Source of the DNA: Solirubrum puertoriconensis
GTDB lineage: Bacteria; Bacteroidota; Bacteroidia; Cytophagales; Hymenobacteraceae
Direction of reading: 5' to 3'
Length of the DNA stretch: 64,000 nt
Assembly (NCBI RefSeq): GCF_001483135.1
Contig: NZ_LNAL01000003.1
Coordinates: 682,001-746,000, forward strand
Of the stretch, positions 1-64,000 are shown piece by piece. Each line of letters opens with the position of its first letter. Position 1 is the stretch's first letter. The translations under genes and the position numbers were made by a program. The notes under the pieces are model-generated. The model searched no databases and had not been told where the DNA came from. It worked only from the letters and a program-made list of their open reading frames with translations.

Positions 1-796
1 GAATTTGCGTGAAGCAAGGGTTAGCGAAGTAAGCACCCTTCTTGTGCGCACGCCAAGCGGCGGTAGCGTTCGAGTACTTAGCGTTGGTGCTCAGGTAGAA
101 CACGTTGCCGTAGCCACCGGTGCAGAGCAATACGGCATGGGCCGCGTGCGTCTGGATTTCGCCGGTAATCAGGTTACGCGTTACGATGCCGCGGGCCTGG
201 CCGTCAACCACCACCAGATCGAGCATCTCGGTGCGGGTGTACATCTTCACCTTACCGTAAGCAATCTGGCGCGAGAGGGCCGAGTAAGCACCTAGCAGCA
301 ACTGCTGGCCGGTTTGACCGCGGGCGTAGAACGTACGGCTAACCTGCGCACCACCGAACGAGCGGTTGGCCAGCAATCCGCCGTACTCGCGAGCGAAGGG
401 TACGCCCTGTGCCACGCATTGGTCAATGATGTTTACCGATACCTGGGCCAAACGGTACACGTTGGCTTCGCGGGCGCGGTAGTCACCACCTTTAATCGTA
501 TCGTAGAACAGACGGTACACCGAATCGCCGTCGTTCTGGTAGTTTTTAGCAGCGTTGATACCACCCTGCGCAGCGATGGAGTGTGCGCGACGGGGCGAAT
601 CGTGGAAGGAAAAGGCTTTTACGTTGTAGCCCAGCTCGGCTAACGAAGCCGCCGCCGAAGCACCGGCCAGGCCCGTGCCCACCACAATTACGTCGTACTT
701 CCGCTTGTTAGCCGGGTTTACGAGCTTAACGTTGAACTTGTGCTTCTCCCACTTTTCGGCCAACGGGCCTTCAGGAATCTTAGCTTCCAGCTTCAT
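1..796 (-). CDS. sdhA: Succinate dehydrogenase/fumarate reductase flavoprotein subunit, partial (3' end outside window)
   Basis: Reading the minus strand from the ATG at 796 gives about 265 open codons with no stop before the window edge. The N-terminus carries the FAD-binding glycine motif [10 protein letters not shown] near residues 38-47, and the [11 protein letters not shown] segment near residue 70, where the family attaches FAD covalently to histidine (His72 here). Later text such as [19 protein letters not shown] is typical of SdhA/FrdA. It is the catalytic subunit of complex II and converts succinate to fumarate. It lies 14 bp downstream of the cytochrome b subunit gene, in the usual Bacteroidota order cytochrome b, flavoprotein, iron-sulfur protein, so sdhB is expected just outside the window. 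The visible part is intact. Confidence 0.95.
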
Positions 797-810
797 AGGG
801 TGCAAACTGG

Positions 811-1488
811 TTAGAATTGCTTAAAGAAGAAGTACAACGGCATCGCAGCAAAACCAGCGCACACGATAATCGAGAAAGCGTAGCCGAAGTACGTAATAAA
901 GGGCGTGTACTTGCGGTGGGTCAGGCCCAACGTCTGGAACGCGCTCTTGAAGCCGTGGATGAGGTGGAAGGCCAATGCGGCCTGCGCCAGCACATACAGC
1001 ACTACATACCACCACTGCTGAAACGAGCTAACCACCAGCGTGTAGAGGTCGTCGTTGTTATTGATGTCCGGATCCAGCTCGCCAAAGCGGGCCCGGTAGA
1101 AGAAGTTGTAGAGGTGTACCAGCAGGAAGATCAGGATGATGGTGCCGAGCAGGCCCATGTTGCGCGACTGCCAGGGCGAGTTCTGCTCGTTGTGGTTTAC
1201 TGCGTAGCCCTGAGCCCCACGCGCCGTTTTGTTGCGACTGGTGAGCATAATGGACTCGTAGATGTGAAAAACAAAGCCTGCTACCAGCACCCATTCAATG
1301 GTGCGGATGACAGGATTTGTACCCATAAAGTGGGAGTAGATATTAAAAGCAGCGCCGCCGTCGTTCTTAAACAACTGGAGGTTGCCGACTAGGTGAATCA
1401 CCAGAAAGGAACACAGGAACAGACCCGTGACAGCCATGATGATTTTACGGCCGATACTGCTGGAAAGCGCTTTGCTAAGCCAACTCAT
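811..1488 (-). CDS. sdhC: Succinate dehydrogenase cytochrome b subunit
   Basis: 225 residues starting [15 protein letters not shown], the characteristic start of the Bacteroidota/epsilon-type cytochrome b558 subunit of complex II. About five hydrophobic membrane segments are visible (for example near residues 15-35, 60-80, 110-130, 160-180 and 200-220). Histidines in or near these segments (HLVGN near 32, FHIYE near 75, HLIHGF near 175) are candidates for binding two b hemes. It anchors the flavoprotein and iron-sulfur subunits to the inner membrane and passes electrons to menaquinone. It is the first gene of the sdh operon, with sdhA 14 bp downstream. A good promoter match lies 40-70 bp upstream. 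Confidence 0.93.
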
Positions 1489-1528
1489 ACGTGAACGAAA
1501 GGGTGAGAAAATGGTCGGTTGTACCGGC

Positions 1529-1560
1529 CAAAGGTACTGCCCGACCCGGTACGAAACAAT
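1529..1560 (-). promoter_or_regulatory. Candidate sigma-ABfr-type promoter of the sdh operon
   Basis: On the minus strand TACCTTTG (1529-1536) matches the Bacteroidota -7 consensus TAnnTTTG. A TTG (1557-1559) lies 20 bases upstream, the usual spacing for the -33 element. The site is 41 bp before the sdhC start codon. Confidence 0.5.
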
Positions 1561-1736
1561 GTAACATAAGCCGAACAGTAATTAAGCCCGGAAGCAAGCC
1601 AAACCACCTAGGCTGTTGAACCGTTACACACATCGTACTATTGTACTAACCCATCCTGTACGGTTTTTGTTAGGTTGCTCGAGGATTTTTCCTCATCTTC
1701 TTTGCCACTCTCCGACGCTTCTAACGGATTAGCTAT

Positions 1737-4601
1737 ATGATGCTTCCGCTACCTTATTGCCGACCTCTGCGGAAGGTCGTGTCTTCTTTGCTGGTATTTG
1801 TGCTTTGGCTGATGGCAAGCCAAGCCATGGCCACCCACATCCGGGCCGGCGACATACAGGCGCGCGCCGATCCGAACAACCCGCTCCGGATTATTTTCCA
1901 GATGATCATCTACACTGACTCCCGCTCGGCGGCGTCGGCTGATGAAACGGAAACTATATTTTATGGTGATGGCACTACCAGCGGCGTAAATGCTATTACT
2001 GTGGCCAGCCGTACCAACATTGGCAACGACATCCTGCGGAACGTTTACAATTTCGAGCACACCTACAACGCGCCGGGCAGCTACTTTGTAAGCTTTATCG
2101 GCGAGAACCGGGCCACGGGCATCAGAAACATGCAGGCTTCGGATGCGCAAAACTTCTACATCCATACCCGCATTACCATCGACCCCATTGTGGGGGCCAA
2201 TAATTCGCCGGTGCTGAATGCCCCAGCCGTTGATCGGGCTACCGCCGGGCAAGTGTTTCTGCACAACCCTGCCGCCTCCGACCCCGATGGCGACTCGCTT
2301 TCGTACCGCTTGGTGGTTTGCCAGCGCGAGCCTCGCGGAGTGGTGGGTATCACCACTGCTACTACCAACCGCAACCGCCCTCAGCCTACGCCGGTGCCTG
2401 GCTATGCTTACCCCAACGAGCAAAGTGTGTCGCCGGGGGGCGTACAAGTGCCTTATGCTGGCCCGCCTAATCCGCAGGTTGGCGAACCGGCTACGTTAAC
2501 CATTGATGAAAGAACCGGACAACTAGTTTGGAACGCACCCAGCACGCGTGGGCTAGGCGACTACAACGTTGCCTTCATCGTGACGGAGTGGCGACGCGAT
2601 GCTAACGGTGGCCGGCGCATCATCGGCGAAGTAATCCGCGACATGCAGATTACGGTGGTGGCCTCGAACAACCAGCGCCCGACTGTGTTTGTGCCGCGCG
2701 ATACCTGCGTAATAGCAGGCGCTACCATCACGCGCACCATCACCGGTACCGACCCCGACAACCACACCATGCAATTGCAGGCGTTTGGGGGTATTTTTCC
2801 GCCGGCTACGTTCCGGCAAACCATCAGCCGGCCGGGCTACGTGGCAGGGGTATTTCAGTGGACTACCAGCTGCTCCGATGTAGCCTCCGACCCCACGCAA
2901 GTGGTGTTTAAGGTGCAAGATCAACCCCCCGGAGCTACCTCGCCATTGATTGACGAGCGGCCGTGGCGCATAACGGTAGTTGGCCCGCCGCCTACTAACT
3001 TAACGGGCAGGGCGCAAGGAGGCTCCGTTGTTATCAACTGGGACCGATACATCTGCACCAACGCTTCACGCATCCTAATCTACCGCAAAGAGAATACCTC
3101 CTCGTTCCAGCCTGGACCGTGCGAAACAGGTATTCCCGCCAGTGCCGGCTACACGCAGGTGGGCTCGGTGGCTAGTAACGTTGTCACCTTCACCGACGAT
3201 AACGGCGGCCGGGGCCTGGAGCGGGGCAAAACATACTGCTACCGCATTTACGCCGAGTTTCCGCGGCCAGCGGGTGGGGCTAGCATTGCCTCGCAGGAAG
3301 TGTGCGTGAAGCTCGAAGGCAGGGCTGCACTGTTCACCAACGTCACCGTCGACCGTACCGATGTAACCAACGGCCAGATTACCGTTAAGTGGACCAAACC
3401 GGCCAGCTCGTCGGGCTTCAACCCGCCGATTGGTTACCGCTTGTTCCGGGGCGAAGGGCAAAGCCCTGCCACCGGCAGCTACACATTGGTAAACACCATC
3501 AACAACCTGAACGATACGGTATATGTAGACAGCGGCCTCGATACCGAAAACAAAGCCTACACCTACCGACTCGAGTTCTTCAGCAACGTTTCAACACAGC
3601 CCGGCTCGGCGGCAATTATCGAGAATGCAGGGCCGGCCAGCAGCGTACGTCTGAACGGGGTGGCAAACCCCACAGCCAACAGCATCAAGCTGAACTGGAC
3701 CTACAACGTGCCCTGGGACAACAGCCAGCAGCGTACCCGCATTTACCGCCGCGACCCGGGCGGAACAACCTATGTGCTCATTGCCGACACGGTGGTTACG
3801 CGTACCGGTGGCACTTTCACCGACCGTGGTACGGCGGCTCAGCCCTTGCGCCGCGACCGGACATACTGCTACTATGTGGAAACCGTAGGTACCTACGGCT
3901 CGCCCACTTTGCCCTCCAACTTGCTGAACAAGAGCCAGGAACGTTGTATAACGCTGGCTTCGGTACCGTGCACACCAATACTTACGCTGCGCCCCATCAA
4001 CTGCGACAGCGTAGCCGTTACGCTGCCGCGCGGTGGGCAAGCGCGCTACAACAACTACCTGAGCTGGACCCTAGGTGACACGCCGGCCAACTGCGGCCGC
4101 AACATTGCTTTCTACCGCGTGTTGTTCCGGGCGCCGGGCCGCGAGGAGTTTGAAGAGCTGGGCCGCACGCCGGTGCAGAGCTTTGTGCACCGCAACCTGG
4201 CCTCGGCAGCAGGCTGCTACGCTGTAGTGGCAGTCGATTCGGCGGGTACTGCGAGTGCGCAAAGCAACGTAGCATGCCAGGACAACTGCCAGATCTTTGT
4301 GCTGCCGAACATCTTTACGCCCAACGGCGACGGCCGCAACGACACCTTCAAGCCCATTTTCGCCAGCCCGGTAGCCCGCGCCAAGGTGCAAATCTTTAAC
4401 CGTTGGGGTACCAAGGTGTACGAAGGCAATGCCTCGAGCGACCTGACCTTGTGGAACGGTGGCGGTGGCCGCGGCAATGAAGGCGGCGACACCGGGGCAC
4501 GCGCTTCGGCCGGCACGTACTACTACCTGATAGAAGTAGAGTTTGCCGACCTGAACCGCACCACCCGAACGTTTAAAGGTTGGGTAGAGCTGATGAGGTA
4601 A
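1737..4601 (+). CDS. Large secreted protein with fibronectin-like modules and CHU_C (T9SS type B) sorting domain
   Basis: 954 residues. Residues 1-32 form a signal peptide (hydrophobic VVSSLLVFVLWLMAS, cleavage near AMA-THIRAG). The N-terminal part has THIRAGDIQ and a PKD/cadherin-like stretch (DRATAGQVFLHNPAASDPDGD near 180-200, repeated as TGTDPDNHTMQLQ near 335). Residues about 420-800 read as three or four fibronectin type III-like modules with repeated TYCYRIY/YCYYVE strands. The last 102 residues start at FVLPNIFTPNGDGRND and end in FKGWVELMR, which is the gliding motility-associated C-terminal (CHU_C) domain that routes cargo through the type IX secretion system. It probably acts on the cell surface or outside; the binding partner is unknown. 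It is a single-gene unit followed by a strong terminator. The start is the first ATG after an AT-rich leader; ATGATG leaves one codon of ambiguity. Confidence 0.85.
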   Translation: MMLPLPYCRPLRKVVSSLLVFVLWLMASQAMATHIRAGDIQARADPNNPLRIIFQMIIYTDSRSAASADETETIFYGDGTTSGVNAITVASRTNIGNDILRNVYNFEHTYNAPGSYFVSFIGENRATGIRNMQASDAQNFYIHTRITIDPIVGANNSPVLNAPAVDRATAGQVFLHNPAASDPDGDSLSYRLVVCQREPRGVVGITTATTNRNRPQPTPVPGYAYPNEQSVSPGGVQVPYAGPPNPQVGEPATLTIDERTGQLVWNAPSTRGLGDYNVAFIVTEWRRDANGGRRIIGEVIRDMQITVVASNNQRPTVFVPRDTCVIAGATITRTITGTDPDNHTMQLQAFGGIFPPATFRQTISRPGYVAGVFQWTTSCSDVASDPTQVVFKVQDQPPGATSPLIDERPWRITVVGPPPTNLTGRAQGGSVVINWDRYICTNASRILIYRKENTSSFQPGPCETGIPASAGYTQVGSVASNVVTFTDDNGGRGLERGKTYCYRIYAEFPRPAGGASIASQEVCVKLEGRAALFTNVTVDRTDVTNGQITVKWTKPASSSGFNPPIGYRLFRGEGQSPATGSYTLVNTINNLNDTVYVDSGLDTENKAYTYRLEFFSNVSTQPGSAAIIENAGPASSVRLNGVANPTANSIKLNWTYNVPWDNSQQRTRIYRRDPGGTTYVLIADTVVTRTGGTFTDRGTAAQPLRRDRTYCYYVETVGTYGSPTLPSNLLNKSQERCITLASVPCTPILTLRPINCDSVAVTLPRGGQARYNNYLSWTLGDTPANCGRNIAFYRVLFRAPGREEFEELGRTPVQSFVHRNLASAAGCYAVVAVDSAGTASAQSNVACQDNCQIFVLPNIFTPNGDGRNDTFKPIFASPVARAKVQIFNRWGTKVYEGNASSDLTLWNGGGGRGNEGGDTGARASAGTYYYLIEVEFADLNRTTRTFKGWVELMR

Positions 4602-4624
4602 CTGCCTTGGTAAACAAAACCCTT

Positions 4625-4660
4625 AAAGCGGGCTGCCAGCTACTGGCAGCCCGCTTTTTG
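4625..4660 (+). terminator. Rho-independent terminator of the CHU_C protein gene
   Basis: A 15-bp perfect stem (left arm 4625-4639, right arm 4643-4657) with a three-base loop is followed by a T run, 24 bp after the stop codon. Confidence 0.9.
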
Positions 4661-4661
4661 T

Positions 4662-4905
4662 TGTTACTGATGCGCGTTTAACACGGCAATATGCTTTGCA
4701 GAGCTTAGCTCAGGTTCTTCGATGCAGGGCGTATTCAGCAATGGACATGATGCCTAGGTGCTGCCTACGCAAGGAGGTTTTGCGACCTAGGTAGCGGCGT
4801 TGATTTTGCGCATAAGGCCCTGATTGCGCACCTTGCGGCCTGTTTAGCCGATGCTAAACCGGGCACCGCGCCCGCCATAGTTTCTTCCATCGATTTTCCC
4901 TCTTG
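4662..4905. other. Intergenic region upstream of fabD
   Basis: With the preceding terminator this makes about 300 bp without a gene. It holds two CCTAGG palindromes (4753 and 4787) 34 bp apart. No consensus -33/-7 promoter is evident, and no ORF with recognisable content is seen on either strand. Confidence 0.5.
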
Positions 4906-5790
4906 ATGAAAGCAGTAGTATTCCCCGGCCAGGGCAGCCAGTTTACGGGCATGGGCCGCGAGCTTTTCGAGCAAAACGCCGAGGCCAAGCGCCTGATGCA
5001 GCAAGCCAACGAAATCCTGGGCTTCTCGCTCACCGATATCATGTTTACGGGCTCCGACGAAGACCTGCGCCGCACCGACGTAACGCAGCCGGCCATCTTT
5101 GTGCACTCGGTAGCGCAGTTTGTGGCCACGCCCGGCCTGCGGCCCGATATGGTAGCCGGCCACTCGCTAGGCGAGTTTTCGGCGCTGGTAGCGGCGGGGG
5201 TACTGAAGTTTGAAGACGCGCTGCAGCTGGTGGCCCGCCGTGCCCAAGCCATGCAGGCCGCCTGCGAAGAGCAGCCCGGCACCATGGCTGCCATCCTAGG
5301 CCTCGACGATGCCGCAGTAGAGCGCATTTGCCAGGAAATCACGCAGGGCGGCAACGTAGTGGTAGCGGCCAACTACAACTGCCCCGGCCAGCTGGTAATC
5401 AGCGGCTCGAAGCTGGGCATTGAGCAAGCTTGCGAAGCCCTGAAGGCTGCTGGCGCCAAACGCGCGCTGCCGCTGCCGGTGGGCGGGGCTTTCCACTCGC
5501 CGCTGATGCAATCGGCCGAGGCGGCATTGGCCGAGGCTATTGGCCGTACTACCTTCAGTGCGGGCCGCTGCGCCGTGTACCAGAACGTGGACGCCGCGCC
5601 GCACACCAACCCCGACGAAATCCGCCAGAACCTGATCAGCCAACTCACCGCGCCCGTACGCTGGACGCAATCGGTACAGCGCATGACGCAGGACGGCACC
5701 ACCGAGTTTGTGGAGTGCGGCCCCGGCAAGGTGCTGCAAGGCTTGGTGAAGAAAATTTCGCCGCAAGCCGCTACCAGCTCGGTTCAGTAA
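4906..5790 (+). CDS. fabD: ACP S-malonyltransferase
   Basis: 294 residues from the ATG at 4906 (a TTG directly before it is less likely). It transfers malonyl from malonyl-CoA to acyl carrier protein, supplying chain-extension units for type II fatty acid synthesis in the cytosol. Visible family signatures are VFPGQGSQ at residues 5-12, the nucleophile elbow GHSLGE with catalytic Ser87, and GGAFHSPLM near residue 200 with the catalytic histidine. QNVDAAPHTNPDEI and ECGPGKVLQGL near the C-terminus are also typical. Length is normal, slightly short. The gene stands alone rather than in a fab cluster and is followed by its own terminator. Confidence 0.96.
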   Translation: MKAVVFPGQGSQFTGMGRELFEQNAEAKRLMQQANEILGFSLTDIMFTGSDEDLRRTDVTQPAIFVHSVAQFVATPGLRPDMVAGHSLGEFSALVAAGVLKFEDALQLVARRAQAMQAACEEQPGTMAAILGLDDAAVERICQEITQGGNVVVAANYNCPGQLVISGSKLGIEQACEALKAAGAKRALPLPVGGAFHSPLMQSAEAALAEAIGRTTFSAGRCAVYQNVDAAPHTNPDEIRQNLISQLTAPVRWTQSVQRMTQDGTTEFVECGPGKVLQGLVKKISPQAATSSVQ

Positions 5791-5805
5791 GCAACAACCC
5801 GCACG

Positions 5806-5839
5806 AAGAGCCGGCCCGCCGCCGGCTCTTTTGCTTTTC
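5806..5839 (+). terminator. Rho-independent terminator of fabD
   Basis: A 10-bp stem AAGAGCCGGC (5806-5815) pairs with GCCGGCTCTT (5821-5830) across a five-base loop and is followed by TTGCTTTT. It ends just before the next gene's start codon, so that gene's leader is very short. Confidence 0.8.
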
Positions 5840-5850
5840 GCCCTAGGTGC

Positions 5851-7026
5851 ATGGAGCAGCCACGGCTGACAGGAGGGGGGAGTACCACATGGCTTAAAAT
5901 CAGTTTGCTGGCAGCGGGTTGGCTGCTGGGCCTGTTTGCGTACGCCTACTGGCCCGGCCCCGGCACCACTCACGACTCCTATTACTACCTCTCGGCAGCC
6001 AGCAGCTTTGCCGAGCAGGGCCGTTTGCTGAACCCCGATGGCTCGCTCTACCGCTGGTGGGGGCCGCTGTACCCGATGTTGCTATCCGCTGGCGTGGGCA
6101 ACCCCAAGGCGTGGGTAGGCGTGCTAAACGGCATCAGTTTGCTTGGCTGCCTAGGTGCCTGGGGGTGGCTGGGCAGGCAGGTGCTGCCCAGCCGGGCCAT
6201 GGTTGCTGGTTTTACAGTAGCACTGAGCTGCGCTACGCCGTGGCTGGCTACGGCCAAGTTTGTGTGGTCGGAGCCAGTGTTTGGGTTGCTGTTTGCATTG
6301 TACTCGGTGGCGTTGTACCAATACCTGCAGCACGGCGGCCCTAAGTGGTTGCTGGCAGCTACTGTGTTTGGAGTGTTGTTGCCGTTGCAGCGCACGTCGG
6401 GGCTGTTCCTGCTGGTGGGCATGGGGCTGGGCTTGCTGCTAGCTTACCCTGATATATGGCGACGCCAACGCGGCGCATTGCTGCTGCATGGCGCGGCAGG
6501 CGGTTTAGCTGCCTTGGCTTGGCTGCTTTACGCGCGAATGGTAGCGCCCCGCCCCGAGTTCTACCGCAATAAAGGCTGGCAAGGCATACGCGAAGCCTTG
6601 GCCGATTACGGCTATGTGCTGGTACGTTGGATCGTGCCGGTGCAGCAAGCCGAATGGCCGAAACACTGGCTGTTTCTGGTACTGCTGCTTGTGCTGCTGG
6701 CTGGGCTGTTGTACCTGGGTTGGCAGCACAGCCACCGAATAATCCGGCTGCTGAGCGTTGCAGTAGCGGTATACTTGCTCATCCACATGGGCACCATGGT
6801 AATTAGCCGCAGCGCCGGCAACGTGTACGATGTGGAGCGGTACTGCGCCGTGGTGTACGGCCCGCTGCTGCTGGTGCTGGCTGCTGCCGTTTCGGAAGCT
6901 GCTACCAAGCGGCGTTGGGCGGCGTGGCTACTGGCCATTTGGCTGCTGTACCCGGCCGCGCGGGCTGTGCGGGTAGCCAACTTTTACCACCACCGGCCGG
7001 TGCAGCCGTTGGCGGTGCCAAAGTAA
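5851..7026 (+). CDS. Polytopic membrane protein, probable glycosyltransferase family 39-like
   Basis: 391 residues, very hydrophobic with about nine to ten membrane segments separated by short loops. The first periplasmic loop after the first membrane segment reads GPGTTHDSYYYLSAASSFAE, close to the pattern of GT-C fold glycosyltransferases (PMT/ArnT/GT39), where an acidic residue (here THDS) lies in that loop. By analogy it would transfer a sugar from a polyprenyl-phosphate donor on the periplasmic side, but no acceptor can be inferred. The gene starts within 12 bp of the fabD terminator and converges on folK. No close family member is recognised by name, so the function is inferred from topology and one loop motif only. 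Confidence 0.6.
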   Translation: MEQPRLTGGGSTTWLKISLLAAGWLLGLFAYAYWPGPGTTHDSYYYLSAASSFAEQGRLLNPDGSLYRWWGPLYPMLLSAGVGNPKAWVGVLNGISLLGCLGAWGWLGRQVLPSRAMVAGFTVALSCATPWLATAKFVWSEPVFGLLFALYSVALYQYLQHGGPKWLLAATVFGVLLPLQRTSGLFLLVGMGLGLLLAYPDIWRRQRGALLLHGAAGGLAALAWLLYARMVAPRPEFYRNKGWQGIREALADYGYVLVRWIVPVQQAEWPKHWLFLVLLLVLLAGLLYLGWQHSHRIIRLLSVAVAVYLLIHMGTMVISRSAGNVYDVERYCAVVYGPLLLVLAAAVSEAATKRRWAAWLLAIWLLYPAARAVRVANFYHHRPVQPLAVPK

Positions 7027-7048
7027 CCTGGCCAACGAGTACCCTAGG

Positions 7049-7549
7049 TTACATGTCGCCCAGCCACTGCTCCACGGGCAGCTTATCGGGGCAGTCGGCG
7101 AGCAAATCGGCAACGCTTTTGTGCAGCTCGGGGTGCACGTAGGTGGTGGCAATGTCGGCTAGGGGCGTGAGGGCAAACATGCGCTCGGGCAGCCGCGGGT
7201 GCGGTATGGTAAGCCGCTCGGTGTGCAGCACCAGGTCGTCGTAGAAAAGGATATCGACATCCAGGGTGCGCGGGCCCCAGGGCTCCAGCCGCTCGCGGCC
7301 GAGCTGCTGTTCTACCTGTTGGCAGGCATCGAGCAACTGCTCGGGCTCGAGGTCGGTGTTCAGCAGAATGGCTTGGTTCAGGAAAGCCGGTTGGCCTTCG
7401 TTGCCCCAGGCGGCGGTTTCGTACACGGCCGATACCGACACGATTTTACCGGCTTTGGTAGCCAGCGCCACCAGGGCGCGGTGCAGGGTAGCTACCCGGT
7501 CGCCGAGGTTCGAGCCGAGCAAGAGGTAGGCGTTGTGCTTGTGGTTCAT
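7049..7549 (-). CDS. folK: 2-amino-4-hydroxy-6-hydroxymethyldihydropteridine diphosphokinase
   Basis: 166 residues. It transfers pyrophosphate from ATP to 6-hydroxymethyl-7,8-dihydropterin in folate synthesis. The N-terminus has LLLGSNLGDR (residues 10-19), followed by the conserved SAVYETAAWG and the loop FLNQAILLNT. The signature WGPRTLDVDILFYDD (near 92-106) contains the two magnesium-binding aspartates, and IPHPRLPERMFALTPLADIA completes the active site. Length is normal. The downstream alpha/beta hydrolase of the same strand starts upstream of it (stop at 7553, three bases before the folK start), so the two probably form an operon. Confidence 0.96.
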   Translation of the reverse strand: MNHKHNAYLLLGSNLGDRVATLHRALVALATKAGKIVSVSAVYETAAWGNEGQPAFLNQAILLNTDLEPEQLLDACQQVEQQLGRERLEPWGPRTLDVDILFYDDLVLHTERLTIPHPRLPERMFALTPLADIATTYVHPELHKSVADLLADCPDKLPVEQWLGDM

Positions 7550-7552
7550 GGC

Positions 7553-8431
7553 CTAGGAGGCTTGGCGCTGAAAGAAGGCAATGGTGCGTTCGGCTACCTC
7601 GTGGGCGGGCTCGGGCAGGTGCTCGGCATCCCAGGGGTGCGCGCCGCCAAACATGTGCCCTGCGCCGGGCAATATTACCAGCTCGGTGTCGGGTTTCCAG
7701 CGGGGTAGCTCGTGCGCTTTTTGTACGGGTAAGGTCTCGTCTTGGTCGCCATGAATCACGAGCAGCGGCTGGCGCAGCTTGCGGCGCACGTTGTGCGGAA
7801 TATCGAGGCGCAGGCGGTTGGTATGGAAGTCTTCCACAATCTGGAAGTACAGCGGCAATTGCTGTTTGGTGCGGGCATTCTCGACGTGGATGACGCCCAC
7901 TTGCTGCCACTGCTGCATCATGGGCTCGGGCCAGCCGGGGTTTACGTTGGTAATGGGCGCCCACGCCGCTACCGCCTTCACGCGTTTGTCCTCGGCCCCT
8001 TTCAGCATCACCAGTCCGCCGCCGCGGCTGTGGCCGGCAAGGTACAGGTGCCCTAGGTTCATTTCGGCGGGTGGCACGGGGGTGGTGCCGGGCTGGTGCA
8101 GGGCATCGAGCAGGCAGCCGATATCATCGAGTTCGATGCTGAAGTTGTTGCGGCCGAAGGCATCGAGGTCTTCCAGGTCGCCGGTGCCGCCAATTACCAC
8201 CCCGTTGTGCGATAAATCAAGCTTCACGAACACAAAGCCGCGCTGGGCAAAGTAATCGGCCAGTACGTTGAAGTGCCCCCAATCCTTAAAGCCCTTAAAG
8301 CCGTGCACAAACACCACCACCGGCTTGGGCCTGCCATCGGGCACAAAACGGGCATCGGCTGCAAACGGCCGCGTGTGGTGCGAGGGCGTCAGCACAAAAT
8401 CGAGGCGGGTGAGGGTTGCGGTTGCAGACAT
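7553..8431 (-). CDS. Alpha/beta hydrolase (dienelactone hydrolase-like)
   Basis: 292 residues with an alpha/beta hydrolase fold. PVVVFVHGFKGFKDWGHF near residues 37-54 is the strand and oxyanion HG motif. GHSRGGGLV near 134-142 is the nucleophile elbow with catalytic serine. LLVIHGDQDETLPVQKAHEL (near 224) carries the acid residue, and GAGHMFGG (near 257) supplies the catalytic histidine. No signal peptide is seen, so it is probably cytosolic. The substrate cannot be told; such proteins are usually annotated as dienelactone hydrolases or acyl esterases. Its stop codon TAG is embedded in a CCTAGG palindrome directly before folK, with which it is probably co-transcribed. Confidence 0.85.
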   Translation of the reverse strand: MSATATLTRLDFVLTPSHHTRPFAADARFVPDGRPKPVVVFVHGFKGFKDWGHFNVLADYFAQRGFVFVKLDLSHNGVVIGGTGDLEDLDAFGRNNFSIELDDIGCLLDALHQPGTTPVPPAEMNLGHLYLAGHSRGGGLVMLKGAEDKRVKAVAAWAPITNVNPGWPEPMMQQWQQVGVIHVENARTKQQLPLYFQIVEDFHTNRLRLDIPHNVRRKLRQPLLVIHGDQDETLPVQKAHELPRWKPDTELVILPGAGHMFGGAHPWDAEHLPEPAHEVAERTIAFFQRQAS

Positions 8432-8474
8432 AGGACAATAGGCGAATGGGGCCCGGAAGCCCGACAGTTGAGGG

Positions 8475-8725
8475 TTACAGCAGAAGGTACGTAACCAAGA
8501 ACAGAAACGGCCGATAGATGCTTGTGATAAGCCATAAAAAGCCCAGCGTGGTGGCTGCCGCTGCTGCCAGTGCCGCTGCTTACCTAGGCGTAGTCGTGGT
8601 AGTGGAGGCGCTTACTGCCATAGGCGTGGCAGTAAGCACCTTGCAGCGCGGTGCCGCAGTTTGCGCAGCGGGTATCGGTGGCCGACACAGCAGGTAATTG
8701 GTTGGCGGTTGGTGGCCTAAACTAA
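8475..8725 (-). pseudogene. Decayed zinc-ribbon membrane protein remnant (DUF3667-like)
   Basis: No intact gene fits here, but the minus strand holds two fragments. At 8688-8584 one frame reads RCANCGTALQGAYCHAYGSKR then HYHDYA and a stop. This resembles the N-terminal double CxxC ribbon (CxxCG...G.YC..CGQK) of Bacteroidota DUF3667 membrane proteins, with the last cysteine replaced by tyrosine and the glutamine by serine. Shifted one frame, 8582-8475 encodes a hydrophobic tail AAAATTLGFLWLITSIYRPF followed by LFLVTYLLL and a stop. The missing middle (well over 100 residues in the family), the frame change, the lost cysteine and the lack of a good start codon all point to a deletion relic. Assignment of the tail to the same family is less certain than the ribbon. 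Confidence 0.45.
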
Positions 8726-8802
8726 GCATCCGCCGTATTCTGCCCGACCCTTCCGCTTAAAAACTGCCGCCGCGTGCGTATCATTGCGCGCCCAACCACC
8801 GC

Positions 8803-9792
8803 ATGAGATATTCGCTGGACGATATACAGGCCCCGATAGCGGCCGAAATGCAGGAATTTGAAACCAAATTCCGCCAGTCCATGCAAACGCGGGTGATGCT
8901 GCTTGATAAGATCATGGGCTACATCATCAAGCGCAAAGGCAAGCAGCTGCGGCCTATGTTCGTGTTCCTGACGGCCCACACCGTTAGCGCCGACCCTACT
9001 GCACCGCTGCCCGAAGCCTCCTTCCGCGGAGCCGCCCTCATCGAGCTGCTGCACACCGCTACGCTGGTGCACGACGACGTGGTGGACGACTCCAACTACC
9101 GCCGCGGTTTCTTCTCCATCAACGCCCTCTGGAAAAACAAGATTGCCGTGCTCGTGGGTGACTACCTGCTCTCGCGCGGCATGGCGTTGGCCTTGGAGAA
9201 CGACGATTTCGACCTGCTCAAGATCGTGAACAACGCCGTGCGCGAGTTGAGCGAAGGCGAGCTGCTGCAGATTGAAAAAGCCCGCCGCCTTGATATTACC
9301 GAGGACGTGTACTTTGACATCATTCGTCAGAAAACCGCCTCGCTCATTGCCTCCTGCACAGCCGTGGGGGCTTCTTCGGCCGGGGCCGATAAAGCCACCG
9401 TGGAGCGCGCCCGCCTGTTTGGCGAAAAAGTAGGCATGGCGTTCCAGATCAAGGACGACTTGTTCGACTACGGCACCGCCGAAATCGGCAAGCCTGTGGG
9501 CATCGACATCAAAGAGAAAAAGATGACGCTGCCGCTTATCCACGCCCTGCGCGAGGCCTCGTGGCTGCAGAAGCGGCGCATCATCTACAACGTGCAGAAC
9601 AACGACGGCCGCTCCGACCGCGTGCAGGCAGTTATCGAGTTCGTGAAGAAATCGGGCGGCTTGGATTACGCCATCGAGTGCATGACGCGCTTCCGCGACG
9701 AGGCCCTGGAAATCCTGAACACCTTTCCGGAGTCGCCGGCCCGCACCTCGTTGGCGCAGCTGATCGACTATACCATCGAGCGCGAAAAATAA
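8803..9792 (+). CDS. Long-chain polyprenyl diphosphate synthase
   Basis: 329 residues. It condenses isopentenyl diphosphate units onto an allylic primer in the trans configuration, making the side chain of menaquinone in this type of bacterium. Visible motifs are KGKQLRPMF (IPP-binding, residues 45-53), the first aspartate-rich motif LVHDDVVDD (88-96) and the second FQIKDDLFDYG (near 208-218) with KPVGIDIKEKK following. Length and layout match octaprenyl/heptaprenyl synthases (IspB-type); product chain length cannot be read directly. The gene is monocistronic with a strong downstream terminator. ATG at 8803 is the only good start. Confidence 0.93.
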   Translation: MRYSLDDIQAPIAAEMQEFETKFRQSMQTRVMLLDKIMGYIIKRKGKQLRPMFVFLTAHTVSADPTAPLPEASFRGAALIELLHTATLVHDDVVDDSNYRRGFFSINALWKNKIAVLVGDYLLSRGMALALENDDFDLLKIVNNAVRELSEGELLQIEKARRLDITEDVYFDIIRQKTASLIASCTAVGASSAGADKATVERARLFGEKVGMAFQIKDDLFDYGTAEIGKPVGIDIKEKKMTLPLIHALREASWLQKRRIIYNVQNNDGRSDRVQAVIEFVKKSGGLDYAIECMTRFRDEALEILNTFPESPARTSLAQLIDYTIEREK

Positions 9793-9815
9793 CCTGGCTC
9801 TTACGCCACCAACGC

Positions 9816-9856
9816 ACACCGCCCGAAGCAGACTGCTGCTTCGGGCGGTGTTTGTT
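9816..9856 (+). terminator. Rho-independent terminator of the polyprenyl synthase gene
   Basis: A perfect 16-bp stem (9816-9831 with 9836-9851) with loop ACTG is followed by TTGTTTT. Confidence 0.9.
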
Positions 9857-9878
9857 TTCAGCTCAATTGAGCCTATGG

Positions 9879-10193
9879 CTAGTGCTGCTCGGCCGGCGGA
9901 ATTTGGTAGCTTACTTTGTCGGCGGCTACGTCCGACACGTTAAACGTGACGCCGTCGAAGGTGCTTTTTACCGTGATTTCGTGCACCATGTCGCAGCCGG
10001 GGCACTTAATTTCTTCTTTCTCAAACTGGCCGTCGTCTTCCATGGAGTTGGCCAAGTGGTCGGGAGCCGGAATGCCGATCAGGTCCGTAAAAACTTCGGT
10101 GTGGCACTCGTTGCACTCGAACTTGAGCCCCACGGTGTGCCCTTGCAACTCAGTGATGGGAGTTGGCTGGTTGGCTTTCTGCTGAATCCACAT
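9879..10193 (-). CDS. Small zinc-ribbon protein of unknown function
   Basis: 104 residues, acidic, no signal peptide. Two CxxC pairs are visible: CNEC near residues 32-35 and CPGC near 71-74, each flanked by beta-strand-like segments, the pattern of a single zinc ribbon. The text ends in EITVKSTFDGVTFNVSDVA and a short acidic tail. No family name is recognised. It converges on the polyprenyl synthase gene and is divergent from the P450 gene. The start at MWIQQKANQP follows a purine-poor leader with no Shine-Dalgarno, as usual here. Confidence 0.75.
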   Translation of the reverse strand: MWIQQKANQPTPITELQGHTVGLKFECNECHTEVFTDLIGIPAPDHLANSMEDDGQFEKEEIKCPGCDMVHEITVKSTFDGVTFNVSDVAADKVSYQIPPAEQH

Positions 10194-10340
10194 ACGGGGA
10201 GGTGTTTGGTTTTGGGTTAAGGAAAGAGGCGCCGAACGGCCCAGGTGCTAACACGAGTTAGCCCCCGTTAGTGGTACGCACGAACGCCGAAAAAGGTAAC
10301 TCGCCTAGGTGCGCCAAGCCGGCAAAGGCCGGTGCAGCGG

Positions 10341-10370
10341 TTGCCCGGCTGCCAGCCTAGGTGTACTTTG
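10341..10370 (+). promoter_or_regulatory. Weak candidate promoter of the P450 gene
   Basis: TTG (10341-10343) lies 20 bases before TACTTTG (10364-10370). This is the Bacteroidota -33/-7 layout with one base missing from the -7 spacer (TAnTTTG rather than TAnnTTTG). A CCTAGG palindrome lies inside the spacer and another just downstream. Confidence 0.3.
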
Positions 10371-10407
10371 GTGCGCTCTGGCCTAGGCCTTTGCTAGCAT
10401 TCTCCGT

Positions 10408-11793
10408 ATGAACGCCTCTGCTCCGGCGGCTCCGCCCGCACTGCCCCAAGTACCACGCCTACGGGCTTTCCGCAACTCTTTGGCGCTGGCCGATAACCCC
10501 ATTCCCATCATCACGCAGTACCTCGATGAGCTGGGCGACACCATCGGGCTGCACATGGGCGGCATCAAGCCCACCTTGCTCACCCGCGACCCGGGCCTGA
10601 TTCAACACATTCTGCAGAAAAACCACCGCAACTACCCCAAGTCGGAGATGTCGCACGGGGTGGCGCGCTACCTAGGGCACGGGCTGCTTACCTCCGAGGG
10701 CAGCTACTGGCTGCAGCAGCGCCGGCTAATTCAGCCGGGGTTTCATCGGCAGCGCATTGCGGCCCTCACCGAAACCATGCTGCAGGTGATTGATGAATGC
10801 CTAGAGCCCGTGGCCGCGCTGGCCCGGCAGCAAGGCGGCGCCACCACTGTGGCGGTGCACGAATTAATGACGGCTACGGCTTTCCGCATTATTGCGCGCT
10901 CGGTATTCAGCACCAGCATGAGCGAGGCCGAGTTGCAGCAGTTGGCGCACTTGCTCACCGATATTCAGGCCTTTTACACCCGCACCCTGCGGCAGCCTTA
11001 CCTGAAGCCGTGGCTGGCCGTGAAGGGCCAATTCCGCTACCATGATCAGCTGGCCGCGCAAATGCGCCAACTGGTGCTCAAGTACATCCGGCAGCGGCAG
11101 CAGGAGGGAGGCGCCGGCAAAGACGACCTGCTGCAAATGCTGCTCGATGCGCGCTACGAAGACACCAACGAGCCCATGACAGAGGAGCAGGTGCTCGACG
11201 AAGCCATTATCCTGCTCGTGGCCGGCCACGAAACCTCGGCCAATGCGCTGTCGTGGCTGTGGTATTTGCTGGCCCAACACCCGGAGGTAGTAGCCAAGCT
11301 GCGCGCCGAAATGGCCGCTGCCTTAGGTGAGCGGCGCCCTACTTTTCAGGACTTGCCCCAACTGCCGTACGCGCTGCAGGTAATTCAGGAAACCATGCGG
11401 CTGTACCCGCCCGCCTGGATTGTAGACCGCCAAGCCCTCGAAGACGACGAGTACAACGGCCTGAAGTTGCCCAAAGGCACGCTTATTTCGGCTTACATCT
11501 ACGGCGTGCACCACTTGCCCAGGCTGTGGCCCGAGCCTGAAGCTTTCCGGCCCGAGCGCTTCGGCAAAGAGCAGTTGCGCGAGCAGCCCGCCTACGCCTA
11601 CCTGCCGTTTGGCGGTGGGCCGCGCCTGTGCATCGGCAACCAGTTTGCCCTCACCGAAATGCAGCTGGTACTGCTCGAAACCCTGCGCCGCTTCGAGGTG
11701 GAGTGGGAAGCGCAGCCCGCGCCCGGTTTGCGCCCGCTCATTACGCTGCGCCCTCGGGCCGAAATTACGCTGCAGTTCCGGCTGCGTGCCTAG
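10408..11793 (+). CDS. Cytochrome P450
   Basis: 461 residues. The I-helix reads AGHETSANALSW near residues 272-283 (oxygen-activation threonine in HETS). The K-helix ExxR is in QETMRLYPP near 330, and the heme-binding loop is PFGGGPRLCIGNQF with the thiolate ligand Cys408. There is no membrane anchor, so it is a soluble bacterial monooxygenase, of the length and style of CYP102-like/CYP4-related class enzymes (YPKSEMSHG and PAYAYLPFGGG). The substrate is unknown; fatty acids or terpenoids are common for this type. No ferredoxin or reductase gene is adjacent, so electrons must come from elsewhere. The stop codon is inside a CCTAGG palindrome. Confidence 0.93.
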   Translation: MNASAPAAPPALPQVPRLRAFRNSLALADNPIPIITQYLDELGDTIGLHMGGIKPTLLTRDPGLIQHILQKNHRNYPKSEMSHGVARYLGHGLLTSEGSYWLQQRRLIQPGFHRQRIAALTETMLQVIDECLEPVAALARQQGGATTVAVHELMTATAFRIIARSVFSTSMSEAELQQLAHLLTDIQAFYTRTLRQPYLKPWLAVKGQFRYHDQLAAQMRQLVLKYIRQRQQEGGAGKDDLLQMLLDARYEDTNEPMTEEQVLDEAIILLVAGHETSANALSWLWYLLAQHPEVVAKLRAEMAAALGERRPTFQDLPQLPYALQVIQETMRLYPPAWIVDRQALEDDEYNGLKLPKGTLISAYIYGVHHLPRLWPEPEAFRPERFGKEQLREQPAYAYLPFGGGPRLCIGNQFALTEMQLVLLETLRRFEVEWEAQPAPGLRPLITLRPRAEITLQFRLRA

Positions 11794-11897
11794 GTGCTAA
11801 GCGGGCCATCAGCGGAGAGCAGCTCGTGCAGGCGCCGCCGTTCACATATTGATGTGGTTGCGTGGCGCGTTGTGCGCAGGCGTGCTATCATTGCCCC

Positions 11898-12458
11898 ATG
11901 ACACTGCCCTTAAGCCTATTAAGCGCCCCGCAAGATCTGGTGCCGCGGCTCGAAACCGCCGACCTCATTTTGCGCGGGCCCAAGCTCGATGATTTGCAAG
12001 AGTCGGCCGACATGCACACCGACCCCGACTTCTTCCGCTACCTAGGTAACAAGCCCAATACGGAGGAAGAAGTGTGGCGCCGCATCCTGGGGCAACTTGG
12101 GCACTGGGCCATGCTGGGCTACGGCTCGTGGGCCATCGAGGAAAAAGCTACCGGCCGCTACATTGGGGCAGTAGGGTTCTTCGATTACCAGCGCGACCTC
12201 ACGCCCTCCATCAAAGGCACACCCGAAGCGGGTTGGGTGTTGTCGCCGCGCGTGCACCGCCGCGGCTACGCCAGCCAAGCCCTGGAGGCGGCGCTTGCCT
12301 GGGCCGATGCAAACTTCCCCACCAACCGCATTACCTGCATCATCGACCCCGATAACGAAGCCTCGCTGCGCTTGGCAGGTAAGTTTGGCTTCCAGGAATT
12401 TGCCCGTACCACTTACCACGAGGGCCCCATTGTACTGCTGGAGCGCATCCGCACCTAG
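11898..12458 (+). CDS. GNAT family N-acetyltransferase (RimJ/RimL type)
   Basis: 186 residues from ATG 11898; a GTG 36 bp upstream in frame would add a cysteine-containing leader and is less likely. It starts with the typical PRLETADLILRGPKLDDLQE strand of the RimJ/RimL family (Acetyltransf_3). The acetyl-CoA-binding region near 113-128 reads GWVLSPRVHRRGYASQALEA, and NEASLRLAGKFGFQE (near 158) is the conserved final helix. It acetylates an amino group on an unidentified protein or small molecule in the cytosol. The stop TAG lies in a CCTAGG palindrome and a terminator follows. Confidence 0.88.
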   Translation: MTLPLSLLSAPQDLVPRLETADLILRGPKLDDLQESADMHTDPDFFRYLGNKPNTEEEVWRRILGQLGHWAMLGYGSWAIEEKATGRYIGAVGFFDYQRDLTPSIKGTPEAGWVLSPRVHRRGYASQALEAALAWADANFPTNRITCIIDPDNEASLRLAGKFGFQEFARTTYHEGPIVLLERIRT

Positions 12459-12483
12459 GGCACTAACCCGTGCAGTAGCTAGC

Positions 12484-12522
12484 AACAAGGCCCGCTTCCT
12501 TGCCGGAAGCGGGCCTTGTTTG
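12484..12522 (+). terminator. Rho-independent terminator between GNAT gene and tlpA-like gene
   Basis: A 16-bp stem (left arm 12484-12499, right arm 12505-12520) with five-base loop, followed by T-rich sequence. A run of A before the left arm is short, so it acts mainly on the plus strand. Confidence 0.85.
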
Positions 12523-12549
12523 TTCAGGAGCATCAAACACCTAGGGGCG

Positions 12550-13848
12550 CTACTCTGCCAGCAACTGATCGATGGTTTTGTTAAACTCCTCGGTCTGCTT
12601 TTGGTAGTATTCGCCGGTGCCGGGGCCGCTAAAGCCCGTATGAATTTTGCGTACCTCGCCTTTCTTATCCAGGAAGATGGTAGTTGGGAAGGCCAGTACT
12701 TTCGAGAGCTGGGGCAGCGCTTTGCTAGCCGAGTCTTTGTTAGCCATGCCGGCCACGGCCAAATCATAGCCCACGTTCAGGCGTTCCTTCATTTTCAGCA
12801 GCTTCTGCGCGGCTGCCTTCTGGTCGGGGCTGCGCTCAAAACCTAGGCCAATGATTTCCACGCCGCGCTGCTTGTTCTTCTCGTACCACGGCGCCAGAAA
12901 GTTGGTCTCGTCCATGCAGTTGGGGCACCACGAACCCAGTACCTGCACCACCACTACTTTGCCCTTGTACTTGGGGTCGGTGGGGGAGATGCTGCCGCCT
13001 TCGTAGATGTTCGGGAATTTGAAGTCGAGGCGCTTTTGGCCGGGCTTCATGCCAGTGAGGGCGTTGGCGTCGGGCAGTTTGGCGTTGGGGTCTAGCTTAG
13101 CCGTCCAGGTTTCGTGGCCCGATTTGCCGCTGTAGAAGTCGCCCTTTAGCGTACCATCTGCCTGCTTTTGGGCTGTAAATAGCCAGCCGTGGTTGCCATC
13201 AAAAGTGGTCATGCGCACGGTGTTGCCATCGGCTTGGCCTGCTAGGTAACGGTAGTCGCCCGTGGTGGTCAGAAACGTGCCTGTAACCTCCGAGCCGTTT
13301 TGCTTGAAGATGCCCACCGCAGGCGTGGTGTTGCCTTCGTCGTCCTTGAACGTGGTAGCCCAGGTGCCCGCAAAGTTTTGGGCTTGGCCCTGCGCAGCGC
13401 CAAACAGTTGGTTGCTTTGCGTAGCCTCAAATGGCACGCGGTACGGCTCGGGCGCGTCGTACTTCACCCACGTGCCCGCCAGTTTCCCTTCGTTTGCGGG
13501 GCGCACTACCAAGGCTGCATCAAACACGTGCAGCTTAATAGTAGTCGAGTCGCCAGCGGTGCTAATTTCATCCAGCTTCAGGCGTTCCTCGCCGTTGATG
13601 CCTTTGTTGATCAGGTAAGCCACCTGTTTGCCGCCTTCTTCGGCTACCTCAAACAGGAAAGGAATTTCCTGACCTTGGGTTTTCAGAGCACCGCGCCAGG
13701 GGCCGGTTTTCAGCGGCGAGGCCGCGCTGGTTTTTTCCACGCTATCAGCAGCAGTTTTGTCGGAACCGGAGTTGCAGGCCGTCAGCACCGACGCCAGCAG
13801 GGCGGCGCTGCCCAAAAGCAGGCGGCCCGAAACGAAACGAAAAGTCAT
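12550..13848 (-). CDS. TlpA-like thioredoxin-domain lipoprotein
   Basis: 432 residues. The N-terminus is a lipoprotein signal with lipobox LTAC (Cys25), so the mature protein is tethered in the envelope. Residues about 45-280 form an uncharacterised beta-rich domain (DUF-type, with repeated GTW/GTF motifs). From about 285 on there is an AhpC/TSA-thioredoxin fold with GSWCPNCMDE, catalytic Cys308 and Cys311, and the cis-proline in AFPTTIF near 388. It is expected to reduce disulfides of envelope or cytochrome c maturation proteins. The gene diverges from aconitase and shares a 180-bp intergenic region with it. Its own promoter is not obvious. Confidence 0.88.
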   Translation of the reverse strand: MTFRFVSGRLLLGSAALLASVLTACNSGSDKTAADSVEKTSAASPLKTGPWRGALKTQGQEIPFLFEVAEEGGKQVAYLINKGINGEERLKLDEISTAGDSTTIKLHVFDAALVVRPANEGKLAGTWVKYDAPEPYRVPFEATQSNQLFGAAQGQAQNFAGTWATTFKDDEGNTTPAVGIFKQNGSEVTGTFLTTTGDYRYLAGQADGNTVRMTTFDGNHGWLFTAQKQADGTLKGDFYSGKSGHETWTAKLDPNAKLPDANALTGMKPGQKRLDFKFPNIYEGGSISPTDPKYKGKVVVVQVLGSWCPNCMDETNFLAPWYEKNKQRGVEIIGLGFERSPDQKAAAQKLLKMKERLNVGYDLAVAGMANKDSASKALPQLSKVLAFPTTIFLDKKGEVRKIHTGFSGPGTGEYYQKQTEEFNKTIDQLLAE

Positions 13849-13948
13849 CTGTTAGAAATAGATATGGGCGCTAGGCACCCCCGAAAAGTACACTTGGCAG
13901 CCCAACGTAGCTGCCAAACCCGCGTACAACCCGAGGGCGAATATAAAG

Positions 13949-13979
13949 TTTGTCTGCCGGGTGGTGGGGCCTATATTTG
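13949..13979 (+). promoter_or_regulatory. Sigma-ABfr-type promoter of the aconitase gene
   Basis: TTTG (13949-13952), a 19-base spacer, and TATATTTG (13972-13979) match the Bacteroidota vegetative promoter TTTG-N19-TAnnTTTG exactly, 51 bp before the aconitase ATG. Confidence 0.75.
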
Positions 13980-14030
13980 CGCTTTGCCATTTCTGGCTTG
14001 GTTTTGTCACCCTTTTCCCGCTGATATCCC

Positions 14031-16328
14031 ATGGCGTTTGACCTGGACATGATCAAGACCGTGTACAACGGTCTGGGCGAGCGAGTAGAAGCTGCCCGCC
14101 TCGTGGTGGGCCGCCCCCTCACGCTGGCCGAAAAAATCCTATACGCCCACTTGTATGCCGGTACACCCACGCAGGGCTTTGAGCGTGGCGTATCGTACGT
14201 TGACTTCGCGCCCGACCGCGTAGCCATGCAGGACGCCACCGCCCAGATGGCCCTGCTGCAGTTCATGCAAGCCGGCCGCGACAAAACGGCTGTGCCCTCT
14301 ACCGTGCACTGCGACCACCTCATTCAGGCCCGCGACGGTGCCGCCGAAGACCTGGCCGTAGCCAACGACGAGAACAAGGAGGTTTACGACTTCCTGGCCT
14401 CTGTATCGAACAAGTACGGCATTGGTTTCTGGAAGCCCGGTGCTGGTATCATTCACCAAGTGGTGCTCGAGAACTACGCCTTCCCCGGCGGTATGATGAT
14501 CGGTACCGACTCGCACACTCCCAACGCGGGCGGCCTCGGCATGATTGCCATTGGCGTGGGCGGCGCCGATGCCGTTGACGTAATGGCTGGCATGGCGTGG
14601 GAGCTGAAGTTCCCGAAGCTGATCGGCGTGAAGCTGACCGGCAAGCTGAACGGCTGGACTTCGCCCAAAGACGTTATCCTGAAAGTGGCTGGTATCCTGA
14701 CCGTAAAAGGCGGCACCGGTGCTATTGTGGAATACTTCGGCGAGGGCGCCGAAAACATGTCGTGCACGGGTAAGGCAACCATCTGCAACATGGGCGCCGA
14801 AATTGGTGCTACCACTTCGGTATTTGCCTACGACGAGTCGATGGCTACCTACCTGCGTGGCACCGAGCGCGCCGAAATTGCCGACATGGCAAACGGCGTA
14901 GCCCAGCACCTGCGCCCCGACGACGAAGTACTGGCCGACCCGGCTAAGTACTACGATCAGCTGATCGAGATTAACCTCTCGGAGCTGGAGCCGCACGTAA
15001 ACGGCCCCTTCACGCCCGACGCTGCCTGGCCGATTTCGCAGTTTGCTGCGGCCGTTAAGGAGCACAACTGGCCCGCCCGCCTGGAGGTTGGTCTGATCGG
15101 TTCGTGCACCAACTCGTCGTACGAAGACATCACCCGTGCTGCTTCGGTAGCCGAGCAAGCCGTAACCAAAGGCCTGACGGTAAACGCCGAGTTTACGGTA
15201 ACGCCGGGTTCGGAGCTGGTACGCTACACCGTACAGCGCGACGGCCTGCTCGATACCTTCGCCCAAATGGGCGGCGTGGTACTGGCCAACGCCTGCGGTC
15301 CGTGCATCGGCCAGTGGGCCCGCCACACCGACGACCCCAAGCGCAAGAACTCGATTATCACCTCGTTCAACCGCAACTTCGCCAAGCGTAACGACGGCAA
15401 CCCGAACACCCACGCGTTCGTGGCCTCGCCCGAAATCGTTACCGCTTTCGCTATTGCCGGCGACCTGACCTTTAACCCGCTCACCGACACGCTCACCAAC
15501 AAAAACGGCGAGCAAGTGAAGCTGGATGAGCCCCGCGGCCTCGAAATGCCGCCGCAAGGCTACGCTGTTGAGGATGCTGGCTACCAAGCTCCGGCCGAAA
15601 ACGGCATGGGCGTGCAGGTAATCGTTGATCCGAACTCCGACCGCCTCGAGCTGCTCGAGCCCTTCAAGCCCTGGGAAGGCACCGACCTGATGGGTCTGCG
15701 CCTGCTCATCAAGGCCCAAGGCAAGTGCACCACCGACCACATTTCGATGGCCGGCCCGTGGCTGAAGTACCGTGGTCACCTGGACAACATCTCGAACAAC
15801 ATGCTCATCGGGGCCATCAACGCCTTCAACGGCGAGGCCAACAAGGTGCGCGATTTCGTGACCCAGGGCGAAACCTACAACGCCGTACCGCAAGTGGCCC
15901 GCAACTACAAGTCGATGGGCATCGGGACGGTGGTAGTAGGCGACGAGAACTACGGTGAAGGTTCGTCGCGCGAGCACGCTGCCATGGAGCCACGCCACCT
16001 AGGCGTGCGTGCTATCCTGGTGAAGTCGTTCGCACGTATCCACGAAACCAACCTGAAGAAGCAGGGCATGCTGGCCCTCACCTTCGCCAACAAGGCCGAC
16101 TACGACCTGATCGAGGAAGGCGACACCATCGACATCCTCGGCCTGACGGAGTTTGCCCCTGGCAAGCCGCTGCAGATCCGCCTGCACCACTCCGACGGCG
16201 ACACGGACCTCATCACGGTGAACCACACCTACAACGAGGGCCAAATCGAGTGGTTCAAGGCCGGCTCGGCCCTGAACCTGATCCGCCTGCAGCAGTCGAC
16301 GGAAGCCAGCGCACTGTCGCAGAAGTAA
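14031..16328 (+). CDS. acn: Aconitate hydratase
   Basis: 765 residues, the length and sequence type of mitochondrial-like aconitases used by Bacteroidota. It isomerises citrate to isocitrate in the TCA cycle through a [4Fe-4S] cluster. Cluster ligands are visible as GSCTNSS (Cys near 359) and ANACGPCIG (Cys near 421 and 424). [11 protein letters not shown] near 162-172, HSTTVP-like [11 protein letters not shown] near 86-96, and the swivel domain with [19 protein letters not shown] near 640 are all present. Codon use is strongly biased to C/G-ending codons, as in a highly expressed gene; this bias also makes a 619-codon frame open on the opposite strand. Monocistronic with clear promoter and terminator. 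Confidence 0.97.
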
Positions 16329-16352
16329 TTCTGAAGCTGCTAGCTGAATAGC

Positions 16353-16393
16353 AAACCGGCCGCTTCCCTAGGTGGGAAGCGGCCGGTTTTTTT
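16353..16393 (+). terminator. Rho-independent terminator of aconitase gene with CCTAGG in the loop
   Basis: The stem CCGGCCGCTTCCC pairs with GGGAAGCGGCCGG and is followed by eight T. The loop contains CCTAGG at 16367. Confidence 0.92.
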
Positions 16394-16443
16394 GTGGAAT
16401 TACTCCAGAACTGCATCTAATTCCTACAGCCACATAAACGCAT

Positions 16444-17370
16444 ATGATAAATCAATACCTGCTAGCCTTTGCTTTGTCGCTGAGCTGTATTGCGGCTTCG
16501 GCACAAGGGTTTCTGAGGGGAGTGGTGATTGATAAAACTACTGGTGAAGGAGTGCCACTGGCTACTGTGAGAGTGGCTGGTACCAGCCTGAGCACCTCGA
16601 CTACATCAGACGGCACCTTTCGGATTCAACCAGTTAAGGATACAGTCACAATCGTGGTTCAGGCACTCGGGTTTTACGACCAACGCGTAAAAGTCAGGTT
16701 GGGTGATGAGCCAGTGATTAGGTTAAAACTGGCTTGTAACATCGACCAATTTAGCCGCGCATACATCGAGTTCTTGCTCAGCAGCGGAGTGCGGAATACG
16801 CCCTTGGGATGTCAGCTTTCGTTTTCCAGGCCCCTGGGTTTTGCCATCGACCGAACTTTTGCATACCCGGCGGTACGGATGACTCTGGCTTACCAAGCCG
16901 GACGGCGCAACCGCTATCTTAATCCAACCTTCCATATTGATGAACTAGTCAGCTCTTGTGGGTTAGACGTGGACGCCGAATTTCAATACCAGCGAATAAA
17001 GCTGGCATCGCGGCCCTTTGATTTTGAAAGACGTAGCGCAGGGTTTAATGTAAGTTTGAGAAATGCATGGCCCATTTGGTTGGCTGTTGGGCGTAGCCGG
17101 ATGGAACAGCAAGAGTTTGGGCGATTCTATACAGGCGTAGAAATTGGCAGCGAGCAATCTTGGCGATTAGGTCAGCGACGTTATTTGCAATTACAAGGCC
17201 GAGCTGGTTGGTGGCAAACGCACTGGCAATGGCAGGGAAAGCTGTCGACTGCATTTGGCTGGCGCTATCCGGCAGCAGTTGTCTACCAACAAATAGGCAG
17301 TCAATACAGAGAAGTGGTTTTACAGGTAGGAGTAAAGTGGGATTATCGTACGCAGCCAAAGCGTGAGTGA
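16444..17370 (+). CDS. Secreted protein with carboxypeptidase-like regulatory domain
   Basis: 308 residues. A signal peptide (MINQYLLAFALSLSCIAASAQ) is followed by GFLRGVVIDKTTGEGVPLAT and TTSDGTFRIQPV, the start of a CarboxypepD_reg-like beta sandwich (about residues 22-100) common at the N-terminus of surface proteins in this phylum. The remainder (about 100-308) has amphipathic strands ending in VVLQVGVKWDYRTQ and could be a small outer-membrane beta-barrel, but this is inference. The gene is clearly AT-richer than its neighbours and uses more A/T-ending codons, a sign of recent acquisition or low expression. No functional partner is adjacent. Confidence 0.75.
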   Translation: MINQYLLAFALSLSCIAASAQGFLRGVVIDKTTGEGVPLATVRVAGTSLSTSTTSDGTFRIQPVKDTVTIVVQALGFYDQRVKVRLGDEPVIRLKLACNIDQFSRAYIEFLLSSGVRNTPLGCQLSFSRPLGFAIDRTFAYPAVRMTLAYQAGRRNRYLNPTFHIDELVSSCGLDVDAEFQYQRIKLASRPFDFERRSAGFNVSLRNAWPIWLAVGRSRMEQQEFGRFYTGVEIGSEQSWRLGQRRYLQLQGRAGWWQTHWQWQGKLSTAFGWRYPAAVVYQQIGSQYREVVLQVGVKWDYRTQPKRE

Positions 17371-17436
17371 GGACGAATGCGTCCAGGGGTTTATAACTTT
17401 AATGCCGCATTACAATTTGATTAGCTTTCCGCAGCC

Positions 17437-18411
17437 TTGCTCCAAGTCTCCCACATCAACTTTCAGGAAGAAGGCAACTTCGGCCTGCGCGACATCAACT
17501 TCACGCAGCAGCGGTTTCAGAAGCTGGCCATTGCCGGCGAAACGGGCTCGGGCAAAAGCACGCTGCTGCAAACCATAGCCGGTTTGGTGTCGCCTGGGTC
17601 CGGCGAGGTGTGGTTTGAAGGGCAGCGCGTGGAGGACCCGCACGAAAAGCTGATTCCGGGGCACAAAGGCATTGCCTACCTCTCGCAGCAGTTTGAGCTG
17701 CCCAAATTTTTGCGCGTGGAGCAGGTGCTGCAATACGCCAACACCCTGCCCGCCGGCGAGGCCGAAACGCTGTACGAGGTGTGCCAGATCAGCCACTTGC
17801 TGAAGCGCAAAACCAACCAGCTTTCGGGTGGCGAGCGGCAGCGCATTGCCTTGGCCAAGCTGCTGCTAGGTGCCCCTAGGTTGCTGCTGCTCGATGAGCC
17901 CTTCTCCAACCTCGATATCGGGCATAAAACCACGCTCAAAGCCGTCATCCGCGACATAAGCGAGCGGCTGGGTATTACCTGCACCCTCATCTCGCACGAC
18001 CCTTTGGATACCCTCTCGTGGGCCGACGAGATACTGGTGATGCAGCACGGCGCAGTAGTACAGCGCGGCACGCCCCAGCAAGTATACCAACAGCCCGCAA
18101 GCGAGTACGTAGCGGCGCTGTTTGGCAATTACAACCTGCTGCGCGGTGCCCTACAGAAAGCCGTTGCCGAGCACCTAGGTATCAAGCCCAAAAACAAAGC
18201 CATGCTGGTGCGGCCCGAAAGCTTCCGGCTGGTAGCGCCTGGCGAGGGGTTGGCCGGAAAAGTTGCTGGTGTAGCGTACTACGGCAGTTACTACGAGCTG
18301 CGGGTAACAATCGGGAAAGCAGCTATTGCGCTCCGAACCACCGATGATGGGTTGACTACCGGCGACGAAGTGCACGTGTCGGTGCGGCGCGATGCCGTGT
18401 GGTACGTGTAA
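17437..18411 (+). CDS. ABC transporter ATP-binding protein (PotA/FbpC type, orphan)
   Basis: 324 residues beginning at TTG 17437 (reads LQVSHINFQEEG; no in-frame ATG is available upstream). Walker A is GETGSGKST near residues 31-39, the Q-loop is in YLSQQFELP near 78-86, the ABC signature is LSGGERQRIALAK near 130-142, and Walker B is LLLLDEPFSNLD near 150-161. The H-loop is in LISHDPLD. Residues beyond about 240 form a TOBE-like domain, as in importers for polyamines, iron or molybdate. It would drive ATP-dependent uptake from the cytosolic face, but no permease or binding protein gene is adjacent on either side, so its substrate is unknown. Confidence 0.88.
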   Translation: MLQVSHINFQEEGNFGLRDINFTQQRFQKLAIAGETGSGKSTLLQTIAGLVSPGSGEVWFEGQRVEDPHEKLIPGHKGIAYLSQQFELPKFLRVEQVLQYANTLPAGEAETLYEVCQISHLLKRKTNQLSGGERQRIALAKLLLGAPRLLLLDEPFSNLDIGHKTTLKAVIRDISERLGITCTLISHDPLDTLSWADEILVMQHGAVVQRGTPQQVYQQPASEYVAALFGNYNLLRGALQKAVAEHLGIKPKNKAMLVRPESFRLVAPGEGLAGKVAGVAYYGSYYELRVTIGKAAIALRTTDDGLTTGDEVHVSVRRDAVWYV

Positions 18412-18542
18412 TGGCAACGCGAGCTTGGTAGCGCGGAAACTAGGTTACTGAACGGATATGGGCGTTGGCTCACTGGCTTCGTTGTTCTTGTCCCTAACCT
18501 AGGAGAGTGCAGCTCCGGGCTGCAGATTATTTAGCTCCGGAG

Positions 18543-19407
18543 CTACTGCCAGCATCTCCGGTAGTCTTCAGCAAATTGTTGGAAAGAAATGGGGGCACGG
18601 CCTAGCAAATTGGCAGTGGTGCTGGTTAGCCGCGCCGCCAAACCTAGGCGAGCTACCAAGTAAATCCCGAGCATGACGTTGACGAACTCCGGTTTGAAAC
18701 CGTGGGCCAATATGTATTGCCGAAACTCGCCAATGCCCGCTGCTCGGTAGCGGATAGGCCGGCCTAACACCTTCGAAAGCGCAGCTGCTACTTGGGTGTA
18801 GATAAGCGCCTTAGCACCAGTAAGTTCGTGAGCAGCATTGGGCAACTCGCCGGTCGTTAGAAGCACACGAGCCGCTACGGCACCAGTGTCGCGCACATCA
18901 ATGAAAAACGTGCGGCCATTGCCGGCGGGTAGCAGAACCTGGTTGTAGCACTGGATATCGAAGCGGTGCGTAGTGCTCAGGTTTTACATAAAAAAAATAA
19001 CTGGGGCGGAGCATCGTCCAGCTCATGCCCGAGCGGCGCAAGTCGGCCTCGACTTTGTGGTGCGGTGCAAACCAGTTTAACTGCACTCCTTGCAACGATA
19101 CGAATACCACGTGCCGCACGCCGCTAAGCTGCGCGCGTTGGATGAACGGGCGCAGGTAACGTTTCACATCGCTTAACTCAGGCGGGCGCACCAGCAACAA
19201 ATGGTCGATGCCTTGCAGTGCCGGTTCGTGCGTGCTGGGGTCGGTAAAGTCGAGCGGTACGCTAGTTATACCATTGGGCAGAGGTGGTGCGGAGCCGGGG
19301 CGTATGGCAGCTACCAGGCGTTCCGTTGCGTTAGGTGCTTGCAGCAGATGATCAAGCGTGGCAGCGCCCCCATTGCTAGTGGCGCCGGTAAGAAGAATGC
19401 GCGTCAT
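18543..19407 (-). pseudogene. Broken NmrA-type NAD(P)-binding oxidoreductase
   Basis: From the ATG at 19407 the minus strand reads MTRILLTGATSNGGAATLDH, a Rossmann NAD(P)-binding start of the NmrA/YtfG family of atypical short-chain dehydrogenases, on through GVRHVVFVSLQG to SGMSWTMLRPSYFF. The frame is then lost at an A8 run (T8 on the coding strand, 18990-18997). The correct continuation in another frame has an in-frame TAA where the family normally has MQN (CAA to TAA), then LSTTHRFDIQCYNQV, GRTFFIDVRDTGAVAARVLL and on to the stop at 18543. A frameshift plus a separate nonsense change argue for a real pseudogene rather than a sequencing slip. If intact it would be about 288 residues. Confidence 0.8.
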
Positions 19408-19742
19408 GCAAGGCAAGTACGGGCTTTCTATTTGCCGGGTACATGGCGTTTGTTGGCCCTCGGTTGTGGGCGCCTACTTACCGCAAAACGCCCTTACCTA
19501 GGTGTACCCGTTTTATCACAACAACTCAGGCTGAGACTGCCTGCCGGCCTCCGTTGTGCAGCAGTTAGTAGGTGAAAGAGCAGGATTTCGGCAACTGCGT
19601 TTATGAAACAACTTGTAGTTTTACGCTTTGATTGTCATGTTCATCACGGCCTTCGATTCATATTTTAAATTGAAGTTGCCGGTTAATATTCAGGTATAAT
19701 TCCTGTACCCGTCTACCATTCTTTTCTGATTGTTCTCTTCTA
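19408..19742. other. Intergenic region, no gene seen
   Basis: About 335 bp between the broken NmrA gene and the GT39 gene. It becomes AT-rich from about 19600 onward. TATAAT (19695-19700) is a possible conventional -10 element before the GT39 gene, but no -33 partner in Bacteroidota style is present. A CCTAGG lies at 19497. No ORF with recognisable content. Confidence 0.4.
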
Positions 19743-21365
19743 ATGGTTGTTAAACGCTTGCTAAATAAACAGCATACAGGATACTTGCTGTTGCTATTAT
19801 TGACTATTGTCATTGGTGTTTGGGTAAGGGTTGCGCATTTCCCAAAAATTCCGCCGGGTTTCAACCAAGACGAGGCTTGCACGGCAGTTGAAGCTTTTGC
19901 ACTATCGGAAACAGGGAAGGATAAATGGGGCGATGCCTGGCCGGCATACTTCAAATCTTGGGGTAGCGGGCAAAACGTATTAATGGCTTACCTAATTATT
20001 CCTTTTATTAGGATATTCGGTCTGAATATATTCTCTATTCGTATTCTGCCGCTGATACTGGGTATTCTTACCCTGCCTTTGTTGGTTTTTGCTATTCGCT
20101 CCCTAGGTCGTTATGCCTCTTTATTAGGCTTACTTGTTATAGCAGTAGTTCCTTGGCATTTTATGTTGTCGCGCTGGGGGCTTGAAAGCAACCTCGTGCC
20201 GTTCTTCATGCTGTTGGGTTGCGCAATGGTAATTCAGGCTATTAATACACAGAAGCCCGCCTGGATCGTTGCGTGTCTTGTGCCTTTTGCATTGTCGCTG
20301 TATGCCTACGGAACTACGGTTGTGGTAGTGCCTGGGCTGTTTTTGCTGTTGCTACTGGCCTTCTGGAAGCGAATAGCATTACGCTGGCCATATTGGCTAG
20401 CTGCCGCAGGCATCTTTGCCATTGTAGCTGCGCCGTTTGCCCTGGTCATATTAGAGAACTTCATCCTGCACAAGAATCTAGCCTGGACGGATGATTTATT
20501 CTTCTCCACGCCTTTGCTGGAGGTGAACAGACTGCAACAGGTAAACCAGGCTAACCAAAACCACGAGTGGCAGGTGCTGCGGAATAATGTAGCTTTTGTC
20601 AATTCAGGTTTCAATGATGGCTCGTCCTATAACATGATCCAAGGATTTAAGCCATTGTTTAGTTTTAGTATTCTGTTGTTTGTTGTGGCGTTAGCCGTCA
20701 TGCTTTACCGCATATTGCTACCCAAAATATCAGTGGTCGAATCTCGGCGTGATGTGGTGGCTTGGGTGTTTTTTGCTTGGGCGGTAGCTTCGTTGCCGTT
20801 GATTTTTGTGATTGAATTAAATATTAATCGATTTAACCATTTCTACTTGCCCTGTTTGGTGCTGTCGGTGTGGGTTGCCGATTTAATTATCAGAAACCTG
20901 AATGAAAACGTACCGAAAACAGCTATCCGCGCCATGGTAGTAGGGTGGTTTGTTGTTGAAGGTGGTTTAGTTGTTAGGGATTATTTTGCGGAATACCCAA
21001 GCAGCCGAATCCGTGAGGACTTTAACGTAGGCTTAAAAGAGGCATTCGATGAAGCAGAGCGCCTGCCGGGCGTGCAGCAAGTGCTGGTAACCACGAATAT
21101 GCCACTGCCTTATGTTTATACGTTATTCTTTTCTAAATACCCGCCGGCCCGCTTTCAACAGGATAAGTCGTATGAGATAGTGAATGGTTTGTACGATGTT
21201 AAGCGAGTTGGCAAGTTTGTATTCTCCGAAAGCATTCTTGAGCCGGGAAGAAACTTTGGTTACCTGATGCGCAAAAATCAGTTTCAGGACACGGACAAAT
21301 GGCGCCACGAACCTCTATTCGGCAACGATTATTGGGAGGTTGGCATCGTTCGGGTATTACCCTAG
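19743..21365 (+). CDS. Glycosyltransferase family 39 protein
   Basis: 540 residues, about 11-12 membrane segments. The first periplasmic loop is PPGFNQDEACTAVEAFAL (near 38-55) followed by TGKDKWGDAWP, the diagnostic acidic NQDEA motif of GT39/PMT-like GT-C enzymes. A second conserved feature is ELNINRFNHFYLPCLVLS near 359-376. A soluble periplasmic tail from about 420 to 540 follows. The enzyme should move a sugar from a polyprenyl-phosphate carrier to a lipid or protein on the periplasmic face. The gene is notably AT-rich compared with the rest of the window, as is common for surface-glycan genes acquired by transfer. It stands alone and ends at a long hairpin. Confidence 0.87.
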   Translation: MVVKRLLNKQHTGYLLLLLLTIVIGVWVRVAHFPKIPPGFNQDEACTAVEAFALSETGKDKWGDAWPAYFKSWGSGQNVLMAYLIIPFIRIFGLNIFSIRILPLILGILTLPLLVFAIRSLGRYASLLGLLVIAVVPWHFMLSRWGLESNLVPFFMLLGCAMVIQAINTQKPAWIVACLVPFALSLYAYGTTVVVVPGLFLLLLLAFWKRIALRWPYWLAAAGIFAIVAAPFALVILENFILHKNLAWTDDLFFSTPLLEVNRLQQVNQANQNHEWQVLRNNVAFVNSGFNDGSSYNMIQGFKPLFSFSILLFVVALAVMLYRILLPKISVVESRRDVVAWVFFAWAVASLPLIFVIELNINRFNHFYLPCLVLSVWVADLIIRNLNENVPKTAIRAMVVGWFVVEGGLVVRDYFAEYPSSRIREDFNVGLKEAFDEAERLPGVQQVLVTTNMPLPYVYTLFFSKYPPARFQQDKSYEIVNGLYDVKRVGKFVFSESILEPGRNFGYLMRKNQFQDTDKWRHEPLFGNDYWEVGIVRVLP

Positions 21366-21393
21366 ATTGCCTCTGATTGTTGCTGCTGTGGTA

Positions 21394-21434
21394 ATGCGAA
21401 GGGCTGCTTAGTTAAACTAAGCAGCCCTTCGCAT
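21394..21434. terminator. Perfect 18-bp hairpin downstream of GT39 gene
   Basis: The arms 21394-21411 and 21417-21434 are perfectly complementary across loop TTAAA. No U-tract follows on either strand, so it is a likely RNA-stabilising or bidirectional end structure between convergent genes rather than a textbook terminator. Confidence 0.7.
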
Positions 21435-21511
21435 AGCGCATAGCTAATAGGCCTGGGGCGTTATGGCCCATTGCTGCAAATGCACGCTCAGCAGGCTAAG
21501 GACGCGGGGGG

Positions 21512-21931
21512 CTACAGCGTAGCTACTTGCTCGGGTTGGATGGCTACTTCGCGGGGCTTCTGCACAAGGTAGTAGTAGGCCAGTACTAGCAGCCCCAGCG
21601 TGAACGGAATAATGGCTAGGTGCTTGCCCGTAATCAGCCCGCCAATGAGTACTTCATCGAAATGAAAAAACTCGCTGATCATCCAGTAGGAGTTGGCCGA
21701 AATCCAGAACACAATAGCCAGGTTGTGGGCCAATTCAGATTTTAAGTGGCGGGTGCGCCAGGCAATGATGATGGCAATGGCCAGCGTGGGAAAGATCATG
21801 CTAATTCCGAGAGCTTTCCAGATCATGCACCAACTCACGTCCTTGAGCAGCCAAAACACAATGTGCAGATTTTCTATGCGGCGGTAGGAGGCCGGTATGG
21901 CATAAACTGGCTCGGGCGTGGTGTTTTCCAT
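21512..21931 (-). CDS. Small membrane protein of unknown function
   Basis: 139 residues from ATG 21931 (a TTG four codons upstream is unlikely). Three to four hydrophobic segments are visible: WKALGISMIFPTLAIAIII near 40-58, NLAIVFWISANSYWMIS near 72-88, and IPFTLGLLVLAYYYLV near 107-122. Between them lies SEFFHFDE, a small conserved-looking acidic/aromatic loop. Topology suggests an inner-membrane protein with a cytosolic C-terminal tail rich in Glu, Gln and Val. No family is recognised. It converges on the GT39 gene and diverges from the DUF457-type gene. Confidence 0.7.
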   Translation of the reverse strand: MENTTPEPVYAIPASYRRIENLHIVFWLLKDVSWCMIWKALGISMIFPTLAIAIIIAWRTRHLKSELAHNLAIVFWISANSYWMISEFFHFDEVLIGGLITGKHLAIIPFTLGLLVLAYYYLVQKPREVAIQPEQVATL

Positions 21932-22092
21932 GAGAATGAGCAATGCAGAAAAGGTAAAGTTACGTGCCTGCTTATATGCGGCGCCAGCGCGGTTTAGGCC
22001 CAGGTGCGCATTTTGTGACTTATGGCGCTGACAGGCATAAACAGAAGCCGTATTTGGCGAACTGCCGGGCTTCAGGTTTCTTCGCGACTACC

Positions 22093-22644
22093 ATGCCCAC
22101 CATCTTCACCCACGCTGCGGTAGCGGCCGGCCTAGGTCGGGTGCTGCATGTGCGCCCGTTGCCAGCTCGCTTCTGGTGGCTTACGGCCCTGTGCGCCATC
22201 CTGCCCGATTTCGATGCCATTACCTTCAGGCTTGGCATACCGTACGAGAGCATGTGGGGGCACCGCGGCTTTACTCACTCCTTGGTATTTGCCTTACTGA
22301 TTGGGCTGCTGATGGGCTACGCCGCGTGGCCGCGCACCCGCCCGGAGCCGCGCTGGGCTTTGGCTGTGTGGTTTGCCGTGGCCACGGCTTCGCATCCACT
22401 GCTCGATATGCTTACCAACGGCGGCTTAGGGGTAGCATTGCTGGCGCCGTTCAGCAGCGAGCGGTACTTCCTTCCGTGGCGGCCGGTGCGCGTGTCGCCC
22501 ATTGGGGCAGGGTTCTTTTCGATGCGGGGTGTGGCTACGCTGCTAAGCGAACTGCTTTGGCTGTGGCTGCCTACGCTAGTGGCGGTGCTGCTTACGGGCC
22601 CGCTGCGGAGCCGGCGAGTTGCTAAGGACACCACGCGCGCTTAA
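22093..22644 (+). CDS. Metal-dependent membrane hydrolase, YdjM/DUF457 type
   Basis: 183 residues from ATG 22093. The start MPTIFTHAAVAAGLG and the motifs LPDFDA (near 41), WGHRGFTHSLVFAL (near 58-71) and ASHPLLDMLTNGG (near 101-113) are the metal-binding signature of the LexA-regulated YdjM-like inner-membrane hydrolase family (DUF457). The four histidines and aspartates are all present. Four to five membrane segments can be seen. Enzymatic substrate is not established for the family. Upstream in-frame codons to 21964 contain no good start and lie in the divergent region, so they are excluded. It is interesting that YdjM is SOS-linked in E. coli and that umuDC lies about 600 bp downstream. 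Confidence 0.85.
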   Translation: MPTIFTHAAVAAGLGRVLHVRPLPARFWWLTALCAILPDFDAITFRLGIPYESMWGHRGFTHSLVFALLIGLLMGYAAWPRTRPEPRWALAVWFAVATASHPLLDMLTNGGLGVALLAPFSSERYFLPWRPVRVSPIGAGFFSMRGVATLLSELLWLWLPTLVAVLLTGPLRSRRVAKDTTRA

Positions 22645-22696
22645 CTGGTAAGTGCACCTAGGGTGAGCAGCGTCGTATGTCGGCATCAGGCTGCTG

Positions 22697-22724
22697 CAAA
22701 AAAACGGCCGCACAAAGGCGGCCG
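22697..22724 (-). terminator. Terminator of the small gene at 22748-23005
   Basis: On the minus strand CGGCCGC pairs with GCGGCCG across a six-base loop and is followed by seven T (the A7 run at 22698-22704 on the plus strand). Confidence 0.75.
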
Positions 22725-22747
22725 ACGATGGAACAGGAACGGGTTGG

Positions 22748-23005
22748 CTAGTTCAGCCACACCTCCGCTACGGGCATAAAGCGCCGGGCGGCGAAGGCGC
22801 CGTAGGGCTGCTCGGCATAGAAGCCTAGCACGTGCACCTGCGGCTCTTTGGTGCGAGCATTCAGCCGGTACTCTACCGGATACACCGCGCCGCGCTCGGG
22901 CCAGTCGCCAATGTGGTCTTCAGGACGGCGGCTGGCATCAACGCAACGGGCATATTGCTGTACGGGAAGGGGAGTAGGAAGCTGTGTCTTCTTCGTTCTG
23001 CGCAT
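22748..23005 (-). CDS. Hypothetical small basic protein
   Basis: 85 residues from ATG 23005. It begins MRRTKKTQLPTPLPVQQY, contains GAVYPVEYRLNARTKEPQVH and ends with YGAFAARRFMPVAEVWLN. No membrane segment, signal or known motif. The alternating hydrophobic pattern in the second half suggests a small beta-rich fold that ends in a tryptophan. It diverges from umuD, and a 6-bp inverted repeat (ATATCC/GGATAT) overlaps its start codon. It has its own terminator, which supports it being a real gene. Confidence 0.6.
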   Translation of the reverse strand: MRRTKKTQLPTPLPVQQYARCVDASRRPEDHIGDWPERGAVYPVEYRLNARTKEPQVHVLGFYAEQPYGAFAARRFMPVAEVWLN

Positions 23006-23023
23006 ATCCAAAAATAAGGATAT
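23004..23023. promoter_or_regulatory. Inverted repeat over the start of the small divergent gene
   Basis: ATATCC (23004-23009) and GGATAT (23018-23023) are perfect inverted copies around an eight-base A/T spacer, placed across the start codon of the gene at 22748-23005 and in the shared divergent region with umuD. Candidate repressor site; no regulator is identified. Confidence 0.3.
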
Positions 23024-23131
23024 TCAACATAAACTAAAAATATTAGGTAGAAAAAATTGGTGAAATAGGGGTGTTTTCGGGTGAAATGATAGCATTAAAG
23101 CTAGGTTAAAGAAGACCGTTCCGAAAAATAG

Positions 23132-23150
23132 TTAGAACCCTGGGAACTAA
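23132..23150. promoter_or_regulatory. Imperfect palindrome upstream of umuD, candidate SOS-type operator
   Basis: TTAGAACCCTGGGAACTAA is palindromic in 14 of 18 paired positions (TTAGnnCCC / GGGnnCTAA) and lies 85 bp before the umuD start. Given that umuD operons are LexA- or self-controlled, a repressor site is plausible, but no lexA site consensus for this genus is known to me. Confidence 0.3.
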
Positions 23151-23234
23151 TCTGCGGCGTTTTGAAAACTATATGCTAAAAAAATTAGTAAATAGCAGCG
23201 CCGACCAACGGCTAAGTGGGGGTCGGCTCGTTCT

Positions 23235-23717
23235 ATGACGCGCATTACGCCTTTTTCTATTAGCACCGATTGGGCCGGCCTCACGCTGCCGCTCTTCGCC
23301 TGTGTGGTGCCGGCGGGCTTTCCGTCGCCTGCCGACGACCACCTCGACGCTCCGCTCAATTTGCACGAGCTGTTGTTTGCGCACCCGGCCTCTACGTTTC
23401 TGGCCCGCGTAACCGGCGACTCGATGAACGGCGCCGGTATTCGTCACAACGACATCATTGCCGTCGACAGGGCCTTGGAGGCGGCCGACGGCTGCATTGT
23501 AGTGGCTGTGCTTGATGGCGAGCATACCGTGAAGCGCCTGCGCCGCGAGGGCACCCAAACCTGGCTTGAGCCCGAAAATCCGCGCTACCCCATCATCCGC
23601 CTCAACGAAGGCAGCGAGCTGATCATTTTTGGGGTCGTTACGCACGTAATCCACGCCTTCCGCGAAAAGCGCAGCCGCGTGCTCGGGCAGGTAAACAACC
23701 TGCGTCGCCGCGCCTAG
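23235..23717 (+). CDS. umuD: UmuD-type self-cleaving subunit of DNA polymerase V
   Basis: 160 residues. It has the LexA/UmuD peptidase S24 fold: self-cleavage site Ala27-Gly28 in VVPAGFPSPADD, catalytic Ser63 in RVTGDSMNGAGI and catalytic Lys100 in GEHTVKRLRR. All are shifted by exactly three residues from the E. coli UmuD positions (24-25, 60, 97). There is no DNA-binding domain, so it is UmuD and not LexA. After RecA-stimulated cleavage it joins UmuC to form an error-prone polymerase for lesion bypass. umuC starts 11 bp downstream. The stop codon TAG lies in CCTAGG. Confidence 0.93.
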   Translation: MTRITPFSISTDWAGLTLPLFACVVPAGFPSPADDHLDAPLNLHELLFAHPASTFLARVTGDSMNGAGIRHNDIIAVDRALEAADGCIVVAVLDGEHTVKRLRREGTQTWLEPENPRYPIIRLNEGSELIIFGVVTHVIHAFREKRSRVLGQVNNLRRRA

Positions 23718-23728
23718 GTACTGCTGCT

Positions 23729-25060
23729 ATGTTTGCCTTGGTCGACTGCAACAACTTTTATGTGTCGTGCGAGCGGGTGTTTCAGCCGCGCTACGAGGGC
23801 GTGCCCGTGGTGGTGCTCAGCAACAACGACGGCTGCCTGATTTCGCGCTCCGACGAAGCCAAGGCCCTAGGGCTGAAAATGGGCGACGCGTTTCACCTGG
23901 TAAAACCCACGCTGCTGGAGCACTCCGTGAAGGTTTTCTCCTCTAACTACGCCCTCTACGGCGACATGAGCCGGCGCGTGGTGCGTGTGCTCTGCGACTT
24001 TGCCCCGGAGGTGGAGGTTTATTCCATCGACGAGGCTTTTCTGAACCTAGGCGGCATGCGCTACTGGGCGCCCGAGGGGCTGGAGGACTACGCCGGCCGC
24101 ATTAGAGAAACGGTGAAACAGCACGTGGGCATACCCACCGCCGTGGGCGTGGCGCCCACCAAAGTGCTAGCCAAAATGGCCAACCGCTTGGCCCGCAAAC
24201 GAACCGAACAGGAGCGGGTGTGGGTGCTGGGCAATGATGCGCAACGGCTCGAAGCCCTAGAGCGCACCGCCGTAGAAGACATATGGGGCATAGGCCACCG
24301 CTACGCCCGCAAGCTGCACGAGCAAAACATTTGCACCGCCGCTGCCTTGGCGGCCAAGCCCCGCGCTTGGGTGCGGCAGCACCTGGGCGGCGTGGTGGGC
24401 GAGCGGCTGTGGTACGAGCTGCATGGCCAGGCTTGCCTGGAGCTGGAAGCCCGCCTGCCCGACGACGAAGCCACCCTCGGACCTAGGGCCACGCACCGCC
24501 AGAGTGCCGCTTGTACGCGCTCCTTCACGCGCCCCATTGCCGACGAGCAAAAGCTGCGCGAGGCCGTGGCTACGTTTGCGGCCCGCGCCGCCGAAAAGCT
24601 CCGGGCCGAAGGCCTCGCTGCGCACCTGCTCACGGTGTTGCTCGGCACCGATCGGTTTTCCCCGAAGCCGGGCCCCTCTACCTTCAGCACCACCATTGCA
24701 CTGCCCAGCGCTACCAACGACACCGGCCAGCTAACGCACTACGCCCTAGGTGCCCTGAAGCGCCTGCGCCGGGCGGGCACCTGCTACACCCGAGCCGGAG
24801 TGGTGTGCGCCGGCCTCGAGCCCGAAGGCCGGGTGCAACTAGGTTTGTTTGAGGCCCCCGAGGCCCGCCAGAAAAGCAAGCAGCTAATGGAGGCGCTGGA
24901 TACGCTGAACAAGCGCTTCGGCCGCGCCAAAGTGCGCTACGCCGCAGCCGGCACCAAGCCGCTATCATGGCAGGGGCGCTGCGACTACGTATCGCCGCAG
25001 TTTACTACCAACTGGGAGCAGCTGTGGCGCATCGGCGACGACGCGAGCCGCAAAGTCTAG
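23729..25060 (+). CDS. umuC: UmuC-type Y-family DNA polymerase V catalytic subunit
   Basis: 443 residues. The palm begins MFALVDCNNFYVSCERVF (metal-binding aspartate at position 6), and the second catalytic site is VYSIDEAFLNLGG (near 100-112). Fingers residues include SNNDGCLISRSDEAK. The thumb helix-hairpin-helix includes EDIWGIGHRYARKLHEQ near 183-199, and the little-finger domain extends to about 350. A C-terminal segment (DALNKRFGRAKVRYAAAG-type, here LDTLNKRFGRAKVRYAA) is typical of UmuC. It performs translesion synthesis with UmuD' and RecA. It forms a two-gene operon with umuD and converges with the subtilase gene seven bp after its stop. Confidence 0.96.
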   Translation: MFALVDCNNFYVSCERVFQPRYEGVPVVVLSNNDGCLISRSDEAKALGLKMGDAFHLVKPTLLEHSVKVFSSNYALYGDMSRRVVRVLCDFAPEVEVYSIDEAFLNLGGMRYWAPEGLEDYAGRIRETVKQHVGIPTAVGVAPTKVLAKMANRLARKRTEQERVWVLGNDAQRLEALERTAVEDIWGIGHRYARKLHEQNICTAAALAAKPRAWVRQHLGGVVGERLWYELHGQACLELEARLPDDEATLGPRATHRQSAACTRSFTRPIADEQKLREAVATFAARAAEKLRAEGLAAHLLTVLLGTDRFSPKPGPSTFSTTIALPSATNDTGQLTHYALGALKRLRRAGTCYTRAGVVCAGLEPEGRVQLGLFEAPEARQKSKQLMEALDTLNKRFGRAKVRYAAAGTKPLSWQGRCDYVSPQFTTNWEQLWRIGDDASRKV

Positions 25061-25066
25061 CTGCCC

Positions 25067-27889
25067 TTACGGCTGCAGCACCACCCGCCGCGTAAGTACC
25101 TCGCCGCCGGCCGATTGCCACTGCAGCAAGTACACGCCCGCGGGCAAAGCCCGCACCTGCAACTCGGTGGCGGCTTGCGTTACGCGCCACGTCCGCACCT
25201 GTTGCCCTAGGCTGTTGCGTAGCATAAGCACCGAGCCAGCCGCCGCATTGCCGGGCAACTGCACCTGCAAGCTCCCTTGGCTTGGGTTCGGGAATACCGC
25301 CCAACTAGCTTGCTGTGCCACCGTGGGGCGTGTGGGCAACACCTGGGCGTAGCGTAACTGGGCCGCATCGGCGGCGGCTTGCAGCTCGGCCAGGGTAGGA
25401 GCGGCCAGCACAGCAAAGGCTACGGTAACGGAGTCGTTGGGGGCCAGGCGACCTAGGGCAGCACCCAGCACCTGCGATACGTCGGAGCCGGTGGGCGTGC
25501 CTGCGGTGCGTTGCTTGCGGCCCGAGCTAAGCGTCAGGAATTTTTCGGCCGACGAAAACCCGTCGCGCAGGCTTACCGCGGCTGTAGTTGGGGCAGCGTT
25601 ATCGATGGCGTAGTACGAGGCCGTGGTAGGAGCCGCGGCTCCTAGCAGCCGCACGCCCGCAAACAACCTAGGGTTAAGTGCATCGTGCACGTAGCCGAGG
25701 GCGCGGGCCGAATCGTACGCGGCCAGGTTGCGGCCGGCTTCGGCGGGCAGGTCCCAGTCCATAAACAAGCCGGCGTGCAGGGTTTGCCACGTATCGGGCG
25801 AGAGGTTGCGCAAAGTGTACTCCACAATGGCGTAGTCGCGGTCGGCAGCGGCGGGACCGGGCCAGGCCATGGCCCGCTGGCGCACGCGCACCCCTACAGT
25901 GCGGCCGTTGCTTTGGCTCGGCAACGAATCCTGAAACGCCCCGGTAGCGCGCTGCATGGCGGCCGTAGCCGCTTGCATGGCTATGGTTTGCTGGCTGAAA
26001 AAGTCTTGATCGACGCGGTTACTGGGTACGCTGCGCAGGCGGTCGGCTACTTTGGTAGGGCCCGTGGCCACCAGCAAGCCGCCTTCGCTGAGCAATACCG
26101 GCGAGTTGCGGTAAGTAATGCTGGCGCCCACTTCGGTGTTGCCGCTGTCGTAGCCCAGGTTGCCCCGGCTGGTAACGGTAAGGTGCAGGTTGTTGGCCGT
26201 CAGCACCACGTAATCGGGGTTCAGCTCCAGCGTTACGTACTCATCGGCCACAAAGCCGTTGGGCGCGGTAAAGCGGCAGCGCAGCACGGCGCGGGTGCTG
26301 GCCGGCGTGTTGGGTGCAATGCTCAGGCGCACCGGCACGGTGGCCGTGGCATTGGTGCCCAGCGCACCTAGGGTTGCCGCGCTGCCGCTGCTAATGCTAA
26401 GCTGCGGCGTAAGCGAGCTGATGCTGAGCGTGAGGCCCTGCACCGGCTGCAGTAAATTTTGAATGGTAAGCGCCAGGCGGGCTGTGTCGCCGGCCAACAG
26501 CCGCGGTTTGCTTAGGCTGTGGCCTAGCACCCGCACGGCCGTCTGGTTGGCACCTAGGGCCAAGGCGCGGTGCACATTCAGGCGACCTGTGCCCAACCGG
26601 CCGACTAACGCGGTATTTCTCGGAATGCTGTAAATGTCGTCGGCGGAGCGGCGCAGCACGGCCACTACCTGCGCGGCCGAAAGCTGCGGATACAGGCTGC
26701 GCACCAGCCCCGCTGCCCCGGCCACCAGCGGCGCCGCAAACGACGAACCGCCCACCGGTGCGTAAGTGTCTTCGGCATCGTAGAGGGTGGTAAGTATGCG
26801 GCGGCCCGGGGCGCTCAGGCCCACGTGGTAGCTGTAGGTAATGGTTTGCTCGTCGAAGTCCGATAGCCCCGCTACCGACAGTACGTGGTCGTACGAAGCC
26901 GGGTAGAAGTCCAGCTCGGCATTGGTGTTGCCCGCGGCGGCTACCAACACAGCCCCACGGTTTACGGCCGCGTAGGTGCACACATCCTGCTCGAACTGCG
27001 ACTTGCCGCCCACGCCGCCCCATGAAATATTAATGACTTTGCAGCCGTGGTCGGCGGCGTACACAATGCCTTCATAACCGCCAAAAGCACCCTCGGGCGT
27101 TTGCGGGTACACTTTGATGTGCATGAACCGGCACTTAAAACCCACGCCTGCTATGCCCTTGCCGTTGTCGGCGGCGGCGGCGGCGGCACCGGTTACCAGC
27201 GTGCCGTGGCTAAACAAGCCACTGCGCGGTACCGAGGCCGTAGGGTCGTTGTCGTTGTCGCCGGTGTCCCAGCCCCGGAAATTATCGATATACCCGTCGC
27301 GGTCGTCGTCGATGCCGTTGATGGGATCGGCGTAGTTCAGCTTGGCCTGCCCGCGCAAATCCTGGTGGTTGAACAGTACGCCGCTGTCGGTAATGCCAAT
27401 TACTACGGAAGTATCACCCTTACTCAGGTTCCAGGCCGAATAGGCCTTAATGAGCTTTAGGTGGTACTGCCCATCGGCCTTGGTTGAGTCGGCCAGCGGG
27501 TCGTTGGGTTGATACAAGGGCGCGCGTTGGTACAGCGGCTCTACGTACTCCACGGCGCCGGTGCTCAGCAGTGCCTGGCGCACCTTGGCAAACGGTAGCG
27601 CGGTGGGGTAGCTGAACTCATAAATGGTACGCAGCTCCACGCTGCCGGGTAAGTCGGCCGAAGGGGGCACTGCCCGCGGAAACTTCTGCAGCACGCGCTT
27701 GGCTGCCAGCTGCCCTAGGGCTTGCTCTACGTAAACCAACGGGGCACCTTCGCGCAGCTTAAACACGGCCGTACCGGGGAGTGTAGTCGAGGCTTCGGCC
27801 GCAACAACCGGCGCAGTTTGCGCTGCAGCTGCCCCCGAAAGCAGCAGCCAGCTATACGTGAAAAACAGCAGGCGTAAAAGCTGTTTCAT
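25067..27889 (-). CDS. Secreted subtilase (S8 peptidase) with T9SS type A sorting domain
   Basis: 940 residues. A signal peptide (LLRLLFFTYSWLLLSGAAAA) is followed by a propeptide-like region to about 140. The catalytic triad reads IGITDSGVLFNHQDL (Asp near 168), SHGTLVTGAAAAA (His near 230) and GGSSFAAPLVAGAAG (Ser near 381). The segment DDDRDGYIDNFRGWD is the usual calcium-binding insertion. After about 450 come beta-rich modules, and the C-terminus ends with FPNPSQGSLQVQLPG and VYLLQWQSAGGEVLTRRVVL, a Por-type sorting domain for type IX secretion. It should be an extracellular endopeptidase. The gene is monocistronic and nearly abuts umuC (convergent). Confidence 0.93.
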   Translation of the reverse strand: MKQLLRLLFFTYSWLLLSGAAAAQTAPVVAAEASTTLPGTAVFKLREGAPLVYVEQALGQLAAKRVLQKFPRAVPPSADLPGSVELRTIYEFSYPTALPFAKVRQALLSTGAVEYVEPLYQRAPLYQPNDPLADSTKADGQYHLKLIKAYSAWNLSKGDTSVVIGITDSGVLFNHQDLRGQAKLNYADPINGIDDDRDGYIDNFRGWDTGDNDNDPTASVPRSGLFSHGTLVTGAAAAAADNGKGIAGVGFKCRFMHIKVYPQTPEGAFGGYEGIVYAADHGCKVINISWGGVGGKSQFEQDVCTYAAVNRGAVLVAAAGNTNAELDFYPASYDHVLSVAGLSDFDEQTITYSYHVGLSAPGRRILTTLYDAEDTYAPVGGSSFAAPLVAGAAGLVRSLYPQLSAAQVVAVLRRSADDIYSIPRNTALVGRLGTGRLNVHRALALGANQTAVRVLGHSLSKPRLLAGDTARLALTIQNLLQPVQGLTLSISSLTPQLSISSGSAATLGALGTNATATVPVRLSIAPNTPASTRAVLRCRFTAPNGFVADEYVTLELNPDYVVLTANNLHLTVTSRGNLGYDSGNTEVGASITYRNSPVLLSEGGLLVATGPTKVADRLRSVPSNRVDQDFFSQQTIAMQAATAAMQRATGAFQDSLPSQSNGRTVGVRVRQRAMAWPGPAAADRDYAIVEYTLRNLSPDTWQTLHAGLFMDWDLPAEAGRNLAAYDSARALGYVHDALNPRLFAGVRLLGAAAPTTASYYAIDNAAPTTAAVSLRDGFSSAEKFLTLSSGRKQRTAGTPTGSDVSQVLGAALGRLAPNDSVTVAFAVLAAPTLAELQAAADAAQLRYAQVLPTRPTVAQQASWAVFPNPSQGSLQVQLPGNAAAGSVLMLRNSLGQQVRTWRVTQAATELQVRALPAGVYLLQWQSAGGEVLTRRVVLQP

Positions 27890-28004
27890 TGATGCAAATG
27901 ATGTGATGGGCAGGACTGCCTTAACTACGTAAATTTAACCCTGCCGCCACACATGGCCGAGCTTTTTCGCTCGACGTTGTTCTGCATACCCCCAACCCCC
28001 GATT

Positions 28005-29681
28005 TTGAACGCTATAATCTCAAAACACCAGGCTACCCTGGAGCAAGCCGTACAGGCCTTGCACGGCCGCACATTCTTTTCGCAGTACCCCGAAAACCCC
28101 TCGCCCAAGGTATACGGTGCCGAGGCCGACGCCCAAGGCCGCGAGGCTTTCCTAGGTCGGCGGGGGCAGTCGTTTGCCGAGCTGCAGCAAGGCGCGCCCG
28201 AAGCATGGGCCGGGCAAGAGGAGTCGCCCTACGAGCAGGCGGCCCTGGGTATCAAATACCCGTACTACGCGCCCGAAACACTGGTGCATAACGCTCAGCA
28301 GGCTTTTGATGCTTGGCGTAAGCTGAAGCCCGCCTACCGGGCCGCACTGCTTATTGAGAGCCTGGAAGGCATGAAGCAGCGCTTCTTCGAGATTGGCTAT
28401 GCCACCATGCACACCACGGGGCAGGCCTTCCTGATGTCGTTTCAAGCCTCGGGCCCGCACGCTGCCGACCGCGCCTTGGAGGCCGTGGCTGCCGGCTACG
28501 AGGAGCAAACGCGCTTCCCCGAAGAAACCCGCTGGGACAAGCCCATGGGCAAGTACACCATCAGACTAAACAAAACCTGGCGCCCGGTGCCCAAGGGTGT
28601 GGCCCTGGTCATCGGTTGCTCCACGTTCCCCACCTGGAACACGGTGCCCGGCATGTACGCCTCGCTGGTAACAGGCAACCCTGTTGTCATCAAGCCGCAC
28701 CCAAAGGCCGTGCTGCCCATTGCCATTGTGGTAGCCGAAGTGCAGAAAGTGCTGGTAGCCGCTGGCCTGCCCGCCACCATCTGCCAATTGGCCGTCGACG
28801 CCGACGACCACCTCATCACCAAAGAGCTGGCCGAGCACCCCACCGTGAAGCTGATCGACTACACCGGCGGCACCGAGTTCGGCAACTACATCGAGAGCCT
28901 GCAGAGCAAAGGCAAAACGGTGTTCACCGAGAAAACCGGCGTGAACTCGGTTATCCTCGACTCGTGCGACGACCTCGATAAAGTAGCTCAGAACCTGGCT
29001 TTCTCGGTAAGCCTGTATTCGGGCCAGATGTGCACCGCTCCGCAGAACTTCTTCATTCCGGAGCAGGGCGTGAAGGTAGCCGGTACGCTGGTGCCCTTTG
29101 AGGAGGTGGTGCAGAAGCTGGCCGGCGCTGTGCAAGGTCTCGCCACCAACCCCAAGGCGGCGCCGCACGTGCTAGGTGCCATCCAGAACCCGGCCACGCA
29201 CGAGCGCGTGGAGCAAATGGCTCAGAGCGGCCACCGCAACGTGCTGGCGCACGGCAAAGTGCAGAACTCCACGTTCCAGAACGCCCGCACCTGCTCGCCC
29301 GCGCTGTACGAGGTTGATGCCACGCTAAAGGAGCACTTCAGCCGCGAGCTGTTCGGCCCGATCATGCTGGCCATCAAAACCAAAAATTCGCACGAGAGCG
29401 TGAAGCTGGCCGCCGAGCTGGCCCGCGAGTACGGTGCCATCAGCTGCGCGGCCTACACTACCGATGCCGAGCTGAAAGAGGAAATCATGGACCAAATGAG
29501 CCTCGCCGGCACGGCTGTAAGCTTCAACCTCACCGGCGGTTTCTACGTGAACCAGAACGCGGCTTTCTCCGACTTCCACGTGACCGGTGGTAACCCTGCC
29601 GGCAACGCCTCTTTCACTAACCCCGAGTTTGTGCTGAAGCGCTTTACCTGGGTAGGCTTCCGCGAACCAATTGCCAGCTGA
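28005..29681 (+). CDS. paaN: Phenylacetic acid degradation protein PaaN (aldehyde dehydrogenase type)
   Basis: 558 residues starting at TTG 28005 (LNAIISKHQATLEQAVQ); no in-frame ATG exists nearby. The body has the aldehyde dehydrogenase fold: the NAD-site segment VIKPHPKAVLPIAIVV near 224-239, the general-base glutamate in VFTEKTGVNS near 307 and the catalytic cysteine in SGQMCTAPQNFF near 342. Unlike E. coli PaaZ it lacks the MaoC hydratase domain, fitting the PaaN2 subfamily, which oxidises the ring-opened semialdehyde of phenylacetate catabolism. No other paa genes are in this window. It ends in a strong terminator. Confidence 0.9.
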   Translation: MNAIISKHQATLEQAVQALHGRTFFSQYPENPSPKVYGAEADAQGREAFLGRRGQSFAELQQGAPEAWAGQEESPYEQAALGIKYPYYAPETLVHNAQQAFDAWRKLKPAYRAALLIESLEGMKQRFFEIGYATMHTTGQAFLMSFQASGPHAADRALEAVAAGYEEQTRFPEETRWDKPMGKYTIRLNKTWRPVPKGVALVIGCSTFPTWNTVPGMYASLVTGNPVVIKPHPKAVLPIAIVVAEVQKVLVAAGLPATICQLAVDADDHLITKELAEHPTVKLIDYTGGTEFGNYIESLQSKGKTVFTEKTGVNSVILDSCDDLDKVAQNLAFSVSLYSGQMCTAPQNFFIPEQGVKVAGTLVPFEEVVQKLAGAVQGLATNPKAAPHVLGAIQNPATHERVEQMAQSGHRNVLAHGKVQNSTFQNARTCSPALYEVDATLKEHFSRELFGPIMLAIKTKNSHESVKLAAELAREYGAISCAAYTTDAELKEEIMDQMSLAGTAVSFNLTGGFYVNQNAAFSDFHVTGGNPAGNASFTNPEFVLKRFTWVGFREPIAS

Positions 29682-29717
29682 TTAACGATTATAAATTGAC
29701 AGCTGTTGGTTAACGCC

Positions 29718-29757
29718 AAAACACCCCGGTGCCGTGAGGTGCCGGGGTGTTTTGTTT
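29718..29757 (+). terminator. Rho-independent terminator of paaN
   Basis: A stem with arms AAAACACCCCGG and CCGGGGTGTTTT is followed by TTTGTTTGG, 37 bp after the stop. The A run before the left arm means it may also serve the convergent gene. Confidence 0.9.
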
Positions 29758-29778
29758 GGAACGGTGGCTCTGATGGGG

Positions 29779-30066
29779 TTATTGCGAAGTGCCGCGTGGG
29801 GCCCTGGCACTTACTGGTTTGGTATAGCGGTAGGCCTTGGGCGACTTAACGGTGCGGAACTTGTAAGGGTTTTTGGCATTCATATCAACGCCAAGCCCGA
29901 TGGTGCGCGGCGGCTCCTTCCGGAACGACGACTTATCGTTGGGGCGGCGCTGCTGCTTTGCGTTTACACTGCCGTAGCTTTTGGGCTGCTGCAACACTTT
30001 GTCTTGGGTACAAGCTCCGCCGAGCAGCAATAAGCTCAGCGCAAGCAGTGGGGTCGAAATTTTCAT
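29779..30066 (-). CDS. Small lipoprotein of unknown function
   Basis: 95 residues. The first 19 are a lipoprotein signal, hydrophobic LLALSLLLLGGAC with the lipobox cysteine at position 19. The mature part is short, basic and apparently disordered (KQQRRPNDKSSFRKEPPR, then KNPYKFRTVKSPKAYRYTKP). No family is recognised. The basic, Pro/Arg/Tyr-rich tail suggests binding to a polyanion such as lipopolysaccharide or peptidoglycan, but this is speculation. Convergent with paaN. Confidence 0.65.
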   Translation of the reverse strand: MKISTPLLALSLLLLGGACTQDKVLQQPKSYGSVNAKQQRRPNDKSSFRKEPPRTIGLGVDMNAKNPYKFRTVKSPKAYRYTKPVSARAPRGTSQ

Positions 30067-30171
30067 GGGCGCGGAAAGGCTAATGGTTATAGGTAGCGTC
30101 CAGCCGCAGCCGGATAATTATATGGGTTTACTCTGCTTATCTTCAAAAGGATATGGTTGAGCTATGAGTTG

Positions 30172-30208
30172 TGTAAAAGCAAAACGCCTGGCGGGTACCG
30201 CCAGGCGT
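30172..30208 (-). terminator. Rho-independent terminator of the universal stress protein gene
   Basis: On the minus strand ACGCCTGGCGG pairs perfectly with CCGCCAGGCGT across a three-base loop, followed by TTTTGCTTTT. Confidence 0.85.
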
Positions 30209-30248
30209 GCAATGTATATGTGCGAATTGCGCAGCCAAAACCGGGCTT

Positions 30249-31154
30249 TTAGCCCGGCCACAGTACCGGGGCCGCCTCGGGTATTACCAGGGCCGGAATG
30301 GGCGTGTGCAGCATAAGGCCGGCGGTGGGGCTGCCATAAAACAGCTCGCCGGGCAACGACTGCTGCCGGGCCACAAACATGAGCAGGTCGGCGGAGTTGG
30401 ACAACGCAGTTTCGATGATGCCCTGCTCGATGCTGAAATGCTGGTTGGTTTGAATTGTGTGCGACAGGCCGTGAAGCAGCTGCGTGGCATGCACATTGGC
30501 CAGGATGTCGTCGGGCTCGGGCGCTTGCGCAGTGGTGTAAATGTGGATAGCTACCGCCTCCGGAATTACGCGCGTAAGCAAGCGCCGGGCGCCCGCACGG
30601 CCTTGCCCTAGGTACAGCACGCGGTTGGTTTGAAACTGCAGCAGAAACTCGGGCACAATAGCCACCGATTTGGACAAGTGCACCGGCTTGCGGTCGGTAT
30701 CGAACACTATGCGCTGCGGAATGGCATGCTCGCGGTATTGCTCGGGCACCAGCAGCATCGGATGCGTTACCAGCCTGATAAGGTGCAGCAACGTTTGCTC
30801 GGCCGAGGGAGCGGTAGTATCGGTACGACCGCAAATGAACACCGTGGGCAAGGCGGCCGACATCATATCCGGTAGGCACTCGGCAACGGGTTGCTGCAAT
30901 AGCTCGTGGGTATAAGGTATCGAAGCGTTCTGCAGGCGCTCCAGCAAGGCCAAACGCTGATTGAGCAGCTCGAGCGGAGGAAGCGTAGGCGCTGCCGACA
31001 ACCCTTGGGTCGTGCTCAGATCGGCGGCAACCGAAAGCACTCGTAAACGCACGCTTAGCTGGCGAGCCGTAAGCTGACGGGCTAGAAAGCTGGCGTACTC
31101 CAGAGCGTTGGCGGCAGCTCCGGAGAAATCGGCCAAAACAGTAAAAACAAGCAT
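30249..31154 (-). CDS. Universal stress protein family protein (tandem domain)
   Basis: 301 residues, about twice a single UspA domain. The N-terminal half starts MLVFTVLADFSGAAANALEYASFLARQL, the usual first strand and helix of a USP. The second domain ends in LSNSADLLMFVARQQSLPGE and TPIPALVIPEA, the normal C-terminal helix and strand. The ATP-binding glycine pattern (G-2x-G-9x-G-S/T) is only partly preserved in LFYGSPTAGLMLHTPIPALV, so it may not bind nucleotide. Likely a cytosolic stress-response protein. It is related in layout to the USP at 55327. The AT-rich 140 bp upstream separate it from the divergently unrelated LytTR regulator on the same strand. Confidence 0.82.
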   Translation of the reverse strand: MLVFTVLADFSGAAANALEYASFLARQLTARQLSVRLRVLSVAADLSTTQGLSAAPTLPPLELLNQRLALLERLQNASIPYTHELLQQPVAECLPDMMSAALPTVFICGRTDTTAPSAEQTLLHLIRLVTHPMLLVPEQYREHAIPQRIVFDTDRKPVHLSKSVAIVPEFLLQFQTNRVLYLGQGRAGARRLLTRVIPEAVAIHIYTTAQAPEPDDILANVHATQLLHGLSHTIQTNQHFSIEQGIIETALSNSADLLMFVARQQSLPGELFYGSPTAGLMLHTPIPALVIPEAAPVLWPG

Positions 31155-31296
31155 AGCCGTCTGTTTACCAATAAATTCGACAAAAGAGTGCAGGCTAGCT
31201 AGTATACTAAAGGCAGCAGGTATTGTTATTAAGTTAAGATTAAATCAGATATTTTTAATACACTTTTAATGTAAGGCAATTTAGCGGTGTTAGCCG

Positions 31297-32034
31297 TTAC
31301 AGGCTCATGGCCTCGCGGAAGCGCATGGATTGCTGCCGCGACACCTCCACCTCGGGGCCGCCGCGAAGCTGTATTTTGAGTGTGCTGCTAAACCACGGCT
31401 CGATGTGCTCGATGTGCTTGAGGTTGATGATTTGCTGGCGGTTGGCGCGAAAGAACACATTTGGATCGAGGCGGCTCTCGAGCTGCTGCAACGTGCGCGA
31501 AATCAGCGGGTGCACATCGTGAAAGTGCAGGCGGGTGTAGTTGTCGGCCACTTCGAGCAGGCGCACATCGGCAAGGCGCACAAACCAGCACCGTTCGCCA
31601 TCTTTCACAAACACCTGGTCGTTTTCGCGCAGCAACTCGCGCGAGGGCGCAACGGCCTCGGGTTCGTCGGCCGAGTCGGTGCTCAGGGCCGTGCGTGCTT
31701 TGGCCAAGGCGGCACCTAGGCGCTGTTCATCCACGGGCTTCAGCAGGTAGTCGAGGGCGTTTACCTCAAAAGCCTGCACGGCGTACTGATCGAAAGCGGT
31801 AGTGAAGATGACGTGCGGCGCTGGGCCATCGAGGCCGGCCAGCAGCTCGAAACCCGAGCGGCCGGGCATATGGATGTCGAGCAGCAGCACATCGGGTTGC
31901 AGTTCGGCAATGCGCGTGGTGGCCTCGTCGGCGTTGGCGGCCTCGCCTACCACCACGGCATCGGGGTGGCGCTGCAGCAAGCGGCGGAGCTCCTGCCGGG
32001 CTAGGCGCGAGTCGTCAACCAACAGAATGTTCAT
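31297..32034 (-). CDS. LytTR-family DNA-binding response regulator
   Basis: 245 residues from ATG 32034 (the TTG three codons upstream is less likely). The receiver domain has acidic DD at 7-8 in ILLVDDSRLARQ, the phosphoacceptor Asp53 in LLLDIHMPGRSGFELL and the conserved lysine in LKPVDEQRL near 103. Residues about 145-245 form a LytTR DNA-binding domain with TRLHFHDVHPLISRTLQQLE and FFRANRQQIINLKHIEHI. It is the partner of the LytS-like kinase whose gene is 46 bp upstream on the same strand. Targets are unknown. Confidence 0.92.
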   Translation of the reverse strand: MNILLVDDSRLARQELRRLLQRHPDAVVVGEAANADEATTRIAELQPDVLLLDIHMPGRSGFELLAGLDGPAPHVIFTTAFDQYAVQAFEVNALDYLLKPVDEQRLGAALAKARTALSTDSADEPEAVAPSRELLRENDQVFVKDGERCWFVRLADVRLLEVADNYTRLHFHDVHPLISRTLQQLESRLDPNVFFRANRQQIINLKHIEHIEPWFSSTLKIQLRGGPEVEVSRQQSMRFREAMSL

Positions 32035-32080
32035 ACGCGGCAATTAGTAATAATGAGCAATGAGTAGGAGAGCAGGTGAA

Positions 32081-33289
32081 TCAGGGGCGAAGTGCAGGCG
32101 GGCTGAATGTAGTAGCGGCACCTAGGGCCGGCCCGTGGCTTGGTGGCAACGGTTCGGGGCTGGTCGACAATTGCTCATTGTTCATTACTAATTGATCATT
32201 TACTAATTGTTCATCGCCGACAATGGGCAGGCGCAGGCGCGCCGCAACGGTATCGGGGGTGGCTTGCTCAAGGCTGAGCTCGGCCCTAAGCCCGAACAGC
32301 AAGCGCAGCCGTTCGCGAGCGTTACGCAGGCCGGTGCCAGTGCCATCGGCTTTGGCGGGGCCATTGCTTAATTGACCGGTGTTTTCCACGCTCAGCAACA
32401 ATTCGCCGTTGGCGCAACGGGCTTGCACGCGCAACTCGCCGCCGGTTGGCAACTGCGCCAAGCCGTGCTTGATGGCGTTTTCGACAAGCACCTGCACCAG
32501 CATGGGCGGCAACTGCACACCCAGGCAGTCGGCGGGTACATCGATGGTGTAGCGCAGGCGCTCCTCGAGCTGCAACGACTCGAGCTGCAAGTAGTCCTGC
32601 ACCACGGCCAGCTCCTTACCTAGGGGCACTTGCTCGGTGCGGTTCAGCTGAATAGCGTAGCGCAGCAGCTCCGATAGGTGCGAAAGCATGTGGCGGGCCT
32701 GCTCGGGGTCTTCGCCGATAAGGGAGCGAATGTTGTTGAGGCCGTTGAAAAGAAAGTGCGGGTTGATTTGTGCCTTCAGGGTTTGCATTTCGGCCTCGCG
32801 CACGGCGGCAGCCAGCTTCCACTTATCTACCTCGGCCTGGCGGTAGCTGCGCAGGTAGTGCAGCCCAAAGTACACCACCGACCACAGCCACAGCACAAAG
32901 TTGACGTTGAGCGCGTAGCCGACAAACTCGCCCCAGCTCTGTGGTTTGCCACCGGGCATCATCAGCGGCAGCACCACCAGCAGCGTTATCGTCCAGATAA
33001 TCACCTGGCTCAGTACCGAGAGCAGGGCGTTGATCAGCAGCAAGCGCCACAGCACGCCCAGCAGCGGCAATTGCACCCATTGGTAGCGCCTGATGATGTA
33101 GCGCAGCCCGTGCGACAAGACCACCATGGTAGCCGCTACCACCAGTTGAATGACCACGATATGGCCCGCAAACTTTTGGGTGAACATGGTGTAGCCCACC
33201 ACCCCAAACACGCCGTACAGGGCCCAACCAATAAGCTGCAGGCGCCAGTAAGAGCGGCTGGGGGGCGGCACCGTAGCGAGAGGATTCAT
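32081..33289 (-). CDS. LytS-type sensor histidine kinase
   Basis: 402 residues. Four membrane segments occupy roughly residues 15-140. They are followed by a coiled linker and the His_kinase domain with INPHFLFNGLNNIRSLI, phosphoacceptor histidine near 178. The ATPase part includes PPMLVQVLVENAIKHGL near 255-271 (N box) and GTGLRNARERLRLLFG near 325-340 (G box). The C-terminal 50 residues are a low-complexity tail with repeated NDQLVMNNEQL, unusual for the family and AT-rich at the DNA level. It autophosphorylates in response to an unidentified signal and passes phosphate to the adjacent LytTR regulator. Confidence 0.92.
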   Translation of the reverse strand: MNPLATVPPPSRSYWRLQLIGWALYGVFGVVGYTMFTQKFAGHIVVIQLVVAATMVVLSHGLRYIIRRYQWVQLPLLGVLWRLLLINALLSVLSQVIIWTITLLVVLPLMMPGGKPQSWGEFVGYALNVNFVLWLWSVVYFGLHYLRSYRQAEVDKWKLAAAVREAEMQTLKAQINPHFLFNGLNNIRSLIGEDPEQARHMLSHLSELLRYAIQLNRTEQVPLGKELAVVQDYLQLESLQLEERLRYTIDVPADCLGVQLPPMLVQVLVENAIKHGLAQLPTGGELRVQARCANGELLLSVENTGQLSNGPAKADGTGTGLRNARERLRLLFGLRAELSLEQATPDTVAARLRLPIVGDEQLVNDQLVMNNEQLSTSPEPLPPSHGPALGAATTFSPPALRP

Positions 33290-33340
33290 GGGCTGAGTTG
33301 CTATGCTGTAACCAACAATCGGATACCTGCTGAGCAGCAG

Positions 33341-33931
33341 TTAGGCCACAGCCACGGCCGCCGGTTGCGCAGCGGCCAAGCGGGTTTTGGCCCGGTAATC
33401 AGCCCACAGCCATGCCCCCAGCAGCACCATCGAGCCGCTGATGAAAGCCGGAATAAGGTACAGCTGCGAGGGTGCCAGGTACAAGCCCAGGGCCAGGCAG
33501 CCCCCGGCAATTACGCCGGCCGCTACCGCAAACGCGGCCGTGCGGTAAAACCAGGCGTATGGGAAAAAATGTGCCCCCGTGATGATGCCGTACACCATGA
33601 TAAAATACTCGGGGTTGCGCAGGTACACAAACACCAGAAACGGAAAATAAAACAGCTGCGCGAAGTTGAGCCACAAACCCAAAGGCTGCAGCGGGTTGTG
33701 CTTGAGCGTCCAGGTGGTGCCGAACACGCCCGAGAGTAGCCGCGCCAGGGGCAGCATCAGGCCGCTGGCCATAAACGTGTAGAGGCTGTGTTGCGAAGCC
33801 GAGCCCGGCAGCGCCCATACCACCGCAATACCGGCCCAGAGCAGGGTGGCAGCGGCAATAAAATCGAGGCCGTTTTTGGCTTTTACCGACAGCTCCAGGT
33901 GCAGGGCGGCGAAATCTTCTTGGCGGATCAT
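33341..33931 (-). CDS. Membrane protein of unknown function
   Basis: 196 residues with about six membrane segments (for example GLDFIAAATLLWAGIAVVW near 21-39 and YLIPAFISGSMVLLGAWLWA near 155-174). A conserved-looking loop is YLRNPEYFIMVYGIITGAHFFPYAWFYRT near 100-128 with a histidine between two aromatic stretches. It resembles a DUF7010-type or related family of uncharacterised Bacteroidota membrane proteins, but I am not certain of the family. It lies 51 bp upstream of the LytS kinase on the same strand, so it may be the first gene of that operon and could be linked to signal sensing. Confidence 0.7.
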   Translation of the reverse strand: MIRQEDFAALHLELSVKAKNGLDFIAAATLLWAGIAVVWALPGSASQHSLYTFMASGLMLPLARLLSGVFGTTWTLKHNPLQPLGLWLNFAQLFYFPFLVFVYLRNPEYFIMVYGIITGAHFFPYAWFYRTAAFAVAAGVIAGGCLALGLYLAPSQLYLIPAFISGSMVLLGAWLWADYRAKTRLAAAQPAAVAVA

Positions 33932-34006
33932 GACTAGGAAAGCGGTTGTGGAAGCGTAGGTAAGCAGGCAATGTAGGCCGACGACCCATCGTCGTCGGCC
34001 CGAAAC

Positions 34007-34984
34007 TTAGCTGTTTTTTGTGCGGGCCGGGTTTTTTGCTTTGGCCTTAGCGGGGGCATACTGCTGCAAGAAAGCATCCGTTTGGGCGAAAAACCACTGC
34101 TGGTCGTCCCACATCAGGAAGTGGCGCCCGGCCTCCGACATTTCAATGCGGTGCTGGGGCAGCTTGGTGTACTGCTGCTCGAAAATGGCGCGGGTGCTTT
34201 CCTTCGTCGAGCCAAACTGCTTGTAGCCAGCCCAGGCACCTAGCACCAGCACCGGTTGCTGAATGCGGGCTATGTCCTGGCGCAGGTCGGTGGTAGACAT
34301 ATCGTACATGGCTTGCCCTACAGTGGCGGGGTGGGAGAGGCGGCCCCAGCGGGCGGCTACGGTTTGGCGGGCGGTGTCGGTAATCATGCTGGCTACCATT
34401 TGGCGCTGCTGGGCCGCAGGCATGGGGCCGCGGCTCATTTGCTGGCGCATGCCCTCGGCCATGGGCTTAGCCATTTCGGCCGTGAGGTTGGGGTTTTGAA
34501 TGGCCGACATAAACGGCAGCGAATCCACAATCACCAGCGGGCCGATAGCCTCGGGCTGGGTGGCGCTCAGCCAGAGGGCCATAAAACCACCCAGGCTGTG
34601 GCCGATAATGGCCGGGCGCTGCAGCTTTTGGGTTTTGATGTAAGTCAGCAGCTGGTCGCGAACATTCAGCAGCAGGTTATCGGTGCTGGCCGGAGCCGCC
34701 TCGCCGCCAAACCCCGCTAGCGACACAATATGGCACTGGTACTGCTGCTGGTAGCGGGCCACCGTTTCGTCCCACACGGCGCCGGGGCAGGTAAGGCCCG
34801 GAATCAGCAGCACGGGCTGGCCTTTGCCCACCACACGCACCGTAAAGTTGGGGTGCGCGGCGGGGTTGTCGGCGGCGTGGGCAGCCGCGGCTGGCTGGGC
34901 AGCCAGGGTTGCGGCAGGGGCCAGGGCGGCGGTCAGCAGCAGGGCAGCGCAAATGGGGCGGAGGAGAGTAGCGAAGCGTTTCAT
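34007..34984 (-). CDS. Secreted alpha/beta hydrolase
   Basis: 325 residues from ATG 34984 (MKRFATLLRP); upstream in-frame ATGs exist, but this start puts the signal peptide (LLLTAALAPAATLAAQPAAA) at the N-terminus. The fold is clear: PVLLIPGLTCPGAVWDETV near 60-78 (oxyanion strand), IGHSLGGFMALW near 129-140 with the nucleophile serine, LVLGAWAGYK near 245 for the acid region, and EAGRHFLMWD near 289 with catalytic histidine. Exported to the periplasm by prediction. Substrate is unknown. It stands alone. Confidence 0.85.
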   Translation of the reverse strand: MKRFATLLRPICAALLLTAALAPAATLAAQPAAAAHAADNPAAHPNFTVRVVGKGQPVLLIPGLTCPGAVWDETVARYQQQYQCHIVSLAGFGGEAAPASTDNLLLNVRDQLLTYIKTQKLQRPAIIGHSLGGFMALWLSATQPEAIGPLVIVDSLPFMSAIQNPNLTAEMAKPMAEGMRQQMSRGPMPAAQQRQMVASMITDTARQTVAARWGRLSHPATVGQAMYDMSTTDLRQDIARIQQPVLVLGAWAGYKQFGSTKESTRAIFEQQYTKLPQHRIEMSEAGRHFLMWDDQQWFFAQTDAFLQQYAPAKAKAKNPARTKNS

Positions 34985-35171
34985 GGTCATCAGCGGGTTT
35001 GTGTCGTGGTTGATGATCCAAAGGTGGCGCCTCGCGGCCCCGGGCGAAAGCAAAACCTAGGCGAGCGGTAAGCCGCCCCGCCGAATGGTAAAAAAGTTGG
35101 GCCGAGTGGTAAGCTTGGTTTGCGGCGCATTCGGGGTGCCAACGGGGCAGCGCGCAACCGCTCCAAAAGCA

Positions 35172-35206
35172 AAAAGCGGCCCCTAGGTGAGAGGCCGCTT
35201 TTAAAT
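35172..35206 (-). terminator. Terminator of the BamE-like lipoprotein gene
   Basis: AAAAGCGGCC (35172-35181) pairs with GGCCGCTTTT (35193-35202). On the minus strand the A/T ends form the U-tract. The loop carries CCTAGG. Confidence 0.8.
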
Positions 35207-35221
35207 GCTGAAGAGCAGGGG

Positions 35222-35548
35222 TTACTGCTTGCCGTAGTCGCCGCTATCGGGGCGTTTGTCGCCTTGCGCCTCGGGGGCGCACTGCTTGCTGGTTACGCGG
35301 CCATCGGCCCCGAAAACAATCTTAATCGGTTGCGTGTCGGTAGCGCTGCCAAACAGGTACGACCACGTGTGGCCGCCGTCGGCGCCGGTGTCGTCGCCGG
35401 TGGGCTCACCCATCAGGTGGCGCACTTGTTCCTGGGTCATGCCCGTTTCAATTTCGGTGCAGGCTACGGCGTTTTGGTAGCTTTCTTGCGCGGTACAGGC
35501 ATACAGCAGGGCTGCTGCCATTACCACCCCAATCAGTCGGTTGCGCAT
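35222..35548 (-). CDS. SmpA/OmlA (BamE)-like lipoprotein
   Basis: 108 residues. The signal ends in a lipobox LLYAC (Cys18). The mature domain reads IETGMTQEQVRHLMGEPTGD near 33-52, the hallmark of the SmpA/OmlA fold, followed by HTWSYLFG and IKIVFGADGRVTSKQC, its paired strands. In proteobacteria BamE helps the BAM complex insert outer-membrane proteins; in this phylum many stand-alone domains have unknown roles. Two cysteines beyond the lipobox (near 30 and 90) could form a disulfide. The gene is in tandem with the small gene at 35561, separated by 12 bp, and likely co-transcribed. Confidence 0.75.
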   Translation of the reverse strand: MRNRLIGVVMAAALLYACTAQESYQNAVACTEIETGMTQEQVRHLMGEPTGDDTGADGGHTWSYLFGSATDTQPIKIVFGADGRVTSKQCAPEAQGDKRPDSGDYGKQ

Positions 35549-35560
35549 TGGTTGGGGCAG

Positions 35561-35863
35561 TTATATAAGCTTGCTGATGTCGTCGCGCAGGGTATCAATG
35601 CCGCGCTTAATTTCCGTCCAGACGCTGCCTTGCTGGCCTGCATCGCGGCCCGAGGTGCCCAGTTGCTCGGCCAGTTTGCTGCGCTTCACTTCCAGGGCAG
35701 CAATGTGCTCGTGGTAGTGGTGCGGCGAGTTGGCGGTGGTAGCGTTGGCGCGGGCATGCAGGGTTTTAATCTTGGTGTCCAGCTCGTCGAGCGCCTGCCG
35801 CAGCTCGTTTTCGCTGAGGTGGTTAGGCGCACGCATGTGGTCGGGGTTAGGCGTGTAGCTCAT
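35561..35863 (-). CDS. Small helical protein of unknown function
   Basis: 100 residues from ATG 35863; a longer upstream in-frame reading to 35998 is less plausible because this ATG starts the acidic helical region. Residues 17-75 form heptad-like helices (LSENELRQALDELDTKIKTL and HIAALEVKRSKLAEQL), compatible with a coiled coil. Residues 82-100 read VWTEIKRGIDTLRDDISKLI, an amphipathic tail. No known motif; similar small coiled-coil proteins are common in stress loci of this group. Probably the first gene of a pair with the BamE-like lipoprotein. Confidence 0.65.
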   Translation of the reverse strand: MSYTPNPDHMRAPNHLSENELRQALDELDTKIKTLHARANATTANSPHHYHEHIAALEVKRSKLAEQLGTSGRDAGQQGSVWTEIKRGIDTLRDDISKLI

Positions 35864-36019
35864 GGCGTGGGAGAGAGAATCGGAAGGGTGGTTGGTAGCC
35901 ACTTGGGGCGGCATATGGCTTTTTACTGATTTGGGCTTCGAAAAGATGCTCCGGCCACGCTCAACACAACGGCAACACAAGCATAATTCAGCGTTCATCG
36001 GCTAACTCCGACTGCCGCA

Positions 36020-36027
36020 TAGGTTTG
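36020..36027 (+). promoter_or_regulatory. Possible -7 element of the TonB-domain gene
   Basis: TAGGTTTG matches TAnnTTTG exactly, 34 bp before the start codon. A good -33 TTTG partner is lacking, so the call is weak. Confidence 0.3.
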
Positions 36028-36061
36028 CAGCGCCTTCAAGCCGAAGAAGTTACCATCCTCC

Positions 36062-36502
36062 ATGCCACACCTAATCGGGCCGCTGGTATTAGCGGCCACG
36101 TTGCTCGCAGCCGCACCTGCCGTAGCCCAACAAAGTACCCTGGTAAGCGACACCGCTGCCGAAGCCACGGCCTCGGCCGCTACTACTGTGTATCACGCTC
36201 CCGACATCATGCCCACTTTTCCCGGCGGCTCGGAGGCGCTCCGATCCTTCCTGAAAGCCAAACTGCGTTACCCCGAAGAGGCGCTGCGCAAGGGCCTATC
36301 GGGCAAGGTGTACGTGCAGTTTGTGGTAGATGAGCGCGGCCATCTGCTCGAGCCGCAGGTGGTAAAAGGCCTCGCTGCCGACCTCGACGCCGAAGCCCTG
36401 CGCCTCGTGCGGATTATGCCCTGGTGGACGCCCGGCAGCGTAGCGGGGCAGCCCGTGCGCGTGGCCTACACCTTGCCCATCGTGTTCAGGGCGCTGGAAT
36501 AA
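36062..36502 (+). CDS. TonB C-terminal domain protein
   Basis: 146 residues. A signal peptide (LIGPLVLAATLLAAAPAVAQ) is followed by a short linker, then a TonB-type C-terminal domain: MPTFPGGSEALRSFLKAKLR and YPEEALRKGLSGKVYVQFVV near 56-96, DERGHLLEPQVVKGL, and WTPGSVAGQPVRVAYTLPIVF near 125-143. The sequence type (PTFPGG ... YPxxA...G.V.V.F.V) is that of Bacteroidota periplasmic TonB-domain proteins. There is no N-terminal membrane anchor beyond the cleavable signal, so it probably does not energise a receptor alone; it may bind a TonB-dependent receptor or act as a partner protein. Confidence 0.85.
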   Translation: MPHLIGPLVLAATLLAAAPAVAQQSTLVSDTAAEATASAATTVYHAPDIMPTFPGGSEALRSFLKAKLRYPEEALRKGLSGKVYVQFVVDERGHLLEPQVVKGLAADLDAEALRLVRIMPWWTPGSVAGQPVRVAYTLPIVFRALE

Positions 36503-36540
36503 AAAAGCCCCGAACACCACCTAGGGCATCGGGGCTACGC
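36500..36540 (-). terminator. Hairpin terminator between tonB-domain gene and the gene at 36563
   Basis: AGCCCCGA (36506-36513) and TCGGGGCT (36529-36536) form the stem, with CCTAGG in the loop. The A6 run before the left arm gives a U-tract on the minus strand, so it mainly ends the gene at 36563-37123. Confidence 0.7.
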
Positions 36541-36562
36541 GCAGGCCGGGGCCGTGTAAGTA

Positions 36563-37123
36563 TTAGTGGAAAACACCCCATTGTTTGGGCAGCCCTAGGT
36601 CGCGGGCAAGCGGGGCAGCGGCCGTGCTCCAAATGTTGGTAAGCAGCTCGTTCACGGCGTCGGCCAACTCAATGTGGTAGTCGGTTTCGAGCTTCTCGGC
36701 TTGGCGCAGCACCGTATCGGTGCGGCGCACCACGTGGTTGAGCAAGGGCTGGTTGGGGCCGCTAAGGCGGGCCACCGAGGCGGGCTGGTGCCGAAACACG
36801 TTGTTGAGCAAGCGCACGGTCAGCTCGGCTTCGCCAAAGGTGTCGCCGGTAATCTTGGCGTGGTAGCTGATTTGGTTTTGCAGCTGCCGCAAAATCAGCA
36901 GCAAGTCGTTGGGCGTTTGGTGGTAGCCGCGCACCGGGTCGTCGAGCCGCTCGCGCAGCCGCTCGCGCCGGTCCTCCAAGGCTTCGGGCCCTTCGAGCAG
37001 GCGAAACTGCAGCTGTTCGGTCAGCACCTTGTCCTGGCACACCAAGCGCACCAGCAGTTGGTCCTTCTCCTTTTGCGGCAGGTTGAGCAATGCTTTGCGT
37101 AAATCGGGTGGTAAGGCGGGCAT
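36563..37123 (-). CDS. Hypothetical protein, predicted helical
   Basis: 186 residues from ATG 37123 (MPALPPDLRKALLNLPQKEK). A longer in-frame reading to 37354 runs into the palindromic repeat and is rejected. The sequence is rich in Leu, Glu and Arg with heptad-like helices (LVRLVCQDKVLTEQLQFRLL, RERLRERLDDPVRGYHQ, LLILRQLQNQISYHAKI) and ends IWSTAAAPLARDLGLPKQWG. A short TKITGDTFGEAELTV segment resembles nothing known to me. Probably cytosolic; no family recognised. Its 5' end is separated by about 110 bp from the repeat element. Confidence 0.72.
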   Translation of the reverse strand: MPALPPDLRKALLNLPQKEKDQLLVRLVCQDKVLTEQLQFRLLEGPEALEDRRERLRERLDDPVRGYHQTPNDLLLILRQLQNQISYHAKITGDTFGEAELTVRLLNNVFRHQPASVARLSGPNQPLLNHVVRRTDTVLRQAEKLETDYHIELADAVNELLTNIWSTAAAPLARDLGLPKQWGVFH

Positions 37124-37243
37124 GTAGTCAATTGGATATAGGCAAACAACAACGCGCGGGCGGTTTTTGCTTCCGAAAGTGCAGTTTTTTGCTGTGTACG
37201 CAAGCCGCGAAGCCGGAGATAGAAGGCGAAGCCCGAAAAAAGC

Positions 37244-37517
37244 TCCCCTCCTCAGATGAGGAGGGGACGCCGCAACGGAGTTGCGGCTGGGGTGGTTGAC
37301 CTCGCGGCGGATAGTAAAATCAACTAAACAGCACGTCCGACAAAAGAACGTCATGCTGAGCGAAGTCGAAGCATCTCTACCGCTTCGTTGAAGTTAGTAT
37401 CTGGCGAAGCGGTAGAGATGCTTCGACTTCGCTCAGCATGACGACCTAGGGTAATTGGTCAAGCACCAGCCCAACGACCATCAACCACCCCTAGCCCCTC
37501 CTCATCTGAGGAGGGGA
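37244..37517. repeat. Nested palindromic element (REP/MITE-like) in intergenic DNA
   Basis: Two nested inverted repeats. The outer pair is TCCCCTCCTCAGATGAGGAG at 37244-37266 and its reverse complement near 37495-37517, with a second pair of arms ending in GGGGTGGTTGA (37289-37299) and TCAACCACCCC (37481-37491). Inside lies a perfect 39-bp inverted repeat, 37349-37387 and 37405-37443, with a 17-base loop; it starts CGTCATGCTGAGCGAAGTCG. This inner motif is familiar to me as a dispersed intergenic repeat in Bacteroidota genomes. The whole element sits between two genes transcribed leftward and carries no ORF. Confidence 0.85.
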
Positions 37518-37537
37518 ACTACCCGCTAACCCTAGCT

Positions 37538-38899
37538 CTAGCTTCCGGCCTTCGCCTCTTTCTTGTCCTCAGGCCCCAAAGTAGCCGATGCCTGCACCGC
37601 AACCGCGTGCTCGGGCAGGTCAGCGGCCGTGTCGCTTTCGGGTGGTACGTGGCCGGCCAGTGCCCAACGGTTGCGGACTTCGTCGAATTCGTTTTCGCTT
37701 TTGGCTACCACCACCGCCGCCACCGCATTGCCGATGATGTTGGTGATGGCCCGCGCCTCCGACATAAACCTGTCGACGCCGAGCAGCAGCGCCATGCCCT
37801 CGACGGGAATGGTTTTGGTGGCGGCCAGGGTAGAGGCCAGCACCACAAAGCCCGAGCCCGTAACGCCCGCTGCGCCCTTGCTCGTCACCATCAGAATGCC
37901 AATAATGGTAAGCTGCTGCCCTATACTAAGCGGTATGTTGAAGGCCTGCGCCAGAAAGATGCTGGCCATGGACAGGTAAATGGTGGTGCCATCGAGGTTG
38001 AAGGAGTAGCCCGTGGGTATCACGAGGCCCGCTACGGAGCGCGAGCAGCCGTAGGCCGTTAGCTTATCAATCAGCCGCGGCAAAGCCGATTCCGACGACG
38101 AGGTGCCCAACACGATCAGCAGCTCTTCCTTGATGAAGCCCAGCAGCCGCCACAAGCTAAAGCGGTAGTACCGCGCCACCAGCCCCAGCACTCCAAAAAT
38201 GAACAAGGCCATCGTGAGGTACACCGAGGCCATTAGCTTAGCTAGCGGCAGCAGCGTATGCAGGCCGTACTTGCCGATGGTGTAGGCCATGCCTCCGAAA
38301 GCACCTAGGGGCGCCAGCTTCATTACCATGCCCAGCACGCCAAACAGCACGTGGCTCAGCCGATCGAAGGTGGCAATAAGCGGCTTCGCCACCGCTTCGG
38401 GCATGCGCGTGAGGGCAAGGCCAAACAGCACCGCCACCAGCAGCACCTGCAGCACATCTCCCTCGGCAAAAGCGCCCACCATGCTTTCGGGCACGATGTG
38501 CGTGAAAAAGGCCACCCAATCCATGCCGGCGGCCTGCTCGGCGTACTTCTGGGTTTCGGCGGCTTTGCCGGTAGCCGCCGAGGTGTCGATGCCGGCGCCG
38601 GGCTGCACCAGGTTGGCGGCGGCCACACCCAGCAGCAGGGCAAACGTGGTAATCAGCTCGAAGTACAGCAGCGCTTTGCCGCCCACCCGGCCCACCTTTT
38701 TCAGGCTGCCCATGCTGCCAATGCCCAGCACCACCGTGAGGAAGATAATGGGCCCGATGAGCATTTTGATGAGCCGGATAAACGTTTCGCCCACGGGCTT
38801 GAGGGCGGCCCCCACGCCCGGGAAAAACGCGCCTAGCAGCACCCCTAGGACAATGGCAGTAAGTACCTGAAACGTGAGGTTGCGGGCGAGTTTTTTCAT
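37538..38899 (-). CDS. Dicarboxylate/amino acid:cation symporter (DctA/GltP family)
   Basis: 453 residues, eight membrane helices expected plus re-entrant hairpins. Signatures visible include the serine-rich hairpin LGTSSSESALPRLIDKL near 264-280, the NMDGT-type sodium site seen as FNLDGTTIYLSMASIFLAQ near 303-321 and the C-terminal substrate loop GVDRFMSEARAITNIIGNA near 383-401. It takes up C4-dicarboxylates or acidic amino acids with protons or sodium across the inner membrane. Short C-terminal tail is rich in Ala/Glu. Standalone; the repeat element lies just downstream. Confidence 0.95.
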   Translation of the reverse strand: MKKLARNLTFQVLTAIVLGVLLGAFFPGVGAALKPVGETFIRLIKMLIGPIIFLTVVLGIGSMGSLKKVGRVGGKALLYFELITTFALLLGVAAANLVQPGAGIDTSAATGKAAETQKYAEQAAGMDWVAFFTHIVPESMVGAFAEGDVLQVLLVAVLFGLALTRMPEAVAKPLIATFDRLSHVLFGVLGMVMKLAPLGAFGGMAYTIGKYGLHTLLPLAKLMASVYLTMALFIFGVLGLVARYYRFSLWRLLGFIKEELLIVLGTSSSESALPRLIDKLTAYGCSRSVAGLVIPTGYSFNLDGTTIYLSMASIFLAQAFNIPLSIGQQLTIIGILMVTSKGAAGVTGSGFVVLASTLAATKTIPVEGMALLLGVDRFMSEARAITNIIGNAVAAVVVAKSENEFDEVRNRWALAGHVPPESDTAADLPEHAVAVQASATLGPEDKKEAKAGS

Positions 38900-39007
38900 G
38901 CAGACGGCGAGCCAGCCGGCAAAGTAGCAAATGCGCGCGGGTAGTGGGGCGGGTTGGCGGTGCCGTTGGGGAGTTGCTGCGGTTGACTGAGCCCGGCGGT
39001 GCCTGCG

Positions 39008-39742
39008 CTACCTAGGGTTGCGGGTACGCACAGCTCGCATCAGTAGGCGGCTGCATTGCCACAGCGCGGCTACGCAAGCCAGGCATACTAGCAAAGCCGG
39101 GTAGCGCCAGGCAGAGGTTACCAGAGGCCCGGCCACCGCGGCCGTTTGCGGGGCGAAACTGGCCAACAAACGTTGCCAAGTGGGCACGTACGGTGAAGGT
39201 TTGGCCAATTCATAGGGAGTCCCGCAAACCCAAGTTGAAATTATTGATTCGGGTTCGTTGGTAATTATAGGTTTTGGCTCGTTGCCAAGTAGGTACAGCG
39301 AATAAGATGAGCTTGTAGGAAAGCAGAAGTAACGTTGCAGGCCGACCCTTTGGGGAATGTCCAGAGCTGTTACCAACGATTGGTACCGCGCATTGGAACC
39401 GAACTTAATTTGAATGCCCCACACATCGTTTGATGATTTGGCCAAACGGGCAGCAGCAGCCTGCAACCCAGCCAGCTTCAGCGAATCAGCATAACGATTG
39501 CCGTTTAGCTCTGTCGTACGCCAGGAATGTTGGGAAATTACCTCCGGATAGTTCAGCTCCCTAAACAATGCTTGATAAGTTGCGGTGTGGGGCAACAGTG
39601 GAAATGTTACTTGCATCACGTGCTGCACCTGCGCACGCCTGTCCGTTCGGATAAACGTGCAGAACACCCACAGCCCCCACGCCAGCACCAACAGCCCCGA
39701 CGGGAAAAACAACTTGCGCGAATGGCGGCGTGCGGTGTACAT
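39008..39742 (-). CDS. Membrane-anchored protein of unknown function
   Basis: 244 residues. A membrane segment near 11-30 (LFFPSGLLVLAWGLWVFC) follows a basic N-terminus, and another near 210-232 (ALLVCLACVAALWQCSRLL). Between them is a soluble domain of about 175 residues (for example GNRYADSLKLAGLQAAAARL and DVWGIQIKFGSNARYQSLVT), expected in the periplasm. A basic cytosolic tail RAVRTRNPR ends the protein. No family is recognised. The middle of the gene is somewhat AT-richer than surroundings. Confidence 0.7.
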   Translation of the reverse strand: MYTARRHSRKLFFPSGLLVLAWGLWVFCTFIRTDRRAQVQHVMQVTFPLLPHTATYQALFRELNYPEVISQHSWRTTELNGNRYADSLKLAGLQAAAARLAKSSNDVWGIQIKFGSNARYQSLVTALDIPQRVGLQRYFCFPTSSSYSLYLLGNEPKPIITNEPESIISTWVCGTPYELAKPSPYVPTWQRLLASFAPQTAAVAGPLVTSAWRYPALLVCLACVAALWQCSRLLMRAVRTRNPR

Positions 39743-39787
39743 GATGCTGGCCCTAGGTACCCAAGGTAGTAACTACGTTTTAGAGCA

Positions 39788-39824
39788 CGAAAAAGGCCCG
39801 CCTATACAGGCGGACCTTTTTGCA
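39788..39824. terminator. Bidirectional hairpin terminator
   Basis: AAAAAGGCCCGCCT and AGGCGGACCTTTTT pair across a three-base loop with one mismatch. A run on the left and T run on the right allow function on both strands; it lies downstream of the T9SS protein gene at 39844-43152. Confidence 0.85.
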
Positions 39825-39843
39825 ACCTAGGACTCGGCAAAGC

Positions 39844-42800
39844 TTACTTCACCAAGCTGAAGCGGTTGGTTTTGCTTTGCTCGCCGGTGCTGACGCGGTA
39901 GAAGTACGTGCCCGTGGGCAACTGCTCGCCGTGCAGCGTCACCGATTTCACTTCGCCGGCTTGCACCTCGGCATCGTAGAGCTTGGCCACGCGGGCACCT
40001 AGGGCGTTGTACACCTCAACCACAGCCCGGCCCGATTTCGCTACCGAGAACGTAATGGTAGCATCGGCGCTGGCGGGGTTGGGATACAGCGAGGTGCTCA
40101 GGCCGCTTTCGGGTTTCAGGCTCTTCGGTGCTGGTGCAGTACCAGAAAGCGAAGCTGTGGTGCTAACTGCCGACATGGCGTATACTGGCGAGGCAAGTAC
40201 GCGGCAGTTATCGAATAGCTCATTTACGGCCGTGATGGCCGCGTTCACGTCGGCAAAGCTTGGGCGGCCACTACCGGCGGTGCCACCCAGCATCTCTTCG
40301 CCCAGCTTCAGCAGGTTGGCAACAGTAGCACCGCCACCCGAAGTGTTCAGGTAATTAATCACCGAACTCGGGATGGTACGAGTAATACCCGTCAGATCCG
40401 TTGGATCAGCAACCCCACCGGCGCCGCACGTGGTGGCGCGGTACGTTGTCATGGAGCTTGTAAGCATCAATGAGCCTAAGTTGCTGCTGCCGAAAGGTTG
40501 GTTACTCAGGTAAGCATCGAGGCGCAGGTTCAGCTCCAGGGCCATTACTTGCCCAATGAGTACGTTGTTGAATTTGTCGTTTTTCAGCAACGAGCCCGGT
40601 AAGCTGCAGCCCGAAACCTGGCCTACGTTTGGCAACGTACCGGCGGTACCCCCTGCGGGCATTGCCTTCAGAATACAAGCAGCCAAAGTTGCTGCCTGAG
40701 CAGCAGTATTGGAGTAATTGATCCGGTTTGGCCCGATGCCAATCGTTAGGTCGCCGCCATTCCGAAGCAGAGTGGTAATAAGGTCGACGCGAATCGGCCC
40801 GTTGCAAACCCGGCCATTAGAGTTGCCCCAGCCACCTTGCGTGAGCGTGCAGAATTTGTCGCAGGTGTTTACCGTGATGGTAGCCGGCGAAGAATTGACC
40901 GTAGCGCACGAACCGCTTTGGACTACCGCTCTGAATGCGGTGGTTTGCGTGAGGTTGCTGTAGGCGTAGGAGGTGAGCCCAGCCGTGTTGGCAATAGCAT
41001 TGTACGCGCCGCCGTTCACCGACGACTCCCATCGCACCACTGCACCCGTTTGCCCCGACAAGGTGAGCGGGCCACTGTTGCTGCCCGCGCATACCGATCG
41101 GCCACCGGCAACAGAGCCACCCACCGAAGCCGGCGTGATGGTGACAGTTGCAGGCGAAGAGTTAGCCGCTGCACACGAACCGCTCTGCACTACCGCCCTA
41201 AAGGAGGTTGTCTGGGTTAGGTTGCTGTAGGAGTAAGAGGTAAGGCCAGCGGTATTGGCAATGGCGCCATAAGCCCCGCCGTTCACCGAGGCCTCCCAAC
41301 GCACCACTGTGCCAGTTTGCCCAGAGAGCGTGAGTGTGCCATTGTTGGTGCCGGCACACGCTGCTCCGCCGCCTGCCACTGAGCCGCCTACCGAAGCCGG
41401 CTCAACGGTGATGGTTATTGGATCGGAAGTGCTGGCAGCGCATTGGCCACCCGATACAATGCGGCGGAACTGAGTGGTTGTCGTAAGCGCACCTGGAGCG
41501 TAGTTCTGGCTATTGGTTCCTGGTATGTTTGCGAAATCAGCATCGCCCGCGGCTTTCTGCTGCCACTGATAAGTGTAGCCGCCACTACCGCCGGTTGGTT
41601 GCGAGCCGGTGAGGCTACTGGGCATTGAGCCGGTGCAAATGGTTTGGGCGCTTCCGATAATGTTGTTACCAATGTTTTGTTCAACAGTAATGGTAGCGGG
41701 CGAGGAGTTGGCGCTTGCGCACACGCCGCTCTGCACCACTGCCCTGAAGGCGGTGGTTTGCGTGAGGTTGCTGTAGGCGTAGGAAGTGAGGCCGGCGGTA
41801 TTGGGAATGGCATTGTACGCGCCACCGTTCACTGAGGCCTCCCACCGCACCACTGTACCAGTTTGCCCCGACAAAGTGAGCGTGCCGCCGTTGTTGCCCG
41901 AGCACACCGTGCCGCTGCTCGCTACCGAACCGCCTACTGAGGTAGGATCGACACTGAGGATGGCCGCATCGGAATTTACAGCAGTACAAGCCCCACTTTG
42001 CAGCACGGCTCTATACCGGTAGCCATTCATCGAGGTAGTAATGCTCGAAATAGCCAGGGTGGTGGAGGTAACCCCGCTGTAGGGCGCAGCATTGCTTAGG
42101 TTGTTCCAGCTGCCGCCATTATCGGTGCTTAGCTGCCATTGCACCGTGGGCGCAGGTACGCCACCTGTGGAGGCTACGGAGAAGCTAGCCGACTCGCCGG
42201 CGCATTTTTGTTGGGCAGTGGGCTGGGTAGTAATGGTAGGCGGCGTGCAGCACGCCACTACGTTTACCTGCTTAGTAACGGTCTCTTTCTCGGTGCTGAG
42301 CACAACCGAGGTAGGTACGCCGTTCTCATCAAGCTCGTACTGGGTGTCGGTTATTTCCAGCTCAACGTTATACAGCCCAGCCGCAGTGTAGGTATGGCTG
42401 GGGTCCTCTTGCGTGCTGGTGCTTCCGTCGCCGAACGACCACTTGTAGGTATAGTTGCCGTATCCGCCAGTGGTGCTGTTGTTGAAGCTTACTGTGCTAA
42501 AAAGGTTGCCGGAAACGCAGTCAGCAGAGAAAGTGAAGTCCGGAATAAGTGGCGTAACAATGCGAAGGTTGCCTACCTGCCGGCATTTAGAGGGGGTTGC
42601 TTGAGTGCAAGTCAGGCTACAAACTTGTTCGCTGGCACTACCCCAACCCACAAAAGTGTCAGTAAGGGTGAGGTCAGTACCGCAGGTCCACTTAATTTTC
42701 TGCGAGTAGGTGTAGGTAGTGGATGTTTGCTTGGGTAAGCTGCCCGGAAAGCAGATGGCTAGGTAGTTGCCATTAATACGACCCGAAATGAAAATACCGT

Positions 42801-43152
42801 TCCGGTCGCTGCTGGTGTTGTTTCTGAACGTGATGCTGAGGTAAGCATCAACAGTACCGCCTCCGCTACACGCGCTGGATGTAATAGGATTACCGTTGGC
42901 GTCGGAGAGGTAGGCCTTGGTAATCGTGAAGTCGTTGGAGGTACAACTTCCGTAGCAGCTGGTTAGGTCGGTGTTGGCCGGATTGCCTTGTTGCCCCAAC
43001 GTGGGAACGGCCAGGACAAGCACGAGGCCAACCAATGCCAGCAGGGAGCGAAGCCAACCGGACTTCAGCGAATGTAAATTAATTGAAGCCGCCACCCGTG
43101 GGGTGGTCTTTCGCTCAGCAAAGCTGTTTGCGGTACAGTAAGGTAGCTTCAT
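39844..43152 (-). CDS. Large secreted protein with PKD domain, Ig-like repeats and T9SS type A sorting domain
   Basis: 1102 residues from ATG 43152 (MKLPYC); the first Met of the longer reading is an unlikely TTG/GTG. After a signal-like segment (LVGLVLVLAVPTLGQ near 41-55) comes a beta-rich region to about 200, a PKD domain with YKWSFGDGSTSTQEDPSHTY near 235-254, and an Ig-like module with two cysteines. Three near-identical Ig-like modules follow (see repeat entry), with a related divergent module between the first and second. Residues about 750-1010 are a unique domain (TQGGWGNSNGRVCNGPIRVD). The C-terminus YPNPASADATITFSVAKSG to FSLVK is a Por-type sorting domain. It is most likely a surface adhesin or structural protein. 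Confidence 0.88.
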   Translation of the reverse strand: MKLPYCTANSFAERKTTPRVAASINLHSLKSGWLRSLLALVGLVLVLAVPTLGQQGNPANTDLTSCYGSCTSNDFTITKAYLSDANGNPITSSACSGGGTVDAYLSITFRNNTSSDRNGIFISGRINGNYLAICFPGSLPKQTSTTYTYSQKIKWTCGTDLTLTDTFVGWGSASEQVCSLTCTQATPSKCRQVGNLRIVTPLIPDFTFSADCVSGNLFSTVSFNNSTTGGYGNYTYKWSFGDGSTSTQEDPSHTYTAAGLYNVELEITDTQYELDENGVPTSVVLSTEKETVTKQVNVVACCTPPTITTQPTAQQKCAGESASFSVASTGGVPAPTVQWQLSTDNGGSWNNLSNAAPYSGVTSTTLAISSITTSMNGYRYRAVLQSGACTAVNSDAAILSVDPTSVGGSVASSGTVCSGNNGGTLTLSGQTGTVVRWEASVNGGAYNAIPNTAGLTSYAYSNLTQTTAFRAVVQSGVCASANSSPATITVEQNIGNNIIGSAQTICTGSMPSSLTGSQPTGGSGGYTYQWQQKAAGDADFANIPGTNSQNYAPGALTTTTQFRRIVSGGQCAASTSDPITITVEPASVGGSVAGGGAACAGTNNGTLTLSGQTGTVVRWEASVNGGAYGAIANTAGLTSYSYSNLTQTTSFRAVVQSGSCAAANSSPATVTITPASVGGSVAGGRSVCAGSNSGPLTLSGQTGAVVRWESSVNGGAYNAIANTAGLTSYAYSNLTQTTAFRAVVQSGSCATVNSSPATITVNTCDKFCTLTQGGWGNSNGRVCNGPIRVDLITTLLRNGGDLTIGIGPNRINYSNTAAQAATLAACILKAMPAGGTAGTLPNVGQVSGCSLPGSLLKNDKFNNVLIGQVMALELNLRLDAYLSNQPFGSSNLGSLMLTSSMTTYRATTCGAGGVADPTDLTGITRTIPSSVINYLNTSGGGATVANLLKLGEEMLGGTAGSGRPSFADVNAAITAVNELFDNCRVLASPVYAMSAVSTTASLSGTAPAPKSLKPESGLSTSLYPNPASADATITFSVAKSGRAVVEVYNALGARVAKLYDAEVQAGEVKSVTLHGEQLPTGTYFYRVSTGEQSKTNRFSLVK
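40865..41945 (-). repeat. Three near-identical Ig-like modules inside the T9SS protein gene
   Basis: Copies at about 41690-41945, 41140-41400 and 40865-41130 each encode roughly 85 residues of the form SVGGSVA...CAG..NGTLTLSGQTG, VVRWE(A/S)SVNGGAYNAI, NTAGLTSY.YSNLTQTT.F and RAVVQSG.CA.ANSSPAT. The first and second copies are separated by a more divergent module (41410-41680). DNA identity between copies is very high by eye, which suggests recent duplication or gene conversion. Confidence 0.85.
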
Positions 43153-43778
43153 GGGTTGTTGGTTGTTAGGTGTGTGAGGGGTAGCAGCAAGTGCCAACCA
43201 GCAGCTGTGCGCACAGCTGGGCTACTAGCACTAGGTGCCTGTAAGGGGCAGAAGGGGGAGCTAGAGCCAGGAAGGGCTCAAGGCAAGAGGCGTGGCTTGG
43301 CGCAACAAGCCCGATTAGGCGCACATAAGCTTGCGGGCGTGGCTGGCCAGCAAACTGGGCAACTGTGCAATGGCAACAGCTTGCCAAGCCACACACCGCA
43401 GCGTTGGTATGTAGCCGACCGGAAAGAATTCGGGCAGGTAGCAGGCGGGCTAATGCAGCCCTGGCGCACAGGTAAAAGGTTGCTTCACTCGATCAACATC
43501 CAGCAGTAGTCAGCCAAATGCGGGCTGCGAACAGTGGCAGAAGCCCGTCTGCAGGCAGAGCCTGCAGGCGGCGGCGGTGTTAATTAAATTAAGGCGTTAC
43601 CGCCACGAATAGCAAGCGTTATTGTAAATATTTGACAAAAAAATATTTGATAAATATCATTAATGTATTCCGCAACTCTTTAATAGACAGCTAGGCCACT
43701 TCACCGAGCATCTGAGCTCAAGTTTTAGGCAATTGCTAGGTTCATGTGTCCGTCGATGGGTAAATTGATTGCCGAAAC
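43153..43778. other. 626-bp intergenic region between divergent genes
   Basis: The first 350 bp are GC-rich without a convincing ORF. A short hairpin CTGCAGGC/GCCTGCAG lies at 43549-43567. From 43575 to 43690 the DNA turns AT-rich with A- and T-runs and several TATTTG words (for example near 43630 and 43646), a likely promoter zone for the kinase gene at 43779, but no exact TTTG-N19-TAnnTTTG match was found. Nothing else is recognised. Confidence 0.5.
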
Positions 43779-45479
43779 ATGAGGCGTTTATTACACATAA
43801 CATTGCTCTGGAGCTTACTGCTGGCAGTGCTACAGCCTGTTTGGGCGCAACCCGCAGTGCGCGACCTTACCCAGTGGTATGCCCAGGCAGACAATGACCC
43901 AGCTTGGCGTACGGCAGCGCCCGGCAAAATGGGCAAAGCGCTGGTGTTTGATGCGCACGCACCCACAGCAGCACCCGCGTTGGGCAATCAGTACTGGCTG
44001 CGCACCTCAGTTGCCGTTGATGCCCCCTCCGAGCTCCTGGGTTTGGTAATCTGGGGCCTACACTCTGCCACCGAGGTTTACTGGGATGGCGCCCTGGTAG
44101 CGCGCAACGGGCGCCTAGGTGCCAGCCTAGCCCAAGAGGTACCCGGCACCTGGAAGCACGTAGTGGAGCTACCCCGCAGCCTAACTCAGCCGGGCCAGCA
44201 CACCTTGGCTATCCGCGTATCCGATTGGCATTTTGCCCAGCGGCCATTGCAGCCGCGCATTACGTTTGGGCCCGCGCATGTGCTCGAGCAGCAGGATTTC
44301 CGCTTCGCGGCCAGCTCGGTGTTTATCATCGGGGCGCTGATTACGGCGGGCGTGTTTTGCTTAGTGCTGTATTTCGGCTCGTCGCGGCGAGCGTCGTACT
44401 TGTATTTGGCCCTGTACTGCTTGTCGCACACGGTTAAGGTAGCGTTTAAGCCGCTGTACTTCTTCGATGCGGTGGGCTTTGGTACGCACTACGTGTACAG
44501 TGCCATTGTGCACGGCGCAGTTGTAGCTGGCGGCGTGTTTCTGATGCTGTTTTTGCTGCACGAATTTGCGGTGCCGCGGGCGCGCCTGCTCACGTGGCTG
44601 TACCTGGGCTTTGCTGCCCTAGGTTACTGGCTGCTGCTCGAAGGCCGCTTTCTGGTGCCTACCACGGTGGCCGCGTTTGCGGTGGCGCTGTATGCCGTGT
44701 ACTGCAAGCAGGAGGGCAGTTGGCTGGCGTTGGCCGGTGTGGCGGGCTTTGCGGTGTGCACGTACCTGGGCTTCCTGAGCTTGCTGAATTTGGGCTACTT
44801 CCTGGGCATCCTGTTTTTCATTGTGTGTACTACGCTCAGCATCGGGCGGCAGCTGGCCCGGCAGCAGAAGCTGCGGCAAGAGGCCATGCTGCGCTCGGCC
44901 AGGCTCGAGAACCAGCTGCTGCGCAAGAACATTCAGCCGCACTTTCTCTTCAACACGCTCACCTCGTTGCAGGAACTCATCGACCAAAACCCGACGCAGG
45001 CTACGCAGCTCATTGATGCCCTGGCCGAGGAATTCCGGATGATTTCGAGCATTGCCGAAGAGAAGCTTATTCCGATTGAAGACGAGCTGAAAATTTGCCA
45101 GACGCACCTGCGCATCATGGGCTTCCGGCGCGAGGCGGAGTTCTGCCTCGAAACCCGCGGCCTTTCCGGCGACGAACGCGTACCGCCGGCCACCTTCCAC
45201 ACCCTCATTGAAAACGGCCTTACGCACGGCTACGGCAGCCGCGGGCAAGGCCGGTTTGTGCTCACCAAAGAGGTGCTCGATGGCGGCGTGCGCTACGAGC
45301 TGTTCAACGACAGCGACGCTGCGGCCCTAGGTGCCGTGCGGCCCGAGGGCACAGGCTCGCGCTACGTAAAGGCGCGGCTCGAAGAGTCTTTCCCCGGGTG
45401 CTGGCAAATGCAGTCGGCGCCGGTGGCCGATGGCTGGCGCGTGGTGATTGATATTTTCGACCGGAAAGTAACCGCCTAA
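43779..45479 (+). CDS. LytS-type sensor histidine kinase with extracellular sensing domain
   Basis: 566 residues. A signal/first helix (LLHITLLWSLLLAVLQPVWA) is followed by an extracellular domain of about 140 residues with a galactose-binding-like beta sandwich (WLRTSVAVDAPSELLGLVIW and YWDGALVARNGRLG). Seven membrane segments follow from about 175 to 375, as in 7TMR-DISM sensors. The kinase part has the phosphoacceptor motif IQPHFLFNTLTSLQELID near 386-403. The ATPase region includes PPATFHTLIENGLTHG near 468-483. It probably senses an extracellular ligand and phosphorylates the LytTR regulator whose gene starts 5 bp downstream. Confidence 0.92.
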   Translation: MRRLLHITLLWSLLLAVLQPVWAQPAVRDLTQWYAQADNDPAWRTAAPGKMGKALVFDAHAPTAAPALGNQYWLRTSVAVDAPSELLGLVIWGLHSATEVYWDGALVARNGRLGASLAQEVPGTWKHVVELPRSLTQPGQHTLAIRVSDWHFAQRPLQPRITFGPAHVLEQQDFRFAASSVFIIGALITAGVFCLVLYFGSSRRASYLYLALYCLSHTVKVAFKPLYFFDAVGFGTHYVYSAIVHGAVVAGGVFLMLFLLHEFAVPRARLLTWLYLGFAALGYWLLLEGRFLVPTTVAAFAVALYAVYCKQEGSWLALAGVAGFAVCTYLGFLSLLNLGYFLGILFFIVCTTLSIGRQLARQQKLRQEAMLRSARLENQLLRKNIQPHFLFNTLTSLQELIDQNPTQATQLIDALAEEFRMISSIAEEKLIPIEDELKICQTHLRIMGFRREAEFCLETRGLSGDERVPPATFHTLIENGLTHGYGSRGQGRFVLTKEVLDGGVRYELFNDSDAAALGAVRPEGTGSRYVKARLEESFPGCWQMQSAPVADGWRVVIDIFDRKVTA

Positions 45480-45484
45480 GTGAC

Positions 45485-46186
45485 ATGCGCATTGTAGTAG
45501 TAGAGGACGAGGCGCTGATTGCCAACCGCATTGTGCGCCTCACGCGCGAGTTGCTGGGCGCGCGCATCAGCAGCTTGTGCATAAAGCCCACGCTGGAAAG
45601 CGCCACCGCTTACCTGGCCGACAACCCCATCGACCTGCTAATACTTGACCTGAACCTGAACGGCCACGACGGCTTTACGCTGCTGCAACAAGCCGTGGCG
45701 GGGGCTTTCCACACGCTCATCATTTCGGCCAACACCCACCGTGCCATTGAGGCCTTCGAGCACGGCGTGCTCGACTTTGTGCCGAAGCCGTTTGATGCTA
45801 CGCGCCTGCAGAAAGCTTTTGAGCGGTTCGAGCAGGCCGAGCAGCGCAGCGGCACAGGGCTGAAGTATCTGGCCGTGCGGCGCAAAAACACCCTGAAACT
45901 GCTCGACGTGGCTGAGGTAAGCTTTATCCAAGGCGCGGGCATTTACTCCGAAATTCATTTGCGCGACGGTGCGGTTGAGCTGCACGACAAGCCCCTGCAC
46001 CGCCTGCTCGACTTGTTGCCGCCTTCGTTTCAGCGGGTGCACAAATCGTACTTGGTGAGCCTGCCCGAAGTGGCGCAACTTATCAGCCACGGCTCAAGCA
46101 AGTACGAGCTGCGGCTGCACAGCGGCGCGGTGTTGCCGGTAAGCCGCGAGCGGTACAAAGAGCTCAAGGAGCAGCTGGGGCTGTAG
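45485..46186 (+). CDS. LytTR-family DNA-binding response regulator
   Basis: 233 residues. Receiver domain: acidic EDE at 7-9 in RIVVVEDEALIANRI, phosphoacceptor Asp55 in LLILDLNLNGHDGF, and conserved Lys in FVPKPFDATRL near 103. The LytTR DNA-binding domain occupies about 125-233 with SFIQGAGIYSEIHLRDG and FQRVHKSYLVSLPEVAQLI. The gene follows its cognate kinase by 5 bp and so forms an operon with it. Targets unknown; directly downstream is a region with two direct repeats that could be a target. Confidence 0.92.
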   Translation: MRIVVVEDEALIANRIVRLTRELLGARISSLCIKPTLESATAYLADNPIDLLILDLNLNGHDGFTLLQQAVAGAFHTLIISANTHRAIEAFEHGVLDFVPKPFDATRLQKAFERFEQAEQRSGTGLKYLAVRRKNTLKLLDVAEVSFIQGAGIYSEIHLRDGAVELHDKPLHRLLDLLPPSFQRVHKSYLVSLPEVAQLISHGSSKYELRLHSGAVLPVSRERYKELKEQLGL

Positions 46187-46204
46187 CGCACCTAGGGCGG
46201 CGCA

Positions 46205-46239
46205 AGCGCAGTTCAGAAGTCCCCAGCGCAGTTCAGAAG
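46205..46239 (+). repeat. Two direct repeats upstream of the HisC-like gene
   Basis: AGCGCAGTTCAGAAG occurs at 46205-46219 and again at 46225-46239, exactly 20 bp apart (about two helical turns). They lie between the LytTR regulator gene and the Tat-aminotransferase gene, about 70-100 bp before the latter's start. The phase and position fit a tandem activator site, and LytTR regulators commonly bind two direct repeats about 21 bp apart. Confidence 0.45.
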
Positions 46240-46306
46240 GTAAGCCTTGAGGTAGGCTGGGGCAGGGGTGTACGTTCGGGCATCCTCAGCCCAAACCCAC
46301 ACTTCT

Positions 46307-47440
46307 ATGGCTCATCACCTCAACCGCCGCGACTGGCTTCGGGCCAGCGGTTTGCTTACCGGCGGCTTGCTTCTTGGCTCCGCGGGCGAGCTGCTGGCGG
46401 CGCCCCGCGCCGGCAAAGGCAAAGCCGGCGGCAGCCTCATTAAGCTAAGCGGTAACGAAAACCCGTGGGGCCCCTCCGAAAAGGCCCGGCAGGCCATGCG
46501 CGCCGCTTTCGACGACTGCAACCGCTACCCCAACGACTACCTGAAAGCCCTGCGCGAGCAAATTGCTGCCGCCGAAGGCCTCACGCCCGAGCACGTGCTG
46601 CTGGGCTGCGGCTCCACCGAAATTTTGTCGGTAGTGGGGCTGGCGTACGCGCAAGGCGGCGGGCAAATGGTGTCGGCGTACCCGGCGTTTCCGCTGCTGA
46701 TGCAGTACGGCCAGCAGTTTGGGGCCGATTGGGTGAAGGTGCCCCTGAACGCCGCGCACGCCCACGACCTAGGCGCCATGGCCCAGCACGTGGGTGCCCA
46801 AACCAAGCTGGTGTACGTGTGCAACCCCAACAACCCCACCGGCACCATAGTACCCACGGCACAGCTGCGCGATTTCTGCGAGAGCATGGCCCGCCAAACT
46901 ACCGTGTTTGTGGACGAGGCCTACCTCGAATACCTCGACGACCCCGCGGCCAGCTCAATGGTGGGGCTAGTAAAGCAAGGCCAAAACGTGATTGTGTCGC
47001 GCACCTTTTCGAAAATTTATGGGCTGGCAGGGCTGCGCATTGGCTACGCGCTGGCGCAGCCCGCCACCGTGCAGCGCCTAGGTAGGTACCAAATGGGTTG
47101 GTTTTGGGGGCAGGGTGTGCCGGCGCTGGCCGCGGCACAAGCCAGCCTCGCCGACCAGGAGTTTGTGCGCACCTCACGGCGGCAAACTACTACTGGCCGG
47201 CAGCAGCTGGTGCGCTGGCTCGATGAACAAGGCATCCGGCACGCGCCGGCCGCAGCCAACTTCGTGTTCCTGAGCCTAGAGAAGTTCCCCACCACGTTTG
47301 CCGAGGACCTGCTGAAGCGCAAGCTGCAGGTTGGGCGGGCGCAGGATTATAACAACGAGAAATGGGCGCGCATCACCATTGGCACGCCCGAGCAAATGAA
47401 GCAGCTCACGAGTGCCCTGGCCGATATGCGTCGCGCCTAG
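46307..47440 (+). CDS. Tat-exported pyridoxal-phosphate aminotransferase, HisC-like
   Basis: 377 residues from ATG 46307. The first 37 residues have a twin-arginine signal (RRDWLRASGLL then a hydrophobic LLLGSAGELLAAP). The body is a fold-type I aminotransferase: SGNENPWGPSEKARQAMR near 46-63, GCGSTEILSVVGLAYAQGG near 100-118, NPNNPTGTIV near 182-191, and the PLP lysine in SRTFSKIYGLAGLRIGY (Lys near 235). This is the histidinol-phosphate aminotransferase subfamily, but the export signal argues against histidine biosynthesis. Periplasmic substrate unknown. It lies near an NTF2-like secreted protein and a TonB-dependent receptor, possibly a related uptake and processing group. Stop TAG lies in CCTAGG. 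Confidence 0.85.
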   Translation: MAHHLNRRDWLRASGLLTGGLLLGSAGELLAAPRAGKGKAGGSLIKLSGNENPWGPSEKARQAMRAAFDDCNRYPNDYLKALREQIAAAEGLTPEHVLLGCGSTEILSVVGLAYAQGGGQMVSAYPAFPLLMQYGQQFGADWVKVPLNAAHAHDLGAMAQHVGAQTKLVYVCNPNNPTGTIVPTAQLRDFCESMARQTTVFVDEAYLEYLDDPAASSMVGLVKQGQNVIVSRTFSKIYGLAGLRIGYALAQPATVQRLGRYQMGWFWGQGVPALAAAQASLADQEFVRTSRRQTTTGRQQLVRWLDEQGIRHAPAAANFVFLSLEKFPTTFAEDLLKRKLQVGRAQDYNNEKWARITIGTPEQMKQLTSALADMRRA

Positions 47441-47479
47441 GTGGAGTACCCGATTTCCAACGCCTAACCCTCTTACCCC

Positions 47480-47929
47480 ATGAAACCCTACCTGCTACTG
47501 GCCGGCTTGCTGTTGTGCGCCGGCGCCCCCGCTCTGGCCCAAACCGCTCCTTCGGAGGCCGAAGCCAAGAAGAAGATTGAGCAAACCCTGCGCTACTACC
47601 TCGATGGCGGCACCAACCGCGACCAAGCCATGGTCACGAAAGCGTTTCGGCCCGAAGCGTCGATGATTTTCGTGCGCGAGGGCGTATTCACGGTAATGCC
47701 CATCAAGGATTATCTGGCCAACATCAAGCCTGGGCCTAAGATAGAGCGCACCACCCGCGTGGTGAACATCGATGTAGTAGGCCAGGCGGCCCAAGCCCGC
47801 GTAGAAAGCGAAGGCGCCGATTACCGCATGGTCGATTTCATGAACCTATTGGAAGTGGATGGCGAATGGAAAATCGTGAACAAGATTTTCTACCGCCTGC
47901 CCAAAACCACCGCCACCGCCGGCAAATAG
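47480..47929 (+). CDS. Secreted NTF2-like (putative lumazine-binding) protein
   Basis: 149 residues. A signal peptide (LLLAGLLLCAGAPALAQ) is followed by an NTF2/SnoaL-type fold: AKKKIEQTLRYYLDGGTNRD near 32-51, FRPEASMIFVREGVFTVMPI near 57-76, then DYLANIKPGPKIERTTRVVN, VESEGADYRMVDFMNLLEVD and EWKIVNKIFYR. This matches the putative lumazine-binding (Lumazine_bd_2) family. It starts 39 bp after the aminotransferase stop, so the two may be co-transcribed. The fold binds small ligands; no catalytic assignment is possible. Confidence 0.8.
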   Translation: MKPYLLLAGLLLCAGAPALAQTAPSEAEAKKKIEQTLRYYLDGGTNRDQAMVTKAFRPEASMIFVREGVFTVMPIKDYLANIKPGPKIERTTRVVNIDVVGQAAQARVESEGADYRMVDFMNLLEVDGEWKIVNKIFYRLPKTTATAGK

Positions 47930-47993
47930 CTGCTGCTGAAGCCCATTGCAATAACCCTAGGTGCCCAGTTGCCCTAGGAGCTGCGTGCGTGCC

Positions 47994-48024
47994 AAGCCCC
48001 GCCCAACTATGGGCGGGGCTTTCG
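47994..48024 (+). terminator. Hairpin terminator after the NTF2-like gene
   Basis: AAGCCCCGCCC (47994-48004) pairs with GGGCGGGGCTT (48011-48021) across a six-base loop; only TT-C follows, so the U-tract is weak. It lies 30 bp before the TonB receptor start. Confidence 0.65.
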
Positions 48025-48054
48025 CGTTCGGAAGCTGTTTGCTTTGCTGCTGCT

Positions 48055-50178
48055 ATGCCTCATTTTCGATTTACGCTGCCCGTTGCATTGTGTGCTGCTG
48101 CCCTAGGTGCGCAGGCCCAAACCGAGCCAGCCGATACTACCCGCCGCTCCGTTGCCCTGCCCGAAGCTACCGTAATCGGCTACGGCCAACGCCTGCCGTT
48201 GCGGCGCACCGCGGCGGGCGTGGGCGTGGTGGATGAGCAGGTGATTCGGCGTTTCAACGAGGTGTCGCTGACGCAGGCCGTGAACACGCTGCCGGGGGTG
48301 CGGCTGGAGGAGCGCGCTACCGCCAGCTACCGAATAAGCGTGCGGGGCAGCACCATCCGCTCGCCGTTTGGGGTACGCAACGTAAAGGTGTACTACAACG
48401 ACATACCCTTTACCGAAGCCAGCGGCAGCACCCCGCTCAACCTACTCGACCCTGCCAACCTAGGCCGGATTGAGGTGATAAAAGGCCCGGCCGGCAGCGT
48501 ATACGGTGCCGGCACGGGCGGCGTAGTGCTGCTGGACAACCGTCGGCCGCTGCCCGGCGAGGCGCGCGTGCAATTAGGCGTAGCTGCGGGTTCGTTTGGC
48601 TTGCGGCGCTACTCGGCCGTGGCCGAAACCGGCAAGCAGGGCCGCACCCTGCGGGCGCAATACACCCGGCAGGAGCTCGATGGCTACCGGCAAAACAGCG
48701 CCCAGCGCCGCGACGTGCTGACGCTCGACGGCGAGCTGCCAATTTCCGAGAAGCAAACCATCAGCCTCAACGCGCTCTACACCGACCTCGACTACCAAAT
48801 ACCCGGCAGCCTCACGCGGGCGCAGTTCGAGCAGAACCCGCGGCAGGCGCGCCCGCGCAGTGCCGCCGGGCCCGGCACCGTGGAGCAGCGGGCGGCGTAC
48901 CGCTCGCGCACGGCGCTGCTAGGGGCCACGCACGAGTACCGTTTTTCGCCGGCCTTCTCTAACAAAACCACCCTCTACGCCCTCGGCTCGGTTATCCGCA
49001 CGCCGTTTTTGGTTGATTATGAGCGCAACACGCAGGTAGGGTGGGGTGGGCGCACCAGCTTTGGCTACCGCACGCTGCTGGCCGGGTTGCCGCTGCGCCT
49101 CACGGCCGGGGGCGAGGTGCAAACCTCGTTCGAAAACGCGCGCAACTACCAAAACCAAGGAGGCACCCCCGGCTCGTTGCGCTACGACGACGAAATTCGG
49201 ACGGCTACGGGCTTTGCGTTTGGGCAAGCCGATTGGGAGCTGCCCTACGGCTTTTTGGCCACAGTAGGCGCTAGCTACAACCGCCTGCGCTACCGCATCT
49301 ACCGCGTATCGGATGCGGCTTTGCAGCCCAACAACTACCGCTTCGAGCGCAGCTTCCGGCCCGAGGTGTCGCCTAGGGTAGCGCTGCTCAAGGAACTGAC
49401 GCCGCAGGTATCGGCCTACGCCAGCGTAAGCAGCGGGTTTTCGCCGCCCACCGAGGAGGAGATTCGCCCCTCCAACGGTTCGCTCAACCGCGACTTGCAG
49501 GCCGAGCGCGGCACCAGCTACGAGGTAGGCACCCGCGGCCAGCTACTAGGCAACCGCCTGCGCTTCGATGTAGCTGCTTACGATTTCCGGCTGCGGCAAA
49601 CCATTGTATCGCGCACCGATGCGCAGGGTGTGCAGTTGTTTTCCAACTCCGGCTCCACGCGCCAACGCGGCGTGGAAGTGGCGCTGAGTGGCTGGCTCTG
49701 GCAAGCGCCGGCGCAGGCCGTAGCTACTACCTCCGATGCCGCCGCACTGCCCCTGGGTTTGCGGGCCTTTGCCAGCTACGCCTACAACCACTACCGCTTC
49801 GGTAGCTACGAAACCAACGGCGACAATTTCAGCGGTAACCGGCTCACAGGCACCGCCCCGCATACCCTAACGGCTGGGCTCGATTTCAGCCACCGCCTAG
49901 GTTTCTACGTCAGCCCCACCACCAACCACCAGGCCCGCATTCCGCTCAACGATGCCAACACGGTGTACGCCGCCGGGTACTGGACGTTTGCCGCGCGCAC
50001 CGGCTGGCGGCGCACCTGGCTGCAGCACCTTGAAACGGAAGTGTACGCGGGCGTAGAAAATGCCACCGACCGGCGCTACAGCCTCGGCAACGACCTGAAC
50101 GCCTTCGGCAACCGTTACTTTCAGCCCGCGCCGGGGCGCAACTACTACGGCGGGGTTACGCTGGGGTTGCGCTGGTAA
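48055..50178 (+). CDS. TonB-dependent outer-membrane receptor
   Basis: 707 residues from ATG 48055 (an upstream in-frame reading would place the signal peptide internally). Signal peptide: FTLPVALCAAALGAQAQ. The plug domain has LPEATVIGYGQRLPLRRTAA near 32-51 (TonB-box region), FNEVSLTQAVNTLPGVRLEE near 67-86 and RISVRGSTIRSPFGVRNVKV near 92-111. IEVIKGPAGSVYGAGTGGVV near 140-159 is the conserved plug end. A 22-strand barrel follows, ending with the aromatic-terminated strand GRNYYGGVTLGLRW. The type resembles siderophore/vitamin receptors; ligand unknown. The coding end overlaps the convergent PAS kinase gene by 23 bp. Confidence 0.93.
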   Translation: MPHFRFTLPVALCAAALGAQAQTEPADTTRRSVALPEATVIGYGQRLPLRRTAAGVGVVDEQVIRRFNEVSLTQAVNTLPGVRLEERATASYRISVRGSTIRSPFGVRNVKVYYNDIPFTEASGSTPLNLLDPANLGRIEVIKGPAGSVYGAGTGGVVLLDNRRPLPGEARVQLGVAAGSFGLRRYSAVAETGKQGRTLRAQYTRQELDGYRQNSAQRRDVLTLDGELPISEKQTISLNALYTDLDYQIPGSLTRAQFEQNPRQARPRSAAGPGTVEQRAAYRSRTALLGATHEYRFSPAFSNKTTLYALGSVIRTPFLVDYERNTQVGWGGRTSFGYRTLLAGLPLRLTAGGEVQTSFENARNYQNQGGTPGSLRYDDEIRTATGFAFGQADWELPYGFLATVGASYNRLRYRIYRVSDAALQPNNYRFERSFRPEVSPRVALLKELTPQVSAYASVSSGFSPPTEEEIRPSNGSLNRDLQAERGTSYEVGTRGQLLGNRLRFDVAAYDFRLRQTIVSRTDAQGVQLFSNSGSTRQRGVEVALSGWLWQAPAQAVATTSDAAALPLGLRAFASYAYNHYRFGSYETNGDNFSGNRLTGTAPHTLTAGLDFSHRLGFYVSPTTNHQARIPLNDANTVYAAGYWTFAARTGWRRTWLQHLETEVYAGVENATDRRYSLGNDLNAFGNRYFQPAPGRNYYGGVTLGLRW

Positions 50179-52495
50179 GCCTAGGGAAGTAAACCGAGAA
50201 CTGGGAGCCTATGCCCGGCTCGCTGCTGACCTCAATTTTGCCGCCCGCGTTTTCGACGCTGCGCTTTACCATGTACAGGCCCACGCCCGAGCCCTCCACG
50301 TGGCCGTGCAGGCGCCGGAACATGGTAAATAGTTGCTGCTGCTGCTCCGGCTCGAGGCCCAGGCCGTTATCCTGCACGTGCAGTACCGTAAACGACTCTT
50401 GCAGCTCGCAGTAGATGCGGATGTGCGGCGCCCGCTCGGGGTGGCGGTACTTGAGCGCGTTGCTGAGCAGGTTGTACACCACCGAACGCAAATTGCGCGG
50501 CGAAAACGATACGCTGGGGCAGTCGCTTAAGTCGGCTTCGAGGTGGGCCCCGGTTTGCTCGATCAGCGGCTGCAAGTCCTGGTACACATCGTCGTACACG
50601 GTAGCTAGGGCTACTTGCACAGGCGGCTGATCGAACTCCTTCTGCAGCTTGGTTACCTCGCTGAGGTAGCCAATGGTGCGCTTAAAGCGCTCCACCGATT
50701 CGTGCATCATGTGCAGCACCGGCGCTAGCTCGGGGCTGCTAAGCGAAGCCTCCGGCAACTGGTGCTCCAGCAAATCGAGCAGTCCCTCAATGTTGGTAAT
50801 GGGCACCCGCAAATCGTGCGAGGCGCTGTAAATAAAGTTATCGAGGTCGACGTTGGTGCGTACCAGCCGCTCGTTGGTGGCCTGCAGTTGCTTGTTGAGC
50901 GCGCGGGCCTCGTCGCGGGCGGTGCGTAGCTGCTGGGTGAGGCGCTGCAGGGCCTGCTCGGCCAACTGGCGCTCGTGTATGTCGAACACGGTACCCACAA
51001 TGCCCTCGTACTCGCCGGCCGCATTGTAGCGCGGCATGCCCGCATCAATAGCCCAGCGGTACTGCCCATCGTGGCGGCGCAGGCGGTACACTATCCTGAA
51101 GGGTACTTGATGTTTATTGGCTTCCAGAAAAGCCTGTTCGGCAGCTGGAGCATCGTCGGGGTGCACGGCATTCAGCCACCCAATACCTAGGGCCTCGGCC
51201 TCTTGCTGGCCGGTGTAGCTGTACCACTGCCGGTTGAGGTAGGTGCATTGCCCTTCGGGGTCGGTTACCCACACCATTGAGGGCAGGCTATCGGCCATGG
51301 AGCGGAAGTACTCCTCGCTTTCGAGCAACACGTGCTGCAGGCGCTTCTGCTCATGAATATCGGTATCGGTGCCAAACCAGCGGGTAATGTTGCCCTCGGC
51401 ATCGCGCGAGGGAGAGGCCCGCACCAAAAACCACCGAAACTCGCCGCTGGCATTGCGCAACCGCGCTTCTATCTCATAGGGCGTGCCGTGCGCGAGCGAG
51501 GCGTTCCAGTGCTGCTGCAGGCGGGGCAAATCGGCGGGGTGAAAATAGGCCGCCCAACCATTGCCCTGGCATTGCTCCCAAGTGCTGCCGGTGTAACGGT
51601 ACCACTGCTCATTGTAGTAGTCAACCTCGCCTTCGGGGGTAGCTGTCCAGACGAGCTGATCGATGGCATTAGTAAGCGTAAACAACTCCTGCTGAATGCG
51701 TTGTATTTGCTGCTGCGCCACTACCTGCTCCGTTACTTCGTGGCTGAACACCACCACGCCGTCTACGCGCCCGTGCTCATCAAAGCGCGCCTGCTGAATG
51801 TAGTTGAAGTAGCCCATTTCGGTGGGCCCATCGAGCGTGCGTTGGATCGGGAGCAGCACGCCTTGCGCCTCGTGCGAAATGCCGGTTTCGTATACCCGCC
51901 GCAGCGAGGAATACGCCGGGTGCCCAGCCGCCTCGGGCACTGCCTCGAGCAAGGGCCGACCCACCAGCTCGCGGCCCGGAAACAACTGCTCGTAAGCGGT
52001 GTTAATCAGCTCGTAGACAAAGTCGGGGCCTGCCATCATGCAAATGGCCGTGGGCGCGTGCCGAAACAACCGCTCCAGCCGACTGCCCAGTGCCAAGGCG
52101 TTGGGGTCGGCCGAGGCACCTAGGGCTGCCGCGGGGGCAGTGGCCTGGGCAAAACCCAAGGCCAACCCTTCGCCGAAGCACTGTATTGCCAACTGCCAGG
52201 CCGCCGCGGTGCCATCGGGCATGGCAGGCAGCAGCACCTGCATGGCTTGGCCCGATTGGTATACCTGCTGGCAATGCTCCAGCACCTGTCGGCTACCTAG
52301 GGGGGCAAAGCAAGTGCTAAGGGGCAAGTTGGGCTCGGCTGGCTGGCGCAGCACTTGTTGCGCGGCCTGGTTGAGGTGCGTTACCACAAAGTCGGCAGCC
52401 AGGGGCGCAGCAGGCTGCAGCAGTGCCACCGGCGACAGCGACACGTTGAGCAGGGTTTGAGCAAGCTCAGGAGTAGAAATCGGGTGGTTTGACAA
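50156..52495 (-). CDS. Multi-PAS-domain sensor histidine kinase
   Basis: 779 residues, no membrane segment, so cytosolic. An N-terminal region of about 125 residues looks like a degraded PAS module. Then come three clear PAS/PAC units (for example LERLFRHAPTAICMMAGPDF near 137, TNAIDQLVWTATPEGEVDYY near 279 and MADSLPSMVWVTDPEGQCTY near 402). A coiled linker leads to the HisKA dimerisation helix NFIYSASHDLRVPITNIEGL (phosphoacceptor His near 558). The HATPase domain has NLLSNALKYRHPE near 670, VQDNGLGLEPEQQQQLF near 700 and EGSGVGLYMVKRSVENAGG near 727. It probably senses several cues through PAS folds; no response regulator is adjacent. Confidence 0.93.
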   Translation of the reverse strand: MSNHPISTPELAQTLLNVSLSPVALLQPAAPLAADFVVTHLNQAAQQVLRQPAEPNLPLSTCFAPLGSRQVLEHCQQVYQSGQAMQVLLPAMPDGTAAAWQLAIQCFGEGLALGFAQATAPAAALGASADPNALALGSRLERLFRHAPTAICMMAGPDFVYELINTAYEQLFPGRELVGRPLLEAVPEAAGHPAYSSLRRVYETGISHEAQGVLLPIQRTLDGPTEMGYFNYIQQARFDEHGRVDGVVVFSHEVTEQVVAQQQIQRIQQELFTLTNAIDQLVWTATPEGEVDYYNEQWYRYTGSTWEQCQGNGWAAYFHPADLPRLQQHWNASLAHGTPYEIEARLRNASGEFRWFLVRASPSRDAEGNITRWFGTDTDIHEQKRLQHVLLESEEYFRSMADSLPSMVWVTDPEGQCTYLNRQWYSYTGQQEAEALGIGWLNAVHPDDAPAAEQAFLEANKHQVPFRIVYRLRRHDGQYRWAIDAGMPRYNAAGEYEGIVGTVFDIHERQLAEQALQRLTQQLRTARDEARALNKQLQATNERLVRTNVDLDNFIYSASHDLRVPITNIEGLLDLLEHQLPEASLSSPELAPVLHMMHESVERFKRTIGYLSEVTKLQKEFDQPPVQVALATVYDDVYQDLQPLIEQTGAHLEADLSDCPSVSFSPRNLRSVVYNLLSNALKYRHPERAPHIRIYCELQESFTVLHVQDNGLGLEPEQQQQLFTMFRRLHGHVEGSGVGLYMVKRSVENAGGKIEVSSEPGIGSQFSVYFPRLTSATPA

Positions 52496-52666
52496 GGCTG
52501 ATGGAGGGAGCAGGGCACATGGGCTGCAGCCCGAAGGTAAGACTATGTAAATAGGTTGCTAAGCAGGGGCTGCTCTGGCTCAGGTCGGCAACGGGCAGCT
52601 GAGCGAGGCGTGCTAGGCAACCAAGCGCAAAGCCGCCGTTGCGCCGGCGCGGTTTGCAAACCGCTC

Positions 52667-53059
52667 ATGACCCGGCAAATAGCCGCGCAATTGCTTTCCG
52701 CGTACAAAACCCGGATATCCACCAAGATGGAGCGACTACATCCTGCTTTACGGCATTTGCAACAGCTACACGGGCGGCTGCTTGGGCTCAACGAATTCAC
52801 GTCCGAGCACCGCGCCGAGATGCTGCGCCTTACCAATGAGGCGCTACCCGAGCTCGAGCGCCTGGCCTCGGTGGATATTACTGTGCCTTGGCAGCGCCAA
52901 GTGCGGGCCAGCCGCGAGTTGGTAGAAATGGCCGCCGCCGAGGCCGCCAAGCCTTTGCCGCAGTGGCGGCTGGTGCTTACCGCCCTCAGCGGAGCGCTGT
53001 ACCCATGGGCGCATTTGCCAGCCCTGCCGCGTACCTCGCCCAACGCTAATGCCGGCTAA
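52667..53059 (+). CDS. Hypothetical helical protein
   Basis: 130 residues from ATG 52667 (a longer in-frame reading upstream lacks a convincing start). Mostly helical, with MTRQIAAQLLSAYKTRISTK, MERLHPALRHLQQLHGRLLG, FTSEHRAEMLRLTNEALPEL and SRELVEMAAAEAAKPLPQWR, ending in a Pro/Asn-rich tail. No motif or membrane segment. It is divergent from the PAS kinase and convergent with the Gfo/Idh gene, with a long perfect palindrome between them. Confidence 0.6.
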   Translation: MTRQIAAQLLSAYKTRISTKMERLHPALRHLQQLHGRLLGLNEFTSEHRAEMLRLTNEALPELERLASVDITVPWQRQVRASRELVEMAAAEAAKPLPQWRLVLTALSGALYPWAHLPALPRTSPNANAG

Positions 53060-53083
53060 GCGCCTGGCTAGCCAGGCGCTTAG
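53056..53083. terminator. Shared 28-bp perfect palindrome between convergent genes
   Basis: CTAAGCGCCTGGCT is followed directly by its own reverse complement AGCCAGGCGCTTAG with no loop. It lies between two convergent stop codons and is expected to fold as a hairpin in both transcripts, although U-tracts are weak. Confidence 0.7.
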
Positions 53084-53093
53084 CCCCTAGCAG

Positions 53094-54248
53094 CTACACC
53101 TTAATGGCTTTGCCCTTGCGGGCCGACTCGTAAATGGCCATGATGTAGCGCACATCGCGCAAGCCCTCTTCCCCGGGCGTGCGGGGCGTTTTGTTTTGCA
53201 TGATGCACTCCGAGAGGTGGTCCATTTCGGCGGCAAACTGGTTGCCTTCTTTAAGCTGCGGCTCCTCCTTGCCGTCCTGCTTGCCGATCTTCATGTTGTG
53301 CTTGTCGTAGTCGGAGAGGGGGTCGAGGTCGAGCCAACCTTTGTCGCCGAATATGCGGCCGCGCTTCACCGTTTCGTAGCTGTACGACGACGTGCACGAA
53401 GCCAGCACCCCGCTCGGAAAGCGCAAGGTAAAGGCCACGTTGTCTTCTACTTCCTTGAAGCGGGGGTCGTTCGGGTCGGAGGAAATTTGGGCGGTAACTT
53501 CCACGGGTTCCTCGCCCGTGAAATAGCGCGCAGCATTCAGCGAGTAAATGCCGATGTCCATCAGCGAGCCGCCACCGGCCAGTTTCTTTTGCACGCGCCA
53601 GGTGTCGGCCTTGTCTTCGGTGGGCTTCACGAGGCGGCCGTGGTCGGAGGTAATAAAGCGAATCTTGCCCAACTCGCCCTTTCGGATGCGCTCGATGGCG
53701 TTCAGGTTGAAGGGCTCGTACTGGCAGCGGTAGGCAATCATTAGCTGCTTGCCCGCTTTTTTGCTCGCGTCAATCATCTTCTGGCAGTCCTCCACAGAGG
53801 TGGCCATGGGCTTTTCGCACAGCACGTGCTTGCCGGCCTGCGCCGCCCGAATGGTGTACTCGGCGTGCATGCTGTTGGGCAAGATAATGTACACTACATC
53901 CACCTCGGGGTTGTCCTTGATGCTGTCGAAGTTCTGGTAGCTATAAATGTTCTTCTCCTGGAGGCCGTATTCCTGCGCCAGCTTTTTGGCTTTGTCGGGC
54001 GAGCCGCTTACCAAGGCTACCAGCCGGGAGTGTTGGCAATCCTTGAAGTTGGGCATGATTTCCTCGGTGGCAAATTTGCCCAGGCCAACAATGGCCCAGC
54101 CGAGTTTCTTCTTGTCGTTGTTTTGCATAGCGGCGGTGAGTGGTTGAGCGAGCGAGGCAGCGGCAGCACCCGGCCCGGCTAGCGCTGCCATTGCAGCACC
54201 CAGCCCAGCCTGGCGCAAAAACTGGCGGCGCGAATCGGTGGCATCCAT
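53094..54248 (-). CDS. Tat-exported Gfo/Idh/MocA family oxidoreductase
   Basis: 384 residues from ATG 54248. The N-terminus is a twin-arginine signal (SRRQFLRQAGLGAAMAALAG). The Rossmann NAD-binding segment reads GWAIVGLGKFATEEIMPNF near 50-68, followed by the family hallmark HVLCEKPMATSVEDCQKM near 141-158 (EKP motif lysine). SLMDIGIYSLNAARYFTGEE near 227-246 and QFAAEMDHLSECI near 340 are typical of sugar dehydrogenases of this family. It probably oxidises a sugar or polyol in the periplasm with a tightly bound NADP, as in glucose-fructose oxidoreductase. No sugar uptake genes are adjacent. Confidence 0.92.
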   Translation of the reverse strand: MDATDSRRQFLRQAGLGAAMAALAGPGAAAASLAQPLTAAMQNNDKKKLGWAIVGLGKFATEEIMPNFKDCQHSRLVALVSGSPDKAKKLAQEYGLQEKNIYSYQNFDSIKDNPEVDVVYIILPNSMHAEYTIRAAQAGKHVLCEKPMATSVEDCQKMIDASKKAGKQLMIAYRCQYEPFNLNAIERIRKGELGKIRFITSDHGRLVKPTEDKADTWRVQKKLAGGGSLMDIGIYSLNAARYFTGEEPVEVTAQISSDPNDPRFKEVEDNVAFTLRFPSGVLASCTSSYSYETVKRGRIFGDKGWLDLDPLSDYDKHNMKIGKQDGKEEPQLKEGNQFAAEMDHLSECIMQNKTPRTPGEEGLRDVRYIMAIYESARKGKAIKV

Positions 54249-54382
54249 AAGCAATTGCGCATGTGGGTAATAGCAGGGCTAACGGCACGGCCCAAGGCGG
54301 GGTTGCGAGGCCGTGCGTGCGCGCTTGCTAAAGCCTGCCTTGCCGCCACATGCGGCGCTGCACTTAGGTAGCCGCAGCTCTC

Positions 54383-54438
54383 AACCGGCACCGCCCGCTC
54401 CTAGGCAGCTGTGGGCCTAGGAGCGGGCGGTGCCGGTT
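54383..54438. terminator. Perfect 24-bp hairpin containing two CCTAGG sites
   Basis: The arms 54383-54406 and 54415-54438 are perfectly complementary across loop AGCTGTGG. CCTAGG occurs in both arms near the loop. It lies 28 bp downstream of the PAP2 gene stop (minus strand). No U-tract is visible, so termination or RNA stabilisation are both possible. Confidence 0.7.
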
Positions 54439-54465
54439 GGTTATGTGCAGCTAAAGCAGCCCAAC

Positions 54466-55263
54466 CTAGGGGCGCCAAACCACCGTAAGGCCTGCTGCGC
54501 CGGGGTAGGCCAGCGGGGCAATACTGTAGCGGCCAGGCAAAGGTTTGCGGCCCCAGCGGTTGCGGTGCGTGAGGTAGCCCAAGTGCGCCGACAAAATGCC
54601 TACGCCGGCACCTGCCACCACATCGGATTTCCAATGGCGGTTGTTGAGCATGCGCAGTGCGGCCACGCTCGTGGCAATGGTATAAGCGCCCACGCCGTAC
54701 CACTGGCTTTTGTCGCGGAACTCGGTGTGCACAATGCTGGCCGCCAGAAAAGCCTGCGCCGTGTGGCCCGACGGAAACGAGTTGCGCGTACTGCCATCGG
54801 GGCGCAAAATCTTGGTGGTGTTCTTCAGCGTGAAGGTGGTAGCAGCAAAAATGGCTTCCGACTTCAGCACTACCAACAAAATGTTCAGCCGGTCGTCGCG
54901 GGTTTCCACGCCCGAAAGCTCCACGGCTGCTAGCTCGAGATACGGCGCGAGAATCAGGAAATCATCGATGCGGGTGCGGAAGTTGGGAAACCGCCGCTGG
55001 ATGTCGCGCTGCGCATCGTAGCTGCTGTACAGGCCGCGCCCGTTGATGGTGCTTACCCCGTAGCCGATCAGCGCCGCCGGCACCACGGTAGCGCGCACCA
55101 GCTTGCCCTTGTACCAAGGCTGTTTGCCGGGTGCGGGCACGCCGCCGGGGTTTTCGTATTTACGAACGGTATCGGGCACCGCTGCGGGCGCCAGTGGCGT
55201 TTGGGCTTGTGCCACTATGGGCAGCAAGCTTGCCAGGAAAAGAAGAAAGCGGGTAACAGACAT
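54466..55263 (-). CDS. PAP2-family phosphatase
   Basis: 265 residues. A signal peptide (LLFLASLLPIVAQAQ) precedes a membrane-helical core. The three phosphatase motifs are KILRPDGSTRNSFPSGHTAQ near 152-171 (KxxxxxxRP and PSGH) and LRMLNNRHWKSDVVAG near 206-221 (SR/NR-xxxxxH-xxxD type). It hydrolyses a lipid phosphate such as undecaprenyl diphosphate or phosphatidic acid on the periplasmic side. The gene follows the universal stress protein gene on the same strand but a hairpin lies between them. Confidence 0.9.
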   Translation of the reverse strand: MSVTRFLLFLASLLPIVAQAQTPLAPAAVPDTVRKYENPGGVPAPGKQPWYKGKLVRATVVPAALIGYGVSTINGRGLYSSYDAQRDIQRRFPNFRTRIDDFLILAPYLELAAVELSGVETRDDRLNILLVVLKSEAIFAATTFTLKNTTKILRPDGSTRNSFPSGHTAQAFLAASIVHTEFRDKSQWYGVGAYTIATSVAALRMLNNRHWKSDVVAGAGVGILSAHLGYLTHRNRWGRKPLPGRYSIAPLAYPGAAGLTVVWRP

Positions 55264-55265
55264 AC

Positions 55266-55298
55266 AAGCCGGAGTACCTGCAAAGGTACTCCGGTGTT
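55266..55298 (-). terminator. Hairpin between USP and PAP2 genes
   Basis: CCGGAGTACC (55269-55278) pairs with GGTACTCCGG (55285-55294) across six bases. On the minus strand the downstream TTGTATG is only moderately T-rich. It would end the USP transcript just before the PAP2 start codon. Confidence 0.6.
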
Positions 55299-55326
55299 AT
55301 GGATGAGCTAACTGCGTTAATCTGAC

Positions 55327-56136
55327 CTAGGCTACTTCGGGCAGCACCAGCACGGGCAGGCGGGCTTCGCGCACCACAGCGGCCGTTACGCTTTCGTGGA
55401 AAAGCTGCCCCAAAAAGCTGCGGCGGCGTGCTATCAGCACCAACAGATCGGGCTGTAGCATGGCCGTGGCATCGGCAATGCCAGCCGCGGGGCTCGCGCC
55501 GCTGAAGCCGTTGGCTTGGGCGCTGGCAAACCCAGCCGTGAGGCCGGCGTGCTGCGCGTTGGCAAAGGCCCGGCCGGGGTTGTTGCTTCCTTCTTCGTTA
55601 CTTACGTGCAGCACGGTTAGCGCCGCGCTGCCCAGCAGGGGTTGCAGCGTTTGGGTGGCGTGGGTGCTCGGCAGGGGCTGGTCGTCGATGGCGAGCAGCA
55701 CTTGCCGCGGCGTCACCGCGCCGGCGGCGTTGTGAGGCACTATCAGCAGGGGGCAGGCTACGTGGCGCAGCACTTCGAGCGAGGTAGTGTGGTCCAACTC
55801 TTCGGGAATGTTGCTCAGGTCGGGGCGGCCCACCACAATCAACGAGGCCTTGTAGCGGCGGGCCGCTTCGGCCAGTTCAGCGCCAACGTCGCCGCGCTCA
55901 AGGGCGCAGGTAGCCCGCACCCCGGCCGGCAAGGCATGCAGGCGCTGTTGCAGCAGGTCGTTGGCTTGACTTTCGCTGTGTTCAGAAGTCGCCGTGAAAG
56001 CGCGTGGGCTTAGCAACGAGGGGCGTACGTGCAGCAGCACCAGGTGTGCCCCCGTAGGCGCGGCCAGCGAGGCGGCGTACTGCAAGGCGTGGTCGGCTAC
56101 GGGCGAAAAGTCGGTAAGAACTAGCAGGGTGAGCAT
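55327..56136 (-). CDS. Universal stress protein family protein (tandem domain)
   Basis: 269 residues if the start is ATG 56136 (MLTLLVLTDFSPVADHALQY); ATG 56148 would add four residues. Two UspA-like domains are present: residues 1-135 with the strand LTLLVLTDFSPVADHALQYA and VGRPDLSNIPEELDHTTSLE, and residues 145-269 with VLLAIDDQPLPSTHATQTL. The last domain ends ARRRSFLGQLFHESVTAAVV then LPVLVLPE, close to the G-2x-G-9x-G pattern but with the glycines replaced. Likely a cytosolic stress-response protein related to the one at 30249. The stop codon TAG lies in CCTAGG. Confidence 0.85.
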   Translation of the reverse strand: MLTLLVLTDFSPVADHALQYAASLAAPTGAHLVLLHVRPSLLSPRAFTATSEHSESQANDLLQQRLHALPAGVRATCALERGDVGAELAEAARRYKASLIVVGRPDLSNIPEELDHTTSLEVLRHVACPLLIVPHNAAGAVTPRQVLLAIDDQPLPSTHATQTLQPLLGSAALTVLHVSNEEGSNNPGRAFANAQHAGLTAGFASAQANGFSGASPAAGIADATAMLQPDLLVLIARRRSFLGQLFHESVTAAVVREARLPVLVLPEVA

Positions 56137-56287
56137 GGTAGCGTGCATTAGCCAGGTACCTGATAACAATGCGCTGGCGTTGCAGTTTACAACCTGCGTG
56201 TTAATGGATGATTACCTAGTGCAAAAAATAGCCTAGATAGCCCAGGTGCCGGGGGCTGATGAGGACACGCAATACCTGGACTCGGGA

Positions 56288-56818
56288 TTATGCGCTAATG
56301 GAAGCCGCAGGGGGTTCGGTGACGGAAGTTTCGGCCCCCACTATTGGGCTGCGCCGCTCCAGCAGTACCACGTTGCGCCACTGCCCGTGCAGCTGGCCCA
56401 GCCGCTCGCGGAAGCCCACGGTGCGAAAACCTGCTTTGGCGTGCAGAGCCAGGCTGGCGGTGTTCTCCTGCAAAATGCCGGCTTGCAGCGTCCAGATACT
56501 GTTGGCTTCCGACGCTTGCACCAGCGCCTGCAGCAATTGCAATCCTACGCCTTGTCCGCGCGCTTCTGCAGCCACATACACGCTCACCTCGGCCACGCCG
56601 CCGTACACGCATCGGCCCGATACCGGACTTAGCGCAGCCCAGCCCACCACGTGTTGCTGCTCGTTGAGGGCTACCAGCCGGCTGTGGCCTAGGTGCCCGG
56701 CATTCCAGGCAGCCCAGGTGGGTATTTGGGTTTCGAAGGTAGCATTGCCGGTAGCTATGCCCTGGGCGTAAATAGCTTGCACGGCAGGCCAGTGGTGTTC
56801 GGTTAATGGCAGCATCAT
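56288..56818 (-). CDS. Phosphinothricin/arsinothricin-type GNAT acetyltransferase
   Basis: 176 residues from the first ATG of a double ATG at 56818. The sequence ALTEHHW-like MMLPLTEHHWPAVQAIYAQG, GNATFETQIPTWAAWNAGH near 23-41 and the acetyl-CoA loop YVAAEARGQGVGLQLLQAL near 79-97 are typical of phosphinothricin N-acetyltransferases (Bar/Pat, ArsN1). NTASLALHAKAGFRTVGF near 117-134 and LERLGQ-type ERLGQLHGQWRNVVLLER complete the pattern. In arsenic operons such enzymes (ArsN1) acetylate arsinothricin. Here the gene is 37 bp downstream of arsI and in the same direction, which supports this role, but general amino-acid acetylation cannot be excluded. Confidence 0.85.
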   Translation of the reverse strand: MMLPLTEHHWPAVQAIYAQGIATGNATFETQIPTWAAWNAGHLGHSRLVALNEQQHVVGWAALSPVSGRCVYGGVAEVSVYVAAEARGQGVGLQLLQALVQASEANSIWTLQAGILQENTASLALHAKAGFRTVGFRERLGQLHGQWRNVVLLERRSPIVGAETSVTEPPAASISA

Positions 56819-56855
56819 GGCACCGGAGTGGTTTGTAAGTGGCAAGCGGGAGAGG

Positions 56856-57407
56856 CTAGCAATTGCTGCCAGTTGCACAGCAAGCAGAGGCCGTGGGGGC
56901 AGCGGTATCAGCCAATGTAAAAGTCATGGGCGCCGTAACCAGCTTTTCCGCCGGTGGGGGCGCAATGCAGCACTGGCTGCTGGCGCCGGCCGCGTCGAGG
57001 TCGTCGTAGTGCGGGTCGTTGAACTCGGCATCTTCGTGGAAGTAGTACACCTCCCATTCCACGCCGTCGGGGTCGTTTACCCAAAACTTGTCTTGCTTGG
57101 CGTAGCAGCAGTTGGTGCCGATTTCCTGCCGCTGCACCAGCCCGGCTGCTTCGGCCGCCGCTAAACGCTGCTGCAATTGCGCTGGCGTTTCTACCTGAAA
57201 CCCTAGGTGGCCGAAGTGGCTTTGCACGCGCGCCGGGTTCTGCACGAAAGAGATAATCAGCGAAGGTGCGTCGAGTACGTACTTGGCGTAACCGGGCTTG
57301 ATTTTGCTCGCGGGCTGGCCGAAAAACGTGTTGTAGAAGCTAATAGTAGCCTCGATGTTGGATACGTACAGCGACACGTGCATGCGGGGGAAAGAAGCAG
57401 TTTTCAT
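56856..57407 (-). CDS. arsI: ArsI/CadI-type C-As lyase (vicinal oxygen chelate dioxygenase)
   Basis: 183 residues. It is a vicinal oxygen chelate fold protein with metal ligands His10 (MHVSLYVSNI), His67 (SHFGHLGFQV) and Glu119 (GVEWEVYYFHE), and the substrate-binding pair Cys100-Cys101 (GTNCCYAKQDKFWV). These correspond with a near-constant offset to His5, His62, Glu115 and Cys96-Cys97 of the Bacillus MD1 ArsI enzyme, which cleaves the carbon-arsenic bond of methylarsenite and trivalent aromatic arsenicals. The cysteine-rich end (SACCATGSNC) is common in the family and may bind metal. It lies 49 bp after arsR in the same operon. Confidence 0.9.
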   Translation of the reverse strand: MKTASFPRMHVSLYVSNIEATISFYNTFFGQPASKIKPGYAKYVLDAPSLIISFVQNPARVQSHFGHLGFQVETPAQLQQRLAAAEAAGLVQRQEIGTNCCYAKQDKFWVNDPDGVEWEVYYFHEDAEFNDPHYDDLDAAGASSQCCIAPPPAEKLVTAPMTFTLADTAAPTASACCATGSNC

Positions 57408-57456
57408 AGTTCAGAAAGGTTAGAAAGGGTTGAAGGAAAGTGCACAGTAGCTGCGC

Positions 57457-57804
57457 TTAGCAAGCACAGTTGGAGGCGGTATCGTCGTTGCAGCAGGCGG
57501 CCTGCTCCAGAAAAGCGCTGAACTGCTGTTGCACGCGGCCGAGCACGGCGGTATCGAGGCAGTAGCACACCGTGAGGCCATCGATGTCGCCGCGGATTAG
57601 CCCGGCGGCTTTTAATTCCTGCAAGTGCTGCGATACGGTGGTGCGCGACAACGGCAGCTCGGCCGCGATGTCGCCCGAAATGCAGGTTTTCTTGGCTGCC
57701 AGTAACTCGATAATGGCAATGCGGGCCGGATGGCTCAGAGCCTTGGCTATCCTGGCTAGTTGCTGCTGCGCCTCGGTAAACTCGGAAAGCTTGGCGTATG
57801 TCAT
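57457..57804 (-). CDS. arsR: ArsR/SmtB-family metalloregulatory repressor
   Basis: 115 residues from ATG 57804. The winged helix-turn-helix reads ALSHPARIAIIELLAAKKTC near 22-41, ISGDIAAELPLSRTTVSQHL near 42-61 and EL-KAAGLIRGDIDGLTVCYCL near 63-83. Cysteines occur at 41, 80, 82, 104, 105, 113 and 115. The adjacent pair 104-105 in the C-terminal tail resembles the paired site of methylarsenite-responsive ArsR proteins; CVCDL of the classical alpha-3 site is absent. It probably represses its own operon by binding the palindrome over its promoter and releases it on binding trivalent arsenicals. Confidence 0.9.
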   Translation of the reverse strand: MTYAKLSEFTEAQQQLARIAKALSHPARIAIIELLAAKKTCISGDIAAELPLSRTTVSQHLQELKAAGLIRGDIDGLTVCYCLDTAVLGRVQQQFSAFLEQAACCNDDTASNCAC

Positions 57805-57816
57805 GTGTTCTTGTTG

Positions 57817-57838
57817 TATGACGCAAACATACGTCATA
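57817..57838 (-). promoter_or_regulatory. arsR operator overlapping the -7 promoter box
   Basis: TATGACG (57817-57823) and CGTCATA (57832-57838) form a perfect 7-bp inverted repeat. The eight bases between them read TATGTTTG on the minus strand, an exact match to the -7 element TAnnTTTG. A TTG-containing -33 region lies about 20 bases further upstream. A dimeric ArsR bound here would cover the promoter. Confidence 0.75.
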
Positions 57839-58004
57839 GTTAGAGCCAATGTCAAGGACACTAGCAAATAATATTTTACAAGGGCTATGTAATGTGTGCG
57901 TAAGCGCTTACAATCAGGTTATTAAGCCTAGGTGCTGAACCAGCTAGTATCTACCAACAACAGCACGGCCCGCAACTGAGCGTAGCGGGCCATGGGTGGA
58001 TGCG

Positions 58005-58301
58005 TTAGCGGGTGCGGTTGGTAGGGTCGAACCCGGTAGTGTCGTCGGTGAACGTTGGCGGGCGCGGTGTTTCGGTATCGTCGCTGCCATCGGAGTAAAT
58101 GCGGTCGGGCGTGCTGCGCGACATAATCTGGCCGTGGGTTTCGCGGTTCAGCATGGCCGTGGTGCTGCCCTCGGTATTGTTGTTTTCCTGTGCGGGAGTA
58201 GGGCGGTCCTGCGAGTCGCGCTTCTGTTGTTCTTCGCGTTCCTCCCGGGCTTGGTGGTCGTCTTTTTCGTTGTACTGCGGATGCTGTGATTTCGCTGCCA
58301 T
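58005..58301 (-). CDS. Small disordered hydrophilic protein with RETHGQI motif
   Basis: 98 residues, very rich in Asp, Glu, Gln, Ser, Thr and Arg, no hydrophobic segment, so predicted disordered. It begins MAAKSQHPQYNEKDDHQARE. The segment TTAMLNRETHGQIMSRSTPD (motif RETHGQI at 53-59) is almost identical to a segment of the next gene upstream. Similar small proteins occur in stress loci of Bacteroidota, but I know no function. It ends near a CCTAGG and the arsR promoter region is 190 bp further left. Confidence 0.65.
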   Translation of the reverse strand: MAAKSQHPQYNEKDDHQAREEREEQQKRDSQDRPTPAQENNNTEGSTTAMLNRETHGQIMSRSTPDRIYSDGSDDTETPRPPTFTDDTTGFDPTNRTR

Positions 58302-58361
58302 GGTTGCGGATGTAAGTACGGTACTGCCCTTGTGTACGTAGCTGGGCGCACCTAGGTCAAT

Positions 58362-58393
58362 AAAAAAGCCCCAGCCACGTAGGGCTAGGGCTT
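58362..58393 (-). terminator. Terminator of the small gene at 58415-58681
   Basis: AAGCCCCAGCC (58366-58376) pairs with GGCTAGGGCTT (58383-58393) with one mismatch; the A6 run before it gives a U-tract on the minus strand. Confidence 0.65.
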
Positions 58394-58414
58394 GGCTATA
58401 TGAGGCAGGCGGCG

Positions 58415-58681
58415 CTACTCGGACCGCGCATTGCGGTTTTCTTCGCCCGGCACGCGCTCCTCGTTGCTAAGGTGCTGCGAGGCCGGCTGGTTCAAGCCCG
58501 AGGTCAGGTCGGACGTATCAGCGTCGGGGGCGGGCTGATCAAGTATCTGCCCGTGGGTTTCGCGGTCGAGCATGCTCGGGGCCGAGGTGCTCGTGTCGCG
58601 TTGGTTTTCTTCGGCCGACACCACTTTGCGCGGCTTGTTGGCCGAGTCGTCGGCGGGTTGCGTGGGGTACTGGGAATGCAT
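58415..58681 (-). CDS. Small disordered hydrophilic protein, paralogue with RETHGQI motif
   Basis: 88 residues. Same style and motif as the neighbour: MHSQYPTQPADDSANKP, then STSAPSMLDRETHGQILDQP with RETHGQI at 40-46, and an acidic tail. The shared DNA around the motif (GTGGGTTTCGCGGT then CGAGCATG) is nearly identical in the two genes, showing duplication. No known function. A terminator follows downstream. Confidence 0.65.
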   Translation of the reverse strand: MHSQYPTQPADDSANKPRKVVSAEENQRDTSTSAPSMLDRETHGQILDQPAPDADTSDLTSGLNQPASQHLSNEERVPGEENRNARSE

Positions 58682-58718
58682 AGCGGGGGTGGGTAGGGGT
58701 TAGTGCACGGGCAGGGCC

Positions 58719-58904
58719 TTAGTCGACGGGGTAGAGGCTACGGCTGGCAGGATCCATTTGCTCCCAGTAGCGCATGCGCGGTGCCGGAGCTGTGGCCGGT
58801 GCAGTAGCTTGGGCCACGGCTGGCTTCGAGGGTGCGGTGGGGGCAATGCGGGAGCTGTTGGGTTGCGGCGTTTCGTTGTGGGCGGTGGTTGTAAACTGAT
58901 TCAT
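58719..58904 (-). CDS. Small proline/alanine/threonine-rich protein
   Basis: 61 residues, MNQFTTTAHNETPQPNSSRI, then PSKPAVAQATAPATAPAPRM, RYWEQMDPASRSLYPVD. Low-complexity and disordered, no motif. It ends in a short WEQMDPxSRSLYPVD segment that may be the functional part. It is the third small gene in a row on this strand, spacing 37 bp from the previous start. Low confidence that it is expressed, but the codon use looks real. Confidence 0.45.
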   Translation of the reverse strand: MNQFTTTAHNETPQPNSSRIAPTAPSKPAVAQATAPATAPAPRMRYWEQMDPASRSLYPVD

Positions 58905-59042
58905 AAGAGTGTAGAAAAAAACAAAGCCGAGCGAGTGGCAACGGCTGCTTCTTTATACGTAACAGGTGCAGTTGTGGTCGATGGGCTTACTTAATTGCCC
59001 GCTGCCTGTTACTAGCTTTTCTACCCCTAGCCCGCCAATCCA

Positions 59043-59318
59043 ATGCACATCGAGCACCAACGCGAAGACCAGACCTTCTACGCCACCTCGCACGGCTACG
59101 AAGGCGAGCTTTCCTACAGCCGCCCCGAGGCGGGCGTGGTCGATTTTGAGCACACCTACGTCGACGAAGAACTGCGCGGCAAGGGCGTTGCCGAGCGCCT
59201 GGCCGAGCAAGCCCTGGACTGGGCCGCCAGCGAGAAGCTGCGGGTGCGCACCACGTGCCCCTACATGGCCAAGTTTGTGCAGAAACACCACGACAAATAC
59301 CAGCAATTATTGGCCTGA
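59043..59318 (+). CDS. Small GNAT-like acetyltransferase (N-acetyltransf_CG type)
   Basis: 91 residues. GYEGELSYSRPEAGVVDFEH near 18-37, TYVDEELRGKGVAERLAEQA near 38-57 and LRVRTTCPYMAKFVQKH near 67-83 are the pattern of the short GCN5-related family of about 90 residues (like YjdJ). The acetyl-CoA site ELRGKGVAERL is clear. Substrate unknown. The gene is divergent from the disordered group and is followed by a strong terminator. Confidence 0.85.
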   Translation: MHIEHQREDQTFYATSHGYEGELSYSRPEAGVVDFEHTYVDEELRGKGVAERLAEQALDWAASEKLRVRTTCPYMAKFVQKHHDKYQQLLA

Positions 59319-59371
59319 GGCTCACATGCTCTGGTGGCTGCTAAAAAGCAGCGCACCTAGGCCCTGCCAGT

Positions 59372-59412
59372 AAAAAAACGGCTCCGGATGCAGTATCCGG
59401 AGCCGTTTTCAT
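59372..59412. terminator. Bidirectional terminator between convergent genes
   Basis: AACGGCTCCGGAT and ATCCGGAGCCGTT pair perfectly across a five-base loop; A7 before and T4 after allow action on both strands. Confidence 0.9.
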
Positions 59413-59434
59413 GTGAGGCGGAAGCCAACCGGAA

Positions 59435-60154
59435 TTACATTTCCGATTCCGACTTCATTTTCATCTTGTCTTTCTTGGCCTTCATTTTGGCCTCTTTGTC
59501 GGGCTTCATGCGTCGACCTACGCGCATGTCGTCGGAGCCGGTAGCGCCGCTGGTCGACATGTTCGTGTCGGTGGTAGTAGTGCTAGTGCCCGTACCCGAC
59601 ATCGAGCCGCTGGTACCGGTCGAGCTATCGGTGCCGCTCATGGTGCCCGTGCCGCTACCGCTCATCGTGCCCGTGCTAGTACCCGAGCCAGTGCTCATCG
59701 TACCCGTGCCCGAGCCCGACATGGTGCCGGTACCGGTATTGGTGCCGGTGCTCGTGCCGGTGCCCATGGTGCCCGACGAATTGGTGTCGGTAGTAGTGCC
59801 GGAGCCGGTGCTCATGCTACCCGAGCTCGAGCCGCTCATCGAGCCCGACGACGAGTTGATCATGGAGCCGCCCGTGGAAGAGCCCGAAGTGCCCGTGGAG
59901 GTGCCCGAGGCGTCCATCGAGCTGCCGTTCATTGGCTTCACCTTCGACTTCATTTTGTCGCCGGCTTCGGTTTTGCCTTTCAGCTTGGTAGCGCCATTGT
60001 CGTCGTTTTTCACCTTGGTCACGGTGCCATCGGCAGTCGTGGTCTTGGTTTTTTCTTCGTCCGACTTGGTTTTGGTAGTCTGCGCTTCGGCTACGGTGGT
60101 CACGGCGCACATAGCCAGCGCCAGCGACAGCAGGGAGATTGTTTTCTTAAGCAT
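59435..60154 (-). CDS. Secreted Ser/Thr/Gly low-complexity protein
   Basis: 239 residues. A signal peptide (LLSLALAMCAVTTVAEAQ) is followed by a Lys/Thr/Asp-rich part, then KMKSKVKPMNGSSMDASGTS near 68-87. Residues about 80-200 are an irregular repeat of GSGTGTMS-type octamers. The last 30 residues are very basic (RMKPDKEAKMKAKKDKMKMK). It is probably exported and unfolded; the basic tail could bind DNA, polysaccharide or the wall. It shares the KMK...MNGS.MDAS segment with the neighbouring fasciclin protein. The repeat-rich DNA also leaves the opposite strand open for 277 codons, which I regard as an artefact. Confidence 0.7.
   Translation of the reverse strand: MLKKTISLLSLALAMCAVTTVAEAQTTKTKSDEEKTKTTTADGTVTKVKNDDNGATKLKGKTEAGDKMKSKVKPMNGSSMDASGTSTGTSGSSTGGSMINSSSGSMSGSSSGSMSTGSGTTTDTNSSGTMGTGTSTGTNTGTGTMSGSGTGTMSTGSGTSTGTMSGSGTGTMSGTDSSTGTSGSMSGTGTSTTTTDTNMSTSGATGSDDMRVGRRMKPDKEAKMKAKKDKMKMKSESEM
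59600..59900 (-). repeat. Low-complexity tandem repeat inside the gene
   Basis: Degenerate units of about 18-24 bp (encoding GSGTGTMS, GTSTGTMS, TGSGTSTGTM) run through this stretch. Such repeats change copy number by slippage. Confidence 0.7.
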
Positions 60155-60277
60155 GGTTGGTCAGAGATGGGAGTGGTTGGGAAAACTCAGCCCTTATACG
60201 TGTAAAACGCAAGTAGGATGAACCTTGCTTGGCTTTCGCGCTTCTGGGCATTACCAACCACCTAGGGCAGCGGCCAC

Positions 60278-60314
60278 AAAAAAGCCTCGTGCCGGCAGGC
60301 ACAAGGCTTTTTTT
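60278..60314 (-). terminator. Terminator of the fasciclin gene
   Basis: AAGCCTCGTGCC and GGCACAAGGCTT form a stem with one mismatch; A6 before the left arm gives the U-tract on the minus strand and T7 after the right arm gives it on the plus strand. Confidence 0.85.
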
Positions 60315-60331
60315 ACAAAGCAAGCCGGGTG

Positions 60332-60991
60332 TTAGCGCGTAGGCATCAGTACGGTGTCAACTACGTGCGTTACGCCGTTGCTCGATACCACATTCGGAAT
60401 AGAGACCGTAGCCATGCCGCCCTTGGCATCGCGCAGCATTACCGAGCTGCCTTTTTTCATCACCGTCAGGGTTTCGCCTTCCACGGTGGTCAGCTTCTGG
60501 CCGTCTTTCAAATCGGAAGCCAGGTAGCGACCCGGCACCACGTGGTAGGTAAGAATGGTTGTCAGTTGCTCCTTGTTGGCGGGCTCAACCAACGTTTGCA
60601 CAGTGCCCGAGGGCAGTTTGTCGAAAGCGGCATTAGTAGGCGCAAACACCGTGAACGGACCCGTGCCCTGCAATGTAGGCACCAAGCCGGCAGCTTTCAC
60701 GGCCGTTACAAGGGTCGTGTGCTCGGAGGAGTTCAGCGCATTGGCCACAATGTCTTTATCTGGCGTCATCATCGCGCCGCCTACCATTACACCGCCCGAG
60801 GCCGAGGTAGCATCCATCGAGGAGCCCGTCGACATGCTGCCCCCCGTGGTGCTGCCGTTCATCGACGATTTCTCCTTCGTTTTCATTTTGTCTTCCTTGG
60901 CCTTGGCCTTCGTTTGGGCCAGAGCCGAGGTGCTAAAACCGGTGCCAACGGCTAGTAACAAAGCAAGTGCGGCAAAGCTGTGCTTAAGCAT
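60332..60991 (-). CDS. Secreted fasciclin-domain protein
   Basis: 219 residues. Signal peptide: FAALALLLAVGTGFSTSALAQ. Residues 26-75 are low-complexity and basic/Ser/Met-rich (KAKEDKMKTKEKSSMNGSTT). From about 76 on there is one FAS1 domain: KDIVANALNSSEHTTLVTAV, GTGPFTVFAPTNAAFDKLPS (the conserved FAPTNAAF), LTTILTYHVVPGRYLASDLK and SNGVTHVVDTVLMP. FAS1 domains mediate adhesion in secreted proteins. Its low-complexity linker is shared with the next gene downstream. Intergenic 425 bp upstream separate it from the beta-barrel gene. Confidence 0.9.
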   Translation of the reverse strand: MLKHSFAALALLLAVGTGFSTSALAQTKAKAKEDKMKTKEKSSMNGSTTGGSMSTGSSMDATSASGGVMVGGAMMTPDKDIVANALNSSEHTTLVTAVKAAGLVPTLQGTGPFTVFAPTNAAFDKLPSGTVQTLVEPANKEQLTTILTYHVVPGRYLASDLKDGQKLTTVEGETLTVMKKGSSVMLRDAKGGMATVSIPNVVSSNGVTHVVDTVLMPTR

Positions 60992-61416
60992 GGCGTTAGG
61001 GGTTTGGTGTGGTTGAAGAATGAGTTAATGCCGGACTTACGGCGTTCATCTTCAACCGGATTGGTGCCGCATGGTTTAGAAAGCAACGCTAACAATCTCA
61101 TGCTGTGTTTGGTACCGCTGGGCTTCGGGCCATCATAGCACCTAGGCGCACAGCTTCGTTAGGTGCCGGCTGGATGACATGAGAAGGAGGCGAGCAGCCA
61201 CGTATCTTATCCGGGTATGAGTTGGATGGATAAGTGAGCCGACCCATTTATTGACCGGTGCCAGTCGTAGTCCTAGGTGAAATCCACTACGTTTTCAGGC
61301 ACGGCCTGAAGGCGCGCCCGGGTGCTTTGGGTAGAAGCCCGATAGCGTTTAAGAAAACAAAACAGCCACGACAAGCGTGGCTGTTTTGTTGGTGCAAAAG
61401 AGACTACAGCGCAAGG
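60992..61416. other. Intergenic region with one terminator
   Basis: About 425 bp. It contains the terminator of the beta-barrel gene (61356-61391) and CCTAGG sites at 61140 and 61272. No ORF with recognisable content on either strand. Confidence 0.5.
61350..61391 (-). terminator. Terminator of the outer-membrane beta-barrel gene
   Basis: Perfect 15-bp stem (61356-61370 with 61376-61390) around loop ACAAG, with A/T-rich ends on both sides. Confidence 0.85.
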
Positions 61417-62082
61417 TTATTTCGTGAGGTACACGCCTAGCGTGAGCTCCCATGTGCGGTTGCGGCGGTAGGTATTGTCGTCGCCGGAGGGCAGCACGTT
61501 GCTCAGGCCTAGGCCGTAGTTGGCGCCCACAAACACGCGGTCGATTTCCAGCAGACCCAAGAAGTTCAGGCCAGCGTCTACCGTCTTGTAATCATCGTCG
61601 TCGTTGTCGCCGATGTTCAGCTCGCCAGTACCGGTAAGGGTGGTGCCCAGCAAGCGGGCCGTGCCCTCACGCTCGGCGTGTACCAACGCACCTACGTACG
61701 GACCAGCGCCCAGCACCAAGCCAGCCGGCCCAGCCTCGATGCGGTAGGTAAGCGAAACGGGCACCGTAACATAGGAAAGCCTGTCCTTGTAGCTTGCCGA
61801 CTGACCTAGGGCCGAAATGGTATACTCCATGCCCTTGCGCGAAAACAGCACCTCGGGCCGCACTGCCAGACCACCCGCCAGCGGCAACTCGGCCACCAAG
61901 CCGGCATGAAAGCCGTTGATGTTTTCGTTGGTGATTTTAGTACCGCCAAAGGCCTGCTCCTGCGTGGCAATGTTTAGACCGCCGCGAATGCCAAAGCGAG
62001 ATTCAGAGGATTGCGCCTGCGCCGACGCGGCAACGCCAGCCAGGCATACACCGAGCAGCAGGGCTTTAATGCTTGCTTGCAT
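61417..62082 (-). CDS. Outer-membrane beta-barrel protein (PorT-like)
   Basis: 221 residues from ATG 62082. Signal peptide: KALLLGVCLAGVAASAQAQ. The mature part starts SRFGIRGGLNIATQEQAFGG, the usual first strand of Bacteroidota eight-stranded barrels. Repeated strands such as SYVTVPVSLTYRIEAGPAGL and LVLGAGPYVGALVHAEREGT follow, ending with an aromatic-final strand YRRNRTWELTLGVYLTK. It is an OmpA-like or PorT-family surface barrel of unknown ligand. A -7-like TAGCTTTG (62152-62159, minus) lies 70 bp upstream without a good -33 partner. Confidence 0.87.
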   Translation of the reverse strand: MQASIKALLLGVCLAGVAASAQAQSSESRFGIRGGLNIATQEQAFGGTKITNENINGFHAGLVAELPLAGGLAVRPEVLFSRKGMEYTISALGQSASYKDRLSYVTVPVSLTYRIEAGPAGLVLGAGPYVGALVHAEREGTARLLGTTLTGTGELNIGDNDDDDYKTVDAGLNFLGLLEIDRVFVGANYGLGLSNVLPSGDDNTYRRNRTWELTLGVYLTK

Positions 62083-62353
62083 AGTGAGAGAAGGGGTGTG
62101 GTGGAGTGAATAAGGGTGGTAAGCAAATGCCTCTCTACTGACGAGGTGGCGCAAAGCTACGAGTCAGCCATTATTCAGCCACTGGCAACAGCAAGGCGGC
62201 CGAATTGCGCGGCCAACGCGTTCGGCTTATGTGCCATGATGGTACCTGCTCCCGCGGTGACAACAGGCTCGGCAGAAGTTGCTTTGCATTACAACCTTGC
62301 CACCCTCGGGGTGCGTACCGCTTTGGGCGTGGCTTAAGCAACGGGGCTGTGTA

Positions 62354-62755
62354 TCACTGCTCAACCGCCCAGCTTCGAGCTTCCGACAAGTCGGTATAAA
62401 TCCGCAGCTCGAAAGCGAATTCGTTTATCACGGACTGGTAAGTGTTGTTGATCAGGAGCTGGTTGAGCGGATCAGTGGCTTCAACGCGGGCAAATTTGGT
62501 GATGCCGTATGCTTCCAACAGCGGTAGCGCGGTTCGGGCAATCCACTCAATATCCGCCGGGCGAACCGGGCCCAATTGCCGGTCGTCGGCAATCCAGCTG
62601 GTAACGCGGTTGCGGCGGGCAACTTCGAGCGCGTCAACTACGGCTTGGCGTAAGTCGGCGCTGCTGATAAAACCAATCCATTGTGCCTCCAGGGCCCGAG
62701 TGGAGCCTTCGTGAAGATAGAGGTTCAGAAAACGGTAAGAGGCAACGAGGTGCAT
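62354..62755 (-). CDS. SpoIIAA/STAS-like small protein
   Basis: 133 residues, no signal or membrane segment. The pattern LYLHEGSTRALEAQWIGFIS, ADLRQAVVDALEVARRNRVT, SWIADDRQLGPVRPADIEWI and YGITKFARVEATDPLNQLLI follows the beta-alpha-beta order of STAS/SpoIIAA-like proteins (similar to DUF3478/STAS-like families). A paired phosphoacceptor serine is not obvious, so it may not be an anti-sigma antagonist. Function unknown; it stands alone. Confidence 0.6.
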   Translation of the reverse strand: MHLVASYRFLNLYLHEGSTRALEAQWIGFISSADLRQAVVDALEVARRNRVTSWIADDRQLGPVRPADIEWIARTALPLLEAYGITKFARVEATDPLNQLLINNTYQSVINEFAFELRIYTDLSEARSWAVEQ

Positions 62756-63120
62756 TCAATCGGGTTGTGGGGCTGCAGTGCTAACAACCCGTTAGTTCTT
62801 TCCTTGTTGGGTAGCTAACAACGCTGCAAGATAAATAAGACGTTACCACAGGACGCGTGGTATTGGCAAGGACCAGAGTAACGGGGCGCCGCTGCTGAGG
62901 TTCCGAACTATCGGAGCGCATACTGATGCACTAACCTCCGCAACACCAATTCCACGTGAGGGCAGCTTAGCTCAGCCTACGCAACGCGCTGCCGGACTAG
63001 CTGCAACTGTATATGCCAACAAACCGAATACGCGTTGGCGTGAAGCAAGCCCTTGTGTCAATGAACTAATTGCTAACTCCAAGCCACAAGCAGCGCCAGT
63101 AAAGCAGGCTCCTAAATAAA
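62756..63120. other. Intergenic region, nothing recognised
   Basis: About 365 bp before the tRNA-Arg terminator. No ORF, hairpin or promoter match was found beyond scattered short repeats. Confidence 0.4.
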
Positions 63121-63150
63121 CAAACCCGCTTCCGGTTGGAAGCGGGTTTG
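63121..63150 (-). terminator. Terminator of the tRNA-Arg gene
   Basis: A perfect 13-bp stem CAAACCCGCTTCC / GGAAGCGGGTTTG with loop GGTT, immediately downstream of the tRNA on the minus strand and followed by T-rich sequence there. Confidence 0.85.
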
Positions 63151-63155
63151 CAGTG

Positions 63156-63227
63156 TGGTCGCGCCAGGAATCGAACCTGGATCAAGAGCTTCGGAGACTC
63201 CTATACTATCCGTTGTACTACGCGACC
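63156..63227 (-). tRNA. tRNA-Arg (anticodon CCG)
   Basis: Reading the minus strand from 63227 gives a 72-nt cloverleaf: acceptor GGTCGCG paired with CGCGACC, a D-arm with AACGGATAG, an anticodon loop CTCCGAA with anticodon CCG, and the T-arm CCAGG-TTCGATT-CCTGG. The discriminator base is A; CCA is not encoded. It reads the codon CGG, common in this GC-rich genome. Confidence 0.93.
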
Positions 63228-63246
63228 AAAGAGCAGCTGTGGGCGG

Positions 63247-63277
63247 CAAAAGTAGGCAAAAATGCGGCGCTGGCAAA
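63247..63277 (-). promoter_or_regulatory. Sigma-ABfr-type promoter of the tRNA-Arg gene
   Basis: On the minus strand TTTG (63277-63274), a 19-base spacer and TACTTTTG (63254-63247) match the consensus TTTG-N19-TAnnTTTG exactly, 19 bp before the tRNA 5' end. Confidence 0.8.
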
Positions 63278-63372
63278 TCGGGTTGGCATTTTCCGCGAAA
63301 TTGGGGGCGTAACCTTCGGCCTGTTTCGGCAGTTAAGCCTAACGCACAACCCGAAACCTAAAGCTCATTTTT

Positions 63373-63858
63373 ATGGCCACATCTGAAAAAAAGACCTTGT
63401 ACACTGCTGAGGCCCAAGCTGTGGGCGGCCGCAGTGGCCACGTACGCTCTACAACCGGTGTAATCGACCTGGATATGTCGGTGCCCGAAGGCCTAGGTGG
63501 CAAGCGCGGCGCTACCAACCCCGAGGAGCTATTCGCCGCGGGCTACGCCTCGTGCTTTCAGCAGGCGCTACTGGTAATTGCGCAGCGTGCCGGCGACCGG
63601 CTCGACCCCGATACCTCGGTTAATTGCTCGGTTTCGCTTTTTCAGGAAGGCGAAGCGTACGGGCTTAGCGCAGTGCTGGACGTAGACCTGAAGAAGTTCG
63701 ACGACAACAAAACCGTTGAGATGGTGCGCCAAGCCCACCAGATTTGCCCGTACTCGGTGGGTACGCGCGGCAACATGGAGGTGGAGCTGCGCGTGAAAGG
63801 GCAGCCCCTGCCCGTGCAGGCCGAAGAAAACATTGGGGTAGCCCAAAACGGCAAGTAG
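63373..63858 (+). CDS. ohr: Organic hydroperoxide resistance protein, Ohr/OsmC family
   Basis: 161 residues, slightly longer than the family norm because of a short C-terminal tail. Reactive Cys61 in YASCFQQALL and resolving Cys125 in HQICPYSVGTRGN are present. KTLYTAEAQAVGGRSGHVRS and GATNPEELFAAGYASC are the normal family text. It reduces organic peroxides with lipoylated or dithiol partners in the cytosol. No OhrR gene is adjacent. A strong terminator follows. Confidence 0.94.
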   Translation: MATSEKKTLYTAEAQAVGGRSGHVRSTTGVIDLDMSVPEGLGGKRGATNPEELFAAGYASCFQQALLVIAQRAGDRLDPDTSVNCSVSLFQEGEAYGLSAVLDVDLKKFDDNKTVEMVRQAHQICPYSVGTRGNMEVELRVKGQPLPVQAEENIGVAQNGK

Positions 63859-63877
63859 CCTCATACAGCCAATCAAC

Positions 63878-63915
63878 AAAAAGCCCCGCCAGCATACTGG
63901 CGGGGCTTTTTGTTA
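63878..63915. terminator. Bidirectional terminator after ohr
   Basis: Perfect 15-bp stem (63878-63892 with 63897-63911) around loop CATA, with A run before and T run after; it also serves the convergent partial gene. Confidence 0.92.
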
Positions 63916-63934
63916 CTATAAGTACCTAGGGCAA

Positions 63935-64000
63935 TTACGCCTGCTGCTCTTGGCCAGCCAGTACTTCTTTTACTTTTTGGGCAGCGTCCTTCAGCAGTAC
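63935..64000 (-). CDS. C-terminal end of an unidentified gene, partial (5' end outside window)
   Basis: The minus strand reads VLLKDAAQKVKEVLAGQEQQ then A and a TAA at 63937-63935. The helical Lys/Gln/Val pattern is like the end of a small helical or YtxH-like protein, but 21 residues are too few to name a family. It faces ohr. Confidence 0.5.
   Translation of the reverse strand, partial: VLLKDAAQKVKEVLAGQEQQA

What the first reader, a model, noticed from the sequence alone, without database searches (positions are those of the whole stretch)
1..64000. CCTAGG is a highly iterated palindrome across the whole window
I count about 90 CCTAGG sites by eye in 64 kb; base composition alone predicts about 20, and CTAG words are usually depleted in bacteria. 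Sites are spread evenly, in genes and between them, on average every 700 bp. Flanking bases favour the longer forms GCACCTAGG and CCTAGGTGC. The behaviour recalls HIP1 (GCGATCGC) of cyanobacteria. Possible causes are a solitary methyltransferase, a DNA repair bias such as very short patch repair, or a chromosome-organising protein.
Basis: partly seen in the sequence, partly recalled or inferred. Interest (0 to 1): 0.7.

Follow-up and report, generated by a model that had tools for sequence, protein, structure and literature searches.

The report
Hymenobacter genome-wide CCTAGG self-recognition motif
Some Hymenobacter bacteria carry thousands of copies of a short, slightly lopsided DNA word built on CCTAGG that close relatives lack; it looks more like a self-identity tag of the kind competent bacteria use to recognise their own DNA than like the mark of a methylating enzyme, but what reads it is unknown.

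Summary
The count is right: 90 CCTAGG in the window, 20.5 expected from composition; 6212 in the 4.80-Mb genome against 136 for the reversed word. It is patchy: above 1000 in 13 of 204 family genomes, but 123-249 in five of the eight genomes of its genus; no other genome of a 395-genome phylum sample exceeds 734. The word is asymmetric: 597 of 672 sites have A before or T after CCTAGG, only 27 both. Three congeners share a weak second box 23-28 bp upstream. Sites arose by substitution and are kept better than comparable codons, though recent losses exceed gains. Other species use other dialects; four use about ASTGGCCTA. None of five methyltransferase families tracks the trait. Best reading: a DNA-uptake-sequence-like tag with dialects, in bacteria without the type IV pilus ATPase. 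The recognising protein was not found; a selected binding site or a Chi-like tag remains possible.

The parts
1..64000 (.). Genome-wide array of ACCTAGGS (CCTAGG core) sites; 90 in the window, starts at 1607, 4070, 4753, 4786, 5295, 5842, 6150, 7043, 7552, 8052, 8583, 10304, 10356, 10382, 10671, 11789, 12041, 12454, 12540, 12842, 15998, 16367, 17875, 18174, 18498, 18643, 19497, 20102, 22131, 22657, 23713, 23866, 24046, 24482, 24745, 25206, 25452, 25667, 26367, 26553, 27714, 28151, 30607, 31715, 32121, 32619, 35056, 35182, 36520, 36594, 37445, 38304, 38844, 39011, 39752, 39826, 39998, 44114, 44618, 45326, 46191, 46768, 47077, 47436, 47956, 47973, 48102, 48459, 49372, 49896, 50180, 51186, 52119, 52296, 54400, 54416, 54465, 55326, 56688, 57202, 57927, 58351, 59356, 60261, 61141, 61272, 61508, 61805, 63492, 63925
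   Evidence: positions; flanks: ACCTAGGV 39 on +, 33 on -
1607..1612 (.). First CCTAGG core of the window, as an example of a single site
39998..44119 (.). The two neighbouring sites that lie furthest apart in the window (starts 4116 bp apart) and the stretch between them

Best explanation
CCTAGG is the core of a directional DNA word (about CACCTAGGSC, with a weak box near GSYSCY 23-28 bp upstream of the A). It probably works like a DNA uptake sequence: a surface or translocation protein prefers DNA carrying the word, so that alleles with the word are taken up and recombined more often, which spreads and keeps it and marks self DNA. Shown: a DNA-level word, its asymmetry, the second box in three congeners, origin by substitution, slower loss than controls at codon third positions, dialects, patchy distribution, no common methyltransferase in the five families tested. 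Inferred: that most sites arose before the three rich congeners split, and that the force is transmission bias or selection on word-carrying alleles. Not shown: the recognising protein, DNA uptake, competence.
For: Asymmetric flank: 597 of 672 with A/T on at least one side, 27 with both. The second box, trained on coding sites of G004 and G007, peaks at the same offset in the non-coding sites of all three congeners (z 4.9 in G000, 9.2 in G004, 10.7 in G007); at places aligned to poor genomes two of its six positions (T at -26, C at -24) are less frequent. No clear strand preference along the contig: 235 vs 263 in 400 kb; none to transcription between tandem genes, 31 vs 25. Sites rise by substitution: 2 of 325 and 2 of 308 aligned places in poor congeners read CCTAGG, 1 or 2 mismatches being commonest and gaps found in 30 and 25. 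CTA third positions inside the word changed in 8, 14 and 29% against 29, 40 and 54% for other CTA codons on the three branches. On the own branch CCCAGG became CCTAGG at 9 of 36 places with the A/T flank and 3 of 44 without. Dialects share CCTA: ACCTAGGS, CCCTAGGG, ACCTAGST, about ASTGGCCTAS; four of 204 genomes hold 4482 or more STGGCCTA, the other 200 at most 910. Fewer pairs closer than 100 bp than a null that keeps ORF and non-ORF densities, in G000, G004 and G007. The longest desert in each of these three is AT-rich, and six of seven proteins examined from those of G000 and G004 are glycosyltransferases, aminotransferases or an ABC protein. Eight DUS dialects with a shared core are known in Neisseriaceae (PMC3630211, passages). 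A transposon screen for natural transformation in the Bacteroidota member Riemerella names ComEC, DprA, ComF, RecA and unknown proteins predicted in fimbria and outer membrane (PMC8459023, passages).
Against: PF00437, the ATPase of type IV pili, reaches its cut-off in 0 of 35 genomes, so the known sequence-specific uptake machine is missing. No uptake, competence or receptor gene was shown or looked for beyond that. The core is nearly palindromic, unlike known DUS. On all three recent branches single-step losses outnumber gains: 19 vs 13, 14 vs 1, 42 vs 2, so drive is weak or stopped now; in G007 non-coding sites are lost as fast as controls (14 of 49 vs 24.8%). The second box was not clear in motif-rich genomes of the other genus, where few sites were held, and four of its six positions have much the same base frequencies in the poor genomes. 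Inside ORFs the oriented word lies against the gene more often than with it (254 vs 164). Counts are more even than random in G000, G004, G007 and G072, not in the window itself (Fano 0.99 to 1.09), and sites cluster in G088, G104, G123, G137 and G129.
Confidence: 0.4

Rival explanations
1. Binding site of a chromosome-organising or DNA-processing protein of the host. Selection for a density of about one site per kb keeps the word; dialects follow changes of the protein.
For: Directional two-part footprint about 37 bp long, fewer close pairs than expected, retention at coding third positions.
Against: Presence in 13 of 204 genomes, with poor species in the same genus, is odd for a housekeeping function; recent net loss. 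No such protein was identified.
Confidence: 0.25
2. Chi-like self tag: a patchy helicase-nuclease (repair or defence) spares or recombines DNA that carries the word, so the word is selected in the host chromosome.
For: Density, directionality, dialects and patchiness fit a mobile system with varying specificity.
Against: No such system was identified or searched for; known Chi sites (recalled) are usually biased to one strand of replication, and here 235 vs 263 in 400 kb.
Confidence: 0.15
3. HIP1 model: an orphan methyltransferase for CCTAGG plus methylation-directed mismatch repair ratchets sites upward (Elhai 2015, PMC4390886; abstract, section 2.3 and the first part of section 3.4 read).
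For: Palindromic core, density near 1 per kb, spread by substitution.
Against: No family of five is common to the 13 rich genomes; the own genome holds one PF01555 gene on a 12.5-kb contig and no match to the other four; a 6-bp enzyme does not explain the A flank, the far box or the TGGCCTA dialect.
Confidence: 0.12
4. Mutational hot spot or codon effect: C to T mutation at CCCAGG, or preference for CTA GGN codons, builds the word without any function.
For: Recent single-step gains on the own branch are 27 of 28 transitions from CCCAGG/CCTGGG.
Against: Densest outside ORFs; CTA outside the word is not retained as well; gains are commoner with the A/T flank; a box 28 bp away is linked to the word; CCGAGG and CCTCGG are frequent at the aligned places of poor genomes.
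Confidence: 0.08

Closest known systems
DNA uptake sequences of Neisseriaceae (DUS) and uptake signal sequences of Pasteurellaceae (USS)
   Same: Short iterated word about once per kb, no clear strand preference, dialects between species around a shared core, scarce in the variable islands examined
   Different: Core nearly palindromic; type IV pilus ATPase absent; only 13 of 204 family genomes carry it; uptake never tested
HIP1 and alternate HIPs of cyanobacteria
   Same: Palindromic core at about 1 per kb, genome-wide, gained by substitution
   Different: No common methyltransferase in five families; asymmetric flanks; far second box; a non-palindromic dialect
Chi sites (recalled)
   Same: Directional, over-represented, species-specific words
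   Different: No strand bias seen in 400 kb; patchy within one genus; near-palindromic core

Membership tests
DUS/USS | Over-represented non-palindromic word, about one per kb | tested here: met
   6212 CCTAGG in 4.80 Mb; ACCTAGGV at 570 of 672 sites
DUS/USS | Dialects around a shared core | tested here: met
DUS/USS | Type IV pilus uptake machine | tested here: not met
   PF00437 over cut-off in 0 of 35 genomes (two weak matches under it); all 14 controls ring, 13 over cut-off
DUS/USS | Preferential uptake of word-bearing DNA by a specific receptor | not testable with these tools
   needs transformation or uptake assays
HIP1/alternate HIP | Highly iterated palindrome | tested here: inconclusive
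   hexamer core palindromic, octamer mostly not; CCCTAGGG is the commonest octamer in G072 and ACCTAGGT in the G123 piece and in H. cavernae
HIP1/alternate HIP | Matching DNA methyltransferase in the genome | tested here: not met
   five families, 37 genomes, none common to the 13 rich ones; PF02384 and others not tested; methylation itself not testable
Chi | Strand bias along the replichore | tested here: inconclusive
   235 vs 263 in 400 kb of one contig; origin not located
Restriction site under avoidance | Under-representation | tested here: not met
   observed over expected 7.6 in 400 kb

The most novel reading that the evidence does not exclude
A self-recognition sequence with species dialects (ACCTAGGS, CCCTAGGG, ACCTAGST, ASTGGCCTAS) exists in Hymenobacteraceae and is read by an unknown, pilus-independent system: a kind of sequence-guided DNA exchange for which my searches found no report from Bacteroidota.
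Probability: 0.35. Interest if true: 0.85.

Novelty: new variant of a known kind. Interest (0 to 1): 0.74.

Why it matters
Iterated words of this kind are known as HIP1 (purpose debated) and as uptake sequences in two families that use type IV pili. Here is a third setting, with rich and poor species in one genus, several dialects and long conserved synteny, so the force and the reader protein can be sought by comparing gene content and by simple transformation or pull-down tests. It would also bear on how Bacteroidota recognise or exchange DNA without type IV pili.

Tried and rejected
A fourth-order Markov model hides the excess. Methyltransferase census by five Pfam families: no common gene. 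An MmeI-type enzyme shared by G004 and G007 looked attractive because its cut distance (about 20 bp, recalled) resembles the box distance, but the domain is not found in the own genome, G041 or G137 and is found in 14 of 17 poor genomes. RNA-level or terminator role: no symmetric arms round the core; sites fold slightly more stably than random non-coding stretches (-17.6 vs -14.7 kcal/mol, not corrected for GC); no orientation between tandem genes; densest within 20 bp after stop codons (5.65/kb). Genes present in rich and absent in poor congeners inside the 400 kb: 59 of 328 ORFs, of which 25 at the left end probably reflect only the limits of the fetched poor stretches; ten of the 59 were given to Pfam, five without a match and five with domains that suggest no link. 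A transition-only mutational reading was weighed and given low odds, because transversion supply is small and partly non-synonymous (my argument, not tested). Second box in other dialects: too few sites to tell. ORFs were called by my own simple rule, not by a gene finder. Papers: none of the titles listed (CCTAGG with over-representation, 12 papers) or the 10 of 113 listed concerns this word in Hymenobacter; (Hymenobacter, overrepresented, hexamer) found no paper; others (5 papers; 3 papers) list no title on uptake sequences in Bacteroidetes or transformation of Hymenobacter (search listings only; the library holds open papers only). PMC1939737 (passages) tabulates GCCTAGGC as an under-represented palindrome of unknown effect in one genome and CCTAGG as a restriction site. 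PMC12616744: abstract and outline only.

Full report
Observation. The window holds 90 CCTAGG. Base composition predicts 20.5, first- and second-order models 15.4 and 13.4. The genome, 4,804,721 bases in 8 contigs, holds 6212, and the reversed control word GGATCC 136. In another 400 kb of the same contig it is the most over-represented palindromic hexamer, 582 against 76.6 expected at second order.

Distribution. In 204 genomes of the family, 13 hold more than 1000 CCTAGG, 8 hold 507 to 888 and 183 hold at most 468. Within the genus (8 genomes), own, G004 and G007 hold 6212, 5678 and 5325; G001, G002, G003, G005 and G006 hold 163, 123, 201, 220 and 249. Of 395 genomes drawn over the phylum, the own one is the only one above 734; that sample has only three other members of the family, all poor. 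H. cavernae has 18 sites in an 18.3-kb locus, 12 of them ACCTAGGT.

The word. In 464 kb of the own genome, 672 sites: ACCTAGGG 301, ACCTAGGC 213, ACCTAGGA 56, ACCTAGGT 27, others 75. So at least one flank is A (or T on the other side) in 597, both in 27. The same holds in G004 and G007: ACCTAGGT 9 of 567 and 9 of 481. In the three genomes, oriented sites share C at -1, C at +8 and a weak box at -28 to -23, about GSYSCY. Trained on coding sites of G004 and G007, the box peaks at offset -28 in the non-coding sites of all three (z 4.9, 9.2, 10.7), so it is not a codon effect. At places aligned to poor genomes, T at -26 is less frequent (0.19 and 0.18 in G001 and G002 against 0.26 in G000) and so is C at -24 (0.30 and 0.35 against 0.40 to 0.44 in the rich three); the other four positions differ little in raw frequency. 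This is only modest evidence that the box was acquired with the word.

Where sites lie. Density is 1.02/kb in ORFs and 4.08/kb outside them in the window, 1.26 and 2.89 in the other 400 kb; the contrast holds in G004, G007, G104, G072, G137 and G129 and is weak in G088 and G123. In ORFs, 446 of 486 sites sit as xxC CTA GGx and 40 as CCT AGG; the third phase would be a stop. Oriented sites in ORFs lie against the gene in 254 and with it in 164; between tandem genes it is 25 and 31. Non-coding density falls from 5.65/kb in the first 20 bp after stop codons to 1.5-1.9/kb beyond 100 bp, and the core shows no symmetric arms. Pairs closer than 100 bp are rarer than in a class-preserving null in G000, G004 and G007 (0.096, 0.102, 0.075 against 0.144, 0.148, 0.128; SD 0.013), while the coefficient of variation of spacing is near the null in G000 and G007 and above it in G004. 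Variance over mean in 5-kb bins is 0.79, 0.70 and 0.73 in these three and 0.51 in G072, 1.06 in the window, and 1.8 to 2.5 in G088, G104, G123, G137 and G129, where sites cluster. The longest desert is AT-rich in G000, G004 and G007 (GC 0.45, 0.47, 0.48), not in the window (0.57). Of seven proteins examined from those of G000 and G004, three are glycosyltransferases, two DegT-type aminotransferases, one an ABC protein and one has no match; of three from the longest G088 desert one is thioredoxin-like, one of the beta-lactamase family and one has no match.

Origin and upkeep. Anchors from the 400 kb were found in all seven congeners, and about 400 kb round them was taken from four. Counts: G000 582, G004 567, G007 481, G001 9, G002 9. 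At own sites, G001 reads CCTAGG at 2 of 325 and G002 at 2 of 308 aligned places, while control hexamers are identical in 27.5 and 31.2%; G004 keeps 333 of 481 (control 49.0%) and G007 295 of 508 (control 51.6%). Common aligned words in the poor genomes are CCTGGG, CCCAGG, CCGAGG, CCTCGG and CCCAGC. Where leucine is kept, CTA codons in the word are shared in 75% (G004) and 60% (G007), other CTA codons in 23 and 21%. Per branch (G000, G004, G007), the A of CTA changed in 15 of 187, 28 of 195 and 66 of 231 inside the word, and in 20 of 68, 36 of 89 and 53 of 98 outside it. Non-coding sites were lost in 7 of 42, 4 of 39 and 14 of 49, with controls at 25.8, 23.8 and 24.8%: no retention in G007. On the own branch CCCAGG became CCTAGG at 12 of 80 gap-free places, 9 of 36 with the A/T flank and 3 of 44 without; on the G004 and G007 branches this happened at 0 of 63 and 2 of 54. 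Against my reading, single-step losses outnumber gains on all three branches: 19 vs 13, 14 vs 1, 42 vs 2 (each change being counted there on two strands). I infer that most sites are older than the split of the three species and that present drive is weak, least so in the own lineage.

Dialects. G072 prefers CCCTAGGG (37 of 79), G123 ACCTAGGT (22 of 41) and, with more sequence, ACCTAGCT as well (40, against 38), G137 and G129 favour about ASTGGCCTAS, G088 and G104 are mixed. Counting STGGCCTA over the family gives G041 6585, G043 7059, G129 4482 and G137 6565, both strands together, and at most 910 in the other 200. These four are the lowest four of the 13 CCTAGG-rich genomes (2331, 2027, 1209, 2190). 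A shared CCTA with changing flanks recalls DUS dialects, which share CTG (PMC3630211, passages).

Cause. At E <= 0.001, of the 13 rich genomes PF00145 was found in 4, PF01555 in 5, PF02086 in 0, PF07669 in 11 and PF20473 in 10; of the 17 poor genomes searched, the last two in 16 and 14 (seven intermediate genomes were searched too). The own genome has one PF01555 gene on a 12.5-kb contig and no match to the others. So a common methyltransferase is unlikely, though untested families remain and a different enzyme in each lineage cannot be excluded. PF00437 is over its cut-off in 0 of 35 genomes; of 14 controls all ring, 13 over the cut-off. So a type IV pilus uptake machine is not there. In Riemerella, a competent Bacteroidota member, a transposon screen named ComEC, DprA, ComF, RecA and unknown proteins predicted in fimbria and outer membrane (PMC8459023, passages); I did not look for these genes here. 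I therefore commit, at 0.4, to a DNA-uptake-type self-recognition word read by an unknown protein. A selected protein-binding site and a Chi-like tag come next. What is firm is narrower: a directional, lineage-specific DNA word was driven up by something that acts at the DNA level, and base composition, codon choice or a plain mutation bias do not account for it well.

Noticed in passing
L129:3398-6958 (G004) and L148:950-4513 (G007): An MmeI-type single-chain restriction-modification enzyme (1186 aa in G004) shared by G004 and G007 (87% identity) in the fetched stretches; the whole-genome search finds no MmeI methyltransferase domain in the own genome.
   Followed up: yes
G023, G026, G082, G084, G113, G121 and others of genus g4: The control word GGATCC is almost absent (0 to 8 copies in 4-7 Mb) in 26 of 204 family genomes, while others hold hundreds (up to 645): strong, patchy avoidance, as restriction pressure would give.
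   Followed up: no
L033 (G000:C4): The only PF01555 methyltransferase found in the own genome lies on a 12.5-kb contig; the 3.7-kb piece held has GC 0.53 and one CCTAGG, so it may be recently acquired.
   Followed up: partly
window 23729-25060 and 25067-27889: A UmuC/DinB-type translesion polymerase next to a subtilase with a C-terminal secretion-system sorting domain.
   Followed up: no
G118, G061, G136, G134, G044, G087, G067, G126: Eight genomes with intermediate CCTAGG counts (507-888) may be lineages that lost the driver and are decaying, or weaker dialects.
   Followed up: no
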